A stretch of 64,000 nt of DNA, from positions 1 through 64,000 of the forward strand of contig JAJYWN010000063.1 of assembly GCA_021791495.1 (NCBI GenBank), given 5' to 3'. The DNA is from Bacillota bacterium (GTDB taxonomy: Bacteria > Bacillota > Sulfobacillia > JAJYWN01). Of the stretch, positions 1 through 64,000 are shown piece after piece (positions within the stretch are counted from its first letter, which is position 1; each line of letters begins with the position of its first letter). The translations under genes and the position numbers were made by a program. The notes beneath the pieces were generated by a model. That model searched no databases. It was not told the origin of the DNA and saw only the letters and a list, made by a program, of their open reading frames with translations.

Positions 1-169
1 GGACTAGCGGGCCGAGAACGGGTGGGTGGGGGACAGGCGGGCGGCGGGCGGATAGCAGGGTTTTGGGGAAGGGGTAGGCGGAAGCGGGCAGCCGAGGGGC
101 TGAGTGGCGTCGGACCGCCCGGCAAGCGGGGACGGGCAAGCGGAGGATGGCCCTTGAGTCAGAAGCATT

Positions 170-438
170 GTACTAAATTTTAGGTTTTTGTGGACTCAAA
201 AACCGGAAATTCCGGTATCCAGCACACAAAGCACACCCCGGGTACCCCCGGGAAGGTCAAGTCAGCCCCGTAGTGAACAGAACATCGGCCATTCCGTTAA
301 CAAGAAGTTCGTGGCTGCCGGTTTTGGGGGTCGGAAACCCTTGGCGGCCGTCCGAATCGGCCTCTTTTTCTCCTCTTCGCGGCCACGTGTACTAAATTTC
401 CGGTTTTTCCTGCCAGCGATATCGGAAATCTAGTACAC
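170..438. repeat. Paired hairpin element, family 1 (TACTAAATTT type)
   Basis: Two units with the same design lie about 215 bp apart. Each starts with TGTACTAAATTT and ends near CAGCACAC or AGTACAC. The second unit folds into a long stem: 387-402 pairs with 423-438 with one mismatch around a 20-nt loop. The first unit contains the stem GGTTTTTG (183-190) / CAAAAACC (197-204) and the palindrome ACCGGAAATTCCGGT (202-216). The rest of positions 1-570 is G-rich, with no convincing gene. Function is unknown. The design resembles the elements near 4.97, 26.7, 36.4, 42.6, 56.1 and 59.8 kb, although the motif differs. Confidence 0.6.
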
Positions 439-638
439 CCCCGCTTCCAGTCCCGCTCCCGCCTCCAACCCCGAACCCTGCCTTCGCTTGCGTCCTCGCC
501 CTTATCCTTGCCACGGTTCCCTTCACTGGAAGCTCTAGCCGCCTGTCCAACGCCTTCAGCTTTTCTCGGGGCGTGTTCGGTAAGACATGCCGTGTAACTA
601 CACGGTTCGGCGGGTCTGAACGGCTACCCCCGAAAAGA

Positions 639-685
639 TTCTTCCTGGAAGGCGAAGGATTTGGTGGTTGCGGTCTGAAGGGTTC
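639..685 (+). repeat. Dispersed leader repeat, copy 1
   Basis: This is one of four copies of a roughly 50-nt sequence with core CTGGAAGGCGAAGGATTTGG, preceded by a T-run and followed by a GGGTTC box. The others are near 1654, 10506 and 22441. This copy lies upstream of a duplicated gene tail rather than an intact gene. Function is unknown. Confidence 0.6.
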
Positions 686-699
686 CACCGAGAGAGGAG

Positions 700-960
700 A
701 GGGGAAGCTTCAGACTCTGACGCGCTTGGGGGCGCAGGGGAGGAACTGGGCGGTGGGACTTCCGGTGGCACTTCGGGATACTGGGCTGGGGGACAGCAGG
801 TTCGAGGAGAGCCGGCTTGCGAGCGGTCAGGGTACGGCCAGCTGGCTCGCAGACGGCCGGCCCACGGACAATCAGCTTCGAATCATCCACGGAGGGACAG
901 GACGCAGTCCGACGGACTTGCCGTCTTTCGCCGGGGACGAAAGCGGTGGCGAATCAACTG
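700..960 (+). pseudogene. Remnant duplicating the 3' end of the 1763-2494 gene
   Basis: The segment repeats the 3' end of the gene at 1763-2494. Both carry a stretch coding GGTSGG-like residues, and both share GACGCAGTCCGACGGAC (901-917 and 2455-2471) followed by similar sequence. No start or upstream domain survives here. I read it as the tail of a lost paralogue, with repeat copy 1 just before it. A long frame runs through it into the coiled-coil gene at 1131, but that gene has its own ribosome binding site, so the fused frame is probably not used. Confidence 0.45.
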
Positions 961-1130
961 ATTACCGGACACTGCTCGAAACGATGCCCGTTGGCCTTGA
1001 AACCTGGATGGAAGGGAATACCGGAATCTGTGCGGAAACGGTAAGCTATAGTGAAGATGCTGGGGCAGATAGTCGGACAAACACCGGTTCCGGCGCGGAG
1101 CACGAAAGGCCTGGAGGGGGCGATACGGCG

Positions 1131-1553
1131 ATGGGTGACGAGTGGCTTAAGACGCTCCTCGAAAAGATGGACCAGGACCGCCGTGATGGCGAGGCGCGGC
1201 AGGCCGCGTCGGTCGCACGTATCGAGCACCTCGTCGAGGGGCAGGCCGCGAAGCTCGACGAGTTAGGCCGGAGAATCGACGATAGCCGAAGTGAGATCAT
1301 GGGCCGAGTTGAGGGTGTTCGTGATGAGATCATCGGCCAAGTCGAGAACGTTCGGAGCGAGGTCATCGGTCGAGTCGAGGATGTCCGCAAAGAGGTCAAC
1401 GATGTCCGCAGAGAGGTCACGGGCCGGATGGACCAAGCCTATGTCCATTTCCAATCGGCCACCGCGGCTGTCCGCTGGGCCTCCATTTCGACCGTTATAG
1501 GAATCGCGGCCATTGCCCTTGCCGCAGTGGTAGCTATCCTGGGGCTTCGGTAG
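1131..1553 (+). CDS. Coiled-coil protein with C-terminal membrane anchor
   Basis: A 140-residue protein of unknown function. The open frame extends upstream, but ATG at 1131 has a GGAGGGGG ribosome binding site at a good distance, and the upstream frame overlaps a decayed repeat region. Residues about 20-100 are highly charged and predicted coiled coil, with 11-residue repeats of the type RSEIMGRVEGV, RDEIIGQVENV, RSEVIGRVEDV. The C-terminus is one hydrophobic segment (STVIGIAAIALAAVVAILGL), so the protein is probably tail-anchored with the coiled coil in the cytoplasm. It resembles DUF1640-like anchored coiled coils in general design only. No neighbour suggests a role. Confidence 0.75.
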   Translation: MGDEWLKTLLEKMDQDRRDGEARQAASVARIEHLVEGQAAKLDELGRRIDDSRSEIMGRVEGVRDEIIGQVENVRSEVIGRVEDVRKEVNDVRREVTGRMDQAYVHFQSATAAVRWASISTVIGIAAIALAAVVAILGLR

Positions 1554-1653
1554 CCCTCTTTCAATTACTTCCCCGAAGTATTTGCCCTTGGGTCCACCCG
1601 TGGTTACGGTGGATTGACGCCGCCCGCCCGGATCTCCCCGATACCAGAATCAC

Positions 1654-1702
1654 TTTTTCCCTGGAAGATAGAGGATTTGGTGAGCGCGCTGCCAAGGGTT
1701 CG
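1654..1702 (+). repeat. Dispersed leader repeat, copy 2
   Basis: T-run, CTGGAAGATAGAGGATTTGG, then GCCAAGGGTTC, matching copies near 639, 10506 and 22441. It lies about 60 nt upstream of the start of the 1763 gene, where a transcribed leader would be expected. Function is unknown. Confidence 0.6.
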
Positions 1703-1762
1703 GTCGACAGGCAACGCCGAGATCGCCACCAAATAGCCTTCAGTCTTGAGGAGTGCGGGAAT

Positions 1763-2494
1763 ATGGAGAACGTGAACCTTAACCTGGTAACCAGGAACCT
1801 AACCTGCCTATTCGGCACCTTCGACAGGAACAAGGTCAAGGTCGATCCTTTGCGGGAGTTGGTACCGGGCGAGGTCCCGAAGGGCGGCATCAGCCAAGAT
1901 CCAAGCAGTGTCTGGGTGTTCAACTATGCCCGCGCCGGTCTGCAGGTGTTCCTGATGGAGCGCCACTTGGCCATCATCGCCGGCGGGCCGTCGGATTCGG
2001 AGGTTTCACGCGACTTCATCCCCCTGTGCGGACAGGTGCTCAGGGCATGCGGCGAGAACGTGATGTCTGCCTTCGGGTTCAACTTTGATTTTGAGGTGGA
2101 TACGGGGGACGCGGGTGAGTCGCTCGCGGTAGCGGCTGGCTTGCCTGACCGCCTTCTCCGGCCCTTGGGACATGTGCTGGCCACTGGGGTGACCTTTCGT
2201 CTCGTATACCGGGATGAAGGCGTTCTATACACCGTTGAGTTGCAGGATGGCACCGCGCCAACCGTGCACCTAAACGTCCACTTCGCCGGAGACATGAAGG
2301 TTGAGGATCTTGCCGGAGCGGTGGCCGACCGTTACTCCGAGAGCCTGGAGAAGGGAACGCGTCTGATTGGGGCGGTGCTGGGCGGTGGCAGTTCCGGCGG
2401 CACTTCTGGGCAACAGGCTGATGGAAGACAGGCTTTAGGCCAGCGGACGGATGGGACGCAGTCCGACGGACCCGCCTTCACTCGGCAAGGATGA
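1763..2494 (+). CDS. Hypothetical protein with disordered tail
   Basis: A 243-residue protein I do not recognise. ATG at 1763 is preceded by GAGGAG at a suitable distance. There is no signal peptide or membrane segment. Residues 1-205 look like a soluble alpha/beta domain, with alternating hydrophobic strands such as VTFRLVYRDEGVLYTVEL and TVHLNVHF. Residues 206-243 are Gly/Ser/Gln-rich and probably disordered. The 3' end is duplicated upstream at about 700-960. A copy of the dispersed leader repeat lies just upstream. The coding looks genuine; the function is open. Confidence 0.65.
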   Translation: MENVNLNLVTRNLTCLFGTFDRNKVKVDPLRELVPGEVPKGGISQDPSSVWVFNYARAGLQVFLMERHLAIIAGGPSDSEVSRDFIPLCGQVLRACGENVMSAFGFNFDFEVDTGDAGESLAVAAGLPDRLLRPLGHVLATGVTFRLVYRDEGVLYTVELQDGTAPTVHLNVHFAGDMKVEDLAGAVADRYSESLEKGTRLIGAVLGGGSSGGTSGQQADGRQALGQRTDGTQSDGPAFTRQG

Positions 2495-2824
2495 GGGCGG
2501 GGAGACGAGCGAAACGATCGCAGACGACCCCATCGGTCCCTCCACCTGACCGATGTCGCCATCACCGGGAGTGATGGTTCATTGGTGAGTGGTCAAAACA
2601 AAGCAGGCCCCAACCAAACCTGGCTTGTATCGCCTGATGCGACGCCTTCAGCCAACTATTCCTGGCCCGGGTGGGCACGAGTCTCGCTGGCGGTTTGATT
2701 GCCGAACCTGCGATACAAGTGTACCTGAGAATCGGCTGCCTCGACAAGGCCCGTCTTGTGACAGCTCATGTAACCTTCGATGGGAACAAGGTCACCTCCC
2801 GGTGGCGCTGCGACCGCGCGCCCC
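2495..2824. other. Intergenic stretch with possible gene relic
   Basis: No convincing complete gene. On the plus strand, 2671-2841 stays open for 56 codons with protein-like composition (for example AEPAIQVYLRIGCLDKARLV). It has no ribosome binding site, has a stop just upstream of the open stretch, and runs into the convergent gene fragment. It may be the 3' relic of a lost gene. Confidence 0.3.
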
Positions 2825-3487
2825 TCACTGCCCTCCCGTAATGCGCACCGTCCGGCTGAAGTCGTCCCAGTTCACCTGAGCCCCGAAGGCTTCGCTGATG
2901 AAGCGCACCGGCACAAGGGTCCGGCCGTTCAGGATGATCCCCGGCACGTCCAAGGTCACCGGCGCGCCGTTCACGCTGGCCTTCGGGTTACCGATCTGTA
3001 GCTGCACCGTCGTCGCGCCACGCGTCAGCGTCACGGTCTTGGTGGCGTCTTCGAAGCCCACCGTCGCGCCCAGGGCCTCGGCGATGGCGCGCAGCGGCAC
3101 CAAGGTCCGCGAGTTCTGCAGCGTGGGCAGGACGTCGTAGGAGACGGACTTGCCGCCGACCTGGACCTCCACCGACGCCATCTTCTCGGCGAACATTGGC
3201 CGCAGGACGGCGGTGGGGATGGAGGCGGCGTCGAGGCCGGAGAGCATCGAGTTCAAGGAGGCGTTGACCTTGGCCATCGTCGCGGCCAGCGACTCCTTCG
3301 CCATGCGGGTGATGGTCTCGTCCAGCGGGGTCATGATCTGCTCCTGGACCGTGTTCTGAATGGCCACCTCGACCAGGGCCGCGATCTGGGGGCGGATGGC
3401 GTCGTCGACCTTCTCCCGGATCTTCTTCTCCTGCTCCTTATCGGCAAGCTGCTTCAAGGTTTCGAGGAGCAGCGGCTTCGCCCCAAA
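2825..3487 (-). pseudogene. 5'-truncated copper amine oxidase N-domain (stalk) protein
   Basis: Reading leftwards from about 3487, the product has an alpha-helical charged segment (LKQLADKEQEKKIREKV) followed by the copper-amine-oxidase-N/stalk domain. Its hallmarks are NSRTLVPLRAIAEALGATV and a second half NGRTLVPVRFISEAFGAQV. Family members are secreted and begin with a signal peptide. None is present here: the open frame continues upstream only as antisense to a different gene fragment on the plus strand. The 5' end therefore appears lost at a junction near 3480-3490. The stop is intact at 2825. Confidence 0.6.
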
Positions 3488-3718
3488 GCCCCTCTTACCG
3501 AGGAGCAGTTCTATAGGATCGTGCGCCCCCTTCCGCGGAGCCGTTTCCTCGCGATTTGCCGAACCAAGCTCGCCTCGTTCGAGCGTGAGTTCGGTATGCC
3601 GTCCAAAGAAGCCTATCAGTTGTACCTGGAAGGGAAACTCCCCGATACTCACGAGTCTTCGGTGTGGATGGGGACTTACCAGGCCTATCTCCACGCCGCG
3701 GAAGAGAAAGGGCCTTGA
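3488..3718 (+). pseudogene. 3' fragment of an unknown small gene
   Basis: The plus-strand frame from about 3488 to the stop at 3718 encodes a protein-like sequence beginning PLTEEQFYRIVRPLPRSRF and continuing LAICRTKLASFEREFG, with a soluble helical character. The only start inside it (GTG 3521) falls in the middle of the conserved-looking segment and has no ribosome binding site, so the true 5' end seems missing. It abuts the broken stalk-domain gene on the opposite strand, which places a recombination junction at about 3480-3490. I do not recognise the family. Confidence 0.45.
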
Positions 3719-3753
3719 GTCCCATCTCTGCCCTCCTGTCTCTGCCTGCCAGC

Positions 3754-4599
3754 CTACTTGTTCCGCTTGTCCTGTGTGTCTGGCTTAGCCGCCGCTTCCG
3801 ACGTAGGCTGTGCTCCTGGCGCAGGTTGCCCGTCTAGCTTGGGCTGCGTTTCCGTGAGGTAGCTCTTCGGCGTCGTCCGCCGGAACCGGCTGCACTCCTG
3901 TTCAAGGAACCGGCCTACGGGGCTGTCCTCCACTCCTTCGCGCAGCGGCAGGAGGTTGCCAATCTTCACCCGTATCCCCGCCAGGCTCAGGTCGTCTCGA
4001 GTGATGATGACCAGGGAAATGCCGTTCTCCGCGCACAAGCCCCGTTTGGTCAGGTCATTCGCCCGCCTCCTCCGGAAGCCCTCGCTGCTGGGATAGAGAA
4101 GGGTAGTGCCGTAGTGCTGGTCGCCGTTGAACTCGAAGGCTACCCTCGCTTCATAGTAGAACCGGTCGAATTCCAGCCTCTCACCCGTTAGCGGGTTCGT
4201 CGACTCAGCCACGCGGGCGTTATCTTCAAACTTGTCACTGGGAATCAGGATGGACAGGTCTTCCAGCATCAACTGCTGGGCGTAGTGTTCGGCTCTCTTC
4301 AAACGCTTGATCACCTGATCGAGGAGCGTAACCCAGGATTCGGCACCTTCATGCCTCATGAGGTACTCTCCGCGCCCCAACCTCGTGACCAGCCCGGCAT
4401 CGATCAGCGCCTGCATCTGCCGGATAACAGTCTCTTTCGAGAGGTGGGTCAGCCTGCATATCTCGGCCAAGGTGAACCTGCAGCGAAACTCGCTTCCCTT
4501 GCTCTGCTGGAGGAGCACGGCGTACAAATGCTTGGCCGTAACCGTAAGGCTGCTGGACAGCAGAACGACGTCGGGGATGCTGGTAGAGAACATGTCCAT
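3754..4599 (-). CDS. Winged-helix protein fused to Vsr/PD-(D/E)XK-type nuclease fold, paralogue 1
   Basis: About 281 residues. Residues about 10-95 form a winged helix-turn-helix (LAEICRLTHLSKETVIRQM, then DAGLVTRLGRGEYL as the wing). Residues about 125-215 match the Vsr/homing-endonuclease-like nuclease fold: Asp in LEFDRFY, the central strand VAFEFNGDQHY, then NDLTKRGLCAENGISLVII. A basic, Pro/Gln-rich tail follows. Start: ATG 4599 aligns with the paralogue at 25733-26536; TTG 4620 is an alternative with GGGAGG upstream. The combination suggests a DNA-binding protein that may also cut or recognise DNA. Nuclease activity is inference, because E-x-N replaces the usual E-x-D/K. A 10-bp tandem repeat lies immediately upstream. 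Confidence 0.7.
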   Translation of the reverse strand: MDMFSTSIPDVVLLSSSLTVTAKHLYAVLLQQSKGSEFRCRFTLAEICRLTHLSKETVIRQMQALIDAGLVTRLGRGEYLMRHEGAESWVTLLDQVIKRLKRAEHYAQQLMLEDLSILIPSDKFEDNARVAESTNPLTGERLEFDRFYYEARVAFEFNGDQHYGTTLLYPSSEGFRRRRANDLTKRGLCAENGISLVIITRDDLSLAGIRVKIGNLLPLREGVEDSPVGRFLEQECSRFRRTTPKSYLTETQPKLDGQPAPGAQPTSEAAAKPDTQDKRNK

Positions 4600-4636
4600 T
4601 AAAAACCACGCTCCGATCAAAAGTCCTTCCTCCCAC

Positions 4637-4690
4637 CGCGGGTCCGCTCGGGACCGCTCGGGTCCGCCCGGATCCGCGCGGGTTCCCTCA
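4637..4690. promoter_or_regulatory. 10-bp-period tandem repeat upstream of the winged-helix gene
   Basis: Five consecutive 10-bp units (GGTCCGCTCG, GGACCGCTCG, GGTCCGCCCG, GATCCGCGCG, GGTTCCCTCA) start at 4641, directly before the leftward gene at 4599/4620. The units are nearly palindromic and spaced by one helical turn, as expected for a multi-site operator. Further 10-11-nt-spaced GACCGGAGG-like repeats lie at about 4895-4945. Binding by the adjacent winged-helix protein is inference. No gene is seen between 4620 and 5261. Confidence 0.45.
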
Positions 4691-4961
4691 CGCTTCAGAT
4701 CTTACCTAGCGATGCGGCTTCACGCGGGTTCCCGCAAATCCTTCCGCTGGAAATTGGCTGGAACTCTGCGGCGGCTGGAGCGAACGGGGGCGAACGAGGA
4801 ACGGGGGCGACCAAGGGCGACAGGCTGAATAGGAGCGGGGTGAACGGGCCCCGAGGGGGCGGACGAAGGATGCAAACCGTGGCTACAGGAGGTGATTGAG
4901 GACGACCGGAGGAGACCGGAGGTGACCGAGGGCGACGGTCGGTTTCAAGGACCGCGCCCTT

Positions 4962-5200
4962 GTCGAACCTTCCGTCTTTCCGACCGGCGCCTCCTCCGAG
5001 GCCTCCGCAGGACGGTTGCGGATGTTCGGAGGACAGTTCCAGGCCGGCATTGCTGGCTGTGGTAGACATAACCGATGGACTTATGTTACCCAGAACGGTT
5101 TCTGGACACGTCCCGGACGGATTTTCTTGATCTTGACGGGCCTCGCCAGCTCTCAAGGCCCTTTGCCGAAGCCCCTCGGTCGGAAAGACGGAAACTTTCC
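4962..5200. repeat. Paired inverted-repeat element, family 2 (TTCCGTCTTTCCGACCG), copy a
   Basis: The 17-nt core TTCCGTCTTTCCGACCG occurs at 4970-4986 and, inverted, at 5177-5193. The left arm is preceded by GTCGAAC, as in the copy at 36354-36561. The interior (about 190 bp) has no open frame of note and is not obviously similar to the other copy. The layout is that of a non-autonomous inverted-repeat element. It lies between the winged-helix gene and the 3' end of the MBOAT gene. Confidence 0.6.
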
Positions 5201-5261
5201 GGGTCGCCATTCCGCCAAATCGACCGCCTGCCGCTCCGGCTGGCGGTCACGCCCGCCGGGC

Positions 5262-6926
5262 TCAGAACTGGAAGTAAATGAAGGGACTTGGCGCGGCCAA
5301 CTGCGCCACGCAGATGACCAGGAGAAGCCCATAGGCAAGGGCGAGTGGAAAGGATCGAGGCGGGAATGCCAAACCCAATGCGTGGGGGCGCGCTTGGGCG
5401 CCGCTGACGGCGGGGTCGCTCACTGGGGAGCCGCCGCCGCCCGGCTTTTCCTTGGCCGCCCACAGTTCCCAGGTATCGACGGTGAAGCCGATGAGCAGGC
5501 CCACCGCCAGGGTGACCAGCGTGAGCGCGCCGGCGCTCGTACTGAGGCCTACACCCAGGTCCAGGCCGAAGCCCAGGCCGAGGCCAGCGTGACCCGCGGC
5601 GCCCGCCGCTGCTGCGCCGCCCGCCGGACTCAACCCCAGCCCTCGCAGGCCCAGCATCCCCTTGAACATGGACAGCGCCGCCCGCACGCTGGGTGAGCGG
5701 AAGATAACCCAGCCGACCACGGTGAACAGGAAAGTGGCGGCGACACGGATTAGCCTTGGTATCCTTGAGACCGTCGCCGTCCCGTCCAGGCGGTGGCTAA
5801 GGGCCAGCCCGGCCCCCTGGTAGGCGCCCCACAGGACGAAAGTCCAGTTCGCGCCGTGCCACAGCCCGCCCAGGAGCATGGTGACGAAGTAGTTCAGCGA
5901 CGTCCGCCAGGGCGCGGCGCGGCTGCCGCCCAAGGGGATGAAGAGGTAATCGCGCAGCCAATTGGAGAGGGTAATGTGCCACCGGCGCCAGAATTCGGCC
6001 ACGCCGGCCGCGGTGTATGGCAAATGGAAGTTCCGCGGGAGGCGGAAGCCAAGGAGGAGGCCCAGCCCGACGGCCATGTCGCTGTAGCCGGAGAAGTCCA
6101 TGTAGATTTGCACCGTATAGCCCAGCGCCGCCAGCCACCCGGTGAAGAAGTTGAGGCTGCCGGGGCTCTTGAAGAGCGGGTCCACCAGGTGCACGGCCAG
6201 GGGGTCGGCTACCAGCATCTTCTTCGCCAGCCCAAGGGTGAAGAAGTGGATGGCTTCGGCGGCGCGGTCCCAGCCCAGCCTTGGCGGGAGGGCGCGGAGC
6301 TGGGCGACGACGTCGGTGTAGCGGGCGATGGGGCCGGCCACCAGGCGCGGGAACATGGTGACGAAATGGGCGTAGTCAAGGAACCGGCGCGCGGCCTGCA
6401 CTTTCTCGCGGTAGACGTCGATGACGTAGCTCATGGATTCGAAGGTGTAGAACGAAATCCCGATGGGCAGCGCCAGCCGCAGGAGGGGGAGGAGGGGCTG
6501 GGCGGGCGGCGCCGCGGGGGACAGGCCGGCGGCGGATGGCGCCGCGGCGGCGGGCAACGCCGCGTGGGCCAGCCCGGCGAAAAGCGCATTAAGCGAGCCG
6601 GCAAAGAAATCGTAGTACTTGAAAACCGCCAGCACTCCGAGGTTTAGCCCAAGGGAAAGGACCAGCCACACCTTGCGGCGCCGCTGGCGCGCGGCGGCGG
6701 TGGCGGAGGCGGCGGCCGTGCTGCTGGCGATCAGGCGGGCGAAGAAGTAGTCGCTGCTGGTGGTCAAGAGCATCAGAGCGGCGAACTTCACGCTCCACAC
6801 CCCATAGAAGGCGTAGCTGGCGGCGACGGAGATAACCTTCTTCTGGTCGGTCGTGCGGGCCGCCCAATAGAGCAGCAGGACCACGGGTAGGAAGATGAAG
6901 ATGAAGCCGTAGCTATTGAAGAGCAA
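5262..6926 (-). CDS. MBOAT family O-acyltransferase (AlgI/DltB-like)
   Basis: A 554-residue polytopic membrane protein of the membrane-bound O-acyltransferase family, which passes acyl (usually acetyl) groups across the membrane for transfer to an extracellular polymer. Hallmarks are AGPIARYTDV, FTLGLAKKMLVAD, YMDFSGYSDMAVG, FWRRWHITLSNWLRDYLF and the catalytic-His segment LGGLWHGANWTFVLWG. The start is TTG 6926, with AGGAGG eight nucleotides upstream; the longer frame to 7127 overlaps the upstream gene without support. A Gly/Ala-rich insertion precedes the last membrane segments. It follows an SGNH-like gene by 11 nt, so the two form an AlgI/AlgJ-like pair. The substrate may be a cell-wall polymer (inference). 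Confidence 0.9.
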   Translation of the reverse strand: MLFNSYGFIFIFLPVVLLLYWAARTTDQKKVISVAASYAFYGVWSVKFAALMLLTTSSDYFFARLIASSTAAASATAAARQRRRKVWLVLSLGLNLGVLAVFKYYDFFAGSLNALFAGLAHAALPAAAAPSAAGLSPAAPPAQPLLPLLRLALPIGISFYTFESMSYVIDVYREKVQAARRFLDYAHFVTMFPRLVAGPIARYTDVVAQLRALPPRLGWDRAAEAIHFFTLGLAKKMLVADPLAVHLVDPLFKSPGSLNFFTGWLAALGYTVQIYMDFSGYSDMAVGLGLLLGFRLPRNFHLPYTAAGVAEFWRRWHITLSNWLRDYLFIPLGGSRAAPWRTSLNYFVTMLLGGLWHGANWTFVLWGAYQGAGLALSHRLDGTATVSRIPRLIRVAATFLFTVVGWVIFRSPSVRAALSMFKGMLGLRGLGLSPAGGAAAAGAAGHAGLGLGFGLDLGVGLSTSAGALTLVTLAVGLLIGFTVDTWELWAAKEKPGGGGSPVSDPAVSGAQARPHALGLAFPPRSFPLALAYGLLLVICVAQLAAPSPFIYFQF

Positions 6927-6937
6927 GGGCCCGCCTC

Positions 6938-8032
6938 CTATTCCCCGTATAGCGCCGCCAGGAGCCGGTCGCCGTTTTCCTTGAAGAAGTGGACGCCGTC
7001 GAAAAACTGGTCGGCGCGCCCGCCGAAGGTGGCGATGTCGGTGAAATCCACGGCGGTGAACAAGGGGTAACGCCGCTCCATTTCCTTGAGATAGCCCATG
7101 ACCCGCGACCGCCGGTCGGCGAACCAATTGACCTTGTCGGTGGAGCGCAGCTTCAGCACGGACGGGTGGTAGGGGGTCAGGAAGGCGCGCACCTTGACGC
7201 CGTGTTCGGCCGCCAAGCGCAGGAAGCGGTCGAAGTAGTCTTGGCGATGGGCGTCGAAGGTGACGAGGGGGCCGCCGCCGAGGTTGGGGTCGACCTTCGG
7301 GACGAAGGTGCCGGCCTTGATCAGCGCCTCGTCGTGAACGTAGTGGGCCAGGCCGTCGGGGTCGAAGGTGATGGGGCTCGACTCCCTTTCGAGGGATAGC
7401 AGGTCGATGCCCTTCCTCACCTGGGCGTAGGAGAGCAGCATCCGCGCCCGCTCCTCCAGGCCCTGCCAGCGTACCGGCCCGGACAGGTGCCGGGTCAGCT
7501 CCGGCGTGTCCCGCAGAAATGTGCTGGGCGGGCCGGGGTCGAAGGCGATGATGTCGATACCGAGCACGATTTCCTTGGGAAGCGCCTTCGCGTCGGCCAG
7601 GTAGCGAAGGACGCCGTAGTATTCCTCGGGCAGGGCCAGACTGAAGCCGGCATTGAAGGAGCGCAGCCCCCCGGTGAGGCGCTGGAGGGTGGACGGCGCA
7701 AGGGTCATGACGCGGCTCGATCCCAGGATTAGCGCTTCGGGGGCGGGGTGTAGCGGGAGAAGGTCCAGCTTCGCCCGCCGGTCTTGGCTCAGGGCGGCGG
7801 GGCGCGGGACGACGCGGGGCGGATAGTAGCCCAAGGGGTTCACGATGAAGTTGAAGGCGGCGATGATGAGGCAGCCGAGGAGGGCCGCGGCGAAAAAGGC
7901 CAGGACGAAGCGGCGGTAGGGGGCGGCCTGTGCAGCCGCCGTCGAGGGCGCTGTAATAGCGGTCGACCGCGGGGAAATGGCTCCGGGTGAGACGGTTGTC
8001 GAGTCAGGTGCGACGCTCGCTGTGTCAGGCAA
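6938..8032 (-). CDS. Membrane-anchored SGNH/AlgJ-like acyltransferase partner
   Basis: About 364 residues. One N-terminal membrane segment (FFAAALLGCLIIAAFNFIV) is followed by an extracytoplasmic SGNH-like domain. The nucleophile block is LILGSSRVMTL, and the C-terminal block DGVHFFKENGDRL supplies the Asp-x-x-His pair. Such proteins work with MBOAT proteins to move acetyl groups onto polysaccharides. The start is uncertain: the frame runs into the upstream gene, and TTG 8032 (GGGGGA upstream) or TTG 8047 are the best candidates after the stop of that gene at 8083. The stop overlaps the MBOAT ribosome binding site, so co-translation is likely. Confidence 0.75.
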   Translation of the reverse strand: MPDTASVAPDSTTVSPGAISPRSTAITAPSTAAAQAAPYRRFVLAFFAAALLGCLIIAAFNFIVNPLGYYPPRVVPRPAALSQDRRAKLDLLPLHPAPEALILGSSRVMTLAPSTLQRLTGGLRSFNAGFSLALPEEYYGVLRYLADAKALPKEIVLGIDIIAFDPGPPSTFLRDTPELTRHLSGPVRWQGLEERARMLLSYAQVRKGIDLLSLERESSPITFDPDGLAHYVHDEALIKAGTFVPKVDPNLGGGPLVTFDAHRQDYFDRFLRLAAEHGVKVRAFLTPYHPSVLKLRSTDKVNWFADRRSRVMGYLKEMERRYPLFTAVDFTDIATFGGRADQFFDGVHFFKENGDRLLAALYGE

Positions 8033-8082
8033 TCCGCAGTCCCCCAAGGTGGAAAAAGGCGGGAATACCTTATATACCCTGT

Positions 8083-10275
8083 TTACTTCTCCTCGGCCTC
8101 TTTGCGGTGGTCCAAGGTGAACACCTGGGGGTCCGGATCGAAGTACTTCGTCCGGAAATGGAAGGTGAAGTGCCTCTGAGAATCGACGCTCCCGGCGTCC
8201 CAGGTGGTATCCTGGATCATCCACTTGCCGTTAATGAAGATCTCGTTCCAGGTGTGGGCGACCGAGGGCTTTCCGTCGAATCCAGGAAAGGCGACGCCCG
8301 ACACCAGCTTCGCCCGGATCCCGACCGCACGGTTGAGAGCCGCGGTCAGGGCGGCGTATCCGTGGCACACCGACTCTTTGGCATGGAGAGTCTCCAGGGC
8401 CGTGGACGGGCCCGGTGTCCCGTTAAAGAACTGGTCGACGTTATAGGCGGTGTTTTTGGCCACCCAATCGTGGATGGCCCGCGTCTTGTCGTAGTCACCG
8501 GCCAGTCCCTTGGTTATCGTCTGCGCCAAGGCCACGATCTCGGGGGCGTCGCTTTCGACCAGGGCGGTCGGGGGCAGTCCGGTGAGGTCGCGGGTGTCCG
8601 TATTGGCGACGTGGAAGTGAGCATCCGACGTCCACCGGCTTGATTTCATCAGAACCTCGACAAGGTAGTCACCCGGACCGAACTTCAGGTAGATCCGATC
8701 GGACACCTTACCATCGACCATATCAATGACATCGTCGGACAGGATCTGGCCGTCCTTCTTGATGACCAGCAGTGCCTGGTCGATCTCGGGCTCCGGGGGC
8801 CCGGTCACATCGAGGGTGCTATCGTCGACCGTGGTATCCATGAAGGGGCCCGGCGCCAGGTTGGCCACCTTCAGCGTCCCGGCAAGCTTCTGCTCTCCAG
8901 GGCGCCCCGTGTCCCGCCAGACCTCCACGCGATACTCGCCGGGTCCGGACAGAAGGTGAATCTTCTGCGCCACCGCGCCGTTCCTGGGCTGCAGGCCAAA
9001 CCTCTGGTAGCTCGGCGATGGGTCGTTCTCCTTCACAATCCTGAGGGAAAGGCCCAAAGTCGAACTCCCAACCGAGCTTCCATCCGGACCCCCAGCCGGA
9101 CTTCCAGCCGACCCCCCAGCCGAACTTCTAGCCGGACCTCCTGCCAAGAATCCTGTGAACGTCACCACACCATTTCTGGTGGTAGCGGGGGACACGGCGT
9201 ACCCTTCGGCCTGGACGATGAGGTGGGCGCCCGAATCGTCGGGGTAGACCACTGAGACCCGGTTCTGGCCGTCCAGGATGACGGACAGCGGGTCCTGCCC
9301 GAGGTCGGCCAGGGAACCGGGTGTGGTAGTGGCCCGGCCGATCAGGTAGTAGGCGCCGGTCAAGGGAAACGTCCTGGTTACGGTCTTGCCGCCTGTCCCC
9401 GCGGCACTGCCGGCCCCGGAGGGCAGGTGGAAGGTGACGGTGGCGGCGGCTGTGGAGGTGCCGGTGCTGCCGGTGGTGGCGGTGGCCGCGGTCGAGCCGG
9501 TAGCGGCGGTCGAGCCGGGGGCTGTCGCGGCGAGGGCACTCTCGACTACGGCGCCTTGTAACACCCGCCCTGCCAGCGCGGCGCTGCCGAGAATGGCCTT
9601 CCCGGTAGCGTCCAGGTGGTCGACCTTCATCTGGGCCAGGACCATTTGGGCGACATCACCCCGGGTGGCGGGCTTGTCCGGCGTCCCGCTGGTGTCGGAG
9701 GTCGGCTGGAGGACGAGCTGTGCCCCATAGTAAACGTAGTTCAAGGGCCAGGAAAGAGCGATCGCCCGCACCTGGGCATCGTGACCGGGGAGTCCCCGGA
9801 TGAGCATGGTGAGGGCCTGGGCCCAGGTCAGCGAATCGGTGGGCCGAAAGGTGCCGTCCTCAAACCCGTTGATGACCTGAAGCTGCCGGGCGGCGTTGAC
9901 CCAGCCCCAGGCCCAGGCCGGGATTTCGTCCTTGAAGGCGGGACGGGAGGCCGCCAGCGACGATGCTAAGGGGGGTTGGCCCATGGCGCCGACCAGGATT
10001 TTCGCGAACTCGGCGCGCCTGACGGTGGCGTCGGGGCGGACCGGGCCGCCGAGGCCCGAGTCTCCGGAGATGATGCCCAGCGCGCCCAAGGCGGTCAGGG
10101 CTGCCTGGGCCGGATGCCCCTGGATGTCAGAGAAGGCGGAACCGGCGGGCGCGGGGGCGGGAGCCGTGGCGGTGGCGGAGAGAGGGGCGGGGGCGGCAGA
10201 TGCCGGAGCGCGCGGTAAGGCGACGATGGCCATGGCGGTCAGAGCAATCAGGGCAGTCCATGGTCGGAACCGCAC
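8083..10275 (-). CDS. SLH-domain protein with transglutaminase-like domain
   Basis: A 730-residue exported protein. GTG 10275 follows GAGGTGG and opens directly into a signal peptide (ALIALTAMAIVALPRAPASA). Residues about 45-225 hold three SLH repeats for anchoring to secondary cell-wall polymer. The second is canonical (INGFEDGTFRPTDSLTWAQA); the third is degenerate. A Ser/Gly-rich linker and beta-rich segments follow. The C-terminal domain is transglutaminase/papain-like, with triad Cys637 (KESVCHGYAAL), His674 (AHTWNEIF) and Asp689 (QDTTWDAG). Such domains act as peptidases or cross-linkers. It lies upstream of, and on the same strand as, the SGNH/MBOAT pair. Confidence 0.85.
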   Translation of the reverse strand: MRFRPWTALIALTAMAIVALPRAPASAAPAPLSATATAPAPAPAGSAFSDIQGHPAQAALTALGALGIISGDSGLGGPVRPDATVRRAEFAKILVGAMGQPPLASSLAASRPAFKDEIPAWAWGWVNAARQLQVINGFEDGTFRPTDSLTWAQALTMLIRGLPGHDAQVRAIALSWPLNYVYYGAQLVLQPTSDTSGTPDKPATRGDVAQMVLAQMKVDHLDATGKAILGSAALAGRVLQGAVVESALAATAPGSTAATGSTAATATTGSTGTSTAAATVTFHLPSGAGSAAGTGGKTVTRTFPLTGAYYLIGRATTTPGSLADLGQDPLSVILDGQNRVSVVYPDDSGAHLIVQAEGYAVSPATTRNGVVTFTGFLAGGPARSSAGGSAGSPAGGPDGSSVGSSTLGLSLRIVKENDPSPSYQRFGLQPRNGAVAQKIHLLSGPGEYRVEVWRDTGRPGEQKLAGTLKVANLAPGPFMDTTVDDSTLDVTGPPEPEIDQALLVIKKDGQILSDDVIDMVDGKVSDRIYLKFGPGDYLVEVLMKSSRWTSDAHFHVANTDTRDLTGLPPTALVESDAPEIVALAQTITKGLAGDYDKTRAIHDWVAKNTAYNVDQFFNGTPGPSTALETLHAKESVCHGYAALTAALNRAVGIRAKLVSGVAFPGFDGKPSVAHTWNEIFINGKWMIQDTTWDAGSVDSQRHFTFHFRTKYFDPDPQVFTLDHRKEAEEK

Positions 10276-10505
10276 TTGAGCCACCTCTTGGAGGGTCCGG
10301 GTTGGTCTTGTGGTCGAGGTCTCCTCGTCTGCAATTCGCCGCGGCAGGCACGGAAACCCTACCAATGCTCGTTACGTCCGACACTTGCGGGAACTTGCGG
10401 CCGGCCGCCGTCGTCTGAAGATTATCCCTGCTAAAACCAGTAGAGAACATAGGCACCTGGCACCTGACATCCTGCGCTCGGAAACCTGGTACAGGGCCCT
10501 CAACA

Positions 10506-10554
10506 TTTTTCTCTGGAAGGCGAAGGATTTGGTGCAGGGGATGCCAAGGGTTCA
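10506..10554 (+). repeat. Dispersed leader repeat, copy 3
   Basis: T-run, CTGGAAGGCGAAGGATTTGG, then GATGCCAAGGGTTCA, immediately before the AGGAGG of the SLH gene at 10575. This is the best-preserved copy and lies in the 5' leader. The divergent gap 10276-10574 shows no other clear feature. Confidence 0.65.
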
Positions 10555-10574
10555 GTTAGGAGGTATCTGTAAAC

Positions 10575-12662
10575 GTGAACGTGAGGACCGTGACGATCAA
10601 GAGACTCTTCGCCACGCTTGCGGTGGTAGCGCTGTTGATCGGCGCCGTCGCCGGGCCGGCCGCGGCCGCGCCCGCCGCGCCGGGGAACGCTGTCACGCCC
10701 CCGAGCTCTGGTTCGACGGGCGGCGCCATCACCGCGGCCGCCATCACCGCGTCGACCGCCGCCATCGGTCGCTTCAGCGACCTTGCGGCGCAGCCCTGGG
10801 CCGAGTCGGCCATCATGAAGATGAACGCCCGCGGCGTCGTGAAGGGCTACGGCGATGGCACCTTCGGTTCGAACAAGCCCGTTACGCGGGCCGAGGCCGC
10901 CGCGCTGGTCATCCGGCTGCTCGGGAAGGACACCGAGGCGCAGGCTTTGGTGATGTCCATGGGCGCGGCTGCCGCCGGCGCTGGCGCTAGCTCCGGCTCA
11001 GCGTCCGGGACGACCAGCGCCACCGGCGCCACCGCCGGCCCCGTGAATTTCCTGCCCTTCAATGACGTCAAGACTATGGCCGAATGGGAGCGCCCCTATA
11101 TCGCCATGGCGGTGAAGGATGGGCTCATGGGCGGCGTGATGGAGAACGGCGCGCGCGTCTTCCAAGGGCAAAAGCCTGCTACCCGCCTAGAAGTCGCCGT
11201 AATCCTCGTGCGGGCCCTGGGCCTTGAGGCTCTGGCGAAGGTCGATCAGACCAAGCTTGAGTTCGCCGATAAGGCCGACGTCCCCGTGTGGGCGGCGGGC
11301 TACGTCGCCGTCGCCTTGGAGAAAGGCCTGGTAACTGGCTATCCCGACAAGACCTTCCAGCCGAACAAGCCGGTGACCCGCGCCGAAATGGCCGTGTTGC
11401 TGGACCGTTGCGACGACAAGCTGGCGACCGATACCAAGCTTGCCCCGGTAAGCGGGCCGCTGCCTCCCGTCTATGCTAATGAAGTGCGGGGCACTATCGT
11501 AACCGTCTCGGTCGGCGAAGTCGGCGGCATCACCGGCAAGGCCGGCGACGAGATCACCGCCGAAATCACCGTCGACCTTGGCACCTCGAAGGTCACGGTC
11601 GGCATCCCGAGCAACGCCGCGGTCTACCTGAACGGCAAACCGACCCCCATCGCCGATCTGGCCGCCGGTGACAAGGTGGTCATCGTGAAGAACCAGGCCG
11701 GAGTGGGCGTCTACGTGGGCGCTACGCGGGACGGCGGCCGGGCGGCCCAAACCATTCCCGGCTTGAGCGTGACGTTCACCCGCGACAAGAAGGTGTACAC
11801 CGTCGGCGACACCGTCAAGTTCACCCTGACCATGACTAACAAGAGCGCTGCGCCTATCACCCTTGAGTTCAATAGCGGCAACATCTTCGATTTCTCCGTG
11901 GTCCAGGACGGAAAGACGGTGTGGCAGTGGTCGCACGACAAGATGTTCATCATGGTCCAAGTCCCCATGACCCTTGCGCCTGGGGAAACGAAGAGCTACG
12001 ACGGCGAGTGGGATCTGAAGGGTAACGACGGCAAGGCCGTGGATCCAGGCACCTATGGCGCCAAGGGCTGGATCACGGGCCACCTCCAGGGTGGAACCGC
12101 GATTCCGGAGGCGCCGCAGGGCGCGGACCTGCAGATCCTGCCCGCGGGTAGCGGGACGGCTGCAGGCGGTAGCGGCAGCGGCAGCACCGCCGGCGGCAGC
12201 ACTGGCAGCACCGGCGACGGCAGCACCGGCAGTGGCGGCGTGGTCCAGCCGTCGGTCATTCAGGGGCTCACGGTCTCTCTGGCCACTGATAAGGCCAGCT
12301 ACGCGCTGGGCGAGAACATCACCATGACCATGACCGTCACCAACACCACCGACGCCGACATCGCCATCTGGCAGGGCGCTCAGGCCTACGACTTCACGGT
12401 CAAGAACGGCGATAAGGATGTCTGGAACTGGTCGGCCGGCCGGATGTTCCCAATGTACATCGCGAGGAAGACTATCGCCGCCCACCAGACCCTGACCTAC
12501 ACCGAGGTGTGGGACCAGAAAGACCTCTCCGGCCAGGCCGTGGGTGCCTGGACTTACACCCTAGAGGGGCGGTTCACCGGCAACCTGGCCGTCGGAAACC
12601 AGACCGCTAACTCCGTCGCTGCGACGCCGGCGGCGGTGACGTTCACGATCGCGCAACCGTAG
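10575..12662 (+). CDS. SLH protein with two BsuPI-like domains
   Basis: A 695-residue exported protein with a signal peptide ending near PAAAAPAAPG. Three SLH repeats follow (residues about 65-290), each with the GxxxGYxDGTFxPxxPVTRAE pattern, for example VVKGYGDGTFGSNKPVTRAE. Residues about 300-390 form a small beta domain (YANEVRGTIVTV, AAVYLNGKPTPIADLAAGDK) that recurs after the SLH repeats of other proteins here. Two copies of a BsuPI-like intracellular-proteinase-inhibitor fold follow (VYTVGDTVKFTLTMTN and ASYALGENITMTMTVTN), joined by a Gly/Ser linker. GTG 10575 follows AGGAGG. Role: a cell-surface protein, perhaps protecting against proteases (inference). Confidence 0.85.
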   Translation: MNVRTVTIKRLFATLAVVALLIGAVAGPAAAAPAAPGNAVTPPSSGSTGGAITAAAITASTAAIGRFSDLAAQPWAESAIMKMNARGVVKGYGDGTFGSNKPVTRAEAAALVIRLLGKDTEAQALVMSMGAAAAGAGASSGSASGTTSATGATAGPVNFLPFNDVKTMAEWERPYIAMAVKDGLMGGVMENGARVFQGQKPATRLEVAVILVRALGLEALAKVDQTKLEFADKADVPVWAAGYVAVALEKGLVTGYPDKTFQPNKPVTRAEMAVLLDRCDDKLATDTKLAPVSGPLPPVYANEVRGTIVTVSVGEVGGITGKAGDEITAEITVDLGTSKVTVGIPSNAAVYLNGKPTPIADLAAGDKVVIVKNQAGVGVYVGATRDGGRAAQTIPGLSVTFTRDKKVYTVGDTVKFTLTMTNKSAAPITLEFNSGNIFDFSVVQDGKTVWQWSHDKMFIMVQVPMTLAPGETKSYDGEWDLKGNDGKAVDPGTYGAKGWITGHLQGGTAIPEAPQGADLQILPAGSGTAAGGSGSGSTAGGSTGSTGDGSTGSGGVVQPSVIQGLTVSLATDKASYALGENITMTMTVTNTTDADIAIWQGAQAYDFTVKNGDKDVWNWSAGRMFPMYIARKTIAAHQTLTYTEVWDQKDLSGQAVGAWTYTLEGRFTGNLAVGNQTANSVAATPAAVTFTIAQP

Positions 12663-12726
12663 ACGTCCTTGCTGGCTGTGACTGGACTCTTGCCGGCGCG
12701 AAGGTTTGATTAGAGAGATCGCTGGG

Positions 12727-12773
12727 AGGAGGGGTCATCGGACCCCTCCTGGCCGGCCCCGCCTGCGGGGGCC
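12727..12773 (+). terminator. Hairpin terminator after the SLH-BsuPI gene
   Basis: A perfect 10-bp stem, AGGAGGGGTC (12727-12736) / GACCCCTCCT (12741-12750), with loop ATCG. A second GC-rich hairpin follows, GGCCCC / GGGGCC (12755-12773). There is no strong T-run, so termination may be weak or factor-assisted. Confidence 0.55.
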
Positions 12774-13052
12774 GACAACTTGATTGGCGCTTGACAAAGC
12801 CCCTCGCCTGGTTTCAATCCGAAGACGGGCCTTGTTCTCTTTATGCTCGGGAGCAAGACCAGAGTAAGGCGAGATCAGCGTCGCCCCGCTGTGAAAAAGT
12901 GGCAGGGAAATATGCCCACGCCGAGAAACTCCTTACTGCTGGGCGGGGGCCTCTCTCCGTGACCAATGAACAGGGTTCGATCGGGCGGGATAGGCCGCCG
13001 ACGTCCCCACCTCGCATTCTCCCTTTCCCTTCTTTCACAAGGGTGGATGAGA
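12774..13052 (+). other. Leader region before the HEXXH-SLH gene
   Basis: Holds TTGACA at about 12791 as a possible -35 box, with no clear -10 box at the right spacing. The roughly 250 nt before the start are long for a leader and contain several short complementary segments. I compared them by eye with common riboswitch cores and found no match. No gene is seen. Confidence 0.3.
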
Positions 13053-16000
13053 ATGAAGTCAGGCCTTCTAGACTGCGTCCCAGGACCTGCGCGTGCCCTA
13101 AGGTTCCTCGTCGTCTCTGTCCTTCTCATTGAGCTTCTGGCGGGGCCCTCAAGGGGAGCCCTAGCGGCGGCATCTGTTGCTGCCGCTGCAGAGGGCTCCC
13201 TTGCCATCGCCGAAACCAGCGCTGCTGAGCCGCCTGACCTCGGCCCCACTCCCTCAGAGATCGTCACCGTCTCCTACCTGGAGGCGGCGCCGTACTACGA
13301 ATGGAGCTTGGCGGACCGCGCCTATCTGTCGGCCCTTTGGAAAGCCTCGCCCGCCGTGACCGCTTTGCCGGCTGATTCAGCGGAGGTGGTCGACCTGGCG
13401 GCCACCCTCTACACAGAGCTGTCGCAGTTGCAGACCGCCCTGGACCGCATCCGGTCCGCCGAAGGATACTTTGCCCCGCGCGGGTACGAGCTCTACCGCC
13501 CGCAGACCACCGGCAAGCTTCTCAGTCTCGACTGGGCTCTCCAGGCCCGCCTTCGCCTCCTCCGCTATGTGACCCGCGAGTGGAAGGACCCGCTGGAAGC
13601 CCAGTGGTACCCGCCCATCGACGAACTGGGCGGCAATGCCTTTGACCCAGCCTCTCGCAAGACCGCCCGCTATGCCGACCCGCTCCGGGTCATTGCTGCC
13701 CTCGATGCCATCCCGGTGTCGGACGCTGCCTTCGAGGGGTACCAGGTCTTCCTGCTCCCCTACGGTCTCGCCCCGGCTACCGGATACAGCACCGGGCGGG
13801 CGGGATACGTGGGGGCGCACGGGGCAGGACCGTCCTTCAAAGACGAGGCGGTCGCCACGCACGAGTTTGCGCACTACTTCGCCTGCACCCACCTCCAGCC
13901 GTTCCGAAACGATGCCTCCACCTGGAGCGGCTACGTTTCGGCGCGCGGGCTGCCAGGCTTTGAACGCGAGGCGGCCAGTCGGGCGTCCGACGCTTGGCGG
14001 CGCTCCACTTCCGAGGCTTTCGCCGAGGACTTCCGGGTGCTGATGGGCTCTCCAGCAGCGGCGGCGGATCCGCCAGAGACGGCCTTCGGTGACCCCCGAG
14101 AGATGGCGGATTTGGCACAAACCCTCCGGGCCTACTATCAGCAGTTACAGGGCGCGTACCAGCCTCAGCCGTTGGCTTCCGAAGGCGTTGGTGTCCTGGG
14201 TGCCAGGACTGTGCTGCCGCGCGGGTTGGGCGACTACGCACCGATGACGACCTACGCCCTTGCCGACGAAGAGGCGACCGCCCTGCCCTTCCTCATTGCG
14301 GCCCCGAACGGCGGTGTCCAGTACTGCCTATTCACCAAGGATGAGACAAAGCTGCAGGACTGGTACTACATGCCGCTTACCGACGGTCTCTTCACAGATG
14401 AGCTGCGCTTGACCGAGGGACCGGGAGTCTACCGACTATCAGTCACCATGGGCAAGGGCGGGAGACTGTACGGATACAACTTGTACGTCATCGTTGCCGC
14501 TTCTGGTTCGGCTAAAAGCTCGATGAGCATGGACACCGCCGACACCGCTGTTAGCGTTGGCCGACCTGTAGTCTGGACGAGCGACCCGCGGCTCGTCCTG
14601 GACCATTCCGTAGCCGGGCTGGAGCTGGGGGTTCACCGTGAGGGGGCGCCGGTGAACGACCATGACTTCTTGAGTTACGCAGCACCCGGGTGTGCGGCTG
14701 CCGCCACAAACCGGTTGACCCTGAACCGTGGTGATGGGGTTTACGTTCTGGACTTCCAGCAAGCCAACATGATACCAGGGGTCCATTACCGTGGATTTCT
14801 ACCCACGCGGGTGGTCTTGGATCAGGCTGCCGACGCCTGGTCTCCGCCGGTGGTGCGGGCCGGCGATTCGTTGCCGGTGACCACCGCAGTAGCAGTATCG
14901 CTGTCGGATAAGCTGTGCCTCACTGGATCATCAGAGAAGCCAGCGGTCTCGATCGTGGCGTCCGACGCATCTAGTGGTGCCTTCATATCGGGTGCCGATG
15001 CCAAGACCCGCCCGGATGGCACTTTTTCCGCTACGATTGATCTCGCGGGTGCCACCGAGGGGACGTACCTCGTCTGGGTCGCAACGGGCCCGGAGGCGGG
15101 CGGAGAAATGATATTCCGTTGGTGGATCGTGGTGCGGGTCGATCCTGCGGCGAACGCGACGGGCAGCGGAAGTTCGGCAGCCTCCGGCGAACCCGGCGAT
15201 GCCTTTCTTGAAGCGGGCGGGCAGGCTCTCGCATCCGGGGACGTGGGCTGGGCCGCGTTCAACTACGTGGCCGCCATGAGGGAGGCAGCCGAGGCGGGCG
15301 GGAGCCAGGTGAATGCGGCGGCCTTCAAGCTGCTGGACTTGCTCACTGCTTCCGCCGGTTCTAACTATGGCTTGATCGACGCGGTCGTGCGCGCCCTGCA
15401 GCCCCCTGGCGGCTGGCAAGGAAGGGACCAGATCGCCCTGGGGAAGGCCTACGCCCAGGCTTACCGGCGCCGGGAGGCGCTAAAGGCGTTCCAAGCGGCA
15501 GGGGCGGCCGCGAAGGACGCGCCTGCGACGCAGGACGTCACGGCGCGGGCAGGACCTGTCGGCGCAGCCGCAGCCAAAGGGCTCTATCTCGTGTCCGACC
15601 CCGACTACACCTGGGTCCCCATCAACGACGATCCCGGAGTCATACTGCCCCGCCTGAGTGACATCGGTATGTGGGCCCAGGCGGCCATCGAGCGCATGAA
15701 CCTCAAGGGCGTGGTCAAGGGGCTGGGTGACGGCACCTTCGGCCCAGACCGCCAGGTGACGCGCGACCAAGCGGTGACGATGGTGGTGCGAGTGCTGGGT
15801 CTGGAGGCGGAGGCCTTGACCGGCGCCTCTGGGGCATTGCCCTACGCCGATTCCGCCTCCATCGCCCCGTGGGCACGCGGCTATGTCGCCACCGCCTACG
15901 CCCACGGACTCATCGATCTGCGCGAGCCCAGCTTCCGGGCGACCGACGCGGCGACACGGGCGGAGGTGGCGGTGATGCTGGTGCGTGGGCTGGGTACGGA

Positions 16001-16463
16001 GGCTGCGGCCGCAGCAGAGGCGAGCGCCATGCCGGGGCGGCACACGTCCCTTGTTGACGACGCCGAAATTCCCGAGTGGGCGCGCGGATACCTGGCCTAC
16101 GCCGTGCAGAACGGGATCGTGGGCGGTTATGAAGACAATACCATCCGCCCCAACAACCCAGTCAAGCGTGGTGAGATGGCGGCACTCACGGCACGCATCG
16201 ATGACCGGACGCAGACGGCCATCGATGCCTGCGAGATCAAGGGCGTGGTGGAGCGGGTTGAGGCGGGGCTCCCGGCACACCTGTACCTTCAGGGCGAGGC
16301 GGCTGATCATGGGCGCGCCCTGGCCCTTAACTGCCCCATCTATCAGGCATCGCGGGCCATCAGCCTGAGCGAGGTGCAGCCCGGCGCGCGGGTGAGACTG
16401 ATCGGGACCGGTGATGGAGTGGTGGGGTACGTGGAGGTCTTGGATCCATCGCCGGCAAGATAG
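13053..16463 (+). CDS. SLH-anchored protein with HEXXH metallopeptidase-like domain
   Basis: About 1136 residues. ATG 13053 (after GGGTGG) leads into a signal peptide (RFLVVSVLLIELLAGPSRGALA); starts further upstream are possible. The N-terminal domain has a zinc-protease motif, His270-Glu271...His274 (ATHEFAHYFACTHL), and a downstream glutamate pair in SEAFAEDF (about 321-325) as candidate third ligand, as in gluzincins. Several beta-sandwich-like segments follow. The C-terminus has three SLH repeats (about 865-1055, for example GGYEDNTIRPNNPVKRGEMA), then the small post-SLH domain (CEIKGVVERVEAG). Probably a surface peptidase bound to the cell wall. The substrate is unknown. Confidence 0.8.
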   Translation: MKSGLLDCVPGPARALRFLVVSVLLIELLAGPSRGALAAASVAAAAEGSLAIAETSAAEPPDLGPTPSEIVTVSYLEAAPYYEWSLADRAYLSALWKASPAVTALPADSAEVVDLAATLYTELSQLQTALDRIRSAEGYFAPRGYELYRPQTTGKLLSLDWALQARLRLLRYVTREWKDPLEAQWYPPIDELGGNAFDPASRKTARYADPLRVIAALDAIPVSDAAFEGYQVFLLPYGLAPATGYSTGRAGYVGAHGAGPSFKDEAVATHEFAHYFACTHLQPFRNDASTWSGYVSARGLPGFEREAASRASDAWRRSTSEAFAEDFRVLMGSPAAAADPPETAFGDPREMADLAQTLRAYYQQLQGAYQPQPLASEGVGVLGARTVLPRGLGDYAPMTTYALADEEATALPFLIAAPNGGVQYCLFTKDETKLQDWYYMPLTDGLFTDELRLTEGPGVYRLSVTMGKGGRLYGYNLYVIVAASGSAKSSMSMDTADTAVSVGRPVVWTSDPRLVLDHSVAGLELGVHREGAPVNDHDFLSYAAPGCAAAATNRLTLNRGDGVYVLDFQQANMIPGVHYRGFLPTRVVLDQAADAWSPPVVRAGDSLPVTTAVAVSLSDKLCLTGSSEKPAVSIVASDASSGAFISGADAKTRPDGTFSATIDLAGATEGTYLVWVATGPEAGGEMIFRWWIVVRVDPAANATGSGSSAASGEPGDAFLEAGGQALASGDVGWAAFNYVAAMREAAEAGGSQVNAAAFKLLDLLTASAGSNYGLIDAVVRALQPPGGWQGRDQIALGKAYAQAYRRREALKAFQAAGAAAKDAPATQDVTARAGPVGAAAAKGLYLVSDPDYTWVPINDDPGVILPRLSDIGMWAQAAIERMNLKGVVKGLGDGTFGPDRQVTRDQAVTMVVRVLGLEAEALTGASGALPYADSASIAPWARGYVATAYAHGLIDLREPSFRATDAATRAEVAVMLVRGLGTEAAAAAEASAMPGRHTSLVDDAEIPEWARGYLAYAVQNGIVGGYEDNTIRPNNPVKRGEMAALTARIDDRTQTAIDACEIKGVVERVEAGLPAHLYLQGEAADHGRALALNCPIYQASRAISLSEVQPGARVRLIGTGDGVVGYVEVLDPSPAR

Positions 16464-16541
16464 GGCGTAGGTCTGTTATCCCCGGGTTGCCTTTTCCGGT
16501 GCGGTAACCGGGGCACGCGTCCCCCAGCGATTTGCGGGTCC

Positions 16542-16588
16542 TTGACATCTTGCGGATGGCAGGAATAACCTGCCGGCCGTGGAATAAC
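16542..16588 (+). promoter_or_regulatory. TTGACA plus GGCAGG/CCTGCC hairpin motif
   Basis: TTGACA (16542-16547) is followed by the hairpin GGCAGG (16558-16563), AATAA, CCTGCC (16569-16574) and then GTGGAATAAC. A similar GCAGGA...GAAT arrangement is familiar upstream of genes in high-GC clostridia, but I cannot verify that here. The remaining gap to 16843 is a pyrimidine-rich low-complexity stretch without a gene. Confidence 0.35.
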
Positions 16589-16843
16589 GGAACGGCACAA
16601 ACCGGACCCTTCCCCGCGACGACGGCGCCTACTTGCCTATCCGTCCTCACGGCGCCACCCGGTCATCTCTCCGGTTCGGTCCCAGACCCTGTTTCTGCTA
16701 CCGTTCTCGTTTCCGTTTCCGTTCCAGATCCGGTCCCTGTCCCGTACGCTTCGCAACCCTCGACCGCCCTGGTCTTGAGACCGACACGGTCCGGTGGGTA
16801 TTAATTGGGATCCCGTGTCATTGGAACCAGGAGGTACAGAGCG

Positions 16844-16996
16844 GTGCGGAAGCTTGCTGTTGTCTTTGCTATTGCCGCCATCATCCTTTCTTCCTTTCCC
16901 CGTGGTCCGGTCCCCGTCCAGGCTGCCGGGGCCGGCTGGACACACACCTGGACAAAGACCGATCTTGAGGGGTGTTTTGCTTGCGGCGTAAGGTAG
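16844..16996 (+). CDS. Small secreted peptide or truncated exoprotein
   Basis: A 50-residue product starting at GTG 16844, with AGGAGG nine nucleotides upstream. Residues 1-28 are a plausible signal peptide (KLAVVFAIAAIILSSF, then PVQAAGA). The mature part is only about 20 residues, with Trp and two Cys (DLEGCFACGVR). Its end overlaps the start of the stalk-domain gene by 16 nt. It could be a genuine small exported peptide. It could also be the 5' stump of a gene replaced by the tandem stalk-domain cluster. Confidence 0.45.
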   Translation: MRKLAVVFAIAAIILSSFPRGPVPVQAAGAGWTHTWTKTDLEGCFACGVR

Positions 16997-18591
16997 CGCT
17001 TCTGGTCTTGCTCCTAACCCTGCTTACCTGCCTCTCGTCCGTGGCCATCGCCGAAGTGAAGGGGAATGGGCTCTTCCAAGGGTTCCCCATCGTCAACCTC
17101 AAGGTCAATGGCGAGGCGGTCCAAAGCGATGTGCCCGCCATCAACTTCAATGGCCGCACCTTGGTACCGTTCCGGGCCATCGGGGACGCCATTAGGGCCA
17201 AGGTCGGCTGGGACGGTGAAACCCAGACGGCTAGTCTGGACACGCCGGACCTGAACGCGGAAGTGGGGGTTCTACAGGCCCTCTTTGATGCCGTCAAGCC
17301 GAGCACCACAGGCGGCGTGGTGGTGCCGTCGGCCATCAAGGCTGGCGTGAACACGGTCAAGATTGTGGGTTGGGGACTCCCGGTCAAGAACACCGAAATG
17401 GGCGTCATTCTGGTGAGGGAAGGTGCGCTCCAGAGCTCGGATGGAAAGGACCTGCAATCCGGGGTCCTAACGGTGGCGCCAAATGGCGTTCTTCTCCAGG
17501 ATACCGGTTCGCCGGAACGCAGGACCACTCGCTGGGGTGAGCTCTCGAGTGGGTTTTCGGACGTGAACCACTTGTCGATTCTAGGTGACGTCCAGAGGCT
17601 AGGAAAGGTCCATGTGGATGAGTACGGAAGGTTCGCCGGCGAATTCCGATCTGAGTTCCGATATGTCGGCACTCTGCACGTGTGGTTAGTTCCGGTCTGG
17701 GACTGGGCCGGGTTCACCGGCATGCTATGGGACCAACCCAGTCCCACGAAGACGGCCTTCGCAGACTTGGCGACCTTGACCGTCGGTCCCAATCCCCACC
17801 TGGTGGTATGCGGCGGGACATCGTTCTACCGAGTTGCCCCGCCTCCTCTCGTCGTAGACGATGCTTTTACCGGCCTTGCCCTGTGGGCATATGGTCTGGC
17901 ACCTGGAACGCCTGTCATTTTCCGGGTGGACGGAAAGCTCATTGGGCCGCTCGTCAGTCCCCATGGCGGACTCAACCGCTACCCTGAGACAGATCCTGAG
18001 GGACGGCTCTTCCAACTCCAGGGTGAGGATCGCCACATCTTCGGAGTGGAAGACCTGCCCGCTGAACAACTCTTCCGCTGGGCTAAGGATGGATCCTTCG
18101 ATGATAAGGTCGTACCGGTCCCGCTGGGAGAGGCCTTCAATAGCAGGGCCGATGCCGGTGGGCTGGCTCACGCATCCGCGAACTTCCCGGTACACGTATT
18201 AGGCACCGTTGACAAGATGGCCCCGTTCCCAGTGGGGGACCACACCGTAGAAGCGTTTCCCTCCGGTTCAGCCGTGCCCCTTGCGTCTGCCACCTTCGAG
18301 GTCCGTCCCCAATCTCCGATAACCGCAAGCCTCGAACGTCAGGTCGAGTGGCATGCGGATGGCACGCTAACCTACAGGGGTCAGATTCACGTGTCCGGTC
18401 TCTGGCCCGACCGTGTGGCCTCGGTATCGGTAGCAGACCCCCCCGAGCGAATGCCTTTTCCCGATGGGACGCTTACCGTTGGTTTCGTCTTGAAGGACCG
18501 GGTGAAGACCTTTTTTCCCAATTTCACGACGGTGTACCAGGAAGGGAAGGGTGGGGTCCGGGTACTGATAGACCTGCCCGAAGGACCGTAG
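16981..18591 (+). CDS. Secreted stalk-domain (CuAO-N) protein, tandem copy 1
   Basis: About 536 residues. The start is TTG 16981: it aligns with the GTG starts of the two downstream copies and follows GAGGGGTG. A signal peptide (ALLVLLLTLLTCLSSVAIA) is followed by one copper-amine-oxidase-N/stalk domain (FNGRTLVPFRAIGDAIRAKV). A conserved region follows (VKIVGWGLPVKNTEMGV...), then Ig-like or beta-rich segments with APFPVGDHTVEAFPSGSAVP-type sequence. This domain is a wall-associated module and does not imply amine oxidase activity. The next two genes are close paralogues, separated by about 60 nt, with matching leader sequences. Confidence 0.75.
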   Translation: MRRKVALLVLLLTLLTCLSSVAIAEVKGNGLFQGFPIVNLKVNGEAVQSDVPAINFNGRTLVPFRAIGDAIRAKVGWDGETQTASLDTPDLNAEVGVLQALFDAVKPSTTGGVVVPSAIKAGVNTVKIVGWGLPVKNTEMGVILVREGALQSSDGKDLQSGVLTVAPNGVLLQDTGSPERRTTRWGELSSGFSDVNHLSILGDVQRLGKVHVDEYGRFAGEFRSEFRYVGTLHVWLVPVWDWAGFTGMLWDQPSPTKTAFADLATLTVGPNPHLVVCGGTSFYRVAPPPLVVDDAFTGLALWAYGLAPGTPVIFRVDGKLIGPLVSPHGGLNRYPETDPEGRLFQLQGEDRHIFGVEDLPAEQLFRWAKDGSFDDKVVPVPLGEAFNSRADAGGLAHASANFPVHVLGTVDKMAPFPVGDHTVEAFPSGSAVPLASATFEVRPQSPITASLERQVEWHADGTLTYRGQIHVSGLWPDRVASVSVADPPERMPFPDGTLTVGFVLKDRVKTFFPNFTTVYQEGKGGVRVLIDLPEGP

Positions 18592-18651
18592 CCCGCGCTG
18601 CAGTAGCCGCACGTCGCAGCCGGACCCAAATCGTCCTGAGAGGTGTTGAAC

Positions 18652-20187
18652 GTGAAGCGCCAGACAGTTTTCGTGGTGGTTCTCCTCTCCTTGCTGGTGG
18701 GCCTCTCGTCCGTGGCCATCGCGGAGGTAAAAGGAAACGGCCTGTTCCAAGGATTCCCCATCGTCAACCTCGAGGTCAACGGCAAGGCTGTCCAGAGCGA
18801 CGTGCCCGCCATCAACTTCAACGGCCGCACCTTGGTGCCGTTTCGGGCCATCGGGGACGCCATTGGAGCCACCGTCGGTTGGGATGGTGAAACCCAGACG
18901 GCCAGCCTGGACACGCCGGACTTGAACGCGAAAGTGGAGGTTCTTGAGGCCCTCTTTGATGCCGTCAAGCCGAGCACCACAGGCGGCGTGGTGGTGCCGT
19001 CGGTCCTCAAGGCCGGCGTGAATACGGTCAAGATTGTTGGTTGGGGACTCCCGTTCAAGAACACCGAAATGGGCGTCATTCTGGTGAGGGAAGGTTCGCT
19101 TCGGAGCTCGGATGGAAAGGACCTGCCAGCTGGAGCCTTGACGGTGGCCCCAAACGGGGCTCTTCTCCAGGATAGTGGCTTGCCGGAGCAGAGGATCACT
19201 CGTTGGGGCAAGTTTGCGGGTACGGGTGGCACACCAGGAAATGCCCATGTCGATGAGTACGGAAGGTTCGTCGCGGAATTCCAATCCGAATTCCAATGCG
19301 TGGGCACACTGCACGTCTGGTTGGTTCCGGTCTGGGACTGGGCCGGGTTCACGGGCCCGCTGTGGGATCAGCCCTCTCCTGCCAAGACGGCCTACGTCGA
19401 CCTGGCAACCGTGACCGTCGCCACCAGTCCCCATCTCGTGGCAAGCGGTGGGGGCTCATCGGGTCTTAAGCGTTGCGTCGTGGATGATGCCTGCACCTCC
19501 CTCAACCTATGGGCGTATGGGCTAACGCCCGGGATACCTGTCATTTTCCGGGTCGACGGAAAGCTCATTGGCGGTCTCTATTGCGATGCTGAAGCAGGTG
19601 CCAAGAGCTGGCTCTTCAAGCTCCAAGGTGAAGAACGCCGCGTCTTCGGAGTCGAAGATCTGCCCGCTGAACAGCTCTTCCGCTGGGCTAAAGAGGGATC
19701 CTACGATAAGGTCGTACCGGTCCAGCTAGACGAGGCCTTGAATAGCAGGGCCGATGCCAGTGGGCTGGCTCACGCATCCGCGAACTCCCCGGTTAACGTG
19801 ATCGGCACCAACAGCATGTTTGCCCCGTTCCCGGTGGGGGTCCACACTGCAGAAGTGTTTCCTTCCGGTTCAACCGCGCCCCTTACGTCTGCCACCTTCG
19901 AGGTCCGTCCCCAGTCTCCGATAACTGCAAGCCTGGATCGCCAGGTCGAGTGGCATGCCGACGGTCGGCTAACCTACAGGGGAGTGCTGCATGTGACTGG
20001 CCTGTGGCCAGACTGTGACGCCATAGTATCGATAACATCCGGGCAAACACCTTTACCTGACGGCACGCTGACCACCAGTTTTGTTTTCGAGAACATCGAA
20101 AAGACCCGATTTCCCATATCCTGCTGGGTGTCCCAGGAAGGTCGGCGGGGCATTCAGGTCTTGCTGGATCTGCCCGAAGGACCGTAG
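18652..20187 (+). CDS. Secreted stalk-domain (CuAO-N) protein, tandem copy 2
   Basis: About 511 residues, from GTG 18652 with GAGAGG eight nucleotides upstream. Signal peptide, stalk domain (NGRTLVPFRAIGDAIGATV) and C-terminal half match copy 1 closely along the whole length, including FGVEDLPAEQLFRWAK and the SPITASLDRQVEWHADG region. A shorter segment after GRFVAEF and a smaller central insertion account for most of the length difference. Its 5' leader and first roughly 230 nt are almost identical to copy 3, which points to recent duplication or gene conversion. Confidence 0.75.
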   Translation: MKRQTVFVVVLLSLLVGLSSVAIAEVKGNGLFQGFPIVNLEVNGKAVQSDVPAINFNGRTLVPFRAIGDAIGATVGWDGETQTASLDTPDLNAKVEVLEALFDAVKPSTTGGVVVPSVLKAGVNTVKIVGWGLPFKNTEMGVILVREGSLRSSDGKDLPAGALTVAPNGALLQDSGLPEQRITRWGKFAGTGGTPGNAHVDEYGRFVAEFQSEFQCVGTLHVWLVPVWDWAGFTGPLWDQPSPAKTAYVDLATVTVATSPHLVASGGGSSGLKRCVVDDACTSLNLWAYGLTPGIPVIFRVDGKLIGGLYCDAEAGAKSWLFKLQGEERRVFGVEDLPAEQLFRWAKEGSYDKVVPVQLDEALNSRADASGLAHASANSPVNVIGTNSMFAPFPVGVHTAEVFPSGSTAPLTSATFEVRPQSPITASLDRQVEWHADGRLTYRGVLHVTGLWPDCDAIVSITSGQTPLPDGTLTTSFVFENIEKTRFPISCWVSQEGRRGIQVLLDLPEGP

Positions 20188-20247
20188 TCCGTGCCAGAGT
20201 ACCCGTTTGTATCACTTAGGCCCAGACCGTCCTGAGAGGTGTTGAAC

Positions 20248-21627
20248 GTGAAGCGCCAGACAGTTTTCGCGGTGGTTCTCCTCTCCTTGCTTGTCGGCCT
20301 GTCGTCCGTGGCTATCGCGGAGGAAAAAGGAAACGGCCTGTTCCAAGGATTCCCCATCGTCAACCTCAAGGTCAACGGCAAGGCGGTCCAAAGCGACGTC
20401 CCCGCCATCAACTTCAACGGCCGCACCTTGGTGCCGTTCCGGGCCATCGGGGACGCCATTGGAGCCACCGTCGGTTGGGACGGCGAAACCCAGACGGCCA
20501 GCCTGGAAACCCCGGACCTCGAAGCGAAGGTCCAGGTCCTGCAGGCCCTGTTCGACGCGGTCAAACCCAGCGCCATGGGCGGCGCGGTGGTGCCGTCGAC
20601 CGCCCCCGCCGGCCCGGCAACCTTGAAGGTGGTCGGCTGGGGGCTTCCGGTCAAAAACGTGAAGATGGCCGTTACGCTGGTGCGGGAAGGTCTTTTCAAG
20701 AAAGCCGACGGAAGCGATTATCCGCCTGGTCCCATAGACGTTACTCCGAATGCTTTGCTCCAGAAGGCAACCGGCTACGTCTCTCCTGTGTCACGAGTTG
20801 CCTGGCCCTGGGCGCTATTGTCCCGGGAGATCCCGGGGTTCATTAGCGAGCCTTCAGTTCTCGGGGCTGTTGACGTTGATGATCAGGGACGATTCGCCGG
20901 TGAGTTTCGAACCAGTCTGCGCGAAGTCGGCCCGGAATATGTTTGGCTGGTCCCCGTCTGGGAGCCTGGTGACGAGACTTCCGTCAAAACCGCTATCGTT
21001 GACCTGGCGGACTTGACGGTCGGTGTTAGACCGAATCTAGTTATCGGCAGCCTCGGTCGCGTCACGGCCCCACCATGCGTCATTGATGACGGATACACTA
21101 CGCTAGGCTTGACCGTCTATGGTCTGGAACCCGGAACACCAATTCGTTTCACCATTGACTCCGAACCACTCATGGTCCGTGGCAGCAACGGACCGGTTCC
21201 CGCCCGCAACGACGGCACCGTTTTAGCTGGCCCCAAGGGGAAGGCATCAAATCCCTACGTGCTCAGCCCTTTCTCACCGGGCACTCACAAGGTGCAGGTA
21301 TTCCAGGCCGGCGTGGCGACAGCTATCGCTGAGGGCACGTTCGAGGTCCGACCCAGGACGCCTATTACCGTCGTGGCTAGCTGCCAGGTCCAATTGCGGC
21401 CTGACGGTAAAGTGACGTTGAAAGGTGAGGTTAGGGTCTCGGGTTTGTGGCCAGATTGCGAGGTCAGCGTTTGGGGTGAACAGTGGAGGTGGCCGTCTCC
21501 CGACGGCACGCTGACTGTGGCCATCTCGTACGACTACGATAAGTCGATATTCCCCTTGACCGAATGGGTCTCTCAGGAAGGACGTCCGGGCGTCAAACAA
21601 ACGATTGATCTCCCGGTAGGTCCATAG
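20248..21627 (+). CDS. Secreted stalk-domain (CuAO-N) protein, tandem copy 3
   Basis: About 459 residues, from GTG 20248 with the same GAGAGG leader as copy 2. The signal peptide and stalk domain are nearly identical to copy 2. The remainder is divergent: the LFRWAK segment is absent and the C-terminal beta region is shorter, though SPFSPGTHKVQVFQAG and the PITVVASCQVQLRPDGK region are still recognisable. A conserved N-terminus with a diverged C-terminus suggests ongoing diversification of surface proteins. Confidence 0.75.
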   Translation: MKRQTVFAVVLLSLLVGLSSVAIAEEKGNGLFQGFPIVNLKVNGKAVQSDVPAINFNGRTLVPFRAIGDAIGATVGWDGETQTASLETPDLEAKVQVLQALFDAVKPSAMGGAVVPSTAPAGPATLKVVGWGLPVKNVKMAVTLVREGLFKKADGSDYPPGPIDVTPNALLQKATGYVSPVSRVAWPWALLSREIPGFISEPSVLGAVDVDDQGRFAGEFRTSLREVGPEYVWLVPVWEPGDETSVKTAIVDLADLTVGVRPNLVIGSLGRVTAPPCVIDDGYTTLGLTVYGLEPGTPIRFTIDSEPLMVRGSNGPVPARNDGTVLAGPKGKASNPYVLSPFSPGTHKVQVFQAGVATAIAEGTFEVRPRTPITVVASCQVQLRPDGKVTLKGEVRVSGLWPDCEVSVWGEQWRWPSPDGTLTVAISYDYDKSIFPLTEWVSQEGRPGVKQTIDLPVGP

Positions 21628-21687
21628 GAAGTGGCAGCCACCGAGGCCCAGAGTTGACGCCTCGGCAGCCCTGGAGGGAGTAGAGGA

Positions 21688-22548
21688 ATGAGCCGCGGTT
21701 TCCGAAGAGGCGCCTCTGTGATAGGCGCGTTGCTGCTGTTATTGATCCCGTCGGCGGTCCTGGCCAACGTCAACGGGCTGTTCGAAGGATACCCGGTGGT
21801 CAAGGTGCGGGTGAACGGTGTCGAACTCAGCCCCGACGTCCCGGGCATTAACTTCAAGGGGCGGACTCTCGTCCCGGTCAGGGCCATCACGGACGCACTT
21901 GGGGCCACTCTTAGCTGGGACTCGGCCACGTGGACGGCGGATATCCGCAGTTCCGCGGTGGCGTCGGCTGCGGGCGGAGCGGGGGTCTCGGGCGGGGGCG
22001 CGGCCGGTGGTGCGGGTGGCAGCGTAGTTGGCGGGGCGTCCGGTGGCGGCGTGTTGGGTGGCGCAGCCGGCGGATCCTTGGAAGACAGAGTCGCTGCCCT
22101 CGAATCCAAAGTGGCCGACCTGACCACCCGCCTAGACCAGGCCATGGCCACGATCGCCCAGCTTCAAAGCGCCGGCACAAGTGGCTCCTCCTCAGGAACC
22201 ACCACCAGTAGCGCGGGTTCCACCTCCGGGTCGACCTCAGCCCCCACGGGAACCGCGGGAACCGGCACCATCACCACCCCCGTTTTCCCCGGCTTCTTCA
22301 AAGACGTGAGCTACGACAATCCCGCGCTCTTCCTCCAGACCGGTCAGCAGACGAAGGCCACACCCGTCATCTTGAACGCCGCCGCCAGCATCCCGAACAA
22401 GAGCGGCATCGACGGCGTGGCGGTGGAGACTGCTTCGAAGTTTTCTTCTGGAAGTGGAAGGGTTTGGGATGGGGGATGCCAAGAGTTCAAGCAAGGGTTC
22501 AACCGTGAGGTAGCCACAGATTGGCGAGGCTGTGCTTTCCGGACATAA
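21688..22548 (+). pseudogene. Stalk-domain protein truncated by the leader repeat
   Basis: ATG 21688 has GGAGGGAGTAGAGG upstream. The product has a signal peptide (GALLLLLIPSAVLA), a stalk domain (FKGRTLVPVRAITDALGATL), a Gly/Ala/Ser-rich linker, a short coiled coil (SLEDRVAALESKVADLTTRL), a Thr/Ser linker and the start of a further domain (PGFFKDVSYDNPALFLQTG). From residue about 252 the frame runs through dispersed leader repeat copy 4, so the last 35 residues are repeat-encoded. I infer loss of the normal 3' end. A short functional product cannot be excluded. Confidence 0.6.
22441..22489 (+). repeat. Dispersed leader repeat, copy 4
   Basis: TTTTCTTCTGGAAGTGGAAG, then GGTTTGGGAT and GATGCCAAGAGTTCA, matching the copies near 639, 1654 and 10506. 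Unlike those, it lies inside an open frame and supplies the end of a truncated gene. It also sits about 130 nt upstream of the first Panacea gene, where it may have been its leader before the rearrangement. Confidence 0.6.
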
Positions 22549-22622
22549 GATAGCTGTGGGGATACTGGGGCGGAAAGACCAGCCGTCGCAAGCCCGGTCG
22601 CCGGCGGAAAGGGGGTACGGAC

Positions 22623-23117
22623 ATGACTCAGGTAAGTTACAGCGACATCGCGGACTACTTCATAGCCTTGTCCAACACCACCGAGAACCTGATCACGAAT
22701 CTCAAACTCCAGAAGCTGGTCTACTACACCCAGGCATGGCATCTGGCCATGCATGACAAGCCTGTCTTCCCCGAGTATTTTGAGGCTTGGGTACACGGTC
22801 CCGTTCTGCTCCCGCTCTATAACCAGTACAGGGGTCTCAAGTGGCATCCATTGGAACGAGATGACCTGACCGAAGGCAGTATTACGAAGCTGCGGGACAG
22901 GTTCGGACCGGAGCTTTGCTCACTAATCGATCAGGTGGTTGACCATTACTTTGGAATGACAGCCTACCAAATGGAACTCCAGGTTCATTCGGAGGAACCT
23001 TGGAGGCGGGCCCGCTTAGGTCTGAACGCGGACGAACCTTCCCACAACATCATTCAAAATGAATGGATGCGGGATTACTACCGCCGATTCTTGATAGATG
23101 AGCCGGAAGAGGATTAG
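22623..23117 (+). CDS. Panacea-domain (SocA/DUF4065-type) antitoxin-like protein 1
   Basis: A 164-residue protein with the Panacea fold, from ATG 22623 preceded by AAAGGGGG. Hallmarks are LKLQKLVYYTQAWHLAM near residue 30, EYFEAWVHGPVLLPLYNQY near 55, and a helical C-terminus. Panacea domains act as antitoxins that pair with varied toxins, including small membrane or nucleotide-acting partners. The downstream frame, whose start overlaps the end of this gene, is the expected partner position but is broken. Base composition is lower in GC than the flanking envelope genes, consistent with an acquired island. Confidence 0.8.
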   Translation: MTQVSYSDIADYFIALSNTTENLITNLKLQKLVYYTQAWHLAMHDKPVFPEYFEAWVHGPVLLPLYNQYRGLKWHPLERDDLTEGSITKLRDRFGPELCSLIDQVVDHYFGMTAYQMELQVHSEEPWRRARLGLNADEPSHNIIQNEWMRDYYRRFLIDEPEED

Positions 23118-23468
23118 CCCCCCGAATGACTTGAGAAAGGTCGGCGCCACAAAGGACCACATTGAGGTTTTTCCGGTTCTGAACGAACTGGTGAAGTTCT
23201 CATTCAAGTACCTTGATCTCGGTCGGGATTCTTCAAGGTCAACTTACTCAAATCCGAATACGGGCATGCGCTCAGGAGTCACGTGGTTAACTGGGAGGAC
23301 ACTACCGAGACTGGTTTTGGTATCCCAAACGAAGAGCAGCTGGTGGAGCAGCCGTGGCAGTTCCCGTTAACGTCTAACCAACACGGGCGAGTCATCGGTT
23401 TCTTCATCGGAAACGTGTTCTATGTCGTTTGGTTGGATCCGGATCACAGGCTATACCAGTCTGCGTGA
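23098..23468 (+). pseudogene. Frameshifted partner gene of Panacea protein 1
   Basis: Frame one, from 23098, encodes a sequence with NDLRKVGATKDHIEVFPVLN and ELVKFSFKYLDLGRD. Frame two, ending at 23468, continues with EYGHALRSHVVNWEDTTETG and HGRVIGFFIGNVFYVVWLDP, then DHRLY. These read as two ends of one protein. They are split by a frame change near 23225, and the middle appears too short, so there is probably also a small internal deletion. The position right after a Panacea gene suggests the cognate toxin or effector, now inactive. I cannot name the family with certainty. Confidence 0.6.
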
Positions 23469-23505
23469 GAGCATTTGATGGACCGAGTGAAAGGGGAGGG
23501 GAGAA

Positions 23506-23949
23506 ATGGCGACCGTATTCGACGTTGCCAAGTATATTCTCCAGAAGACCGGCCCCTTGGCAACCATGAAACTGCAGAAACTTGTCTACTATGCTCAGGC
23601 ATGGTCCACGGTCTGGGATGATCCACCTGACGCGCCACTTTTCGAGGAACCCGTGCAGGCGTGGGCCTTTGGTCCCGTAGTCGCTGTGCTATTCGAGGCA
23701 CATAAGGGCCACTATGCCGTCAATGCTGACTTCTTCAATCAAGGGGATGTCCCACGTTTGTCGCCTGCTCAAAAGGCCACAATCGACGCCGTTCTTGAGT
23801 TCTACGGTGGTCGGACTGCCCAATGGCTGACCAACCTGACCCACAGTGAAGCCCCCTGGATTCTTGCGCGGAAGGGCGTCCCAGAGGGTGAACGCGGGAG
23901 CGCTGAAATCACTCTCGAAAGCATGTCTCTGTACTATGCTTGCCTCTGA
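23506..23949 (+). CDS. Panacea-domain (SocA/DUF4065-type) antitoxin-like protein 2
   Basis: A 147-residue protein from ATG 23506, with GGGGAGGGGAG just upstream. It shows FDVAKYILQKTGPLATMKLQ and KLVYYAQAWSTVWDD, then PVQAWAFGPVVAVLFEAHKG and NLTHSEAPWILARKG, all typical of the SocA-like branch. It is diverged from the Panacea gene 400 nt upstream, so this is not a recent tandem duplication. No partner gene follows before the actin-like gene. It may be an orphan antitoxin, or act on the neighbouring broken system. Confidence 0.8.
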   Translation: MATVFDVAKYILQKTGPLATMKLQKLVYYAQAWSTVWDDPPDAPLFEEPVQAWAFGPVVAVLFEAHKGHYAVNADFFNQGDVPRLSPAQKATIDAVLEFYGGRTAQWLTNLTHSEAPWILARKGVPEGERGSAEITLESMSLYYACL

Positions 23950-24103
23950 GGAGACTAGACGTCCGTATGGTCAGGTAGGCGCTGCCAACGGTGTCTAACA
24001 CGCCAAAGTGCGTTAACCCTCAGCCCTCACATTTCAGCCCGGCCCCGCCGATATAAGAGATGAGCACGAATCATCTCACGGAACAATGGGGGAGGGCGCA
24101 CTC

Positions 24104-25168
24104 ATGGTGGAAGTCGGAGTGGACCTTGGGTATGGGTTTGTCAAGGCGACGGACGGGCGCGAGGGGTTCATGTTCCCCAGCGTGGTCGGCGCCGGCACAT
24201 CGGTGGGTGTGCTGCGGCTGAAGGACGTGCTGGCCGACCCCACCGACGATATGCGGGTCAGCGTTGACGGGCAGCTCTACTACGTCGGCAATTACGCCAT
24301 CCGGCGGTCACCGCGCGCGTTTCGCGGCATGTCGGTGAAGAGGGGTGAGGGGAACGCCTTGAAGGTGCTCTTCCTGGCCGCCCTGAGCCAGTTCGCCAGG
24401 GAGCCGGTGACCAGTTTCTCCGTGGTGACGGGGCTGCCGCCGGGGAGGATGGGACAGAGCGAGGAGCTGGTCCGCGCCTTGAAAGGCGAGCACCGCATGG
24501 TGCGGCATTCGGCGGACGAGAACCCGGCGCTGTCGCTGAAGGTGGAAGATGTGGCCGTCGTACCGCAGCCGGTCGGGGCGTATTGGGCCGAAGTCCTTGA
24601 CGGGGACGGGCAGGTACGGCAGGATTCGCCGTTGCTGCGCGGACGCGTGGGGGTCGTGGACATCGGGTATAAGACGTCCGACCTTGTGGTGATGGAAGAT
24701 ACGGAATATGTGCCGGAGCGCAGCACCACGGTGCCGGTGGGCGTGTCGTCGGCCTACGCCGAGATAGCGGAGAAGCTGGCGGCCAAGTACGGGGTGGAGA
24801 AGGAAACCTACGCGCTGGACGGCGCCGTGATCACGGGGAAGATGGTGGTCGCGGGGCAGGTGGCCGATATTTCGGAGGTGCGGGAGCCGGCCTTCGCGGG
24901 GCTGGCCACCAAGGTCGTGGCCGAGGTTTTGTCGACTTGGCAGATGTCGGAGTTCGCCAGTCTGCTGCTGGTGGGCGGCGGGGCCGTGGCCCTTGGGAAG
25001 TACCTGCTACCGCACCTGCCCGTCGCGACGGTGGTCGACGATCCGGTGACGGCCAATAGCCGAGGGTTCTGGGCTTGGGCGCACCGGTTGGGCGCGCGGG
25101 CGGCGACTGGGGCGGGATCGGTGGCGGCTGGGGCGGCGACGGGGCGGCGCAGCAGCGATGCGGCGTAA
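24104..25168 (+). CDS. ParM/StbA-like actin-like ATPase
   Basis: A 354-residue actin-fold protein. ATG 24104 is preferred over 24086 because GGGGGAGG lies between them at ribosome-binding distance. Phosphate-1 motif: VGVDLGYGFVKA near the N-terminus. Phosphate-2 motif: VGVVDIGYKTSDLVV near residue 190. Adenosine motif: LLLVGGGAVALG near residue 290. ParM-type proteins polymerise into filaments that move DNA, usually plasmids. No adjacent small DNA-binding ParR gene is seen. Instead the stop overlaps the start of a bactofilin gene by 11 nt. Role unknown: a chromosomal cytoskeletal element or a relic of an integrated replicon. Confidence 0.8.
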   Translation: MVEVGVDLGYGFVKATDGREGFMFPSVVGAGTSVGVLRLKDVLADPTDDMRVSVDGQLYYVGNYAIRRSPRAFRGMSVKRGEGNALKVLFLAALSQFAREPVTSFSVVTGLPPGRMGQSEELVRALKGEHRMVRHSADENPALSLKVEDVAVVPQPVGAYWAEVLDGDGQVRQDSPLLRGRVGVVDIGYKTSDLVVMEDTEYVPERSTTVPVGVSSAYAEIAEKLAAKYGVEKETYALDGAVITGKMVVAGQVADISEVREPAFAGLATKVVAEVLSTWQMSEFASLLLVGGGAVALGKYLLPHLPVATVVDDPVTANSRGFWAWAHRLGARAATGAGSVAAGAATGRRSSDAA

Positions 25169-25736
25169 GGTAGCGGGAGCGACCGGGGTCGGCGCGACTG
25201 CCAGGGCCGCCAGGTCTAATGGGTCTGCCGGGCCGCTGGCCGTGGTCGACGGGGAATTGCAGGGAGATTTCGAGGGGGGCAGGGGCGGCCTGGTCATAGT
25301 CGGCCCGCACGGCAAGTGCGCGGGGACGTTGAAGGCCGCCCGCCTCCGTATCGAGGGGGAGGTCCGCGGCGCCGTCGATGTCGAGACGGTAATCGAAGTC
25401 CTGCCACAGGGCCGGCTGACTGCCCGCGTCGAGCGGGGGCGGTTGGCGACGTCGCCGGGGGCGGTGGTCGACCTTCTTGAGGCGCCCAATGTGACTGCTA
25501 CGGTAGCTGCGCCTGCTGTGGCTACGGCCCCCACGTTCGCGACCAAGGCGACCTCAGCCTCCCCGCCCTCTGCCAAGATGACCGCTGCCCTGGCTACTGC
25601 GGCGCCCTCGACTGCCGTCAAGGCGGCCGCAGCCCCGGCGGCCCCCTCAACCCCAGTGACCGTCGCTGCAACCGCCACCCCCACGGAAACCAGGCGCAAA
25701 GTGGCTTTCAAGGGCGGTTATCAGGCCTGGCCCTAA
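25158..25736 (+). CDS. Bactofilin-like polymer-forming protein
   Basis: A 192-residue protein whose central region (about 28-105) is a bactofilin-type beta-helix: VVDGELQGDFEGG, GLVIVGPHGKCAGTLKAARL, RIEGEVRGAVDVETVIEVLP and QGRLTARVERGRLATSPGAV. The tail (about 115-185) is Ala/Thr/Pro-rich and probably disordered. Bactofilins self-assemble without nucleotide and scaffold envelope enzymes or DNA-segregation proteins. ATG 25158 overlaps the actin-like gene, implying translational coupling. The stop overlaps the convergent gene by 4 nt. Confidence 0.75.
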   Translation: MRRKVAGATGVGATARAARSNGSAGPLAVVDGELQGDFEGGRGGLVIVGPHGKCAGTLKAARLRIEGEVRGAVDVETVIEVLPQGRLTARVERGRLATSPGAVVDLLEAPNVTATVAAPAVATAPTFATKATSASPPSAKMTAALATAAPSTAVKAAAAPAAPSTPVTVAATATPTETRRKVAFKGGYQAWP

Positions 25737-26536
25737 GCCTTACCCTGCCCCTCCTCATTCTGCTGGCGTTGCTTCGCCCGCTCCTCCCGTTTCCGCTGGT
25801 CCCGCTCAGCCATCGAGTTGCGGTAAGCCTTGCACTCCTGTTCCAGGTATTTCACGACTGGATTCCCCTCGATGCCTGGCCGCAACGGCAGCAGGTTCCC
25901 GATCTTCTTCAATATCCCCTCGACGCTCAAGTCCTCGCGGTTCACCGTCACCAGCTTGATGCCGTTCTCGTCGCAAAGCCCGCGTTTGATGAGGTCCAAA
26001 GCCCGCCGCTTGCGAGCCTCCTCGCTGTTAGGGTACTTCGAGGTCGGGGCGTAGTGCTGCGCCCCCTGGAACTCGAAGGCCACGCCATCAAGGTAAAGAC
26101 GGTCGAACTCCAATATCTGACCGGTCAACGGATTGGTCATGAAGCCCAGGCGCGCCCCGTCCTGGAACCGCTCACTATCCACGCAGGCCGAGAGCAGCTC
26201 CCGCATCAGTTGCTCGCCTCGGTAGGTCGCGGCCTCAAGGCGGAGGACGACCTGGGCGCGCAGGCTGACCCACGCCGCCGCCGACTCGTCCTTGACCCGG
26301 TAACGGGAATTGCCGAGGGGGGTGATGAGGCCGGCCTGGGTCAGGAGTTCCAGGTTCTTGCGCACTGTGTCTCTCGACAGATGAGTAAGCTTGCAGAGCT
26401 GCTGTATCGTCAAAGTGCAGACACCGCCGCTACCTTTACTTTTCTGGAGAAGGGCCAAGTAGAGGATCTTGCCTAAGGCGGGAAGGTCACCGGAGAGGAG
26501 AACTACGTCGGGAATGCTGGTGGAGAATTGGTCCAC
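25733..26536 (-). CDS. Winged-helix protein fused to Vsr/PD-(D/E)XK-type nuclease fold, paralogue 2
   Basis: About 267 residues and clearly paralogous to the 3754-4599 gene, sharing FSTSIPDVVLLS at the start. Winged helix: IQQLCKLTHLSRDTVRKNLE, then LITPLGNSRYRVKD. Nuclease-like fold: LEFDRLYLDGVAFEFQGAQHY, then DLIKRGLCDENGIKLVTVN. The C-terminus is a Lys/Arg/Gln-rich helix. GTG 26536 follows GGAGGTG at ideal spacing; an ATG at 26551 overlaps that site and is less likely. Whether E-x-Q supports catalysis is uncertain. A paired hairpin element lies 200-480 bp upstream of the start. Confidence 0.7.
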   Translation of the reverse strand: MDQFSTSIPDVVLLSGDLPALGKILYLALLQKSKGSGGVCTLTIQQLCKLTHLSRDTVRKNLELLTQAGLITPLGNSRYRVKDESAAAWVSLRAQVVLRLEAATYRGEQLMRELLSACVDSERFQDGARLGFMTNPLTGQILEFDRLYLDGVAFEFQGAQHYAPTSKYPNSEEARKRRALDLIKRGLCDENGIKLVTVNREDLSVEGILKKIGNLLPLRPGIEGNPVVKYLEQECKAYRNSMAERDQRKREERAKQRQQNEEGQGKA

Positions 26537-26734
26537 GGTTGACACCTCCATAAGTCAGGCCGATGGGCCGGGCCTGCAGGCTGTCGGGTTCAGGTGGGTA
26601 TGGGTAAATCCTTCTACTGGAAACTCCCAACGCGAAATAATTTTTGCGACTGGACCTTCAAGGCGGGAGGCCGACAGTCGGGAAGGTCGCTGACGGACGG
26701 TGTTGACGGGTGTTACTGATGGCGTTGCCCGGAG

Positions 26735-27016
26735 CAATGCCGATATTTTCGTCTTTGAGTGATTCCAGAGACGACGAAATCGTCACGGGTCGAGGTCCAT
26801 GGTCCTCAGGGCGCGGTTTTCGGGCGAAAGCGCGGTGGTTTGGCATCTGGAACCGCGTGTGGTCGGATATAAGTCGACATAACGGCGACACTCGCCCCGT
26901 CTTATGTAAATTCAGAACGTGTTTTGAGGGCTTCGAAGGCTCTCCGAAGGCGCCAAGGGGGTGCCCTGCCGAAAATATCGTCTTTGGAATCCTCCAATGA
27001 CGAAAATATCGTCACT
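26735..27016. repeat. Paired hairpin element, family 3 (GACGAAAATATCGTC), copy a
   Basis: Two directly repeated units of about 48 nt lie at 26735-26783 and 26968-27016. Each begins GCCGA, contains TCGTCTTTG in the middle and ends with a GACGAAA..ATCGTCAC palindrome. CGTCTTT can pair with the downstream AGACG, so each unit folds into a hairpin. The same units recur at 56028-56283. The rest of the gap 26537-27243 has an AT-rich imperfect palindrome at 26631-26648 and no convincing gene. Confidence 0.65.
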
Positions 27017-27243
27017 CCCCGGCCGCTGACTATTCCTACCACCAAACCCGGCACCGATTTCCTGGTTCACCTGAACGTGCAAGCCTTGCGGCCCAGCGCT
27101 TCCGCGTTCCCAATGGTTGTTCGGGAACCCTCACAAACTCACAGAAGTCCAACGAATGTATTGGCAAGTGTTTACCAAAGTTTTCTTGCGGCCCAGCACT
27201 GGCCGCCTTCATCAAATCACAAGAGACATGAAGGTGACTGACG

Positions 27244-29274
27244 TTGAATCGGGTAGCAGGACTTTTCCCAAGAGGCTTGTTGGTGTCCATCCTTGTCATG
27301 GCCTTGATCGTTCCGGCGGCCGTCATCGGCGCCGAAGGTGCCGAGAAAGGGCAGACCCAAGCAGGAGGCCAGACCCAAGCAGGAGGACCGGCCCAGGCAG
27401 GCGGACAGATCGGGCCGAGCGGTGAAGCTCAGGTGGGTGAGCAGGCCGAGGCCCAAGAGCAGGCCGAGGCCCAAGAGCAAGCTGAGGTCAAAGAGAAGAC
27501 TGAGGCCAAAGAACAGGCCGATGACCACGAACGCAACCAGGCTCGCGAGGGCCGCGCGCCCCGTTTCAGTGACGAAGAAGAAGCTAGCTGGGCGTCGCTC
27601 TACATCGACAAGATGAACGCGCAGGGCGTCATCAAGGGTGACCCCGAAGGCACTTTCCGCCCCAACGCCCCTGTTACGCGCGCCGAGGTGGCCGTCATGC
27701 TGACCCGTATCCTTGGCCTTGAGGACGCGGCCAAGGCACTCGCCGCCGCCGGCACCGGTTCCTCGACGGGGGCCGGCAGCACGACCAGCGACACCATATC
27801 TTCTCTTCTGACCTACCGTGACGCGGATCGCATTCCAGCCTGGGCCGCCGGATACGTGGCGATGGCGGCGAAGGCCGGGCTCCTTGATACGTCCGACGAG
27901 GACTTCCAATCGAACAAACCCGCCACGAGGTCGGAGATCTGCGTCATGCTGGTGAAGGCCCTTGGCCTGGAAGCCGACGCGGAGCAGCTCCGCAACCCGG
28001 TCGTCTCATTTGCAGATAAGGCCGCAATCCCGGCCGAGCTTCGCGCCTATATCGCCATTGCCGTGGACCGCGAGTTGGCCAAGGGGATGCCCGACGGCAC
28101 CTTCCAGCCCGACAAGCCGGTCACGCGCGCGCAGATGGCCACTTTCCTTGATCGCCTTGACGCGCAGCTCGTTGCGACGGCCGGCAGTGCCAGCGCCGGG
28201 AGTGGCACTGCCACCGCCCCAATTTCGGAAGGCGCGCCTAGCACAGGTATCGGGTCCGGCCCCTCGACCACGAGTCCGGTTCACGGCCCCCTGCCGCCCG
28301 TGATGACGGCGCCCGTCCGCGCCCATGAAGTGCGCGGCACCGTCGCGGCGGTTACCCTTGGCGGCAGTCCTTCCATCAGCATCACCGTGCCGCTCTATTA
28401 CCGGCCGGCTACGAACCCTGTCGTGGTCCCCGTGGCGGCCGACGCCGCCATCTACGTGAACCGGGCGCCCGGCAGCTTGTCCGACATCCGCGCCGGCGAC
28501 CGGATCATGGTCCACACGAATGACCAGAACGCCGCCGATATCGTCGACGTCCGCTACGACTCGGAGGTCAAGGGTGTGGTGGTGTCGGTTAACCTTGGCG
28601 GGACCGGCGGCGCCGCGAGCGGTAGCAGCGGCGGGACCGGCGGCACCACCGACGGCGCCGCTACCGCCGGACCTTCAATCACCGTCAAGACCCGCCAGGG
28701 CGCCGAGGCCACCTATGACATTGGGCCGACGGCCGCTTTCAAGGTCCAGACCGCCGACGACCAGTGGAAGGACGGCGCGACCTTGGCGGACGTCAAGGCG
28801 GGCATGAAGGTGGAACTTACGCTCCAGCGTGACGTGGTGATGAGCGTGGTCGCCGAGGTCATGGACGCCGAGGAGGAGGCGGAGAGTGAAGCCGAGCAGG
28901 CGCAGCCGCGCGAAGTCGGTGGAACGGTGGTGGCCATCGGCGCTCCGACGGCCGCCGCGGCTAACGGGACGGTTACCATCAAGGATGAGGAGAAAGGCGA
29001 ACTCACCTTCTCCTTGGCGGCGACGGCGACGGTACGCATCGGCGAGGTGACGGTGGGTGTGGCGGTCGGGTCGGCGTCCGGGCCGATCGGCAGCTCGACG
29101 ACCACCGGCGCGACCGGCGGCGGTGCAGGGAGCGGCACGACGACTACCGGCCCGGTTACCACGTCCAACACTGGTGTGAACGTTCTCACCGCGGCCGGCG
29201 TGAAGGTCGGCGACCGGGTTGAGATGAAGCTTGAGGGCGGTTTGGTTACTCGAATTGTGGTTGAGAAGGACTGA
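27244..29274 (+). CDS. SLH-domain surface protein with repeated post-SLH domains
   Basis: A 676-residue exported protein from TTG 27244 (AAGGTGA six nucleotides upstream). The signal peptide LLVSILVMALIVPAAVIGA is followed by a Gln/Glu/Ala-rich repeat region (residues about 35-100, AQEQAEAQEQAEVKEK) that is probably an extended or coiled spacer. Three SLH repeats follow (about 105-305, VIKGDPEGTFRPNAPVTRAE being typical). Three copies of the small post-SLH beta domain then begin at HEVRGTVAAV, SEVKGVVVSV and REVGGTVVAI, separated by Gly/Thr linkers. No enzymatic domain is seen. Probably a structural S-layer-type protein. Confidence 0.8.
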   Translation: MNRVAGLFPRGLLVSILVMALIVPAAVIGAEGAEKGQTQAGGQTQAGGPAQAGGQIGPSGEAQVGEQAEAQEQAEAQEQAEVKEKTEAKEQADDHERNQAREGRAPRFSDEEEASWASLYIDKMNAQGVIKGDPEGTFRPNAPVTRAEVAVMLTRILGLEDAAKALAAAGTGSSTGAGSTTSDTISSLLTYRDADRIPAWAAGYVAMAAKAGLLDTSDEDFQSNKPATRSEICVMLVKALGLEADAEQLRNPVVSFADKAAIPAELRAYIAIAVDRELAKGMPDGTFQPDKPVTRAQMATFLDRLDAQLVATAGSASAGSGTATAPISEGAPSTGIGSGPSTTSPVHGPLPPVMTAPVRAHEVRGTVAAVTLGGSPSISITVPLYYRPATNPVVVPVAADAAIYVNRAPGSLSDIRAGDRIMVHTNDQNAADIVDVRYDSEVKGVVVSVNLGGTGGAASGSSGGTGGTTDGAATAGPSITVKTRQGAEATYDIGPTAAFKVQTADDQWKDGATLADVKAGMKVELTLQRDVVMSVVAEVMDAEEEAESEAEQAQPREVGGTVVAIGAPTAAAANGTVTIKDEEKGELTFSLAATATVRIGEVTVGVAVGSASGPIGSSTTTGATGGGAGSGTTTTGPVTTSNTGVNVLTAAGVKVGDRVEMKLEGGLVTRIVVEKD

Positions 29275-29299
29275 CAAACCCCTTCCGTCAGTCCACTTT

Positions 29300-29332
29300 G
29301 AGGGCGCCTCTCCTGGGGGGCGCTCTCTTCAT
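29300..29332 (+). terminator. Rho-independent-type terminator
   Basis: A stem GAGGGCGCC (29300-29308) / GGCGCTCTC (29319-29327), with one G-T pair, is followed by a short pyrimidine stretch. It lies 25 nt after the SLH gene stop. Confidence 0.6.
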
Positions 29333-29436
29333 GCCCTGAGGTAGATGCGTAAAGGCAGGAGGACGCGCGGCGCCCAAGGGCGAAGTCGGGCAGCATGGTC
29401 AGCGGGGCAGCAAGTTAGTTAGGATGTTTTGACGGT

Positions 29437-30951
29437 ATGCCGGAGACATGGGGCAAACCGAAGGTGAGGAGTATCCGGCGGCCGCCGCCGCCCGCGTGGG
29501 CGAAGGCCGTGGTGCGGCTGGCGATGGTGATCGGGATTGTGGGCTTGGCCGTCGTCATCTTCGGCGCCGCCATGGCCACCGGCTGGCTGGAGCGCTATGG
29601 GCTACGTAGCCCTGATACGGCAGGTTTGGGCGGAACCGGACGAATAGCCGCATCGGGGGGCGGGACCGCCGGCCGCTCCGGCGCAAACGCCATCACCTCC
29701 GGCGCCGCCGCCATCCTGGCGGCCCTGCGCGGCGTCGCAGCCCCCTCGCGCGCCGTCGCGCCGCCGGCCTCTCGCGAGATTGACACCCGCGGCATCCCGG
29801 AATTTCCCCTGAAGGCTGCCTGGACCTACGCCGTCACCAGCGAAGTCCAGCTCTCCCTATCTTCCGACGGCAAGTACGTGCTGGCCTCCCGCAGCTACGA
29901 CCGGGACGACGGATGGCGCAACCTTGGGTTCGCCGTCCTCGATGACCGTGGGACGCTCCTCTGGCAGAAAGAGATCGTCGACGCCTTTCTGCGCTACGGC
30001 GGCTCGGCCCTGGGCTCGGACGGGCTCATCTACTTCTCCGGGGTCTACTATTCCGACCCCGGCACCCTGTACGTCTACCAACCGTCCGGGACCAGGGTCT
30101 ATACCAAGGAGATTCGCAGCGAACAGCAGATCATTGCTACCGAGCGGCCCGATCGCCTGGGTGTCGTGGAACCGCGGCGCAGCCGGTTCGTCATTCTTGA
30201 TGCGGCCGGCGAAGAGCTGTTCAGCCGCCCCCTGGCGGCCGGAGATAGGGTGACCTACACGCCTGGATCGGGACGGTTCGCCATCCTTGAGGGCGGGGCC
30301 GCGACTCTTCTGGACCTTGACGGAGGCGCGGTGACCCGCGTCCAGCTTACCGGCCCTCCCAAGGATATCGCTGTGACGCGTGACGGTACGACGTTCGCCG
30401 CGACGCGTGACGGCGCGGTGTTTGCCGTGACGGTCGGCGGCGGCGCGCCCGCGGTCCTGCTCTTCGACGCCAAGGGCGCCAAGGTGGCGGAGTCGCCGCT
30501 CGAAGGCAAAGGCAAGTTCGGCCTGGCCTTCGCGCCGGACGGTCAGACCTTGGTCGTCTTCGACGTGGGGCCGCGGGGCGGTGGGCTGCAGTTGCTGGAC
30601 GCGGCGACAGGGAAGGAAAAGTGGCAGCTGACCTTATTGCCGCCACCGGGGCGGAAAGTGGCCATCAAGGGTGTGACGTTCCTCCCCAATCGTCAGGGGC
30701 TCTTGGTCGACTGTGTGGAGAGCTTCAGCTCGCCCGAATACGGTGAAGATCGCGCCTTGGTACTGGTGAACCTGGCCGGCACGGCGGTGAGCCGCGTCCA
30801 ACTGGGGCGGAATGTGGATGCGCGCTTGGCCGCCGGCGGCATGCGTCTGGTGACGGGGACTAACAATCTCATGGCCGAGCACAGCGACGAAATAAGCAAC
30901 ACCATTTCCTACTACCGTTTGGACGCGTTCGTAGCTGCGGGGCAGAAGTAG
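29437..30951 (+). CDS. Membrane-anchored beta-propeller-like protein
   Basis: A 504-residue protein with a basic proline-rich cytoplasmic N-terminus, one membrane segment (about 25-50, VRLAMVIGIVGLAVVIFGAA), a Gly/Ala-rich linker and an extracytoplasmic domain from residue about 125. That domain has repeated blade-like strands with LSLSSDGKYVLASRS, LDDRGTLLWQKE, VTRDGTTFAATRDGAVFAV and FAPDGQTLVVFD, typical of PQQ/WD40-like propellers. No catalytic residues are recognised. The ribosome binding site is weak. It sits between two SLH protein genes and probably belongs to the envelope set. Confidence 0.65.
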   Translation: MPETWGKPKVRSIRRPPPPAWAKAVVRLAMVIGIVGLAVVIFGAAMATGWLERYGLRSPDTAGLGGTGRIAASGGGTAGRSGANAITSGAAAILAALRGVAAPSRAVAPPASREIDTRGIPEFPLKAAWTYAVTSEVQLSLSSDGKYVLASRSYDRDDGWRNLGFAVLDDRGTLLWQKEIVDAFLRYGGSALGSDGLIYFSGVYYSDPGTLYVYQPSGTRVYTKEIRSEQQIIATERPDRLGVVEPRRSRFVILDAAGEELFSRPLAAGDRVTYTPGSGRFAILEGGAATLLDLDGGAVTRVQLTGPPKDIAVTRDGTTFAATRDGAVFAVTVGGGAPAVLLFDAKGAKVAESPLEGKGKFGLAFAPDGQTLVVFDVGPRGGGLQLLDAATGKEKWQLTLLPPPGRKVAIKGVTFLPNRQGLLVDCVESFSSPEYGEDRALVLVNLAGTAVSRVQLGRNVDARLAAGGMRLVTGTNNLMAEHSDEISNTISYYRLDAFVAAGQK

Positions 30952-31000
30952 GAAGGAAACATCTTTCTACCGGCGAACCTCCCCCTTTCGAGGTGCGGCA

Positions 31001-34000
31001 ATGATTCGGAGCAGGTCATTCGCAATATTGGTCCTGATATTCGCGGTTCTCGCTACAACCGTGGCGGGCTCTGCTGTGCCCGTGTCGGCGCGCGAAATCG
31101 ATGTGGGCGGCGGCAGCACGTCGGGTGGCACCGCGGGCGGCACATCTGGCGGTACGATGGGCGGAGCGGCTGGCGGCATCGCTGGTGGCATCGCGGGTGG
31201 GACGGCCGCCGGGACGGCGGGCGGGACGACCGGCGGGACGACCGGCACAACGGGTACGACCGGCTCGACCACGACGACTGGTGGCACGACGGGTGCGACT
31301 GGTGGCACGACTACCACGACCAGTGGCACGACCACCACGACGGGTGGCTCAAGCGGCGGCGCCTCAACCGGCGGTTCCTGGGCCGACGTGACCGCGCACT
31401 GGGCACGCCACGATATCGACCTCATGCGGGCCAAGGGGGCCATTGCCACTCCCTCCGACCAGGCCTTTCAGCCAGACACTCCGGTCACCCGTGGCGACTT
31501 CATCCGCATGCAAACCATCGCCGCCGGCCTCTTGTCCGAAGCCGAGACCCTGTCGGCCTCTCCGGCGCCTTCCTATTTTACAGATATCGCTCCCGCCGAT
31601 CCGCTCAAGGGTTTCATCGAGGCCGCCTACGAGGCTGGGCTGACCACCGGTTTCGAGGACCGCACTTTCCGCCCCGACCTGGAGCTTAACCGGGCCCAGC
31701 TCGTGACGTTCTTGCTTCGCGGCCTCGGGATGGAGGGGCAGGCGCGGGCGCGCGCGACGCTCTATGCCGGTACCGTTGGCGGCCCTACCGCGACCGTCGG
31801 CAGGGGCGGCAGCCCTGCCGGGACCGGCGGCAGGGGCGGCAGTCCTGCCGGCACCGGCGGCACCGGCGGCTCCGGGCGGGCCGCCTGGTTGGCCGCTTTC
31901 CCCTTCGCCGACGCCGCCGACGTCCCCGAATGGGCCCGCGGTTACATGTCGTTGGCCGCCGACATTGGCCTGGTCAAGGGGTACGAGGACAAAACCATCC
32001 GCCCCGCCCGCCCCACCACCCGCGCCGAAGCCGCCGCCCTGCTGGTCCGCACGATGAACTTGGCCGGGCGCGCCTACGACCTGCGCGGTACCGTCCAATG
32101 GGCCAGCGCCGAATCCCGCGCCCTGGTGGTGGACATTGGTGACGGATCGGGCGGCGAAATCTTGGAGGTCGCCGCTTCCGCCGGCGTTTACCGGAACGGG
32201 CGCCCCGCTACCCTTGGCGATATCAAGCCCCTGGACGAGGTGTCGGTGGTCTTCGAACACGGCGGCTGGGTGTCGTTCGTCGAAGCGGGCTCGGCCGAGC
32301 GGATGGGTTACGTCAGCAGCGTGGACACCACCAAACACACGGTGACCATCCTGCCCCAGACCGGGCCGCCATGGGCCTGGGGAAGTGCCTCGGGCTCCGG
32401 TACGGGCTCGGCCATTTCCTCTGGCGACGTAACCCCGGCAACCTACCCGGTAACCTATGAGCTTGAGGCCGGCGCGCGCGTGTTCCTCTCGGGTCTCCCC
32501 GCCGATTTGGCCTTCCTGAGGCCCCCCGACCGCGTTTACCTGCTACTTTCGCCTTCCACCGGTCGCGTGAAGGTGGTGGACGCCGTCCGCGCCGCCGTCC
32601 AGGGTACGGTCCTGTCGGTCAAGGCCGACGTCAACGCCATCGACGTGCGTGCGGCCAACGGCGGCTCCGATTCGACGGTGACGGCGGCCTTGGGTGCGCG
32701 GGTCTTTCGGAACGGGCGGGCCGCCACCTTGCGCGACCTGGTCCAAGGTGACTGGGTGGCGCTGGCCGTTGACGATCAGGGGCACTTCACCTTCGCCGAG
32801 GCCTTAAGCAGGGACGCCGGGGGCTCGACCGGCTCGACCAGCTCCACCGGCTCGACCAGCTCGACCGACGTGGGCCCCGCCCGCCTCATCACCTCGCGCG
32901 AGACGGACGGCACCCCCTTACCGCTGGACGCCGTCGCCTCGGCCGCCTCGAACGAGCACGACCTGCGCCTGGACGCCTTCCACCTCCTATCGCCGGCCGA
33001 CGGCTCTGGCGTCACCATCGCCATCGTGGACACCGGGGCCGACCCGTCGCACCCCGTTCTGCAGCAGGCCAGCGACTGGCGGGCCAAGATCGTTGACTAC
33101 CAGGACTTTTCGGGCGAGGGCGATGTGGATACGTCGGCTTCGGCGCGGCCCTACCGGGGGACCATCGAGACCTCCTTCGGGATCGTGACTGTCGACCGCA
33201 TCCCGACGGCCAGCGGCCGTTACCACTACGGCCTGCTCCGCGAGAGCCAGCTCGCCAAGGGTGGGGCCATCGCCAACGACCTCAACCATAACGGGTCTGA
33301 CCGCGATACCTACCCGGTGCTGGTGACCGACGCGGTGGTGGCGGGGGCCTACGACACGGTCTACGTGGACACGAACCGCGATTTCAAGTTCACCGACGAG
33401 AAGCCGATGCAGCCTTTCGTGTCGGGGCACGCGGTGAACTTCTTCGGGGTCGACGATCCGCGCACCGGCGTGGCGGAGACCACGGCCTTCGTGGTGACGC
33501 GCGTGGCGGCGGACGGCGGCAGCGTGAACCTTGGGTTCGACGGTAACGGCCACGGTACGCAGGTGGCCGGGCTGACGGCCGGTTTCGGGCGGTACCGGGG
33601 TCTGGCGGACGGCATCGCCACGGGCGCCAAGCTCATGATCTTGAAAACCTTGAACTCGGCCGGCGACGGGTCGTGGGATTCCATCGCCCAAGCTCTGAAC
33701 TACGCCGCCGATCACGGCGCCGATATCGCCACGCTGTCGGTGGCGACGGTGGGGGACCGGAGTTCGGGCAGTTCCTTGGAATCGCGCCTGCTCCGCGACC
33801 TGGCGGTGCGGCGTGGGCTGACCATCGTGGTGGCGGCCGGGAACGAGGGGCCGGCGCTGGGTTCCGCCGCCACGCCGGGGGCGCCCGAAGTTATCACGGT
33901 GGGGGCGTCGTACTCGGCTGGCATGTACCAGGCCCTTTATGGTTTTGTGGTGCCTGAGGAGGGGGTTTGGCCGTTCTCGTCGGTGGGGCCGCGGCGCGAT

Positions 34001-36277
34001 GGGTCGCTGTCGCCGGATGTCGTGGCGCCGGGCGGGGCGGTGGCACCGTCCCCCTTGTGGGCGCAAGACGGGTCCTATGCCCTGCAAGAGGGGACCAGCA
34101 CCGCCGTGCCGCACGTGGCGGGGGTCGCGGCGCTGCTCTTGGAGGACGCCAGGCTTCTGGGCTACTCTCCGGCGACGGCGGACCTGCGGGCGGCCATCGA
34201 GGACGGGGCGCGGCCGTTGCGCGGCTACAGCCTGGTGGAGCAGGGCCATGGAGTGGTGGATGCGGCGGTCAGCCTTGATTTGTTGCGGCGGATGGAGAAG
34301 GCGCGGGCCGGCGGGGTGGGCGCGGCCGGGGTGCCGGCGGCCTACCAGCTGGACGTCGAGTTGGACTCGCCCAGCGGCGGGCGCGGGGTTTACTGGCGCG
34401 ACCGGCCGAACGCCGGTTACGGGGCGGCTTACGGTTTCGAGGCGGCGGATTCGGTGGGAGACGTCGGTGTGACGCTGAGCGCGGCCAGCCCTTGGGACGG
34501 CGGGGTGCTGCGCCTGACTCCCGAGGCCAATACCCGGGAGACCGGCGCGGACAAGGCCCATCTCACCTTGGCGCTGGGTGCGGGGAGCCGCTCGATGCTG
34601 GCCCATTTCGACTTGCCGCCGGAGCCTGGGCTGAGTACCACCATGTTGGCGCTGAGAGACGAGGCGGGCCGGACGGGCGGGCAGCTGTTGGGCACCTTCG
34701 CGATTCCGTGGCACTTTGAGCCGTCCCTGCCGGGCAGCGGCGCCCGCAAGATCGTCTTGGAGGGCGCGGTCGGCCCCGCCAAGCTGCAGCGGTACTACTT
34801 CCATGTTCCGGTGGGGGCAACTCAGTTGCGGCTTGGGCTGTCCGTGCCGGTTTCGACGGCCGCCGCCGGCACAGGCACCGGCACAGGCACCGGCACAGGC
34901 GCAGGCACCGAGACCGGTGGCGCCGCTGCCACCCGCAGTGCCCGCGGCGCCCAGGGTCGCGTCCGGCTGCATGTCATTCGCCCCGACGGCAAGGAACTCT
35001 ACCTCACCGACTACGTCGGCGCCGGGGCCCCGGACGGGCCGACGGGCCAGCTCCTGGCGGCTGTGAACCGCACGGTGGACCGCCCCATGGCCGGTACCTG
35101 GGAAGTTATCGTCCACAGTTCCTCCGCCCTCTCGGGTTACGGCCTCTCCGAGTCCCGCTACACCTTGGAGGCCGGCCTCGACTGGCTGGACCTGTCACCC
35201 TCGTCGTGGCAGGGTCCCGTGGAAGATGGGAAAGTGCGCCGCGTCACCGTTGGCCTTGGCAATTTCACCGGGCGCACGCTGCGCCCCGAGGCGCTGGCCT
35301 TCGGCCCGTCGTCCAGTCCGTCCGGCGCGGGCGCGGGCGCCGGCAGCGTCGCCTACCCCTCCCTGGTCACCGTCCCCTACGGCGCGAACTACACCTTCGT
35401 CCTGCCCGACGTGCCGGCGACGGCGGGCCTGCTCCGCGTGGCGGTGGCGAACCCGTCCGATCCCGGCGCCGACCTTGACCTGTTCCTGTACCGTTACGAC
35501 CCCGTCAGCCGGCGTTGGATCTCCTTCAAGACGTCGCAGACCGATGGCGTTTCTAATGAGGTGATCGAGGTGACCGACCCGCCGGCGGGCCAGTACGCAG
35601 CCTACGTGGAGGCGCGGCGGGCCACGGGCGATGTGAAGTGCGAGTTCGAGGCGGAGGAGTTCGACCTGCGGGGGTTGGTGCAGGTGAGCCAGACCAAGGG
35701 CGCGCGGGCGCCCGGCGAGATGTGGACGGTGGGCGTCGACCTGCCGTCGTCCCAGTCTACGGACGAGTCCTTCACGCGACTGGTCATCAGGGACGAGGAG
35801 GCGGGGCGCACTTTGGCGGTGGTGCCGCTGACCGCGGAGACGGGTAAGCCGCGCCTGCTCGCGACGGCTGTGGCGGGGGCTCCGGATGCGGATGGTAGCT
35901 TCCGCGTCGTGCTGTCGTTCCGGGAGCGGTCCAGTAAGCTGCCGGCGGCGGTGGCGGCCAAGGTCAACGGCGTCACCCATTTCGCCGCGGGTGGGCAGAT
36001 AGTGCTTACCATGACCAAGGCCCGGATGGGGGCCGGAGCGGGGCGGATCACGGTGGAAGTGGTGGATCCGACGTACGAGTCCTTGTCCAGGGTTTTCGTG
36101 GTGGAGCCGGCGGGGGCGGCGGGGGCGGCTATCGTCCCTGACATGACTGGGACGGGTGGCGCGGCGGGCGGCGTGACTGTCGGCGGCGATCAGCCCGCCG
36201 GTCAGTCCGCCGCCGGCTTGGCCGAGTACCTTGACAGCGTGAGAGAACGGCTGACTACGTTGATATTCGCCCGGTAG
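31001..36277 (+). CDS. Giant SLH-anchored subtilisin-like serine protease
   Basis: A 1758-residue exported protein from ATG 31001 (GAGGTG upstream), with a signal peptide ending near SAVPVSA. A Gly/Thr repeat linker leads to three SLH repeats (about 125-355), then two post-SLH beta domains (LRGTVQWASAES and VQGTVLSVKADV). The S8 catalytic domain follows: Asp677 (IAIVDTGADPSHP), His851 (GNGHGTQVAGL), Asn948 (AAGNEGPA) and Ser1033 (GTSTAVPHVAG). An insertion of about 150 residues separates Asp and His and includes VYVDTNRDFKFTDEKPM. About 700 C-terminal residues are beta-rich, including pre-peptidase-like segments (DLDLFLYRYDP). Probably an S-layer-bound protease. Confidence 0.9.
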   Translation: MIRSRSFAILVLIFAVLATTVAGSAVPVSAREIDVGGGSTSGGTAGGTSGGTMGGAAGGIAGGIAGGTAAGTAGGTTGGTTGTTGTTGSTTTTGGTTGATGGTTTTTSGTTTTTGGSSGGASTGGSWADVTAHWARHDIDLMRAKGAIATPSDQAFQPDTPVTRGDFIRMQTIAAGLLSEAETLSASPAPSYFTDIAPADPLKGFIEAAYEAGLTTGFEDRTFRPDLELNRAQLVTFLLRGLGMEGQARARATLYAGTVGGPTATVGRGGSPAGTGGRGGSPAGTGGTGGSGRAAWLAAFPFADAADVPEWARGYMSLAADIGLVKGYEDKTIRPARPTTRAEAAALLVRTMNLAGRAYDLRGTVQWASAESRALVVDIGDGSGGEILEVAASAGVYRNGRPATLGDIKPLDEVSVVFEHGGWVSFVEAGSAERMGYVSSVDTTKHTVTILPQTGPPWAWGSASGSGTGSAISSGDVTPATYPVTYELEAGARVFLSGLPADLAFLRPPDRVYLLLSPSTGRVKVVDAVRAAVQGTVLSVKADVNAIDVRAANGGSDSTVTAALGARVFRNGRAATLRDLVQGDWVALAVDDQGHFTFAEALSRDAGGSTGSTSSTGSTSSTDVGPARLITSRETDGTPLPLDAVASAASNEHDLRLDAFHLLSPADGSGVTIAIVDTGADPSHPVLQQASDWRAKIVDYQDFSGEGDVDTSASARPYRGTIETSFGIVTVDRIPTASGRYHYGLLRESQLAKGGAIANDLNHNGSDRDTYPVLVTDAVVAGAYDTVYVDTNRDFKFTDEKPMQPFVSGHAVNFFGVDDPRTGVAETTAFVVTRVAADGGSVNLGFDGNGHGTQVAGLTAGFGRYRGLADGIATGAKLMILKTLNSAGDGSWDSIAQALNYAADHGADIATLSVATVGDRSSGSSLESRLLRDLAVRRGLTIVVAAGNEGPALGSAATPGAPEVITVGASYSAGMYQALYGFVVPEEGVWPFSSVGPRRDGSLSPDVVAPGGAVAPSPLWAQDGSYALQEGTSTAVPHVAGVAALLLEDARLLGYSPATADLRAAIEDGARPLRGYSLVEQGHGVVDAAVSLDLLRRMEKARAGGVGAAGVPAAYQLDVELDSPSGGRGVYWRDRPNAGYGAAYGFEAADSVGDVGVTLSAASPWDGGVLRLTPEANTRETGADKAHLTLALGAGSRSMLAHFDLPPEPGLSTTMLALRDEAGRTGGQLLGTFAIPWHFEPSLPGSGARKIVLEGAVGPAKLQRYYFHVPVGATQLRLGLSVPVSTAAAGTGTGTGTGTGAGTETGGAAATRSARGAQGRVRLHVIRPDGKELYLTDYVGAGAPDGPTGQLLAAVNRTVDRPMAGTWEVIVHSSSALSGYGLSESRYTLEAGLDWLDLSPSSWQGPVEDGKVRRVTVGLGNFTGRTLRPEALAFGPSSSPSGAGAGAGSVAYPSLVTVPYGANYTFVLPDVPATAGLLRVAVANPSDPGADLDLFLYRYDPVSRRWISFKTSQTDGVSNEVIEVTDPPAGQYAAYVEARRATGDVKCEFEAEEFDLRGLVQVSQTKGARAPGEMWTVGVDLPSSQSTDESFTRLVIRDEEAGRTLAVVPLTAETGKPRLLATAVAGAPDADGSFRVVLSFRERSSKLPAAVAAKVNGVTHFAAGGQIVLTMTKARMGAGAGRITVEVVDPTYESLSRVFVVEPAGAAGAAIVPDMTGTGGAAGGVTVGGDQPAGQSAAGLAEYLDSVRERLTTLIFAR

Positions 36278-36353
36278 GTCCGCGGGAGGTGGCAAATTCG
36301 TTTGTCGGCTATCCCCTCTGGCGGGGACGGTCTAGAAGAGGGAATGCCGGCAT

Positions 36354-36561
36354 GTCGAACGTTCCGTCTTTCCGACCGGCAGGTCGGCGTAGGGCTACTT
36401 GAAGATCGGAGACACCGGTGTTTGGGTCGACTCCGTAACATAATTAGTAATTATGAGTCAACTGGGACGAAGTCCGGGAAGGATTCATCGGCTCTGGCGG
36501 ACCGGAAGACCGGTCGGAAGGCGGAAAACCGGTGAGTGGTCGGAAAGACGGAGTGTTCGAC
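36354..36561. repeat. MITE-like element with 24-bp terminal inverted repeats, family 2 copy b
   Basis: The left end (36354-36377, starting GTCGAAC and including TTCCGTCTTTCCGACC) and the inverted right end (36538-36561) match at 22 of 24 positions. The 208-bp element has no coding capacity. Near its centre lies the AT-rich palindrome CATAATTAGTAATTATG (36439-36455), flanked by GACTC/GAGTC. The wider gap 36278-36831 also holds the hairpin CTCCTGGAACCAGGAG near 36655. No transposase is nearby, and no target-site duplication is evident by eye. Confidence 0.65.
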
Positions 36562-36831
36562 ACGGGAGTATTCCTTGGAACCGACCGGCGGGTCACCCGC
36601 GCGGCGTTCGTGTCTCCGAGTGATGTGACAATGATGATGATAATGAGCGAATTCTCCTGGAACCAGGAGGATATGCCGAAAAGCGGTGGAATAGGCTGAG
36701 GTAGTACAGACCGAAAGGCTTCAGGCCGCAACCCGGCAAGCGGGTACCTTCATCTCACCTCGGAGAACGTTCCCCTGCAAACATTGAATTCCGAGTTCAG
36801 TTCTAGCGGGTTTTCCACCGGGGGTGCTTCC

Positions 36832-37299
36832 GTGAGTTCGGGTACAGGTTCCGGTCAGGCATGGCCGCCGCCGTGGCCGGCGGGCGAGCGGGCCGAAGAC
36901 AGGCTGGCGGAACACGGAAGCGCTGTGATGCTGCGTGTGCGGGTTGCCGCGGCGGAGGCGCACTACGGAGGCGGGCTGGTCGACGGGGCGCACCTTCTCG
37001 GGCTCTTCGGCGATGTCGCCACGGAGCTGCTCATTCGCCACGATGGAGACGAGGGGTTATTCGCCGCCTACGACATGGTCGAGTTCAAGGCGCCCGTTTT
37101 CGCCGGAGACTACATTGAAGTCTATGGGCGTGTTACCCAGGCGGGTAACACGTCGCGGCGCATGGAATTCATAGCCTATAAGGTGGTGCGGGCAGTGCCG
37201 GAGGCGGGGCCGTCGGCGGCTGAGGTGTTGGAGCAGCCCCTGCTGGTGGCGAGGGCTACCGGGACTTGCGTGGTGCCAAAGGACAGGCAACGGCGTTGA
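36832..37299 (+). CDS. kal: 3-aminobutyryl-CoA ammonia-lyase (hotdog fold)
   Basis: A 155-residue hotdog protein. It matches the 3-aminobutyryl-CoA/beta-alanyl-CoA ammonia-lyase group through [40 protein letters not shown] and the strand [15 protein letters not shown]. In lysine fermentation this enzyme removes ammonia from 3-aminobutyryl-CoA to give crotonyl-CoA. GTG 36832 with GGGGGTG upstream is preferred over TTG 36784. The stop overlaps the start of kce (TTGA), and kce supplies its substrate. The pairing of the two families strengthens the call. Confidence 0.8.
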
Positions 37300-38183
37300 C
37301 GGCGGCATCGACGGCGGCGCTACCTACGGCGGCATCGACGGCGCCATTCAACAAGCTAATTATTACAGCGGCCATTTGCGGCGCCGAAGTAACGAAGGAC
37401 GATAATCCGGCTTTGCCGGTTACCCCTGGGGAACTGGTGGAGGCCGCCGTCGACTGTTGGCGACAAGGGGCGGCCATCGTCCACCTGCACGTTCGCGACG
37501 CGGCCGCTGGACCGACCCAGGCGCCGGAGGTATTTGGCGAGGTCATTGCGGGCATCCGCTCGCGCACGGACATGATTGTGCAGGTATCCACGGGTGGGGC
37601 CGTGGGGATGTCGGTAGAGGAGCGGGCCGGCCCCTTGACGCTGGCGCCCCCGCTCCGGCCGGACATGGCCACCTTGACCTGCGGGTCCGTGAACTTCGGT
37701 GACGGGGTTTTCCTAAACCCGCCCGAGACCATGGAATTCCTGGCCGGTCGCATGCGGGAGCAGGGGATCAAACCGGAGATCGAGGTCTTTGACGCCGGAA
37801 TGATCGAGAACGCGGCCCGGCTGGTGAAGAGGGGCTTGGTCCAGCCGCCGCCGCATTTCGACTTGGTGATGGGTGTGCCGGGCGGCATCGGCGGGCGGGT
37901 GCGCGACCTGGTTTACCTTGTGGAAGGGTTGCCGGCGGGCTCCACGTGGACGGTGGCGGGGATCGGCCGGTTCGAATTACCCTTGGCGGCGGCCGCCATC
38001 GTCATGGGCGGCCACGCGCGGGTCGGTTTGGAGGATAACATATATTACTCACGCGGTGTGCTGGCGCGGAGCAACGGCCAGCTGGTGGCCAGGGTGGTGC
38101 GACTGGCGCGCGAGTTGGGGCGCGAGGTGGCCTCGCCGGAGGAGGCCAGGGGTATCTTGGGGATGAGCGTGGCAAGGGGTTGA
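37296..38183 (+). CDS. kce: 3-keto-5-aminohexanoate cleavage enzyme (BKACE family)
   Basis: A 295-residue TIM-barrel BKACE protein. Zn-binding histidines lie in [11 protein letters not shown], and the family signature [18 protein letters not shown] is near the C-terminus; [18 protein letters not shown] and [13 protein letters not shown] are further conserved segments. Kce condenses 3-keto-5-aminohexanoate with acetyl-CoA to give acetoacetate and 3-aminobutyryl-CoA, which Kal then deaminates. TTG 37296 has AAGGACAGG upstream and overlaps the kal stop. Other BKACE members use different beta-keto acids, but the kal neighbour favours this substrate. No kamA/D/E or kdd is in the window. Confidence 0.82.
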
Positions 38184-38291
38184 GGGCACGCGGTTAGAGT
38201 GGAAGCTGGCGCGGTGGCGACGGACGGGATGGTAGCGGGGATGTATTATCGGGCAGAGCGAGTGACAGAATAGGAATAGCCTTCCTCTGAC

Positions 38292-38324
38292 TTCCGACCG
38301 GCAAAACCTCTTTCCGACCGGGGG
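38292..38324. repeat. Partial family 2 repeat (TTTCCGACCGG)
   Basis: TTCCGACCGG occurs twice as direct repeats 20 nt apart (38292 and 38312), matching the ends of the elements at 4962-5200 and 36354-36561. It looks like a fragment or solo end. It lies in the gap before the transaldolase gene. Confidence 0.45.
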
Positions 38325-38428
38325 AGCGAACCCTTCCTTGCCTTTGCCATAAGACCATCTAAGGTGCAGCTCAACAAGAACATAAAGCTTTACCTTTTTC
38401 GCCTAGACTTTGCGGGGGGTGCCAGAAT

Positions 38429-39069
38429 TTGAGGTTCTTTATCGACACGGCTAACATTGCTGAGATCAAGGAGGCCCTGGACTGGGGAGTCATCTCGGGA
38501 GTGACCACCAACCCCTCTTTGGTGGCCAAGGAAGGCCGGGATTTCCACACAGTAGTCAAGGAGATCTGCGGGCTGGTCGGCGGCCCGGTGAGCGCCGAGG
38601 TGCTCAGCTTGAAGGCCGATGAGATGGTGGAGGAGGCCAAGGTGCTGGCCAGTCTCAGCGAACACGTGGTGGTCAAGGTCCCCATGACGAAGGACGGCCT
38701 CATGGCCACGAAGCGGCTGCACGGGATGGGGATCAAGACTAACGTCACGCTGGTCTTTTCATCCGCCCAGGCGCTCATGGCGGCGCTGGCGGGGGCCACC
38801 TATGTCAGCCCCTTCGTCGGACGCCTTGACGACGTGGGGAACGAGGGCATGACGGTCATCGACGAGATAGTGGAGATCTTTGAGCTGCATGACTTCGACT
38901 GCCAGGTCATCGCGGCCAGCATCCGCCACCCCATACATGTGATAGCCGCCGCCAGGGCGGGGGCCGATGTGTGCACGGTGCCCTATAAGGTTTTGGATCA
39001 GATGATGAAGCACCCGCTCACCGACATCGGCATTGAGAGATTCCTGGCAGATTGGGCGAAGGTCAAGAA

Positions 39070-39073
<4 letters not shown>
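38429..39073 (+). CDS. fsa: Transaldolase of the fructose-6-phosphate aldolase-like (TalC/FSA) family
   Basis: A 214-residue TIM barrel, the usual length of the small transaldolase/FSA group. The N-terminus [20 protein letters not shown] is the family hallmark, and the Schiff-base lysine is in [25 protein letters not shown] and [17 protein letters not shown] bind the substrate. Members exchange dihydroxyacetone in the non-oxidative pentose phosphate pathway. TTG 38429 follows GGGGGTG. The stop overlaps the rho start (ATGA), an order conserved in Firmicutes (ywjH near rho). Confidence 0.88.
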
Positions 39074-42300
<3,227 letters not shown>

Positions 42301-42385
42301 TCACCAGCTAGCCTCGGGCGGCCGGCCCGCCCGCCAGCCACCTCCGGTGTGAGGTGGACCCAAGAGAACATGGTAGTGCCCAATC

Positions 42386-42428
42386 AGGCACCCGAGACGA
42401 GAGTCCGTCGCGGGTGCCTCTCCTTTTC
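42386..42428 (+). terminator. Intrinsic terminator after rho
   Basis: Stem AGGCACCCG (42386-42394) / CGGGTGCCT (42411-42419), followed by CTCCTTTTC. It lies about 85 nt after the rho stop. Confidence 0.65.
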
Positions 42429-42504
42429 GGGTGTGGTGCCTCCGGCTGCCTGTTCTTCCGGGAAGGCCAGGGGGGAGGCGAGGAAAGGTGAGCGGGGTGG
42501 GTGA

Positions 42505-42720
42505 GGCGGCCACCGCCAATTCTTGGCGAAGCCTCAAGCGAAATCGCCAGGAAGTATCGAATTCAGAATTCAGGAGGCCGATTTCCGCCAGATTCTGGCG
42601 GAGGCCGCCAGCAGATGATAGTTTTTAGCGGAAAACAGGCCTCACGGGGGGGCCGCGGAGGTCCAAACCACAAAACCTAGCGTTTTGGCCCCAGCCATCT
42701 GCAAGTTTTTGGCGGTTTCC
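42505..42720. repeat. Multi-palindrome element, family 4 (CGCCAGATTCTGGCG), copy a
   Basis: A cluster of short palindromes: CGCCAATTCTTGGCG near 42511, the perfect CCGCCAGATTCTGGCGG near 42586, TTTTTAGCGGAAAAC near 42622, AACCTAGCGTTTTGG near 42676 and TTTTTGGCGGTTT near 42706. The 65-nt core 42572-42636 is a close match to 59795-59860. It sits between the rho terminator and the aldolase gene. No gene is present. Confidence 0.65.
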
Positions 42721-42759
42721 CCCGAAGTTAGTGTCGGGAAGAAGGCGGATCGCGGATCT

Positions 42760-43395
42760 ATGAGGGAACTGGCCGGCCAACTTGTGGAGACAGTGCAGGA
42801 GCTATATGGCGCGGGGCTTATCACGCCTACCGGCGGGAACGTCAGCTTACGGCTGCCCTCAGGAGGATCGTCCGAGTTCCTGATTACCCCCAGTGGAATG
42901 CACAAAGGGTCCTTGCGACCCGAAGACATCATTCCCATCGATGGGGCGGGAAGGGCAAGGACACCCAGACCTTCGATCGAAACCCCCATGCACCTGCGCA
43001 TTTACCAGCTCCGACCCACGTGCGACGCGGTCATCCATACCCACGCCCCGGCGGCTACGCTGCTTGGCCTGGCGGCGCTGCCGATACAACCCGTGACCCT
43101 CGACGCGGTACGGTTCTTGGACACCCCTCTGGTCCCGTTCAGGATTCCCGGCAGCCAAGAACTCGTCGATGCCGTGGCCGCGGCCTTGATGGGTGCGACA
43201 TCGGCTTCGCCGGCGATCTTGCTCCAGAATCACGGCTTGGTGACCTTCGGTCCCAGCCTTCGTGAGGCGGCGAACTACGCTCTCGCCTTGGAAGAAGTGT
43301 GCCGCCTCCTCCTGGAGGCGCAGGCCCTGGGCCACCCCCTGAAGTTGATATCCGAGGCCGCCGTAGCCTATCTTCGGGAACATCTTCTGGCTTAG
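42760..43395 (+). CDS. Class II aldolase/adducin family protein (fuculose-phosphate aldolase-like)
   Basis: A 211-residue zinc aldolase of the FucA/AraD/MtnB fold. Substrate-binding TPTGGNVSLRLPSG and ITPSGMHKGSLRPEDI precede SIETPMHLRIYQLRP (catalytic-acid region), zinc ligands in VIHTHAPAATLL and a third in LLQNHGLVTFG. Members cleave or epimerise sugar phosphates such as fuculose-1-phosphate; the exact substrate cannot be read here. ATG 42760 is chosen because the longer frame extends into the repeat element upstream. It lies in a block inserted between rho and rpmE, which are usually neighbours. Confidence 0.8.
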   Translation: MRELAGQLVETVQELYGAGLITPTGGNVSLRLPSGGSSEFLITPSGMHKGSLRPEDIIPIDGAGRARTPRPSIETPMHLRIYQLRPTCDAVIHTHAPAATLLGLAALPIQPVTLDAVRFLDTPLVPFRIPGSQELVDAVAAALMGATSASPAILLQNHGLVTFGPSLREAANYALALEEVCRLLLEAQALGHPLKLISEAAVAYLREHLLA

Positions 43396-43546
43396 ACCGG
43401 CAGCGGCTACATCCAGCAGGCCTTGTCCTCCATGCCAAGGCCGGCGCGGCGTCTTCACGGTGTCGTTGTCGCCGCCCTGGAAAACGAAATCAGCCCGCGC
43501 CTACATCGCCGCGGGCCATCGGTTCTGACGTGTCCAGCTGCGCCTC

Positions 43547-44809
43547 ATGGCAAACTCCACCAGAAAAGGGCCCGCGCAGGGGAATAAAAGCGATACCTGG
43601 GCAAAGACTATCCACGCCATGTCAAACTACATTAGGAATTCGAAAAGTGCAGCAAGGCGACGCATCGCGCGGACGGTCGGGTTGGTGGTGGCCCTCTCCC
43701 TCCTCCTCACCTTGGCTATGGAGGTCGGGCTCGTCCCGGGTCTTGGGGTGGCCATCCGTTTGGCGACGGTGGTAGATTCGGTCTACCAGGCGGCCGGCGG
43801 CCGACCCCTCCTCCCCCGGGCCACCGAGCTGCCCCTTGGCACACTAAACATGCTCAAGCAGGCCGAAGCGGCCGCGGCGGCCAACGTCACCTTCTACACT
43901 GTCAAGTACGGTGACACCCTGAGTGGCATCGCCGCCGCCCACGGTGTTTCCTTGTCGACGGTCCTCCAGGCCAACGGCCTGGACACAAAGGACATCATCC
44001 GTCCCGGACAGAGAATCGCCATCCCCGGTACCGACGGATCGCTTTACACCGTCAAGGCCGGTGACTCGCTCTGGGAGATTGCCATTGCGTTCGGCTCGGA
44101 TGTGCAGTCCATCAAACAGGCCAATAGTCTGTCGTCCAACATCATCTACCCTGGGCAGAGCCTGGTTATCCCCGGCGTACCGGGCGGCGCCGGCAGTGGC
44201 GGCGCCGGCAGTGGCGGCGGCAGCACCAGCGGGAGTGGCAACGGCACGCGCGTGACGACGGCCGCGGTCGGTAGCAACGGCACGAGCACCCAGACCGACG
44301 GCGGTAACGGCGGTGGCGGTGCCTCTCCGGCGGGCGCCGTCACTTCGGCCGCAGCCGTGGCCGGCAGCTCGCCCAATACCTACCGGTACGAGGGCCTCGA
44401 CCCCGCTTCAGTCGGCGTATCCGGCGCCGGAATGATCTGGCCCGTCTACGGTGCGCTGACCAGCCTCTACCAGTGGCGCTGGGGCCGGATGCATACCGGC
44501 ATCGACATAGCCGCACCCGGCGGGACGGCCATCCGCGCCGCCGCCGACGGCACCGTCATCTACTCAGGCTGGCTGGGTGGTTACGGACAGGCGGTACAGA
44601 TCCGGCATGCCGACGGCAAGGTGACGCTGTACGGCCACGCGTCGACGCTCATCGCGAAGACGGGCGACCACGTCAAACAAGGGCAAGTCATCGCCCGCGT
44701 CGGCAGCACGGGGAACTCCACGGGGCCGCACCTGCACTTCGAGGTCATGGTGAACGGCGGCTACAGGGACCCGCTGGCCTATCTGGCGACCAGGGCTCTG
44801 CCCCGGTAG
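43547..44809 (+). CDS. LysM/M23 peptidoglycan endopeptidase
   Basis: A 420-residue protein. The N-terminal membrane segment or signal anchor (VGLVVALSLLLTLAMEVGLV) is followed by two LysM domains (FYTVKYGDTLSGIAAAHGVS, then LYTVKAGDSLWEIAIAFGSD) that bind peptidoglycan. A Gly/Ser/Thr-rich linker precedes the C-terminal M23 domain, with zinc ligands in RMHTGIDIAAPGG, LYGHASTL and GPHLHFEVMVNGG. M23 enzymes cut cross-linking peptides of peptidoglycan and act in growth, division or sporulation. There is no clear ribosome binding site before ATG 43547, and ATG 43619 is an alternative. The 3' end is overlapped by an antisense open frame. Confidence 0.88.
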   Translation: MANSTRKGPAQGNKSDTWAKTIHAMSNYIRNSKSAARRRIARTVGLVVALSLLLTLAMEVGLVPGLGVAIRLATVVDSVYQAAGGRPLLPRATELPLGTLNMLKQAEAAAAANVTFYTVKYGDTLSGIAAAHGVSLSTVLQANGLDTKDIIRPGQRIAIPGTDGSLYTVKAGDSLWEIAIAFGSDVQSIKQANSLSSNIIYPGQSLVIPGVPGGAGSGGAGSGGGSTSGSGNGTRVTTAAVGSNGTSTQTDGGNGGGGASPAGAVTSAAAVAGSSPNTYRYEGLDPASVGVSGAGMIWPVYGALTSLYQWRWGRMHTGIDIAAPGGTAIRAAADGTVIYSGWLGGYGQAVQIRHADGKVTLYGHASTLIAKTGDHVKQGQVIARVGSTGNSTGPHLHFEVMVNGGYRDPLAYLATRALPR

Positions 44810-45391
44810 AGGCACGACCATCCTGTGGAGGCGGCGCCAAGCCTCCTTCGGCAGTGAGGAAACTAGCTCTTGCCGGCTATTGCGGCTGGTCCAGGGAGTT
44901 TGCTCACCAAGGATGCCCATGGTTTCCGGCGGCGTCTGCCCGTTCTGATCCCTGAAGATCCCTTCGGGCCTGTCCTCCGGGCCCGGTTCGTAGACCAGGA
45001 CCTCCGGGCCGATCTGTGCGAAGTCACCCACCACCAGCTTGGGAACGGTTGAGAGGTAGGCGGGCAAGTCCCACTGGCGCGAGCTGATGAGCTTATACTG
45101 CACGCCAAGCCGGTTCAGGATCGACCGGTTGAACGCGGTGGCGTTACCGGTGTCGAGTTGGACGAACCCGCTCTTGCCTCCGACTTCGATAGGGAGCAGC
45201 AGCTCCACTCGTTCCAACGTCCCTAAATCCTTGCGGCCACTCTCCCAGTTGACCCAGGTTATGTCCACCGTTTTCACCTTGTCCAAGGTGACCGGCCGGC
45301 TGCATCCTAGCGCGAGGGTCAGCACGAGGAGCACCACGGGACCTAGGAACGTAGCAGCCTTCTTTGCCTGGGGCCCACAACGGTTGTCCAT
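44564..45391 (-). pseudogene. Lipoprotein with retropepsin-like domain, 3' end lost
   Basis: ATG 45391 has GGAGGTGG upstream. A lipoprotein signal (LGPVVLLVLTLALGCSRP) gives a lipid-modified Cys. A strand-rich domain follows, with the aspartyl-protease-like block FVQLDTGNATAFNRSILNRL, as in single-domain clan AA (retropepsin-like) proteins. After residue about 180 (PPETMGILGEQTP) the recognisable domain stops, and the frame continues 246 nt antisense into the M23 gene, giving low-complexity sequence. I therefore infer deletion of the 3' part near 44850-44950. Confidence 0.55.
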
Positions 45392-45479
45392 TCCGCCACC
45401 TCCAATAAGCCGGGAAGGAGCCTGGAAAGGGGGAGAAACCATTCAGTGCGGGAGCATGGGAGCACAGGATAACTGATGG

Positions 45480-46862
45480 CTACGACAGATCCTCGTATCG
45501 CGCGGTAAAGTGGCGCAGCACCGGCGCCTCGTACACCATCTTGAGGCCGGTGAGCGACGCTTTACGGGCGGCGATGCGCTCGAAGGTGTGGACCACGAAG
45601 TCCATGTGCCGGTCGGTGTAGACGCGGCGCGGGATGGCCAGCCGGACCAGTTCCATCCGCGGGTAGACCATCTCGCCCGTCTCGGGGTCGCGGTGGGCGA
45701 AAGCGGCCGTGCCCAGTTCCACGGCACGGACCGCGCCCTCCAGGTAGAGTTCGACCACCAGCCGCTGCCCCGGGAACTGCGGCTGCGGGATGTGCGGCAA
45801 GAAGGCCTTCGCGTCCACGTACACGCCGTGGCCTCCCGCCGGTCTGACCGTGGGGACACCTGCCGCCCACAGCCCCTGGGCCAGGTAGGCGGCCTGCCCG
45901 ACGCGGTTTTCAAGGTAATCAAGGTCTTCCACCTCGCGCAGCCCGACGGCCAGCGCCGCCAGGTCGCGCCCGGCCATGCCCCCGTACGTGCGGAAGCCTT
46001 CGTAGACGATCTCCCATTGGACGGCGGTCTGGTAGAAGCCCTCATCATTCATGGCCAGGAAGCCACCGATGTTCACCAGGCCGTCCTTTTTCGCGCTCAT
46101 GGTGCACCCTTCGCCATAGGAGAACATTTCTCGGGAAATATCGGCAACCGACCGCCCGCCGTACCCCGGTTCCCGCTCGCGGATGAAGTAGGCGTTCTCG
46201 GCGAAACGGGCGGCGTCGAAGTACAAGGGGACCCCGTAACGTCGGCATAGTTCTGAGGTGGCCCTGATGTTGGCCATGGACACCGGCTGGCCACCGTTGT
46301 TATTGCAGGTGACGGTGAGGAGGACGAAGGGGACGCGGCCGCCATATTCTTTGAGCGCTGCCTCCAGCTTCACCAAGTCGATGTCGCCCTTGAAGGGGGC
46401 TTCGGCCGCCGGGTCATAGCCTTCCTCGGTGAGGAGGTTGACCGGCGTGGCTTTGCGCAGCATGATGTGGCCCTCGGTGGTGTCGAAGTGGGCGTTGCCC
46501 AGCACCATGTCACCTTCCTTGACCAGCGCCGTCATGAGGATGTTCTCCGCCGCCCGCCCCTGGTGCGTCGGGACTACGAAACGGTAACCCATGACGTCGC
46601 GCACCGCCGACTCTAGTTCGAAGAAGCTGCGGCTGCCGGCGTACGCCTCGTCGCCCGTCATCAAGGCGGCCCACTGCCGGTCGCTCATGGCGCTGGTGCC
46701 GCTGTCGGTCAGGAGGTCGATGTAGACATCCTCGGAACGGAGGTTGAAGACATTGTAGCCGGCCTCCCGCATTCGCCGCCGGCGCTCCTCCGGGGCTGGC
46801 AGGCGAATGGGCTCCACCATCTTGATGCGGAACGGTTCAGCGTAGGTGTCTCTTGGTCTCAC
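45480..46862 (-). CDS. tnaA: Tryptophanase (tryptophan indole-lyase)
   Basis: About 460 residues of the PLP-dependent beta-eliminating lyase family, which splits L-tryptophan into indole, pyruvate and ammonia. PLP-lysine lies in GCTMSAKKDGLVNIGG (about 258-259); GGQPVSMANIRA and IDLLTDSGTSAMSDRQW are family blocks. It is distinguished from tyrosine phenol-lyase by Asp127 in HFDTTEGH (Thr in the phenol-lyase), Leu383 in AVELG (Arg in the phenol-lyase) and His451 in LRHFTA (Phe in the phenol-lyase). GTG 46862 after AAAGGGG is preferred over ATG 46889. No tryptophan permease or tnaC-like leader was recognised. It sits in the block inserted between rho and rpmE. Confidence 0.88.
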   Translation of the reverse strand: MRPRDTYAEPFRIKMVEPIRLPAPEERRRRMREAGYNVFNLRSEDVYIDLLTDSGTSAMSDRQWAALMTGDEAYAGSRSFFELESAVRDVMGYRFVVPTHQGRAAENILMTALVKEGDMVLGNAHFDTTEGHIMLRKATPVNLLTEEGYDPAAEAPFKGDIDLVKLEAALKEYGGRVPFVLLTVTCNNNGGQPVSMANIRATSELCRRYGVPLYFDAARFAENAYFIREREPGYGGRSVADISREMFSYGEGCTMSAKKDGLVNIGGFLAMNDEGFYQTAVQWEIVYEGFRTYGGMAGRDLAALAVGLREVEDLDYLENRVGQAAYLAQGLWAAGVPTVRPAGGHGVYVDAKAFLPHIPQPQFPGQRLVVELYLEGAVRAVELGTAAFAHRDPETGEMVYPRMELVRLAIPRRVYTDRHMDFVVHTFERIAARKASLTGLKMVYEAPVLRHFTARYEDLS

Positions 46863-47152
46863 CGATCGGCCCCTTTCCGAGTAATCCATCTTCCGTAGCG
46901 TATCTTCAAGTATGCTTTTATGCCTTCGAGGTTTGTGTTACCGCCCTTAGAGCTTCCTCCGAACGGTGTGCGAAACCTCCATGCGTTGGGGAAGGCATGG
47001 TCGTTGTCTTTTCGCACCTGTGAGGGTTGGTGATATCATATGTGATAGCACCAAACCGCATAGGCGGAAAAACCAAGCCACACACCTGGCAGCCGTGAGC
47101 GTATCTGTGCCTCATCGTATGGCTGGGTCACCGAACGGCCACTAAACGGCTA
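46863..47152. other. Divergent gap between tnaA and rpmE
   Basis: Nearly 300 nt hold the upstream regions of both genes. A 65-codon minus-strand frame (46918-47115) shows no ribosome binding site and no recognisable protein. No tna leader peptide with the expected Trp codon could be identified. Confidence 0.4.
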
Positions 47153-47182
47153 TTGAAGTTCGCGGCGAGACTGAGCTATAAT
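47153..47182 (+). promoter_or_regulatory. SigA-type promoter of rpmE
   Basis: TTGAAG (47153-47158), an 18-nt spacer, then the perfect -10 box TATAAT (47177-47182), about 38 nt before the rpmE start. It is the clearest housekeeping promoter in the window. Confidence 0.7.
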
Positions 47183-47219
47183 AAGACGGTCTAACAGGGT
47201 GATAAGCGAGGTGCCTGTC

Positions 47220-47423
47220 GTGAAAGAGAACATTCATCCGAAATATGAAAAGACGACCATCACGTGTGCCTGCGGCGCCGTCTATGAAGTCGGCTCCACG
47301 AAGAAGAACGTGAAGGTTGAAATCTGCGCGAAGTGCCACCCGTTCTATACCGGCAGCCAGGCGCGCATCGTGGACACGGCCGGCCGCGTCGAGCGGTTTA
47401 AGAAGAAGTACGGCCTGAAGTAG
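47220..47423 (+). CDS. rpmE: 50S ribosomal protein L31, zinc-binding type
   Basis: A 67-residue protein from GTG 47220 with GAGGTG upstream. It opens with [18 protein letters not shown] and continues with [20 protein letters not shown]. The four cysteines (C-x-C and C-x-x-C) form the zinc ribbon of the C+ form of L31, which is replaced by a zinc-free paralogue under zinc starvation in some bacteria. It has its own promoter and terminator. Confidence 0.95.
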
Positions 47424-47446
47424 CTACCTTAACTTTCGGCAATCGA

Positions 47447-47475
47447 GCAGAGCCGTCGGGCTCTGCTTTTGCTTT
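47447..47475 (+). terminator. Intrinsic terminator after rpmE
   Basis: Perfect stem GCAGAGCC (47447-47454) / GGCTCTGC (47459-47466) with loop GTCG, followed by the T-rich run TTTTGCTTT. Confidence 0.85.
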
Positions 47476-47511
47476 CTCTTGGCGGGCGGAGGACGAAAGG
47501 GGTGACAAGGG

Positions 47512-48522
47512 ATGAGCGGCGAGACCAACCGCAAGGCGAAGGCTCCGTTCAACTATGGCGGCCAGGCCGTCATCGAAGGTGTGATGATGCGTGGCCCGCA
47601 CAAGCTGACAACGGCCGTGCGCCGGCCGGACGGCACCATCGCCATGTCTTGCCAGCCACTGGTTTCTTTGCGGGACCGCTACCCTTGGCTGAAACTGCCC
47701 GTCTTCCGTGGCGTCATCGCCTTATACGAGTCGCTGGCCTTTGGCGTGCAGGCCCTGATGTTCTCGGCCAACGAGAGCGGCGAGGAGGACGAAGAGCTTA
47801 CCAGCGGTCAGATGGGGTTGACGGTGGTGATTTCCTTCGCCATCGCCATCGGGTTCTTCATGTTGCTGCCCACCTACCTCATGGGGCTGCTGAAGAGTCA
47901 CTTCGGACATTCCACGGTGACCTTCAACTTGGTCGAAGGGTTGTTCCGCATGGTCATCCTGGTGGCGTATATCTGGGGTGTGTCGCGCTTCAAGGACATT
48001 CAGCGGGTGTTCGCCTACCACGGCGCGGAGCATAAGGTGATTCACGCCCACGAGGCCGGCCGTGAACTGACGCCCGCCAACTGCCGCGAGTATTCGTGCC
48101 TGCACCCGCGGTGCGGCACGGCTTTTCTGCTCTTCGTGGCGCTGGTCAGCATCGTGCTCTTCTCGCTGTTCGGCTGGCCCAGCCTGTGGAAGAGGCTGCT
48201 GACGCGGCTGCTCCTGCTGCCCGTGGTAGCTGGGCTGTCGTTTGAGGTAACGCAACTGGCGGCGAAGCACGTCCGCGCGCCTTGGGCCGTGCCGATCTTG
48301 TGGCCCGGGCTGATGTTGCAGAAGCTAACGACGCGCGAGCCGGACGAGAGCATGCTCGAAGTGGCCATCGAGGCGCTGAAGAACGCCAAGGAGGGCGACG
48401 CCGAGGCCGAGGGGGCAGACGCCAAGGTCGGTGATGCCGCTACTGCCGGCGCCGCCGCCGCTGATGCCGCCGCCGGGGTTAACGGCGACCTTCCGGGCCC
48501 CGCACCGGTCGAAATCAACTAA
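47512..48522 (+). CDS. DUF1385 (YqhQ-like) membrane protein
   Basis: A 336-residue protein of the DUF1385 family, usual near prfA in clostridia-like genomes. Conserved N-terminal block YGGQAVIEGVMMRGPHKLTT; membrane segments at about 105-130, 145-165 and 205-245; conserved loop VFAYHGAEHKVIHAHEAG, followed by a Cys pair (CREYSCLHPRCGTAFLL). Function in the family is unknown; the conserved His/Cys cluster suggests metal binding (inference). The C-terminal 50 residues are an Ala/Asp/Glu-rich tail. The gene precedes prfA by 12 nt, so the two are co-transcribed. Confidence 0.85.
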   Translation: MSGETNRKAKAPFNYGGQAVIEGVMMRGPHKLTTAVRRPDGTIAMSCQPLVSLRDRYPWLKLPVFRGVIALYESLAFGVQALMFSANESGEEDEELTSGQMGLTVVISFAIAIGFFMLLPTYLMGLLKSHFGHSTVTFNLVEGLFRMVILVAYIWGVSRFKDIQRVFAYHGAEHKVIHAHEAGRELTPANCREYSCLHPRCGTAFLLFVALVSIVLFSLFGWPSLWKRLLTRLLLLPVVAGLSFEVTQLAAKHVRAPWAVPILWPGLMLQKLTTREPDESMLEVAIEALKNAKEGDAEAEGADAKVGDAATAGAAAADAAAGVNGDLPGPAPVEIN

Positions 48523-48534
48523 GGAGTGCCTGAC

Positions 48535-49650
48535 ATGTTCGAGAAACTGGAATCCCTTGAGAAGAGATATGACGAGCTATCAAACATGATGGCCGACCCG
48601 GCGGTGATCACCGACCACCAGCGTTTTCAGCAGCTGGCGAAGGAGCACCGTAAGATCGAGGCCATCGTGTTGAAGTTCCGCGAGTATAAGAAGGCCGCCA
48701 AGGAGCTGGCCGATTCCCGCGAGCTGCTGGAGGCGGGCGAGGGCGGCGGCGGCGGTAGCGACGCCGACACCGATTTCCGCGAAATGGTGAAGGCGGAGAT
48801 CGAGTCCCTTGAGGCGCGCATTGCCGCGGCCGAGAACGAGATGCGGGTGATGCTGCTGCCCAAGGACCCGAACGATGAGAAGAACATCATCGTCGAGATC
48901 CGCGCTGGGACGGGCGGCGAGGAAGCGGCCCTGTTCGCCGGTGACCTCTTCCGGATGTACAGCCGTTACGCCGAGCGGCACGGGTGGCGTATTGAACCCT
49001 TGTCGACCAGTGAGACCGGTATCGGCGGCCTGAAGGAAATGGTCTTCGCCGTGGAAGGCGAGGGGGCGTACAGCCGCTTGAAGTACGAGGGCGGCGGGCA
49101 CCGGGTGCAGCGCGTTCCTGACACTGAGGCCAGCGGTCGCATCCACACGTCCATGGCGACGGTGGCGGTGCTTGCGGAAGCCGAGGAAGTCGACATCCAG
49201 ATCGCACCGAGCGATCTGCGGATCGATACTTATTGCGCCGGCGGGCCGGGCGGGCAGGGCGTGAACACCACTTATTCGGCGGTGCGCATCACCCACATCC
49301 CGACGGGGATCGTCGCCACGTGCCAGGACGAGCGATCTCAGATTAAGAACCGCGACAAGGCCATGCGCGTGTTGCGGTCGCGGCTGTTGGAGCGGGCCGA
49401 GGCAGAGCAGCAGGCGAAGATGGCCGACGCGCGGAACAGCCAGGTGGGGACGGGGGACCGCGGCGACCGGGTACGGACCTATAACTTCCCGCAGAACCGG
49501 GTCACCGACCACCGCATCGGGCTGTCGGTGCACCGTATCGCCGGCGTCATGGACGGGGAACTGGACGAGTTCATCGACGCCCTCATCGCCGATGAGCAGG
49601 CCGTGCGCCTGAAGGCGGCGGCGGAAGGGCAGGCGGCGGTGAGCCTGTAA
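48535..49650 (+). CDS. prfA: Peptide chain release factor 1
   Basis: A 371-residue RF1. The GGQ motif is in [20 protein letters not shown], which contacts the peptidyl-transferase centre. The codon-recognition tripeptide region [14 protein letters not shown] (P-x-T type) marks RF1, which reads UAA and UAG, rather than RF2. The Gly after the GGQ and the Tyr in NTTYSAV vary from the more common residues but lie outside the core motif. ATG 48535 has AAGGAG upstream. A Gly-rich insertion (about residues 65-80) is unusual. prmC, whose product methylates the GGQ glutamine, follows by 4 nt. Confidence 0.95.
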
Positions 49651-49654
49651 CGTT

Positions 49655-50755
49655 ATGAATTCGCCAAAGGAGTGGCTGGAACGGGCCACGGAGATTCTGA
49701 GAGATGGCGGCGTCCCGTCTCCCAGGTGGGACGCGGAGATTCTATTGGGGCAGGTGCTCGGCTGTCGCCGGGGCGACCTGTCCTTCTTGCTGCGCCGGTG
49801 GAGGGCGGAGGTACGCAAGGTGGGGGACCGTCAGGTGGGGGACCGTACAGGAGGCCTGGCCACCGGTGAGGAGCGGGAGGATACAGTCTGGAACAGCCGC
49901 GTTGCCGAACGGTACTGGGCTCTGGTGCAGCGGCGGGCGGCGCGTGAACCTCTGCAGCACCTGTGCGGTAGCTGGGACTTCATGGGGCTGGAGCTGGCGG
50001 TGGACCGGCGGGCCCTCATCCCTCGGCCCGAGACGGAAGTCCTGGTCGAGACGGTGGTGAGGCGGCTGAAGGAGATGGCCGCGGAGAAGTCCGCAGACAG
50101 TGCCGGCGGGCCGCCGTTGGCCGCCGACGTGGGCACGGGGACCGGCGCGATAGCTCTGGCTTTGGCTCATTTCTGTCCGGAGTTCCGCATCCTCGGCACT
50201 GACATCTCCGCCGACGCGCTTGACCTGGCTTCGGCCAACGCCCTGCACCTTGGCTTATCCGAGCGGGTGGAGTTTGCAATGGGGGATCTTCTGAAACCAG
50301 TTGAGGCCTGGTTGGGTAGGCGGCGTCAGGCTGCGCATTCAGCCGGGCCGAGCGGCACACGGCTTCCAGGCGAAGCCGCAGGATTGGTCGCCCTGGTGTC
50401 CAATCCCCCCTACATCCCTACGGCGGACGTCGCGTCGCTGCAACCCGAGGTGGCCCTTCACGACCCCAGAGTCGCACTGGACGGGGGGGCGGACGGGTTG
50501 GATTTCTACCGGCGCCTGATTCCCAGAGCACTGGCGCTTTTGCGACAGGGAGACGGTAAGAGCCCGGCCACCGCTGAACGAGAAGGGCATAGTCGGCGCG
50601 GCGGCGATCGCCTTGGTGGGCTGTGTGCCGTCGAGGTCGGCTCTGGGCAGGCACCAGAGGTCGCGGCCCTGTTCCGCCAGGCCGGGTACAATAATATCAG
50701 CGTAACCAAGGACCTCAGTGGCGTCGACCGGGTGGTCCTTGGGCACCGGGCTTAG
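49655..50755 (+). CDS. prmC: Release factor glutamine methyltransferase
   Basis: A 366-residue SAM-dependent N5-glutamine methyltransferase that modifies the GGQ motif of release factors. The SAM-binding motif ADVGTGTGAIALALA and the catalytic VSNPPYIP are present; ALIPRPETEVLVE is the family block before the Rossmann fold. It is about 80 residues longer than usual because of insertions after residue 50 (RQVGDRTGGLATGEER), before the NPPY motif and near the C-terminus (SPATAEREGHSRRGG), all low-complexity. It is coupled to prfA. Confidence 0.92.
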   Translation: MNSPKEWLERATEILRDGGVPSPRWDAEILLGQVLGCRRGDLSFLLRRWRAEVRKVGDRQVGDRTGGLATGEEREDTVWNSRVAERYWALVQRRAAREPLQHLCGSWDFMGLELAVDRRALIPRPETEVLVETVVRRLKEMAAEKSADSAGGPPLAADVGTGTGAIALALAHFCPEFRILGTDISADALDLASANALHLGLSERVEFAMGDLLKPVEAWLGRRRQAAHSAGPSGTRLPGEAAGLVALVSNPPYIPTADVASLQPEVALHDPRVALDGGADGLDFYRRLIPRALALLRQGDGKSPATAEREGHSRRGGDRLGGLCAVEVGSGQAPEVAALFRQAGYNNISVTKDLSGVDRVVLGHRA

Positions 50756-50813
50756 AAGACGCGGGAAGACTCTACACGTAATCCACGAGAATCGGAAAGC
50801 GGGGGACAACGGG

Positions 50814-51950
50814 TTGACATCTTCATCGTTCGCCCTGCTCGGGACCACTGTCATCAAGGTGGACCCGGAGCGCCCCGACGCCTCCGCCCTCTCCAAGGCG
50901 GCCGAGGTCATCCGTCGAGGCGGCTTGGTGGCCTTCCCCACTGAAACAGTCTACGGGCTGGGTGCCGACGGCCTGTCGAACGATGCCGTGAGCCGCATCT
51001 TCGCCGCCAAGGGCCGGCCGGCTACCAACCCGCTCATTCTTCACGTCACCGGCCTTGAGCAGGTGGAAGAGTTATCGCTAGCCGAGGGGATTCCCGAGGC
51101 CGCTTACCAACTGGCCGGGCGTTTCTGGCCGGGGCCGCTGACCCTGGTCATGCGCCGGACGGCGAAAGTGCCGGACCTAGTGGCGGCCAACCGCCCGACG
51201 TTCTCCTGCCGCGCCCCCGCCCACGCCGTGGCGCTCGCCCTTATTCGGGCCGTGGGACGGCCCCTGGCGGCGCCCAGCGCGAACCTTTCCGGCCGCCCCT
51301 CGCCGGTCACCGCTAAGCACGTGCTGGACGACCTATCGGGGCGCCTGGACCTGGTCCTGGATGCGGGGCAAACGCCGCTGGGCATCGAGTCAACCGTCCT
51401 TGACCTGACCGTGGACCCGCCCCGGATCCTGCGGCAGGGAGCAGTGACCAGGGAGGAGTTGGAGGCGGTCATTGGGCCGGTGGAGCTGGTCGGTGCGAGA
51501 GCCGGAGATGGCACTGGAGCCACCACGACCACGGATCCGGCACCCGGGGCCAGCCTTGAGCACTATCGACCCCGGGTGCCCGTTTACCTTATCGAACGCA
51601 CCGCTCATGAGCTTGACCGCTCCGACCAGACCGGAGTGAGAATTGCTCGCGTTGCCAAGGCGTTGGCCGATGCAGCCGGCGCTCCTCAGCCGGCGAAGAT
51701 TGGACTTCTCGTGACGACCGAAACAGCGCAGAACCTTGATCTCGGAACATCACCCGGTGCCGTCGAGGTATTGACGATGGGGTCGATGGCCGACGCGAGA
51801 GAGATCGCCGCGAACCTATATAGCCGCCTTCGAGACCTGGAACAGCGCGGAGTGACGGTGATCGCCGTTGAAAGCGTGAACTCCGAAGGTATCGGCGCTG
51901 TGATCATGGACCGCCTGCGCCAAGCGGCCGGACATAGGGTTTCCGACTAG
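50814..51950 (+). CDS. ywlC: L-threonylcarbamoyladenylate synthase (Sua5/YwlC)
   Basis: A 378-residue protein that makes threonylcarbamoyl-AMP for tRNA t6A37. The YrdC domain (about 15-215) shows GGLVAFPTETVYGLGADG, KGRPATNPLILHV and APSANLSGRPSPVTA. The Sua5 C-terminal domain (about 245-378) makes this the long form, as in Bacillus YwlC. The start is TTG 50814 with GGGGGA upstream; the frame extends further up over prmC without support. It follows prmC in the standard Firmicute order. Confidence 0.92.
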   Translation: MTSSSFALLGTTVIKVDPERPDASALSKAAEVIRRGGLVAFPTETVYGLGADGLSNDAVSRIFAAKGRPATNPLILHVTGLEQVEELSLAEGIPEAAYQLAGRFWPGPLTLVMRRTAKVPDLVAANRPTFSCRAPAHAVALALIRAVGRPLAAPSANLSGRPSPVTAKHVLDDLSGRLDLVLDAGQTPLGIESTVLDLTVDPPRILRQGAVTREELEAVIGPVELVGARAGDGTGATTTTDPAPGASLEHYRPRVPVYLIERTAHELDRSDQTGVRIARVAKALADAAGAPQPAKIGLLVTTETAQNLDLGTSPGAVEVLTMGSMADAREIAANLYSRLRDLEQRGVTVIAVESVNSEGIGAVIMDRLRQAAGHRVSD

Positions 51951-52091
51951 GCTTGCTTCCGCTTGTTCCGGGTGTCAGCCTGGCGGCTCGGGATCCAAAG
52001 GGAATAAGGAACTAAGTACTCGTCCGACCCGCAAGACCAGGGCGGACCACCAGTTTGCCCCCTTGATGAGCCCCGCGTTCGGCAGTCCGGA

Positions 52092-53341
52092 TCAGTCTGG
52101 GCGTGCCCTCTTCAACGTGTCAAGGATGACACCGACATCCCCCATGTTGTTGTACATGTGGAAGGAAAGCCGCAGGCCGCCTCGGCGCACGGAGTGGCGG
52201 ATTCCCGCCGCCTTGAGCTGGTTGCTAACCTCCCTGACCGAGGGCCATTTCCCACCGGGACGGCCGTGGCCCGGCGTGAGAATGACGATGTGGGACACAG
52301 CCTCGGGAGCGTCGTCCGGGCGCGGGCTGCGCAGGACGTATCCCAGCTCCTCGACGCCGCGGCTCAAGGCGGCCGCCAGACCGACCACGTGCCGCTCGAT
52401 TTCCTTGACGCCGATGGCCGCGACCTGATCAATCCCTGCCTCAAGGGCGTGGAGGGCCAGGTAGTTCCAGTTTCCCACCTCGAAGCGCCGCGCCCCGGCC
52501 GCCAGGGCGTAGCTGAAGTCGCCCAGCACTTCCTCGTGGCTGTCGCCCAGGTCCACGCTATAACGGGCCAGGTAGTTGGGATGGAGGCGGGCGGCCAGCT
52601 CCTTCCGTACGTACAAAACGCCCAGCCCATACAGGCCCAAGAGGCCCTTGCTGGTGGCGGCGGCGGCCGCCGCAACGGGGGTGCGGCGCACGCTAAAGTC
52701 GTGGATACCGAGGGACTGTACCGCGTCTACCAGGAGGAGGATGCCCTTCTCCTCACAGAAACGGCTGATAGCGCCGAGGTCGACCTTGTCACCCGTGGCG
52801 AAGGAAACCGAAGCGATGCCGATGGCCCTGGTGCGCTCGTCGCAGGCCGCGGCCAGCTGGTCGATGGTGACCACGGCTGACGTCGACGCCTCTCCGCCGG
52901 GCACCCGTGGAGCGGTCCGGCCGCCGGCGCCACCGCCCGCGGCGCCCCACCCAGCTCCAGCGTCCGCACCTCCACCCCCAACCGCCTCAGGTTGAGCCAG
53001 GCGTACACGTTATTGGGGTGCTCGAACTCCGGGGCGATGACCACATTGTCGCCCGCCCGCCACTCCAGGGCGGCGATGACGGCGTTCAGCCCGTCGGAGG
53101 TGTTCTTGACGAAGGCGACTTCGTCGGGGTCGGCCTCAATGAGCGCCGCCACCTTACTCCGCACCTGGCCCACGTGGGCCAGCCACTCGTCCTTGTGGTC
53201 GACCGTCCCCTCACTCTCGTCCATAAACCTGGCAATGGCCTCGCGCACGGGCGCCGAAAGTGGGTTTCGGGCCGCCACATCCACGTAAGTGCATTTCAGA
53301 GCCGCCGGGAACTGCTTCCGCGCTTCCGCGAACTTATCCAA
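52092..53341 (-). pseudogene. Class V aminotransferase/cysteine desulfurase-like gene, frameshifted
   Basis: The N-terminal part (from TTG 53341: LDKFAEARKQFPAALKCTYV, EVAFVKNTSDGLNAVIAALE, EFEHPNNVYAWLNLRRLGVE) and C-terminal part (DLGAISRFCEEKGILLLVDA, then PLP-lysine in AATSKGLLGLYGLGVLYV) lie in different frames. The change falls in a GC-rich stretch at about 52900-52965. Joined, they give a full-length class V aminotransferase of about 415 residues. A sequencing error or a real mutation are both possible. It follows the CapA-like gene by about 30 nt on the same strand, so the two form an operon. The substrate cannot be inferred. Confidence 0.75.
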
Positions 53342-53372
53342 GGTGTTTTTCGACCTCCCGCCGCCGCGCCCG

Positions 53373-54752
<1,380 letters not shown>

Positions 54753-55066
54753 GGTGATGGAGACCTCCTTAGAGTCCTAGGCTGATCGGCGTCTCTGCTC
54801 TTCGGTGGAAAGAGTCGGGTGTCGAAAAGTCATCATATCGAAAGTTCAATGCGGATGGCCGGTAGTCCTGTGAGTAGTCCTGTGGCTAGTCTTGAGAGGT
54901 GCGCCGTTCTTCGGCACGAGGCTATGGCCGGCCTTCGTCCGGACCTCTGCATCCGGGGCCCGCGCCAAGCGGCGGCGGAGCCGGGAGGTTGTCCAAGCAC
55001 AATGAGCGAACCTACTCAGGGACCGTTCTCAGTATCTTCATCCAGAGGTCCAGAGGGGGTTAGTCT
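54753..55066. other. Divergent gap with 12-bp tandem repeat
   Basis: Between the CapA-like and GNAT genes. It contains three 12-bp tandem units (GTAGTCCTGTGA, GTAGTCCTGTGG, CTAGTCTTGAGA; 54862-54897), possibly regulatory. A 103-codon plus frame from 54819 has no ribosome binding site and looks spurious. Confidence 0.4.
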
Positions 55067-55987
55067 GTGCTTCACGCCGACGCGGCGTTGGCACGCCGCA
55101 TCGAATCTGCTGATATCCCGGGCCAGTTAGAATACATCGCGGCCCTCAACCGTGTCTACCCCGAGTTGGGTGGCCGCTCCTTACCCTTGGGAGGCGGGGC
55201 CTATGCCTTCTACGCCGGCCCGGACTCGCCCATTAACCGAGCGCTGGGGCTGGGCATGGGCTTGGCCGGCGATGGGACGGGCGACGTGGTGGGCGACGGC
55301 TGGACTGGCACGGAGGATCTAAATACGACCTTGGAGCGGATGGAAGCCTTCTACCGCGAGTGCAGGGAGAGTCCGCAGCTCGACCTGAACCCGCTATCCG
55401 ACGAAAAGCTGTGGGGCGTCCTTGGGAAGCGGGGGTATCTCATCCGGTGGTTCATCAACGTGCATTTCCAGGCCCTGACGCCGGGTCTGAGTCATACCTC
55501 TGGCCGTGCGGCGTCCGGCCACACCTCCGGCCAGGACCAAGGGGTGTTTTTGCCTCCGACGGCGCGCGGTCTCAAGGTCACGGTGGCGAAGACCCGGGAA
55601 GAGCGGGACCTTTGGGTTAAGACGGTGGACCAGGGTTTCGCGGAACAGGACGACAGGCCGTTGAACCATCCCAGCATCGCTTACGCCGTCTCCCACCGGC
55701 CGGCAGTGAGCTGTTTCCTGGCGACCATTGATGGTGAGCCGGCGGGCGGCGCAGCCCTGGAGATCAAAGACGGGGTGGCCCATTGCTTTAGCACCTCGAC
55801 GCGCCCGCGCTTCCGTGGGCGGGGGGTCCAGACTGCGCTTTTGGAGGCCCGTCTGGCGGCGGCGGAGGCCGCGGTGTGCGACCTTGCGGTCGTTATGACC
55901 ACGCCGGGTACCCCGTCGGAGCGTAACGTCGAGCGAGCCGGGTTTCGCACGGCCTATACGTTCGTCAGGATGGTCAAGGGAGATTAG
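55067..55987 (+). CDS. GNAT-family N-acetyltransferase with unknown N-terminal domain
   Basis: A 306-residue protein. The C-terminal half (about 165-306) is a GNAT domain: ATIDGEPAGGAALEIKDG, acetyl-CoA-binding region TSTRPRFRGRGVQTALLEAR, and end VERAGFRTAYTFVRMVK. The N-terminal half (about 1-140) resembles a degenerate GNAT-like or helper domain, with LDLNPLSDEKLWGVLGKRGY, so the whole may be a tandem GNAT. Such proteins acetylate small molecules or antibiotics. GTG 55067 follows GAGGGGG. The substrate is unknown. Confidence 0.75.
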   Translation: MLHADAALARRIESADIPGQLEYIAALNRVYPELGGRSLPLGGGAYAFYAGPDSPINRALGLGMGLAGDGTGDVVGDGWTGTEDLNTTLERMEAFYRECRESPQLDLNPLSDEKLWGVLGKRGYLIRWFINVHFQALTPGLSHTSGRAASGHTSGQDQGVFLPPTARGLKVTVAKTREERDLWVKTVDQGFAEQDDRPLNHPSIAYAVSHRPAVSCFLATIDGEPAGGAALEIKDGVAHCFSTSTRPRFRGRGVQTALLEARLAAAEAAVCDLAVVMTTPGTPSERNVERAGFRTAYTFVRMVKGD

Positions 55988-56027
55988 GCCTCGACCGGCA
56001 GCCGGATAGGTCCGTGGTGGCGGCATG

Positions 56028-56283
56028 ACGATGGAATCGTCTTTGCCGAACCGAAAAGACGAAAACTTCGTCATCCAGTCTTCTGGGGACGGTCGGAAAG
56101 GATCCGACGGAGCTGAAGTTAACGGAACACCAGCCTGCAGTTTACCCATAACGGGTTATCCCAAGGGCTCAAGGGCGAAAATGGGTGCCATTGGGACCTC
56201 AACGGTCCCACGAAGAGGCCGAAACTGCATCGATGACTAGATTTCCGTCTTTTGTCCTCCGCAAAGGCGATATTTTCGTCATC
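56028..56283. repeat. Paired hairpin element, family 3 (GACGAAAATATCGTC), copy b
   Basis: Units at 56028-56077 and 56232-56283 match those at 26735-27016: AATCGTCTTTG...AAAAGACGAAAACTTCGTCATCC and TTTCCGTCTTTTG...GGCGATATTTTCGTCATCC. In each, CGTCTTT pairs with AAAGACG-type sequence. A half-unit (TTTTCGTCATC) also occurs at about 62349, before rpiB. The rest of the gap 55988-56516 has no gene. Confidence 0.6.
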
Positions 56284-56516
56284 CCACCCCTCCGCCAGCC
56301 GGCTGCCCGGCTGCCCAGCCACCCGACCGCTCCCGCCGCTCCCCCCACCTCCCCCCGCGACCTCGTGGCCGTCCGCCGCTGGTTCAGCCGCCGGCGGGCT
56401 CCCACCCTACAGGGACATGGCGCCGCCGAGCGAATGTAACTAGGAAACGTCCTACAGAAAGAGGTAAAGACAGAGGTACGGAAAGAGGCACAGATAGGAG
56501 AGGGGACGCGGTAACC

Positions 56517-57413
56517 TTGAAAATCTATATCTCCTGTGACATGGAAGGCATCAGTGGCGTAGTGAACTGGGCGGAGACCGGTTTTGACGGCGCTAACGAC
56601 TATGAACGTTTCCGCCGCGTCATGACGGCTGAGGTGAACGCCGCGGCGCTGGGCGCTTTCGAGGGTGGGGCCACCGAGGTGGTCATTAATGACTCCCACG
56701 GGAGCATGCGGAATATCGTCATCGAGGAGTTGGACCCCAGGGTCCAGCTCGTTCGCGGGTCGCCGAAGCTTTGGAGCATGATGCAGGGGCTGGACGGGAG
56801 CTTCGACGGCGCTTTCTTCGTGGGGTACCACTCGCAGGCCAGTTCGGTGGGGGTTTTGAACCACACTTACACAGGGACAGTCGTCCGTTACAAGGTCAAC
56901 GGCGCGCCCGGTGGCGAGACGGCGATGAACGCCCTGATCGCGGGGGAGTACGACGTCCCCGTCCTACTGGTCACGGGAGACGACCAAGTGTGTGCCGAGG
57001 CGCGCGCCCTGCTAGGGCCGGTCTCCACGGTCGAGGTGAAGAAGGCCGCCGGGCGCTATGCGGCCCAGTGCCTGCACCCCGCCAAGGCGAGGGAGCTTAT
57101 CCAGGCGGCGGCGGAGCGGGCGGTGCGGGAGAAGATCACGGCCAGTCTGGCCGCTTGGGTTCAGGGGGGAAGCGCGGGCGTCGTGGACACGCCGGGTGTG
57201 GTTGGCATGGCGGGCGTCGCGGGTGTCAAACCCTTGAAAGCGGCACGCCCCACCCTCGTCGAGCTGACTTTCCAGGTCAGTGCCATGGCTGACGGAGCTG
57301 CGCTGATGCCTGGAGTCGAACGCGTGGACAATCTAACCGTGGGCTACACGGCCCCCGACTACCTTACGGCCTACCGCGCAGTCAGGGCTATGATCAACTT
57401 GGCGGGACGGTAG
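56517..57413 (+). CDS. M55 family D-aminopeptidase (DppA-like)
   Basis: A 298-residue zinc peptidase of family M55, whose Bacillus member DppA cleaves D-Ala-containing peptides. Metal-binding Asp/Glu in YISCDMEGISGVVNW, His in VINDSHGSMRNI, His in GYHSQASSVGVLNHTYTG, and Glu in GAPGGETAMNALIAG are all present. The start is TTG 56517 with GGAGAGGGG upstream. No signal peptide, so the enzyme acts in the cytoplasm. It heads a run with larB-larC, 23 nt upstream of larB. Confidence 0.85.
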   Translation: MKIYISCDMEGISGVVNWAETGFDGANDYERFRRVMTAEVNAAALGAFEGGATEVVINDSHGSMRNIVIEELDPRVQLVRGSPKLWSMMQGLDGSFDGAFFVGYHSQASSVGVLNHTYTGTVVRYKVNGAPGGETAMNALIAGEYDVPVLLVTGDDQVCAEARALLGPVSTVEVKKAAGRYAAQCLHPAKARELIQAAAERAVREKITASLAAWVQGGSAGVVDTPGVVGMAGVAGVKPLKAARPTLVELTFQVSAMADGAALMPGVERVDNLTVGYTAPDYLTAYRAVRAMINLAGR

Positions 57414-57436
57414 GAGGAAAAGGAAGATGCGAAGAC

Positions 57437-58321
57437 TTGGATGCTCTTAGGATAAGTGACATTCTCCAGGCCGTCCGCGACGGGTCGTTGCCGGTCCAGG
57501 AGGCCCTGGGGCGACTGCGCGACCTGCCCTACGAAGACATGGGGTTCGCCAAGCTTGACCACCACCGCGGCCTGCGCACGGGGGTCTCTGAGGTGGTCTT
57601 CTGCCAGGGCAAGCGCACCGAGCAGGTCGTTTCCATCATGGAGCGGCTGGCGGCCCGCAATGCGACGGTCATGGGGACCCGGGCAACGCCCGACGTGGCG
57701 GCGGCGGTACGGGTGCGGCTGCCACAGGCCGAGTACTTCGACCTGGCGCGGATCATTGTGGTTAGGAAGGCGCCCATGGTAAGGAAGGCCGCGGACGACG
57801 GGGCGGTCGGCCCTGGGGCGGAGCCGAAGGCCAGAGTGGCCGTCGCCGGTGCCGCCGCCATCCTCTGTGCCGGCACAGCCGACCTGCCGGTGGCTGAAGA
57901 AGCAGCCGTCACCCTTGAAGTGTTAGGTGATCCCGTCGACCGCGTCTACGATGTGGGAGTGGCCGGTCTGCACCGCCTACTCGATCACCTTGAGCGCATC
58001 CGCGCCGCTAAAGTCCTCATCGTCGTGGCCGGCATGGAAGGGGCCCTGCCCAGCGTCGTCGGGGGGCTGGTGGACCGGCCTATCATCGCCGTGCCCACCA
58101 GCACGGGCTACGGCGCCAGCTTCGGCGGGCTGGCGGCGCTCCTTGCCATGCTGAACAGCTGCGCACCGGGCGTAGGGGTGGTCAATATCGACAACGGTTT
58201 CGGCGCCGCGCGTCTGGCCCACCTCATTCTAGCTGGGATGGAACCGGCGGCAGGCGCAGGAGCCGGAGCAGGCGCTGGAGCTGGAGCAGGAGCCGGAGCA
58301 GGCGCAGGAGCGACACCATGA
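57437..58321 (+). CDS. larB: LarB, pyridinium-3,5-biscarboxylic acid mononucleotide synthase
   Basis: A 294-residue LarB, which carboxylates nicotinic acid adenine dinucleotide and hydrolyses it in the first step of nickel-pincer-nucleotide synthesis. It has the N-terminal VFCQGKRTEQVVSIMERLAA block and a PurE/AIR-carboxylase-like C-terminal domain (CAGTADLPVAEEAAVTLEVL, VAGMEGALPSVVGGLV, PTSTGYGASFGGLAALLAML). The tail is a Gly-Ala repeat of about 28 residues, coded by a simple GGAGCAGGC-type repeat, which is unusual. The stop overlaps the larC start (ATGA). Confidence 0.9.
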   Translation: MDALRISDILQAVRDGSLPVQEALGRLRDLPYEDMGFAKLDHHRGLRTGVSEVVFCQGKRTEQVVSIMERLAARNATVMGTRATPDVAAAVRVRLPQAEYFDLARIIVVRKAPMVRKAADDGAVGPGAEPKARVAVAGAAAILCAGTADLPVAEEAAVTLEVLGDPVDRVYDVGVAGLHRLLDHLERIRAAKVLIVVAGMEGALPSVVGGLVDRPIIAVPTSTGYGASFGGLAALLAMLNSCAPGVGVVNIDNGFGAARLAHLILAGMEPAAGAGAGAGAGAGAGAGAGAGATP

Positions 58322-59628
58322 CCAAGGTCCTTTACTTCGACCTCTTTTCCGGTGTCAGCGGCGACATGCTCCTCGGAGCCCTGGTGGACGCCGGAGTCGA
58401 GCCGCAGGTCATCTTGGGCGCCGCGGCGGCGCTGGGGATCGGCGGCTACTCCATTCAGTTCGAGCCGTGCCAGAAGGGCGCCATCCGCGCCACCCGCGCG
58501 GTGGTGCGTACGGACGAAGACGCAGCTTCGCCAAGGGATGGGGCGTCCGGCCCCCACCTGCACCATCACCACCACCATCACCAACCCTCGCGCTGCCTGC
58601 ATGATGTTTTACATATTATCGGTGAATCAAACCTGAGCCAAGGCGTCAAGGACCTGGCCTCGGCGGTCTTCCGCCGCCTGGCGGAAGCCGAGGCCGCCGT
58701 CCACGGCTCGTCCCCGGAAGAAGTCCACTTCCACGAGGTCGGCGCCGTCGACGCCTTGATCGACATCGTCGGCGTCTCCGCCGGCGTGGTCGCCCTTGGC
58801 GCGTCATCCTTCTTTACCTCGCCTTTTCCCGTGAATCCAGGCACTGTGCGGACGGACCACGGGCCTGTGCCGCTGCCGGCCCCGGCCACCCTTGAACTGA
58901 TCAAGGGGTACGCCGTGCGCCCCTCTCCCTCGGAACGGGAGCTGGTGACGCCGACAGGGGCGGCGCTGGTGACTACCGTGTGCGCGCCGAACGAGGTTGG
59001 AGGGGCAGGCGGGGGCGGCGGCGCCCAGTGGCGCCACCCTGCGGGGAGCTGGCCCGCCATGACCGTGAGCGCCGTCGGCTACGGGGCCGGAACGCTGGAC
59101 CTACCGTGGCCCAACGTGGTCCGGCTGGTGGTGGGCGAGGTGGCGGCGTTACCGCCGCCGCCGGGTCTCGAGGCGGGCGAGATCATGGTGGCCGAAGTTA
59201 ACCTGGACGACATGAATCCGCAGCTATATGGGCCGCTCTTCACCCGCCTCCTGGAGGCCGGGGCGTTGGACGTGGGCGTACAGCCAATGTACATGAAGAA
59301 AGGCCGCCCAGGCCAGCTCCTGACGGTGTTGCTGCCCCCGGAGCGCGCGGTGGCGGTCATCCCGCTTATTCTGGCGGAAACGACCAGTTTGGGCGTGCGG
59401 ACGTACCTGGCCCGGCGCTGGATGCTGCAGCGCGAGCAGGTGGAGGTCAAGACCGCCTACGGGACGGTGCGTGTCAAGGTGGGGCGCGCGGTCGACGGGT
59501 CGATCTTCAACGTTGCCCCGGAGTTCGAAGACGTGGCTAAGCTGGCCACCGACAGAGGTGTACCGGTGAAGGAGGTCCAGCAGGCGGCGCAGGCCGCCGG
59601 GCGACGGGCGCTGGGGCTGCCAGAATGA
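58318..59628 (+). CDS. larC: LarC, nickel insertion protein of the pincer cofactor pathway
   Basis: A 436-residue LarC that inserts nickel into the pincer nucleotide by a CTP-dependent reaction. The N-terminus YFDLFSGVSGDMLLGALVDA is the family hallmark, and EEVHFHEVGAVDALIDIVG is conserved. A His-rich stretch (about 79-90, HLHHHHHHHQ) may bind nickel. The C-terminal CTP-binding half (VNLDDMNPQLYGPLFTRLLE) is in the same frame. Lactobacillus makes full LarC by a programmed frameshift between larC1 and larC2; here none is needed. Translationally coupled to larB. Confidence 0.92.
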   Translation: MTKVLYFDLFSGVSGDMLLGALVDAGVEPQVILGAAAALGIGGYSIQFEPCQKGAIRATRAVVRTDEDAASPRDGASGPHLHHHHHHHQPSRCLHDVLHIIGESNLSQGVKDLASAVFRRLAEAEAAVHGSSPEEVHFHEVGAVDALIDIVGVSAGVVALGASSFFTSPFPVNPGTVRTDHGPVPLPAPATLELIKGYAVRPSPSERELVTPTGAALVTTVCAPNEVGGAGGGGGAQWRHPAGSWPAMTVSAVGYGAGTLDLPWPNVVRLVVGEVAALPPPPGLEAGEIMVAEVNLDDMNPQLYGPLFTRLLEAGALDVGVQPMYMKKGRPGQLLTVLLPPERAVAVIPLILAETTSLGVRTYLARRWMLQREQVEVKTAYGTVRVKVGRAVDGSIFNVAPEFEDVAKLATDRGVPVKEVQQAAQAAGRRALGLPE

Positions 59629-59734
59629 GCCGGCGCCACTCCGGAGTCGATGGAAGGAGGCCCCCAAACCCCCTGTTGACTCGGCCGTCCATTGTCCTCC
59701 CTTTGCCTAAGTCGAGGAGGGGAGCAGAGGAGAA

Positions 59735-59945
59735 CCGCCAAAACATGGCACCCCCACGCGGGGAAAACGCTAGGTTTTGTCTTTGTCAGACTATTGGAGG
59801 CCGATTTCCGCCAAATTCTAGCGGTGGCCACGAGACACCCACTAGATTTTAGCGGAAAACCGCCCCAAACCCACCGTCCTAGAGTGCCAACCGATAGATC
59901 TTAGCGATTTGCTTCTGAGACACCGCCAAATTCTGGCGATTTTCG
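59735..59945. repeat. Multi-palindrome element, family 4 (CGCCAAATTCTGGCG), copy b
   Basis: A set of short motifs: CGCCAAAAC near 59738, AAAACGCTAGGTTTTG near 59764, CCGCCAAATTCTAGCGG near 59810, TAGATTTTAGCGGAAAAC near 59843, GATCTTAGCGATTT near 59896 and CGCCAAATTCTGGCG near 59925. The core 59795-59860 matches 42572-42636. It lies between convergent larC and larE and supplies the 3' end of larE. Confidence 0.65.
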
Positions 59946-60857
59946 TTCGGAGGACACTCGGCTGGGCAGCGTCAGGTTCATGCTCCCGGTGCGGTATCCC
60001 AGCAGGTCCAGGGCGCAATACGTGTATCCCAGCCGCTTGGCCTCGGCGGCGATGTCTTCGCGATGGGCCAGGGCCAGTTTCATCTCGGACGGCAGCAACT
60101 CCAGGCGGACGATGGTATCGTGATGGCGCGCCCTGACCTGCGTGAAGCCGAGATCGTGCAGATACCGCTCTAGTCCGCCCACGCGCCGCAGGGCTTCGGC
60201 GGTGATCTCCTTGCCGTAGGGGAAGCGCGAGGCCAAACAGGCCAGGGCCGGTTTGTTCCAGGTCGGCAGATTGCGGTCACGCGATAGCAGGCGGATCTCA
60301 TCCTTCGTCAGACCGGCTTCCTGCAGAGGGCTGATGACACCCAGCTCGGCGCCGGCGCGGGCACCGGGACGGTAGTCGGCCAGATCGGAGGCGTTGGCGC
60401 CATCGGCCACGGTGGCCAGTCCCTCGGCCTTGGCGATGGCGGTAAGGGTGGAAAACAGCTCTTTCTTGCAGTGATAGCAGCGGTCCGGCGGGTTCACGCG
60501 GAACTCGGGCAGCTCGAACTCGTGGGACTCAATGACGGTGTGGCGCACGCCCATGGCGCGGCCGACACGCTGGGCTTCCTCGACCTCTTCCTTGAAGTAG
60601 GTCGGAGAGGCGGCGGTGACGGCGAGGACGCGGCCCGTCGGCAAGACTTCGCGGGCGACGTCAAGGAGGAAGGTGCTATCGACTCCTCCGGAGTAAGCTA
60701 CGACCAGGCTGCCGAGGGCCGCCAGGCGCGCTTTCAGCTTGTCCAGTTTGGCGGCGGCTTCGCCGGCCGGGGTCGTCGCGGTGAGTGCAGGCGTAGGGAC
60801 GTTCTTCGCGTTTGTCATGTTCGTCATGGCGTGGCTATTCGGTGCGTCCGCGGTCAT
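59901..60857 (-). CDS. larE: LarE, ATP-dependent sacrificial sulfur transferase
   Basis: A 318-residue PP-loop enzyme that converts the carboxylates of the LarB product to thiocarboxylates. PP-loop: LVVAYSGGVDSTFLLDVA. NPPDRCYHCKKELFSTL and WNKPALACLASRFPYG follow; the Cys in the latter aligns with the sacrificial cysteine of Lactobacillus LarE. Family homology ends at YRTGSMNLTL; the last roughly 20 residues are read from the palindromic repeat element. An N-terminal extension of about 35 residues is Ala/Thr-rich. ATG 60857 has only a weak ribosome binding site. No larA racemase is in the window. Confidence 0.9.
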   Translation of the reverse strand: MTADAPNSHAMTNMTNAKNVPTPALTATTPAGEAAAKLDKLKARLAALGSLVVAYSGGVDSTFLLDVAREVLPTGRVLAVTAASPTYFKEEVEEAQRVGRAMGVRHTVIESHEFELPEFRVNPPDRCYHCKKELFSTLTAIAKAEGLATVADGANASDLADYRPGARAGAELGVISPLQEAGLTKDEIRLLSRDRNLPTWNKPALACLASRFPYGKEITAEALRRVGGLERYLHDLGFTQVRARHHDTIVRLELLPSEMKLALAHREDIAAEAKRLGYTYCALDLLGYRTGSMNLTLPSRVSSERKSPEFGGVSEANR

Positions 60858-60893
60858 ACCTGCAGCTAGCTTAAGTTTGTTCGGAGGATGTGG

Positions 60894-61529
60894 ATGTCGG
60901 ACGTGATCGAGGTCCGCTTCTTGCCGACCACCGATTTCCCGCCCGGCACGGTCCTGGACCTGCTAGAGCGCAGCTACGATAGTCTATTGCGTGAAGAGCC
61001 GCGCTACTGGGGGCCGGAGCGGGAGTCCTTCGCCGCCTTTGACAAGGAGGTCTACGATCACCCGGCCACGGTCGGCGCCTGCGTTTTGGTCACAGCCATT
61101 CCCGCAGTTACCGCCAGTGGCGCCAACGGCATCGCGGGCACCGGAAACCGAGGTGCCAGTTCCGACGGCACCGGCGCCCGCGCCGACGCTGCAGTTGCCG
61201 CAGCCGCCGCAGCCGCTGGTGTGACTCGCTGGCGTGCCATCGGCCTTGGTACATGGGACCCCCGTCAGGGGCCGGCCGTCGGCATCGTCGGCCACAACTG
61301 CGTTATCCCCGACTATCAGGGACAAGGGATCGGCCGGCGTCAAGTCCAGGAAATTCTGCGGCGCTTCCGGCAGCGGGGGTTCGCCCGCGCCGCAGTGACC
61401 ACCAGCGAACACCCTTTCTTCGTCCCGGCGCAGCGCATGTACGCCGCCTGCGGTTTCACCCTTGTCGGCCGTCGTTCCGGTGGGCCGGACCCGAGGTATG
61501 GAGTGCTCGATTTCGCGTTACCCTTCTAG
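60894..61529 (+). CDS. GNAT-family N-acetyltransferase
   Basis: A 211-residue GNAT. ATG 60894 has GGAGG six nucleotides upstream. Acetyl-CoA-binding region: VIPDYQGQGIGRRQVQEILR; conserved end MYAACGFTLVGRR. An Ala/Gly-rich insertion (about 65-110) interrupts the N-terminal strands. The substrate is unknown. It is divergent from larE with only about 36 bp between starts, and upstream of ywlE with a 142-nt gap. Confidence 0.8.
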   Translation: MSDVIEVRFLPTTDFPPGTVLDLLERSYDSLLREEPRYWGPERESFAAFDKEVYDHPATVGACVLVTAIPAVTASGANGIAGTGNRGASSDGTGARADAAVAAAAAAAGVTRWRAIGLGTWDPRQGPAVGIVGHNCVIPDYQGQGIGRRQVQEILRRFRQRGFARAAVTTSEHPFFVPAQRMYAACGFTLVGRRSGGPDPRYGVLDFALPF

Positions 61530-61671
61530 CCATGAAGTCACCCTCTGCCTGGCGAAGGGCCGCACTCTCCACACGCCCGGTCCTTGCCGGAGGAGTTCGG
61601 CACCCATTTCGGCGAAATGGGTCGGCGAAGCTTGGCGCACAATAGGGACGACGACAGTAGGGAAGATGAGA

Positions 61672-62346
61672 ATGCGCATTCTTTTCGTCTGCAGTGGAAA
61701 CACGTGCCGGAGCCCCTTGGCCACCTTCCTTGCCCGGCGCATAGTGGAGGAGTACGGCGCCGAAGTGGCTGGGGGGTTTTCCTTCACGTCCGCCGGTACT
61801 GGTGCGGCCGGCGGCCAGCCGGCCTCGCAGCACGCCCAGACTGTGGCGGCCGAGCGGGCGGCGGTCGGGCGGCGAAGTACGGCCGGGGACGGGACCACAC
61901 CGTCCCCCGACCTGTCCTCTCATACCAGCGCTTTTCTGACCGCGGACGCTATCCACCAGGCTGACCTGGTTTTGACCATGTCCACCTCCCACCGCCGTGC
62001 CGTGGAGAGCCTGGTACCTGCGGCGATTGAGAAGACCTTCACTCTCAAGGAGTACGCGGAGGCGGCGCGCCACGCCATCGGCGAGGGTGGCAGGGACGGT
62101 GGACCGGCTACCGGCGTCACGATCGCGGGTGGCGCGGCGGCGGGCGGCCGGGCGAACGGAAGCCTTGTCGGCGGTGGGGAGGCGGTCCACGGCCCGAGCG
62201 CATCCCACGACATTGCCGACCCCTTTGGTGGAGACTTGGAGACATACCGGCAGGTAGCCGCGGAAATCGAGACCGAACTGCGCGCGGTCCTGTCCTGGCT
62301 CGTCTCCCAACGGGAAGGAAACGCAGGAAACCGGCCCAGTTCGTGA
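61672..62346 (+). CDS. ywlE: Low-molecular-weight phosphatase, YwlE-type protein-arginine phosphatase
   Basis: About 224 residues. The P-loop ILFVCSGNTCRSPLATFLA carries Thr where tyrosine phosphatases have Ile. In Bacillus YwlE that Thr gives specificity for phosphoarginine, so a role opposing McsB kinase is likely. The general-acid region is IADPFGGDLETYRQ. Two low-complexity insertions (about 45-75 and 145-175) make it about 70 residues longer than YwlE. ATG 61672 is chosen (AGGGAAG upstream); ATG 61666 is possible. It is in the usual position before rpiB. Confidence 0.87.
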   Translation: MRILFVCSGNTCRSPLATFLARRIVEEYGAEVAGGFSFTSAGTGAAGGQPASQHAQTVAAERAAVGRRSTAGDGTTPSPDLSSHTSAFLTADAIHQADLVLTMSTSHRRAVESLVPAAIEKTFTLKEYAEAARHAIGEGGRDGGPATGVTIAGGAAAGGRANGSLVGGGEAVHGPSASHDIADPFGGDLETYRQVAAEIETELRAVLSWLVSQREGNAGNRPSS

Positions 62347-62386
62347 GAAATCATTTTCGTCATCAGCCAGAGCAAGGAGGATACCC

Positions 62387-62845
62387 TTGAAGATCGCCAT
62401 CGGCTCGGACCATGCCGGCGTGGCCCTGAAAGAGGAACTGAAAGCCCAGCTGACCCCGGAAGGTCACATCTTCGTCGACATGGGCACGGATTCCACGGCC
62501 TCGGTGGACTATCCGGATTTCGCCGCGAAGGTCGCGGCCGCCGTCGTGAGCGGCGAGGTCGATTGCGGCATCCTTGTCTGCGGGACGGGGATAGGAATGT
62601 CGATGTCGGCGAATAAGGTCCGCGGCATCCGCTGTTCCCTCTGCTTCGACCAGTTCACGGCCCGCATGTCCCGCGAGCATAACGACGCCAACGTCTTGGC
62701 CTTGGGCGCCCGCGTCACCGGCCCCGGCCTGGCCGTCGAAATCGCCCGGACCTGGCTGGCCACCGCCTTCGCGGGCGGCCGGCACCAGCGCCGGGTGGAG
62801 AAGATTATGGCGCTGGAGCAGGGCGCAGACCAGAAGACAGTGTAG
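62387..62845 (+). CDS. rpiB: Ribose-5-phosphate isomerase B
   Basis: A 152-residue RpiB, interconverting ribose-5-phosphate and ribulose-5-phosphate. MKIAIGSDHAGVALKEEL is diagnostic; the active-site Cys lies in GILVCGTGIGMSMSANK, followed by RCSLCFDQFTARMSREHND. TTG 62387 has AAGGAGG upstream. The about 100 nt after it are a purine-rich degenerate repeat (GAGCAGAAGAC-like units) that also encodes the protein tail. Confidence 0.94.
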   Translation: MKIAIGSDHAGVALKEELKAQLTPEGHIFVDMGTDSTASVDYPDFAAKVAAAVVSGEVDCGILVCGTGIGMSMSANKVRGIRCSLCFDQFTARMSREHNDANVLALGARVTGPGLAVEIARTWLATAFAGGRHQRRVEKIMALEQGADQKTV

Positions 62846-62947
62846 AGAGCTGAGCAGAAGACGGTGCAGAGGGTAATGCAGGGGATAGAGCAGAGGATAG
62901 AGCGGTAGAAAGAAAGCACCGACCAGAAAGAGGAGGCACCATCGATC

Positions 62948-63577
62948 ATGTCTCATACACCGGCAGGTGGTTGCGAAAACATATCCGATAAGGCGCCCCA
63001 GCGGGTGGTGGACGACGCTTTTCTACGGGAAGTCGGCTCGCGCGTCCGCGGAGCCGTGGAGGCCCTCTTCACCGTGGCTAACCTGCGCCCCGGGCAGATC
63101 CTGGTCGTCGGCGGCAGCACCAGCGAAATCGTGGGAAAGCGCATCGGCACGTCGGGCAGCCTTGAGGTGGCCCGCGCCGTCCTGGACCCACTCATGGAAG
63201 TGACCGCCGCCCATCAAGTCTACCTGGCCGTCCAAGGATGCGAGCACATCAACCGCTCGCTGGTGCTGGAGCGCGCCGCCGTTGAGAAGTATGGCTTCGA
63301 AGAGGTGACAGTGGTCCCGGTGGCCAAGGCCGGCGGCAGCCTCGCCACGGTGGCCTACGAGGCCTACGCCGACCCCGTCATGGTGCAGAGCATCAGCGCC
63401 CACGCCGGAATCGACATCGGCGACACTTTCATCGGCATGCACCTGCGGCCGGTGGTGGTTCCCGTCCGCCTGCCCTTCGACGAGATCGGTTCGGCGCACC
63501 TGACCTTGGCGCGCACGCGGCCCAGGTTGGTTGGGGGCGAACGGGCCGTCTACAGGAAACCGCAGCCGCAGGGCTAG
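62948..63577 (+). CDS. TIGR01440 family protein (YwlG/UPF0340-like)
   Basis: A 209-residue protein of the UPF0340/TIGR01440 family, found between rpiB and glyA or comEB in Firmicutes. Family blocks: [39 protein letters not shown] and [20 protein letters not shown]. No function is established. ATG 62948 has AGGAGG 12 nt upstream. The first roughly 25 residues vary from the usual start. Confidence 0.88.
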
Positions 63578-63600
63578 ACACCGAGAGGAGCCCCGTTTCC

Positions 63601-64000
63601 ATGCCCGAGCGCAAGGACGGCACAAGTACCGGCGCCGGCGACGGCATCGCCACCCCGACGCCCACCCCGATGCCCACCCCCACCCCCACCACCACCTCCC
63701 GGCCGCCGTGGGACCAGTACTTCATTGAAATCGCCACGGCCGTGTCCCGCCGTTCCACCTGCCTCCGCCGCCAAGTCGGCGCCATCCTGGTGCGGGACAA
63801 GCGTATCCTGACGACCGGGTACAACGGCGCCCCAGCCGGCGTGCCCCATTGCGTGGACGTCGGCTGCCTCCGGGAGAAGCTGGGCATCCCCTCCGGCCAG
63901 CGCCACGAAATCTGCCGGGGCCTCCACGCCGAGCAGAACGCCTTGGTCCAGGCCGCCCTTCACGGCATCTCCGTCGAAGGAGCCACCCTCTACTGCACCA
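63601..64000 (+). CDS. comEB: dCMP deaminase (ComEB-like), 3' end outside the window
   Basis: 133 codons are visible before the window ends. A Thr/Pro repeat (about 18-35, [12 protein letters not shown]) precedes the deaminase domain, which starts [38 protein letters not shown] and the zinc motif [12 protein letters not shown] (His-Ala-Glu) follow; the Cys pair of the zinc site should follow, beginning near TLYCT at the edge. The enzyme makes dUMP from dCMP for dTMP synthesis; in Bacillus the gene is comEB. ATG 63601 has GAGAGGAG upstream. Confidence 0.88.

What the first reader, a model, noticed from the sequence alone, without database searches (positions are those of the whole stretch)
170..59945. 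Seven intergenic elements share a paired-hairpin architecture but use different motifs
At 170-438, 4962-5200, 26735-27016, 36354-36561, 42505-42720, 56028-56283 and 59735-59945 there is an element of about 200-280 bp holding two or more self-complementary units, usually one near each end. Four motif families are visible (TACTAAATTT; TTCCGTCTTTCCGACCG; GACGAAAATATCGTC; CGCCAAATTCTGGCG). Three of them occur at least twice, tens of kilobases apart. The same layout with different motifs argues for one mechanism with variable specificity rather than a single expanding repeat.
Basis: partly seen in the sequence, partly recalled or inferred. Interest (0 to 1): 0.82.

Follow-up and report, generated by a model that had tools for sequence, protein, structure and literature searches.

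The report
Modular miniature elements with interchangeable ends
Scattered between the genes of an uncultured bacterium are short non-coding DNA elements of about 250-290 bp whose two ends come in several sequence versions, while several versions share the same motif in the middle, which makes them look like a modular kind of miniature jumping DNA.

Summary
Five of the seven elements (E1-E4, E6) share one layout: 256-291 bp, a 48-52 bp dyad at each end, the two ends inverted copies of each other. E5 and E7 are a separate three-dyad kind.

Genome-wide covariance-model searches find the end units almost only as inverted pairs spanning 248-292 bp: five elements in each of three families, plus a few single units. 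Within a family the ends are 71-74% identical; the interiors are hardly more alike than shuffled sequence. Yet families F3 and F4 share a central motif (GTTNACCRTAACG). Searching the genome with it exposed a new family (F10, three copies) and a likely fifth (F11).

E7's family and another family (F8) have copies about 89-95% identical, so paired-dyad units do spread here. There is no target-site duplication, no cognate transposase found, no clear covariation in the stems, and no F3 unit in 153 other genomes of the class.

Best reading: MITE-like non-autonomous elements with ends specific to different transposases and a shared central site, working like IS101/TIME elements but failing tests of membership there.

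The parts
168..438 (.). E1, element of family F1: inverted terminal dyads 168-219 and 387-438; GTTAAC near the centre at about 296
   Evidence: Detector score 61; four more F1 pairs in the genome
4936..5226 (.). E2, element of family F4: terminal dyads 4936-4986 and 5177-5226; central dyad GACATAACCGATGGACTTATGTTACC at about 5065-5090
   Evidence: Profile and covariance-model hits; central motif
26738..27014 (.). E3, element of family F3: terminal dyads 26738-26785 and 26967-27014; central GTCGACATAAC..CTTATGT at about 26873-26907
   Evidence: Detector score 66; E about 1e-12 with model R1 (a training sequence)
36328..36587 (.). E4, element of family F4: terminal dyads 36328-36378 and 36538-36587; centre GTAACATAATTAGTAATTATGAGTC from 36435
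   Evidence: Detector score 61; model R2 (a training sequence)
42514..42719 (.). E5, family F7 (three-dyad kind): dyads at about 42514-42560 (by eye), 42582-42634 and 42671-42715
   Evidence: Profile hits 45.8 and 16.7 bits; 82% identical to E7 over 65 bp
56026..56281 (.). E6, element of family F3: terminal dyads 56026-56073 and 56234-56281; centre GTTAACGGAACACCAGCCTGCAGTTTACCCATAACGGG at about 56118-56155
   Evidence: Detector score 66; central motif 12 of 14
59715..59959 (.). E7, family F7: dispersed repeat with three dyads at about 59734-59784, 59805-59858 and 59890-59940
   Evidence: Nine other full or partial copies at 91-95% identity and one 45-bp end in the genome

Best explanation
E1-E4 and E6 are non-autonomous, MITE-like mobile elements, or relics of them, of about 250-290 bp. 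Each end is a 48-52 bp dyad made of two inverted, internally palindromic half-units; I infer that it is the binding and cleavage site of a transposase supplied in trans, a different one for each end family. The middle carries a dyad shared between families (GTTNACCRTAACG and an inverted partner) that I infer is a common second site, most simply a co-integrate resolution site or a host-factor site. E7 and E5 belong to a different miniature repeat that has spread more recently. Shown: the paired layout, related ends at unlinked intergenic loci, conserved ends with unconserved interiors, a centre shared by F3, F4, F10 and F11. Inferred: transposition of F1, F3, F4 and F10, the enzymes, and the role of the centre.
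For: Fifteen inverted pairs in three families, 248-292 bp, at places checked as between predicted genes. Ends 0.71-0.74 identical within families, interiors 0.57-0.60 against 0.57 for shuffled. The central motif used as a blind key found three F10 copies and one F11, scores 51-53 against at most 50 at 60 random places. E7 family: nine other copies at 91-95%. F8: seven copies in the part of the genome read, one pair 89% over 396 bp including the interior. Ends 47% GC, interiors 59%, flanks 67%.
Against: No target-site duplication above control. No longer element with the same ends and no cognate transposase found. No recent copies of F1, F3, F4 or F10, so their movement is inferred. F8 lacks the shared centre and F1 carries it weakly. 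Empty sites could not be examined. Part of the central motif came from the elements it was first scored on.
Confidence: 0.58

Rival explanations
1. Chromosomal sites selected in place: each family is the set of paired operators of one DNA-binding protein (looping regulator or nucleoid-organising protein), and the shared centre is a promoter or a common factor site.
For: Ends conserved while interiors are not, and stem covariation absent, as expected of protein half-sites. Two paralogous HTH genes, 54% identical, lie beside E2 and E3.
Against: By simple ORF calls some lie between convergent genes (C21, C56), where a promoter role is unlikely, and neighbours are unrelated. The HTH association is not seen at the other elements. 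E7 and F8 show that paired-dyad units spread as units.
Confidence: 0.22
2. REPIN-like or IS200/605-derived (PATE-like) elements whose single-stranded hairpins are recognised by a Y1 tyrosine transposase.
For: Palindromic half-units in inverted pairs resemble REP doublets (PMC3116915, PMC3733652). Y1 transposase genes are present at five loci.
Against: The Y1 loci examined belong with IS200/605 and have upstream ends unrelated to these families; about five copies per family; no selected pairing; no GTAG tag recognised in the end alignments.
Confidence: 0.08
3. Structured non-coding RNAs or RNA regulatory elements.
For: Strong predicted folds; intergenic positions.
Against: No Rfam match; stem covariation not above shuffles in F1, F3 and F4, marginal in F8; interiors unconserved.
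Confidence: 0.06

Closest known systems
IS101 and TIMEs (Tn3-derived miniature elements, 262 bp; PMC4133298)
   Same: About the same size, no genes, long inverted ends; the paper says IS101 combines ends with a resolution site and speculates the same for TIMEs.
   Different: Those ends are 38 bp and make 5-6 bp target duplications; here ends are 48-52 bp dyads, there is no duplication, and one centre occurs with several unrelated ends.
REPINs / REP doublets with RAYTs (PMC3116915, PMC3733652)
   Same: Inverted pairs of short palindromic units in intergenic DNA; several families in one genome.
   Different: Few copies, two paired units about 150-190 bp apart, a shared centre, no RAYT tied to the ends.
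PATEs (palindrome-associated elements of Haloquadratum, IS200/605-related; from my own knowledge, name found in PMC3119063)
   Same: Palindromes near both ends, variable interior, no target duplication.
   Different: Ends here do not match the genome's IS605-type ends.
MITEs in general
   Same: Short, non-coding, terminal inverted repeats, dispersed intergenic copies.
   Different: A MITE family normally has related interiors and one parent; here interiors are unrelated and the centre is shared between end families.

Membership tests
MITE (generic) | Short non-coding element with terminal inverted repeats | tested here: met
   248-292 bp with 48-52 bp inverted ends
MITE (generic) | Several dispersed copies | tested here: met
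   Five copies each of F1, F3 and F4, three of F10
MITE (generic) | Target-site duplication | tested here: not met
   Flanking direct repeats at 19 elements are no longer than at random places
MITE (generic) | Autonomous element with the same ends | tested here: inconclusive
   End models found no longer element with the same ends, but the draft has 81 contigs that break at repeats
TIME / IS101 (Tn3 family) | Tn3-type ends of about 38 bp with 5-6 bp target duplication | tested here: not met
   Ends differ in length and show no common Tn3-type start; no duplication
TIME / IS101 (Tn3 family) | Resolution site acted on by a resolvase | tested here: inconclusive
   A shared central dyad exists; its function is not known
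TIME / IS101 (Tn3 family) | Tn3 transposase in the cell | not tested
REPIN / RAYT | RAYT or Y1 gene flanked by the same palindromes | tested here: not met
   No F3, F4 or F7 unit in the Y1 loci; the one F1 unit is an intact F1 element downstream of a tnpB on C56
Structured RNA | Compensatory base changes in the stems | tested here: not met
   F1, F3 and F4 at shuffle level, F8 marginal, 9-12 sequences each

The most novel reading that the evidence does not exclude
A modular class of miniature mobile elements in which a common central recombination module is combined with exchangeable, transposase-specific end modules, so that unrelated transposases each mobilise the same core.
Probability: 0.25. 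Interest if true: 0.72.

Novelty: new variant of a known kind. Interest (0 to 1): 0.5.

Why it matters
Non-autonomous elements are usually classed by their ends, with the interior treated as filler. A set with different ends and a shared central site would show that a core can be passed between end types, and would give a direct way to look for the enzymes acting on each part. It also shows that paired palindromes in intergenic DNA need not be RNA structures.

Tried and rejected
Rfam on the window: nothing. One alignment of all seven elements: no common sequence. Simple hairpin count in the window: not clearly above shuffles. Exact E7 pattern in other genomes: none. IS605 as parent: upstream ends differ. 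IS1182 as parent of F7 or F8: fragments lie beside E7 copies, but the IS1182 copy on C62 has 24-bp ends (CTCTAGGAGTCTGTCGGGCAAATC) unlike F7 or F8, so the adjacency looks like nested insertion. HTH gene as a general partner: only at E2 and E3. k-mer enrichment of interiors without a motif: not significant. Same layout in 355 kb of a same-order genome: nothing above noise. Papers on modular MITEs: none found that describe this arrangement.

Full report
Setting. The window is contig C74 (65.5 kb) of a 4.2 Mb, 81-contig draft genome; the nearest genomes held are of the same order but other families. The one named protein relative found is 37% identical, from a Bacillota soil genome; SLH-domain proteins in the window fit Bacillota, but the lineage is not established here.

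Observation. The seven places named do carry palindromic units. Counting single hairpins is not informative: 8 in the window against 5-6 in shuffles. What is beyond chance is the arrangement. A detector that asks for two 48-52 bp self-complementary ends that are inverted copies of each other, 200-340 bp apart, gives E3 66, E6 66, E1 61 and E4 61; a Markov-shuffled copy of the same 442 kb reaches 55 at most. E2 is found by profile. E5 and E7 are of another kind, with three dyads.

Copies in the genome. Covariance models of the ends were run over the genome. F3 (TGACGATATTTTCGTC..): C74:26738-27014, C74:56026-56281, C28:43631-43908, C19:17875-18140, C9:9052-9318, and a degenerate cluster at C69:5188-5331. 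F4 (..TTCCGTCTTTCCGACCG): C74:4936-5226, C74:36328-36587, C72:46635-46913, C6:93968-94215, C21:31312-31603, and a single unit at C8:58563. F1 (GTGTACTAAATTTCCGG..): C74:168-438, C56:42542-42801, C7:53352-53643, C62:192855-193146, C7:8683-8974, and one weak unpaired hit at C62:86337. So there are 15 complete pairs of 248-292 bp and few single units. With F10 and F11, five of 19 elements lie on this one contig, where 0.3 would be expected (Poisson P about 1.5e-5, before allowing for the window having been picked).

Ends against interiors. Within families the ends are 0.71-0.74 identical; interiors are 0.57 (F1), 0.60 (F3) and 0.57 (F4), where shuffled interiors give 0.57. Ends are 47% GC, interiors 59%, flanks 67%. 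Constraint is on the ends. In a mobile lineage this is expected if ends are needed for movement while interiors drift; in a fixed site it is expected if the ends are bound. Sequence alone does not separate these.

The shared centre. Between families the interiors do not align better than shuffled ones, and k-mer enrichment alone is not significant. But a motif GTTNACC(R)TAACG, in several cases with an inverted partner, lies near the middle of many: C19, C9, E6 (F3), C72, C21 and E2 (F4) match 12-13 of 14, against 3 of 450 shuffled interiors and none of 29 flanks. The motif was read from some of these, so I used it as a blind key. A genome scan with up to one mismatch gave 40 places against 16 for the reversed control. 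Eight are in elements: four known (C19, C21, C9, C72) and four new. Three of the new ones (C26:7181, C47:58549, C64:63881) are flanked by paired dyads of a family not seen before, F10 (AGTGGGGAATTC.TGC..GGTGCATTTTTTGC), scores 51-53; the fourth (C23:3658) by another, F11, score 51; the best of 60 random places scored 50. The scores of F10 are modest one by one; that three of them share end sequence is what makes the family. F11 rests on one copy. F1 carries the centre only weakly.

Dispersal. E7's family has nine other full or partial copies at 91-95% and a 45-bp end; six of the nine are cut by contig ends, as repeats in a draft assembly are. Family F8 (GAGTCAACTCGGGATAC..GTATCTTGGGTTTACCC), found by the detector, has seven copies in the roughly 0.8 Mb read, one pair 89% identical over 396 bp including the interior. 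These two show that paired-dyad units spread in this genome; F8 does not share the F3/F4 centre. For F1, F3, F4 and F10 movement is inferred from related sequence at unlinked places.

Hairpin or half-sites. Stem covariation is at shuffle level in F3, F1 and F4, and marginal in F8 (32 of 500 shuffles reach the paired percentage). With 9-12 sequences this is limited, but it gives no support to a selected RNA or single-strand hairpin. I read the dyads as paired protein half-sites.

Partners sought. Y1 (IS200/605) transposase genes lie at five loci; the four upstream regions inspected show no F-type ends. An intact F1 element lies 229 bp downstream of a tnpB gene on C56, which I take as neighbourhood, since the other four F1 elements have no such gene. 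Two full IS1182-type transposases exist; the ends on C62 are 24 bp and unlike F7 or F8. No element longer than 292 bp with F1, F3 or F4 ends was found.

Elsewhere. F3 units: none in 153 other genomes of the class. E7: none in 60 relatives. The same layout with any motif: nothing above noise in 355 kb of a same-order genome.

Judgement. The layout is real and recurs with four end families (F1, F3, F4, F10) and a probable fifth (F11); the centre is shared by F3, F4, F10 and F11. The most economical reading is a set of non-autonomous mobile elements with transposase-specific ends and a common central site, working like IS101, in which ends and a resolution site are combined (PMC4133298). Membership in that group is tested and not met on ends and target duplication. 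The probabilities given are my judgement.

Noticed in passing
window 3754-4620 (-) and 25733-26551 (-): Two paralogous winged-helix HTH genes, 54% identical, each beside an element (E2 and E3); the other elements have no such neighbour.
   Followed up: partly
L107, L114, L115, L116, L117 near their E7 copies: E7 copies sit among broken IS1182-type transposase fragments with differing breakpoints, suggesting nested insertions at the contig ends.
   Followed up: partly
L122:9145-9547, L116:12601-12994, L117:13195-13628, L197, L202, L192, L107: Family F8, a dispersed repeat with paired dyads and an ATACCCC..GGGGTAT palindrome near one end, not in the window.
   Followed up: partly
L122:339-614: A further possible paired-dyad element (F9), one copy, score 53, within the shuffled range.
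   Followed up: no
window 645-685, 1661-1701, 10513-10553, 22448-22488: A 41-bp direct repeat (CTGGAAGGCGAAGGATTTGGTG..AAGGGTTC) in four places, 66-80% alike.
   Followed up: no
window 16963-20700: Three tandem, about 80% identical gene-sized repeats.
   Followed up: no
L191:5188-5331 (C69): Overlapping degenerate F3 units outside the paired layout, overlapping the start of a predicted ORF.
   Followed up: partly

Follow-up and report, generated by a model that had tools for sequence, protein, structure and literature searches.

An actin-like ATPase of the ParM clade and a bactofilin are encoded side by side far more often than chance would allow, across many families and two phyla. We analyzed one such pair within a 64,000-nucleotide stretch of DNA from a Bacillota bacterium (contig JAJYWN010000063.1, positions 1 to 64,000; hereafter the window) and compared it with loci from other genomes. 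From these sequence comparisons, we propose that the actin-like protein and its dedicated bactofilin constitute a single chromosomal cytoskeletal module, with the bactofilin acting as a peptide-docking adaptor, and we assign this reading a probability of roughly 0.5. The actin-bactofilin module is real, conserved, and apparently undescribed: a search for papers pairing bactofilin with ParM or StbA, in a literature set of incomplete coverage that did not extend to bioRxiv preprints, found none describing this pair. Actin-like filaments and bactofilins have so far been studied as separate cytoskeletons, and their conserved pairing offers a concrete, testable link between them. It also suggests a new way of redirecting a ParM motor and could explain how certain chromosomal ParMs act without ParR, a question left open by a 2025 paper that noted such cassettes (PMC12270681). 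Named host strains are Aquisalimonas lutea CECT 8326, Halorhodospira abdelmalekii DSM 2110, and Tepidanaerobacter sp. GT38.

The gene pair and its chromosomal setting

The 11-nt overlap between the actin-like and bactofilin frames reported in the first-pass annotation proved exact (Table 1), and its view that two polymer systems are unusually coupled on a chromosome was borne out; the pair recurs in other genomes. The ParM-like protein matched the Pfam families ALP_N (PF17989, E = 8.6e-32) and MreB-like_C (PF21522, E = 8.4e-20), and its GVDLGYG, DIGYKTSD, and GGG motifs are conserved among 23 aligned orthologues. A profile of these orthologues matched pCBH ParM, Dh-cParM1, pSK41 ParM, and CorM in the PDB; the AlphaFold model (pLDDT 88.8) had pCBH ParM and Dh-cParM1 as its nearest PDB folds, with CorM also near. 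The genome that contains the window (4.2 Mb, 81 contigs) encodes one such ParM, hereafter type I, and two bactofilins.

The downstream gene product was assigned to the bactofilins by Pfam (PF04519, E = 5.4e-12; 46.3 bits against a cut-off of 27.9), and a profile of the partner bactofilins matched the Thermus (E = 3e-15) and Caulobacter (E = 6e-15) structures in the PDB. In the AlphaFold model, the core is all-beta and mostly above pLDDT 90, and both tails are below 70. A Foldseek search with this model returned no significant match to known bactofilins, and sequence is thus the basis of the family assignment. The N-terminal residues of several relatives are MFGWRR, MFGRTMRRK, or MGLFGK, which resemble the published MFSKKKK-like membrane-targeting motif; the window's bactofilin is divergent, starting with MRRKVAG and lacking the F/W-plus-basic start of these relatives.

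Table 1. Features of the actin-bactofilin gene pair (coordinates in the window)
Feature	Position	Strand	Basis
Likely ribosome-binding site GGGGAGGG of the ParM-like gene	24089..24096	+	Sequence
ParM-clade actin-like ATPase (type I), 354 aa	24104..25168	+	Pfam ALP_N and MreB-like_C, motifs, AlphaFold
ParM-like ORF, start and stop	ATG at 24104; TAA at 25166-25168	+	Sequence
Overlap of the ParM-like and bactofilin frames, 11 nt	25158..25168	+	ORF coordinates
Partner bactofilin, 192 aa, ATG at 25158	25158..25736	+	Pfam Bactofilin PF04519
Bactofilin core, residues 27-116, predicted beta strands	25236..25505	+	pLDDT mostly >90
Ala/Pro/Thr-rich bactofilin tail, residues 117-183, predicted disordered	25506..25706	+	pLDDT 50-60
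Bactofilin tail motif F-K-G-G-Y, residues 184-188	25707..25721	+	Alignment with relatives, counts

The window is chromosomal, with transaldolase, prfA, prmC, tsaC/sua5, and rpiB genes downstream; four of these (prfA, prmC, tsaC, and rpiB) speak against carriage on a low-copy replicon. The first-pass annotation had pointed out adjoining Panacea genes as a hint of plasmid-like origin. The genes are real (two, PF13274), but they are local to the window and not kept beside the pair elsewhere. Together with the chromosomal genes in the window, a best identity to plasmid ParMs of 29%, compared with 55% for chromosomal relatives, and a single viral match at 28%, this led us to reject a plasmid origin.

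Several minor features of the window were also recorded. The two Panacea (SocA-like) genes (22623-23949) flank a broken-looking frame at 23098-23468, split over two frames, which is perhaps a decayed partner gene; the ORF pieces between them had no Pfam match. Upstream, at 16972-22548, tandem paralogues with near-identical starts run into a gene whose product has a copper amine oxidase N-terminal domain. A winged-helix gene on the reverse strand (25733-26551) is convergent with the bactofilin gene and overlaps its 3′ end by 4 nt; its product and that of a related reverse-strand gene (3754-4620) have a common FSTSIPDVVLLS start.

Conservation of the pair across genomes

Conserved adjacency elsewhere, which the first-pass annotation had named as the check on its idea and whose absence was part of its refuting condition, was found in each of three surveys, of genomes that are mostly metagenome assemblies. 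In a class sample of 101 genomes, a ParM match was present in 36 and a type I ParM, defined as a close orthologue of the window's ParM (at least 43% identity), in 13, counting the window's genome. A bactofilin was the direct same-strand downstream neighbor in 12 of these 13 genomes (the exception being G081); the rough chance of this is ~1e-33 on the incorrect assumption that genomes are independent. Nearly all second bactofilins in the class are ParM neighbors, and other genomes mostly have one ordinary bactofilin. Start-to-stop distances between the two genes are mostly small or overlapping.

An alignment-based scan of 84,980 species genomes yielded 79 loci. Among the 39 type I ParMs in the resulting tree, from which count we left out ten very long-branched rows drawn beside type I, a bactofilin lies downstream in 28, directly upstream in 5, and nowhere nearby in 6. 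The phylum sample, an even draw of 399 genomes, is a partial replication because its loci mix species seen before with new ones: all 13 recovered type I loci were paired with a bactofilin (12 with the terminal motif described below), compared with none of the other loci listed. Among the new loci are L208, L210, L212, L217, and L218, each with the motif.

The linkage holds down to ~40% ParM identity, whereas every other neighbor turns over; all-against-all clustering of flanking ORFs from 60 loci identified the bactofilin as the sole neighbor conserved across lineages. No ParR-like gene was found beside ParM among these flanking ORFs; ParR is poorly conserved, and an unlinked ParR may therefore exist. 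Likewise, no direct-repeat family resembling parC iterons was detected at 23940-24120 of the window, and none was convincing upstream of seven relatives. The six type I ParMs without a bactofilin nearby indicate that ParM can persist without this partner. They retain type-I-specific residues, and because of this a search for co-variation of ParM residues with partner presence gave no signal.

The five type I ParMs with an upstream bactofilin belong to halophilic Gammaproteobacteria (Aquisalimonas, Halorhodospira, and relatives). In a midpoint-rooted tree, gammaproteobacterial type I ParMs nest within the Bacillota clade, which suggests horizontal transfer; type I ParM has apparently passed from Bacillota to halophilic Ectothiorhodospiraceae (L062, L065-L067, L073, and L199). 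At these loci the partner bactofilin lies upstream of ParM and mostly ends RRW[R/S].

When very long rows, the window's included, were removed, the Bacillota partners separated with strong support from the class's ordinary bactofilins (SH-aLRT 99.5). Support was only 51 with all rows kept; in that tree the window's own bactofilin falls on the ParM-linked side with a very long branch and weak support, so its placement is weak. A single origin of the gammaproteobacterial and Bacillota partners was not rejected (AU p = 0.87) and does not appear in the free tree.

Two loci may represent separate pairings. At L052:3051-4584 (G036), near a contig end, the gene after a distant ParM (32% identity) encodes a bactofilin whose last residues, GGGLFYTY, resemble the tail ends of the other partners; at L115, a bactofilin is paired with a type II ParM. 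A third locus, L054:103-3597 (G004), carries three tandem ParM paralogues with no bactofilin nearby.

A terminal peptide on the partner bactofilins

After the core, partner bactofilins carry a variable tail of 45 to 173 residues rich in disorder-promoting residues (81% in the window's protein), and in most Bacillota partners this disordered tail ends F-x-x-S-[F/Y]. Bactofilin tails have been called poorly conserved (PMC12448750), and a conserved terminal peptide is for that reason of interest. In its strict C-terminal form, F followed by any three residues and F/Y/I/V/L, the motif was present in 23 of 31 partners and in 0 of 47 other bactofilins; allowing up to six extra residues at the end, the counts were 26/31 and 0/47. 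Fisher's test on this contrast gave p = 2e-13, with kinship ignored and the pattern taken from the partners before counting. Among 13 divergent partners, F occupies position −5 in all 13, an aromatic residue position −1 in 12, and S position −2 in 11, and none of 5,000 within-tail shuffles matched this pattern; the 13 were picked among carriers of the strict form, which makes the shuffle test partly circular with respect to the F at −5, though the S at −2 is unaffected. The window's counterpart, FKGGY, is followed by QAWP and so stands four residues before the C terminus. Gammaproteobacterial partners end RRW[R/S] instead (one ends TTWGRR), and the second bactofilins of the same genomes lack this ending.

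In G025, a complete genome, the frame of the partner bactofilin (L036:7431-8033, reverse strand) ends without the motif. Reading the same DNA in the +1 frame gives QTIVFRGYMRTKRR, and a frameshift in this tail, whether genuine or a sequencing error, is therefore probable.

Proposed module, precedents, and alternatives

Because the pair recurs in two phyla and most of its bactofilins carry a common terminal peptide, the two filament systems are probably parts of one machine. In the module that we propose, the actin-like protein would form nucleotide-dependent filaments, and the putative beta-helical core of the bactofilin would polymerize without nucleotide. In most relatives, the bactofilin N terminus would probably tether this polymer to the membrane. 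The long disordered tail would display the terminal peptide, namely F-x-x-S-[F/Y], with FKGGY as the window's version and RRW[R/S] as that of gammaproteobacteria, and the peptide would dock on the filament of the actin-like protein or at the filament end. The bactofilin would thus substitute for ParR as a multivalent platform, capturing or nucleating filaments on the membrane rather than on DNA. Such an adaptor fits the retention of the pair through deep divergence, the reversed gene order in the other phylum, and the placement of the peptide on a flexible tail. ParM probably binds the bactofilin directly, and the odds that it does so via the terminal peptide seem slightly better than even. 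The fullest version, which we hold tentatively and with less confidence than the module itself, is that membrane-bound bactofilin polymers, having taken over from ParR, capture ATP-driven actin-like filaments through a conserved C-terminal peptide. On this view, a motor for plasmid segregation would have been turned into a membrane-anchored device for positioning in Bacillota and would have passed horizontally to halophilic gammaproteobacteria, and the pair would represent an undescribed class of bacterial cytoskeletal machine.

In plasmid R1, the C-terminal tail of ParR binds ParM (PDB 4a62). The pair resembles plasmid ParMRC systems (R1, pSK41, and pCBH) in combining a ParM-clade ATPase with a small cotranscribed partner bearing a short peptide at the end of its tail, but its partner is a bactofilin rather than the DNA-binding ParR, no parC iterons were found, and it is chromosomal and conserved across families. 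The chromosomal ParMs Dh-cParM1, which is among the nearest solved structures, and Cb-cParM are functional (PMC12270681), and in this respect the pair is like chromosomal cParMR; the cassettes in that paper are defined mainly by a ParR-like gene, and bactofilin is absent from it. FcmB/FcmC and CorM (PDB 9rmi) likewise join a chromosomal ParM-clade actin to an operon partner. In filamentous cyanobacteria, the ParM-type actin FcmB sets cell shape with no obvious nucleoid defect and needs FcmC, treated there as the counterpart of ParR and not as a bactofilin, for membrane localization (PMC12645912). The ParM lineage also differs: the window's protein scored 33.4 bits (E = 2e-8) against NCBIfam FcmB, below the cut-off of 300. 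On the bactofilin side, BacA-LmdC pairs a bactofilin with an M23 peptidase in a similarly overlapping, co-conserved operon (PMC10945521), whereas here the partner is an actin-like ATPase and M23 genes accompany the pair in some lineages only. The tail of Myxococcus BacP, as cited in PMC12448750, binds the client PadC, possibly via a KKKVVVKK motif; the tail serves there as a client dock, but PadC is not an actin and the tail motif is unrelated.

The likeliest use of the proposed module would be in positioning cell wall remodeling by M23 peptidases and in cell shape. M23 genes cluster with the pair at L066, L081, and L083; in the window, no M23 gene adjoins it, the neighbors being Panacea and HTH genes. 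On the FcmB/FcmC precedent and the M23 links, organization of the wall or shape appears likelier than DNA partition, and taken by itself a wall or shape function has odds just short of even. The first-pass suggestion of a novel positioning device stands in part: the conserved pair is consistent with positioning or scaffolding, and segregation is a possible but disfavored role.

The main rival, which we consider unlikely, is positioning of the chromosome or its origin, with ParM filaments pushing or holding the origin region while the bactofilin, also in contact with ParB/ParA, serves as a polar anchor, as in Myxococcus BacNOP-PadC. It ranks first because a related lineage, type II ParM, sits between Noc-like ParB and soj-spo0J in three order-mates (L045-L047 in G002, G001, and G003; see also L058:214-3094). 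In addition, the ordinary bactofilins of the window's genome (on another contig) and of G025 lie within ~10 kb of soj-spo0J, and the BacP-PadC case cited above indicates that a bactofilin tail can bind a client. Type I pairs, however, were not near noc or soj at the loci searched, and the ParABS set of the window's genome is intact. Moreover, pair positions in complete genomes are scattered (~54 kb from dnaA in G025, far from the record ends in others), and iterons and a conserved ParR-like gene are lacking. The window's genome does have a noc-soj-spo0J cluster, but its noc-soj gap contains no ParM.

Hitch-hiking is less probable still. Under it, the genes would be coinherited without interaction and the terminal peptide would serve another partner, such as a protease, the membrane, or a wall enzyme. 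Some ParMs do live without the partner, and the Bacillota partners form one group, so that many cases may derive from a single linkage event. Set against this are the persistence of the linkage at ParM identities at which other neighbors have turned over, the reversed gene order in gammaproteobacteria, and the possible separate pairings at L052, with a distant ParM, and L115, with a type II ParM. A captured ParMRC plasmid cassette, kept as a maintenance relic after ParR was lost or replaced, would account for the plasmid-clade fold and the adjoining antitoxin-like Panacea genes but is very improbable given the chromosomal setting, the absence of parC iterons, the poor plasmid and viral matches, the lack of conservation of Panacea beside the pair, and the conservation of ATPase motifs and bactofilin across families and of the pairing across phyla.

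As a further hint of an association among ParM, bactofilin, and M23 peptidases, a type II ParM lies beside a divergently oriented M23-bactofilin cluster at L103 and L104 (the same loci as G088 and G096).

Follow-up and report, generated by a model that had tools for sequence, protein, structure and literature searches.

A 64,000-nucleotide stretch of one contig of a Bacillota genome (hereafter the window) holds, between a protease gene and a set of lysine-fermentation genes, a short segment with inverted ends. A preliminary description read this segment as a 208-bp MITE-like element with 24-bp ends and a palindrome near its middle. The locus raises the question of whether the segment is a mobile element, a DNA site kept by the host or a structured RNA, and how far it is distributed.

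Extent of the element and its copies

Positions 36354-36377 and 36538-36561 agree in inverted orientation at 22 of 24 positions, as first described, and this is the sole inverted repeat in the window with at least 22 of 24 matches and a loop of 50-400 bases; three Markov-resampled windows contained none. Comparison with related copies extends both arms outward to 49 bp, the arm reading GGTCGGTTTCGAGGAATGCnnnCnTGTCGAACGTTCCGTCTTTCCGACC, which places the 24-bp ends at the inner side of longer arms and enlarges the element (e1, Table 1) from 208 to 258 bp. It has no internal gene, in agreement with the preliminary description: the S8 protease stops at 36277 and kal starts at 36784. The inner 208 bp are only mildly AT-richer than the window (GC 56% vs 65%).

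The AT palindrome near the middle of e1 is present and occurs once in the window, the row on the other strand being the same site. Its dyad score was equalled by 1 of 300 shuffled windows, for a site picked post hoc; the corresponding counts were 11 for e2, 12 for e6, 38 for e5 and 72 for e3. A central dyad as a conserved part of the family was rejected, as only e1 stands out and the dyad sites had been chosen after inspection. The 17-nt core earlier noticed on either side of positions 4962-5200 does mark a related element, e2, although its limits lie further out (4937-5225). The 17 nt common to both window copies, TTCCGTCTTTCCGACCG, belong to the arm and not to the palindrome. A solo end proposed at 38292 is not supported: it is absent from the 12 rows that the arm model R1 returned at E<=10 for the whole genome, and 0.63 matches of its quality (14 of 17) are expected per window.

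In the genome (4.2 Mb, 81 contigs, 97% complete), five full copies (258, 289, 277, 290 and 246 bp) and one solo arm are dispersed across five contigs. The R1 rows comprised four arms in the window (two elements), two on contig C72, two on C21, the solo arm on C8 and three on C6, where two rows are one arm on both strands and the third is the inner part of its partner. A model of whole elements, R2, was trained on the five arm pairs and gave back precisely these five full copies, at E 1.8e-57 to 8.4e-34 and each of them in reverse as well, together with the C8 arm; the other 4 of its 16 rows in the genome had E 0.014 or worse. Because the copies were in the training set of R2, leave-one-out HMMs were made, which gave all five elements 38.1-88.0 bits as oriented, compared to a dinucleotide-shuffle maximum of 11.7 (189-200 of 200 shuffles scored per element). 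The HMM built from the other four copies gave e1 53.2 bits (shuffled maximum 8.8). For e2 the score was 41.6 bits in the orientation used and 62.9 bits in the opposite one, against a shuffled maximum of 5.3. A fixed orientation of the copies was favoured by pairwise local alignments and unsupported by other tests, and we treated the elements as effectively symmetric.

All five full copies have 49-bp arms, and there are 11 arms genome-wide. Each arm is itself an imperfect dyad of the form GGTCGG-N6-GGAATG-N13-CGTTCC-N6-CCGACC. All six sites, the C8 arm included, are intergenic and lie between unrelated genes. The neighbour names S8, SLH, BKACE, 4HBT, MBOAT, FMN_red, TPP, M20 and S51 are based on Pfam. 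The names RNase G, GNAT, kal, kce, rplU, Rho and transaldolase were given to other genes from the look of their sequences, RNase G and GNAT by eye, and the 4HBT-fold gene is presumed to be kal from its neighbourhood.

By ORF lists the copies have no coding capacity, with mechanical overlapping ORFs only. No transposase was found between the arms of any copy or among 10 scanned neighbour genes, and R1 found no further arms in the genome that would mark a transposase-bearing element with matching ends, which the preliminary description had suggested looking for. The target-site duplications that it also proposed to look for are not visible either, in that no adjacent direct repeat borders any of the five full copies. 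Its reading as a non-autonomous mobile element without a visible transposase is supported in part: the data establish a dispersed, non-coding family bounded by inverted repeats, which may have been mobile.

Two side observations concern the surroundings of e1. To the eye, the leader from e1 to kal (36587-36783) contains a number of short inverted stretches of high GC, and it may have a regulatory role; Rfam gives no match there at gathering score. A protein at 39052-42300 of the window, presumably Rho-like, has a long N-terminal extension (~650 residues) of low complexity in which A, G, R and P abound.

Table 1. Repeat features in the window, and the genes beside each site of the family in the genome
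Feature	Window position	Strand	Description	Support
Full element e1	36329-36586	+	258 bp, between S8-SLH protease and kal	R2 E 3.0e-43 (e1 itself among the training copies)
e1 left arm	36329-36377	+	49-bp inverted arm	R1 E 5.9e-12; alignments A4/A5
e1 right arm	36538-36586	-	49-bp inverted arm	R1 E 1.8e-12
e1 near-central AT dyad	36439-36455	.	CATAATTAGTAATTATG	Single copy in window
Full element e2	4937-5225	+	289 bp	R2 E 8.4e-38
e2 left arm	4937-4985	+		R1 E 4.3e-13 (model row 4937-4986)
e2 right arm	5178-5225	-		R1 E 1.5e-9 (model row 5177-5225)
e2 near-central dyad	5066-5086	.	ACATAACCGATGGACTTATGT	Read from sequence
e1 site			S8-SLH protease / 4HBT-fold gene (kal), then BKACE gene (kce)	
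e2 site			MBOAT / weak HTH protein	HTH under Pfam cut-off
e3 site			FMN reductase / TPP enzyme, convergent genes	
C8 solo-arm site			GNAT-like ORF / unknown ORF	
e5 site			Unknown ORF / M20 peptidase, convergent genes	
e6 site			RNase G / S51 peptidase	

Distribution among related genomes

The closest named genomes by transaldolase belong to Candidatus Fermentithermobacillaceae (66-67%), and the relatives used for synteny are of the same order and a different family. The order S8...kal-kce-tal is kept in three of these same-order relatives (G001, G002 and G003), all three without the element. The genes between S8 and kal differ, with a receiver-domain-like ORF in G001 and a convergent ORF of ~650-700 aa in G002 and G003. 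An R2 search of eight related loci (71.3 kb) found no element. Because the relatives represent another family, a gain at the kal site is not separable from a loss. At a second site, G002 and G003 have RNase G and then rplU within about 240 bp, and here the same interval (L041 2889-5728, on C6) holds e6, the S51 peptidase and a 404-aa ORF, with e6 at the junction. A single-copy feature with identical synteny in all relatives, the outcome that would speak against mobility, is therefore not what was found: further copies exist, and three syntenic loci are without the element.

Beyond these loci, R2 found the family in this genome only, both among 154 genomes of the class, besides three weak matches, and among 398 sampled genomes of the phylum at E<=0.001. 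The weak class-level matches of R2 (3 of 153 other genomes, E 0.0044-0.0052) and of R1 (4 of 153, E 3.7e-4 to 0.0098, one unpaired arm each) were taken as chance; the best arm match, the sole one read, falls in what by eye looks like coding sequence. Distant blastn with one copy (e3) gave no match in plasmid and phage collections. The exact arm pattern had no match in genome_contigs or viral_contigs, searches which may leave out records of this genome and, being exact, miss copies this diverged. Text searches of the literature, as distinct from searches by sequence, named no such family from this lineage among the entries listed. As far as searched, the repeat family is private to this lineage.

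Two details of the relatives were recorded in passing. In all three same-order relatives, kal is preceded by a motif resembling CCTGCCAnTGTCGAnCG (L083 4790-4810, and the kal leaders of G002 and G003); its Spo0A-box core is exactly TGTCGAA in G002 and G003 and TGTCGAG in G001. The match to a kce homologue in G001 (L079, C152:5341-6174) contains one in-frame TGA.

Conserved arms and diverged interiors

Left arms have a mean pairwise identity of 0.70, right arms of 0.61 and interiors of 0.41. By a separate comparison the interiors average 0.434 vs 0.392 when shuffled (sd 0.018; 0 of 60 shuffles reach the observed value), and a weak homology of the interiors may remain. The two arms of one element are more alike than arms of different elements, the observed likeness being reached by 4 of 120 permutations on alignment A5, by 5 and 7 of 120 on A6 and by 9 of 120 with pairwise alignment. 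The signal is modest; it is in keeping with lineages of elements whose two ends match, and an RNA stem also predicts it.

One rival reading is a structured non-coding RNA, some 250-290 nt long, with a stem between the arms closing it. The 43 pairs between the arms are formed in 86.5% of cells, compared to 79.9% after column shuffling (a value as high in none of 500 shuffles), and 11 pairs are changed on both sides vs 5.9 in the shuffles. However, G.U and A.C mismatches are about equal (14 vs 11, p 0.35; 16 vs 13 on A6). Since an RNA stem should favour G.U, this balance argues against a selected stem, and it is as for DNA symmetry. Strong by column shuffles, the stem was carried neither by this balance nor by permutation of whole arms, where the covariation is that of only 4-9 in 120. 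The strand relative to the neighbours is inconsistent, as the copies are oriented here, and Rfam gave no gathering-score match to the element, its one sub-threshold match lying outside. We regard such an RNA as very improbable. A hairpin within each arm was also rejected, its pairing being accounted for by conserved letters and without covariation.

Another rival is a family of DNA sites maintained by the host, in which the arms would be protein-binding dyads under selection that spread by duplication instead of transposition. Each element would possibly have two Spo0A boxes and a central dyad, and would act in gene regulation or in the organisation of the chromosome. In its favour, the arms are 61-70% identical and the interiors 41%. 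TGTCGAA, given as the core of the Spo0A box (PMC3485338), recurs in 8 of 11 arms, always at the same position of the arm (alignment A5); a Spo0A_C protein is encoded in the genome, and the kal leaders of G002 and G003, which have no element, carry TGTCGAA as well. However, the motif is missing from one e2 arm and both e6 arms, and a simple count finds it 8 times in the window, three of these in e1 and e2. Of the six places, two (e3 and e5) are flanked by convergent genes, a setting in which no promoter site is expected, and no searched relative carries the family. Given how short and frequent TGTCGAA is, and given these two convergent settings, we rate the Spo0A idea as a lead only, and consider the host-site reading as a whole unlikely. 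A more specific version is a long shot: the units would be no dead transposons; they would be portable, host-kept sites that spread a sporulation-linked regulatory or architectural site round one chromosome, two dyad-symmetric arms, most with a Spo0A box, flanking a central dyad, and e1 would take the place of the Spo0A box found in relatives ahead of the lysine-fermentation genes.

The nature of the family

The reading that we prefer, and hold to be fairly probable, is a relic, low-copy family of MITE-like repeats, moved in trans by a transposase that has since been lost. This enzyme, now lost or missing from the assembly, would have acted on the arms and carried the units, or copies of them, to sites between genes. 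The arms would have been preserved by selection for the ability to transpose, and the interiors would have diverged separately in each line of elements.

Within one MITE, copies usually have the interior in common. Here the interiors are hardly alike, and the small number of copies, the lack of target duplications at them and the failure to find a transposase also weigh against the MITE reading. The family is like prokaryotic type II MITEs (PMC10969869) in being under 500 bp, non-coding, intergenic and dispersed, with inverted ends, in similarity that is largely confined to the ends and, so far as relatives of another family with different intervening genes can tell, in its absence at syntenic loci. 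It is unlike them in its 49-bp arms, compared to about 4-30 bp in the same account, in having neither visible target duplications nor a known parent IS, in not being AT-rich and in its only five full copies with very diverged interiors. The target duplications of prokaryotic MITEs wane with age and the similarity of type II MITEs is confined to the end regions (PMC10969869), and both fit this family. Since the duplications wane, their absence is not decisive for old copies. Still, without visible duplications its membership among MITEs is incomplete, and as several tested MITE features were not found we do not call the family a proven MITE.

Other small repeats were compared by description. 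ERIC has a palindromic structure, and families of the ERIC and Correia type share interiors between copies. The present family is like these in being a lineage-specific, imperfectly palindromic intergenic repeat, but they have tens to hundreds of copies (PMC10969869). It also resembles REP, BIME and REPIN repeats in its inverted pairs of dyad-symmetric arms and in the one arm (C8) that stands alone, and a Y1 (RAYT) transposase dispersing extragenic palindromes in pairs would account for this. However, REPs are described as 20-40 bp long and of high copy, and here there are six sites in 4.2 Mb, with longer arms (49 bp) and spacers (about 150-190 bp). We think an origin of this kind highly unlikely.

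On the relic MITE-like reading this is a new family of a familiar kind, without a visible engine to move it, and a lineage of Bacillota that has received little study gains a small repeat family. If the arms bind Spo0A, the family would exemplify a mobile-like repeat that spreads sites for a developmental regulator; otherwise, it is ordinary genome furniture.
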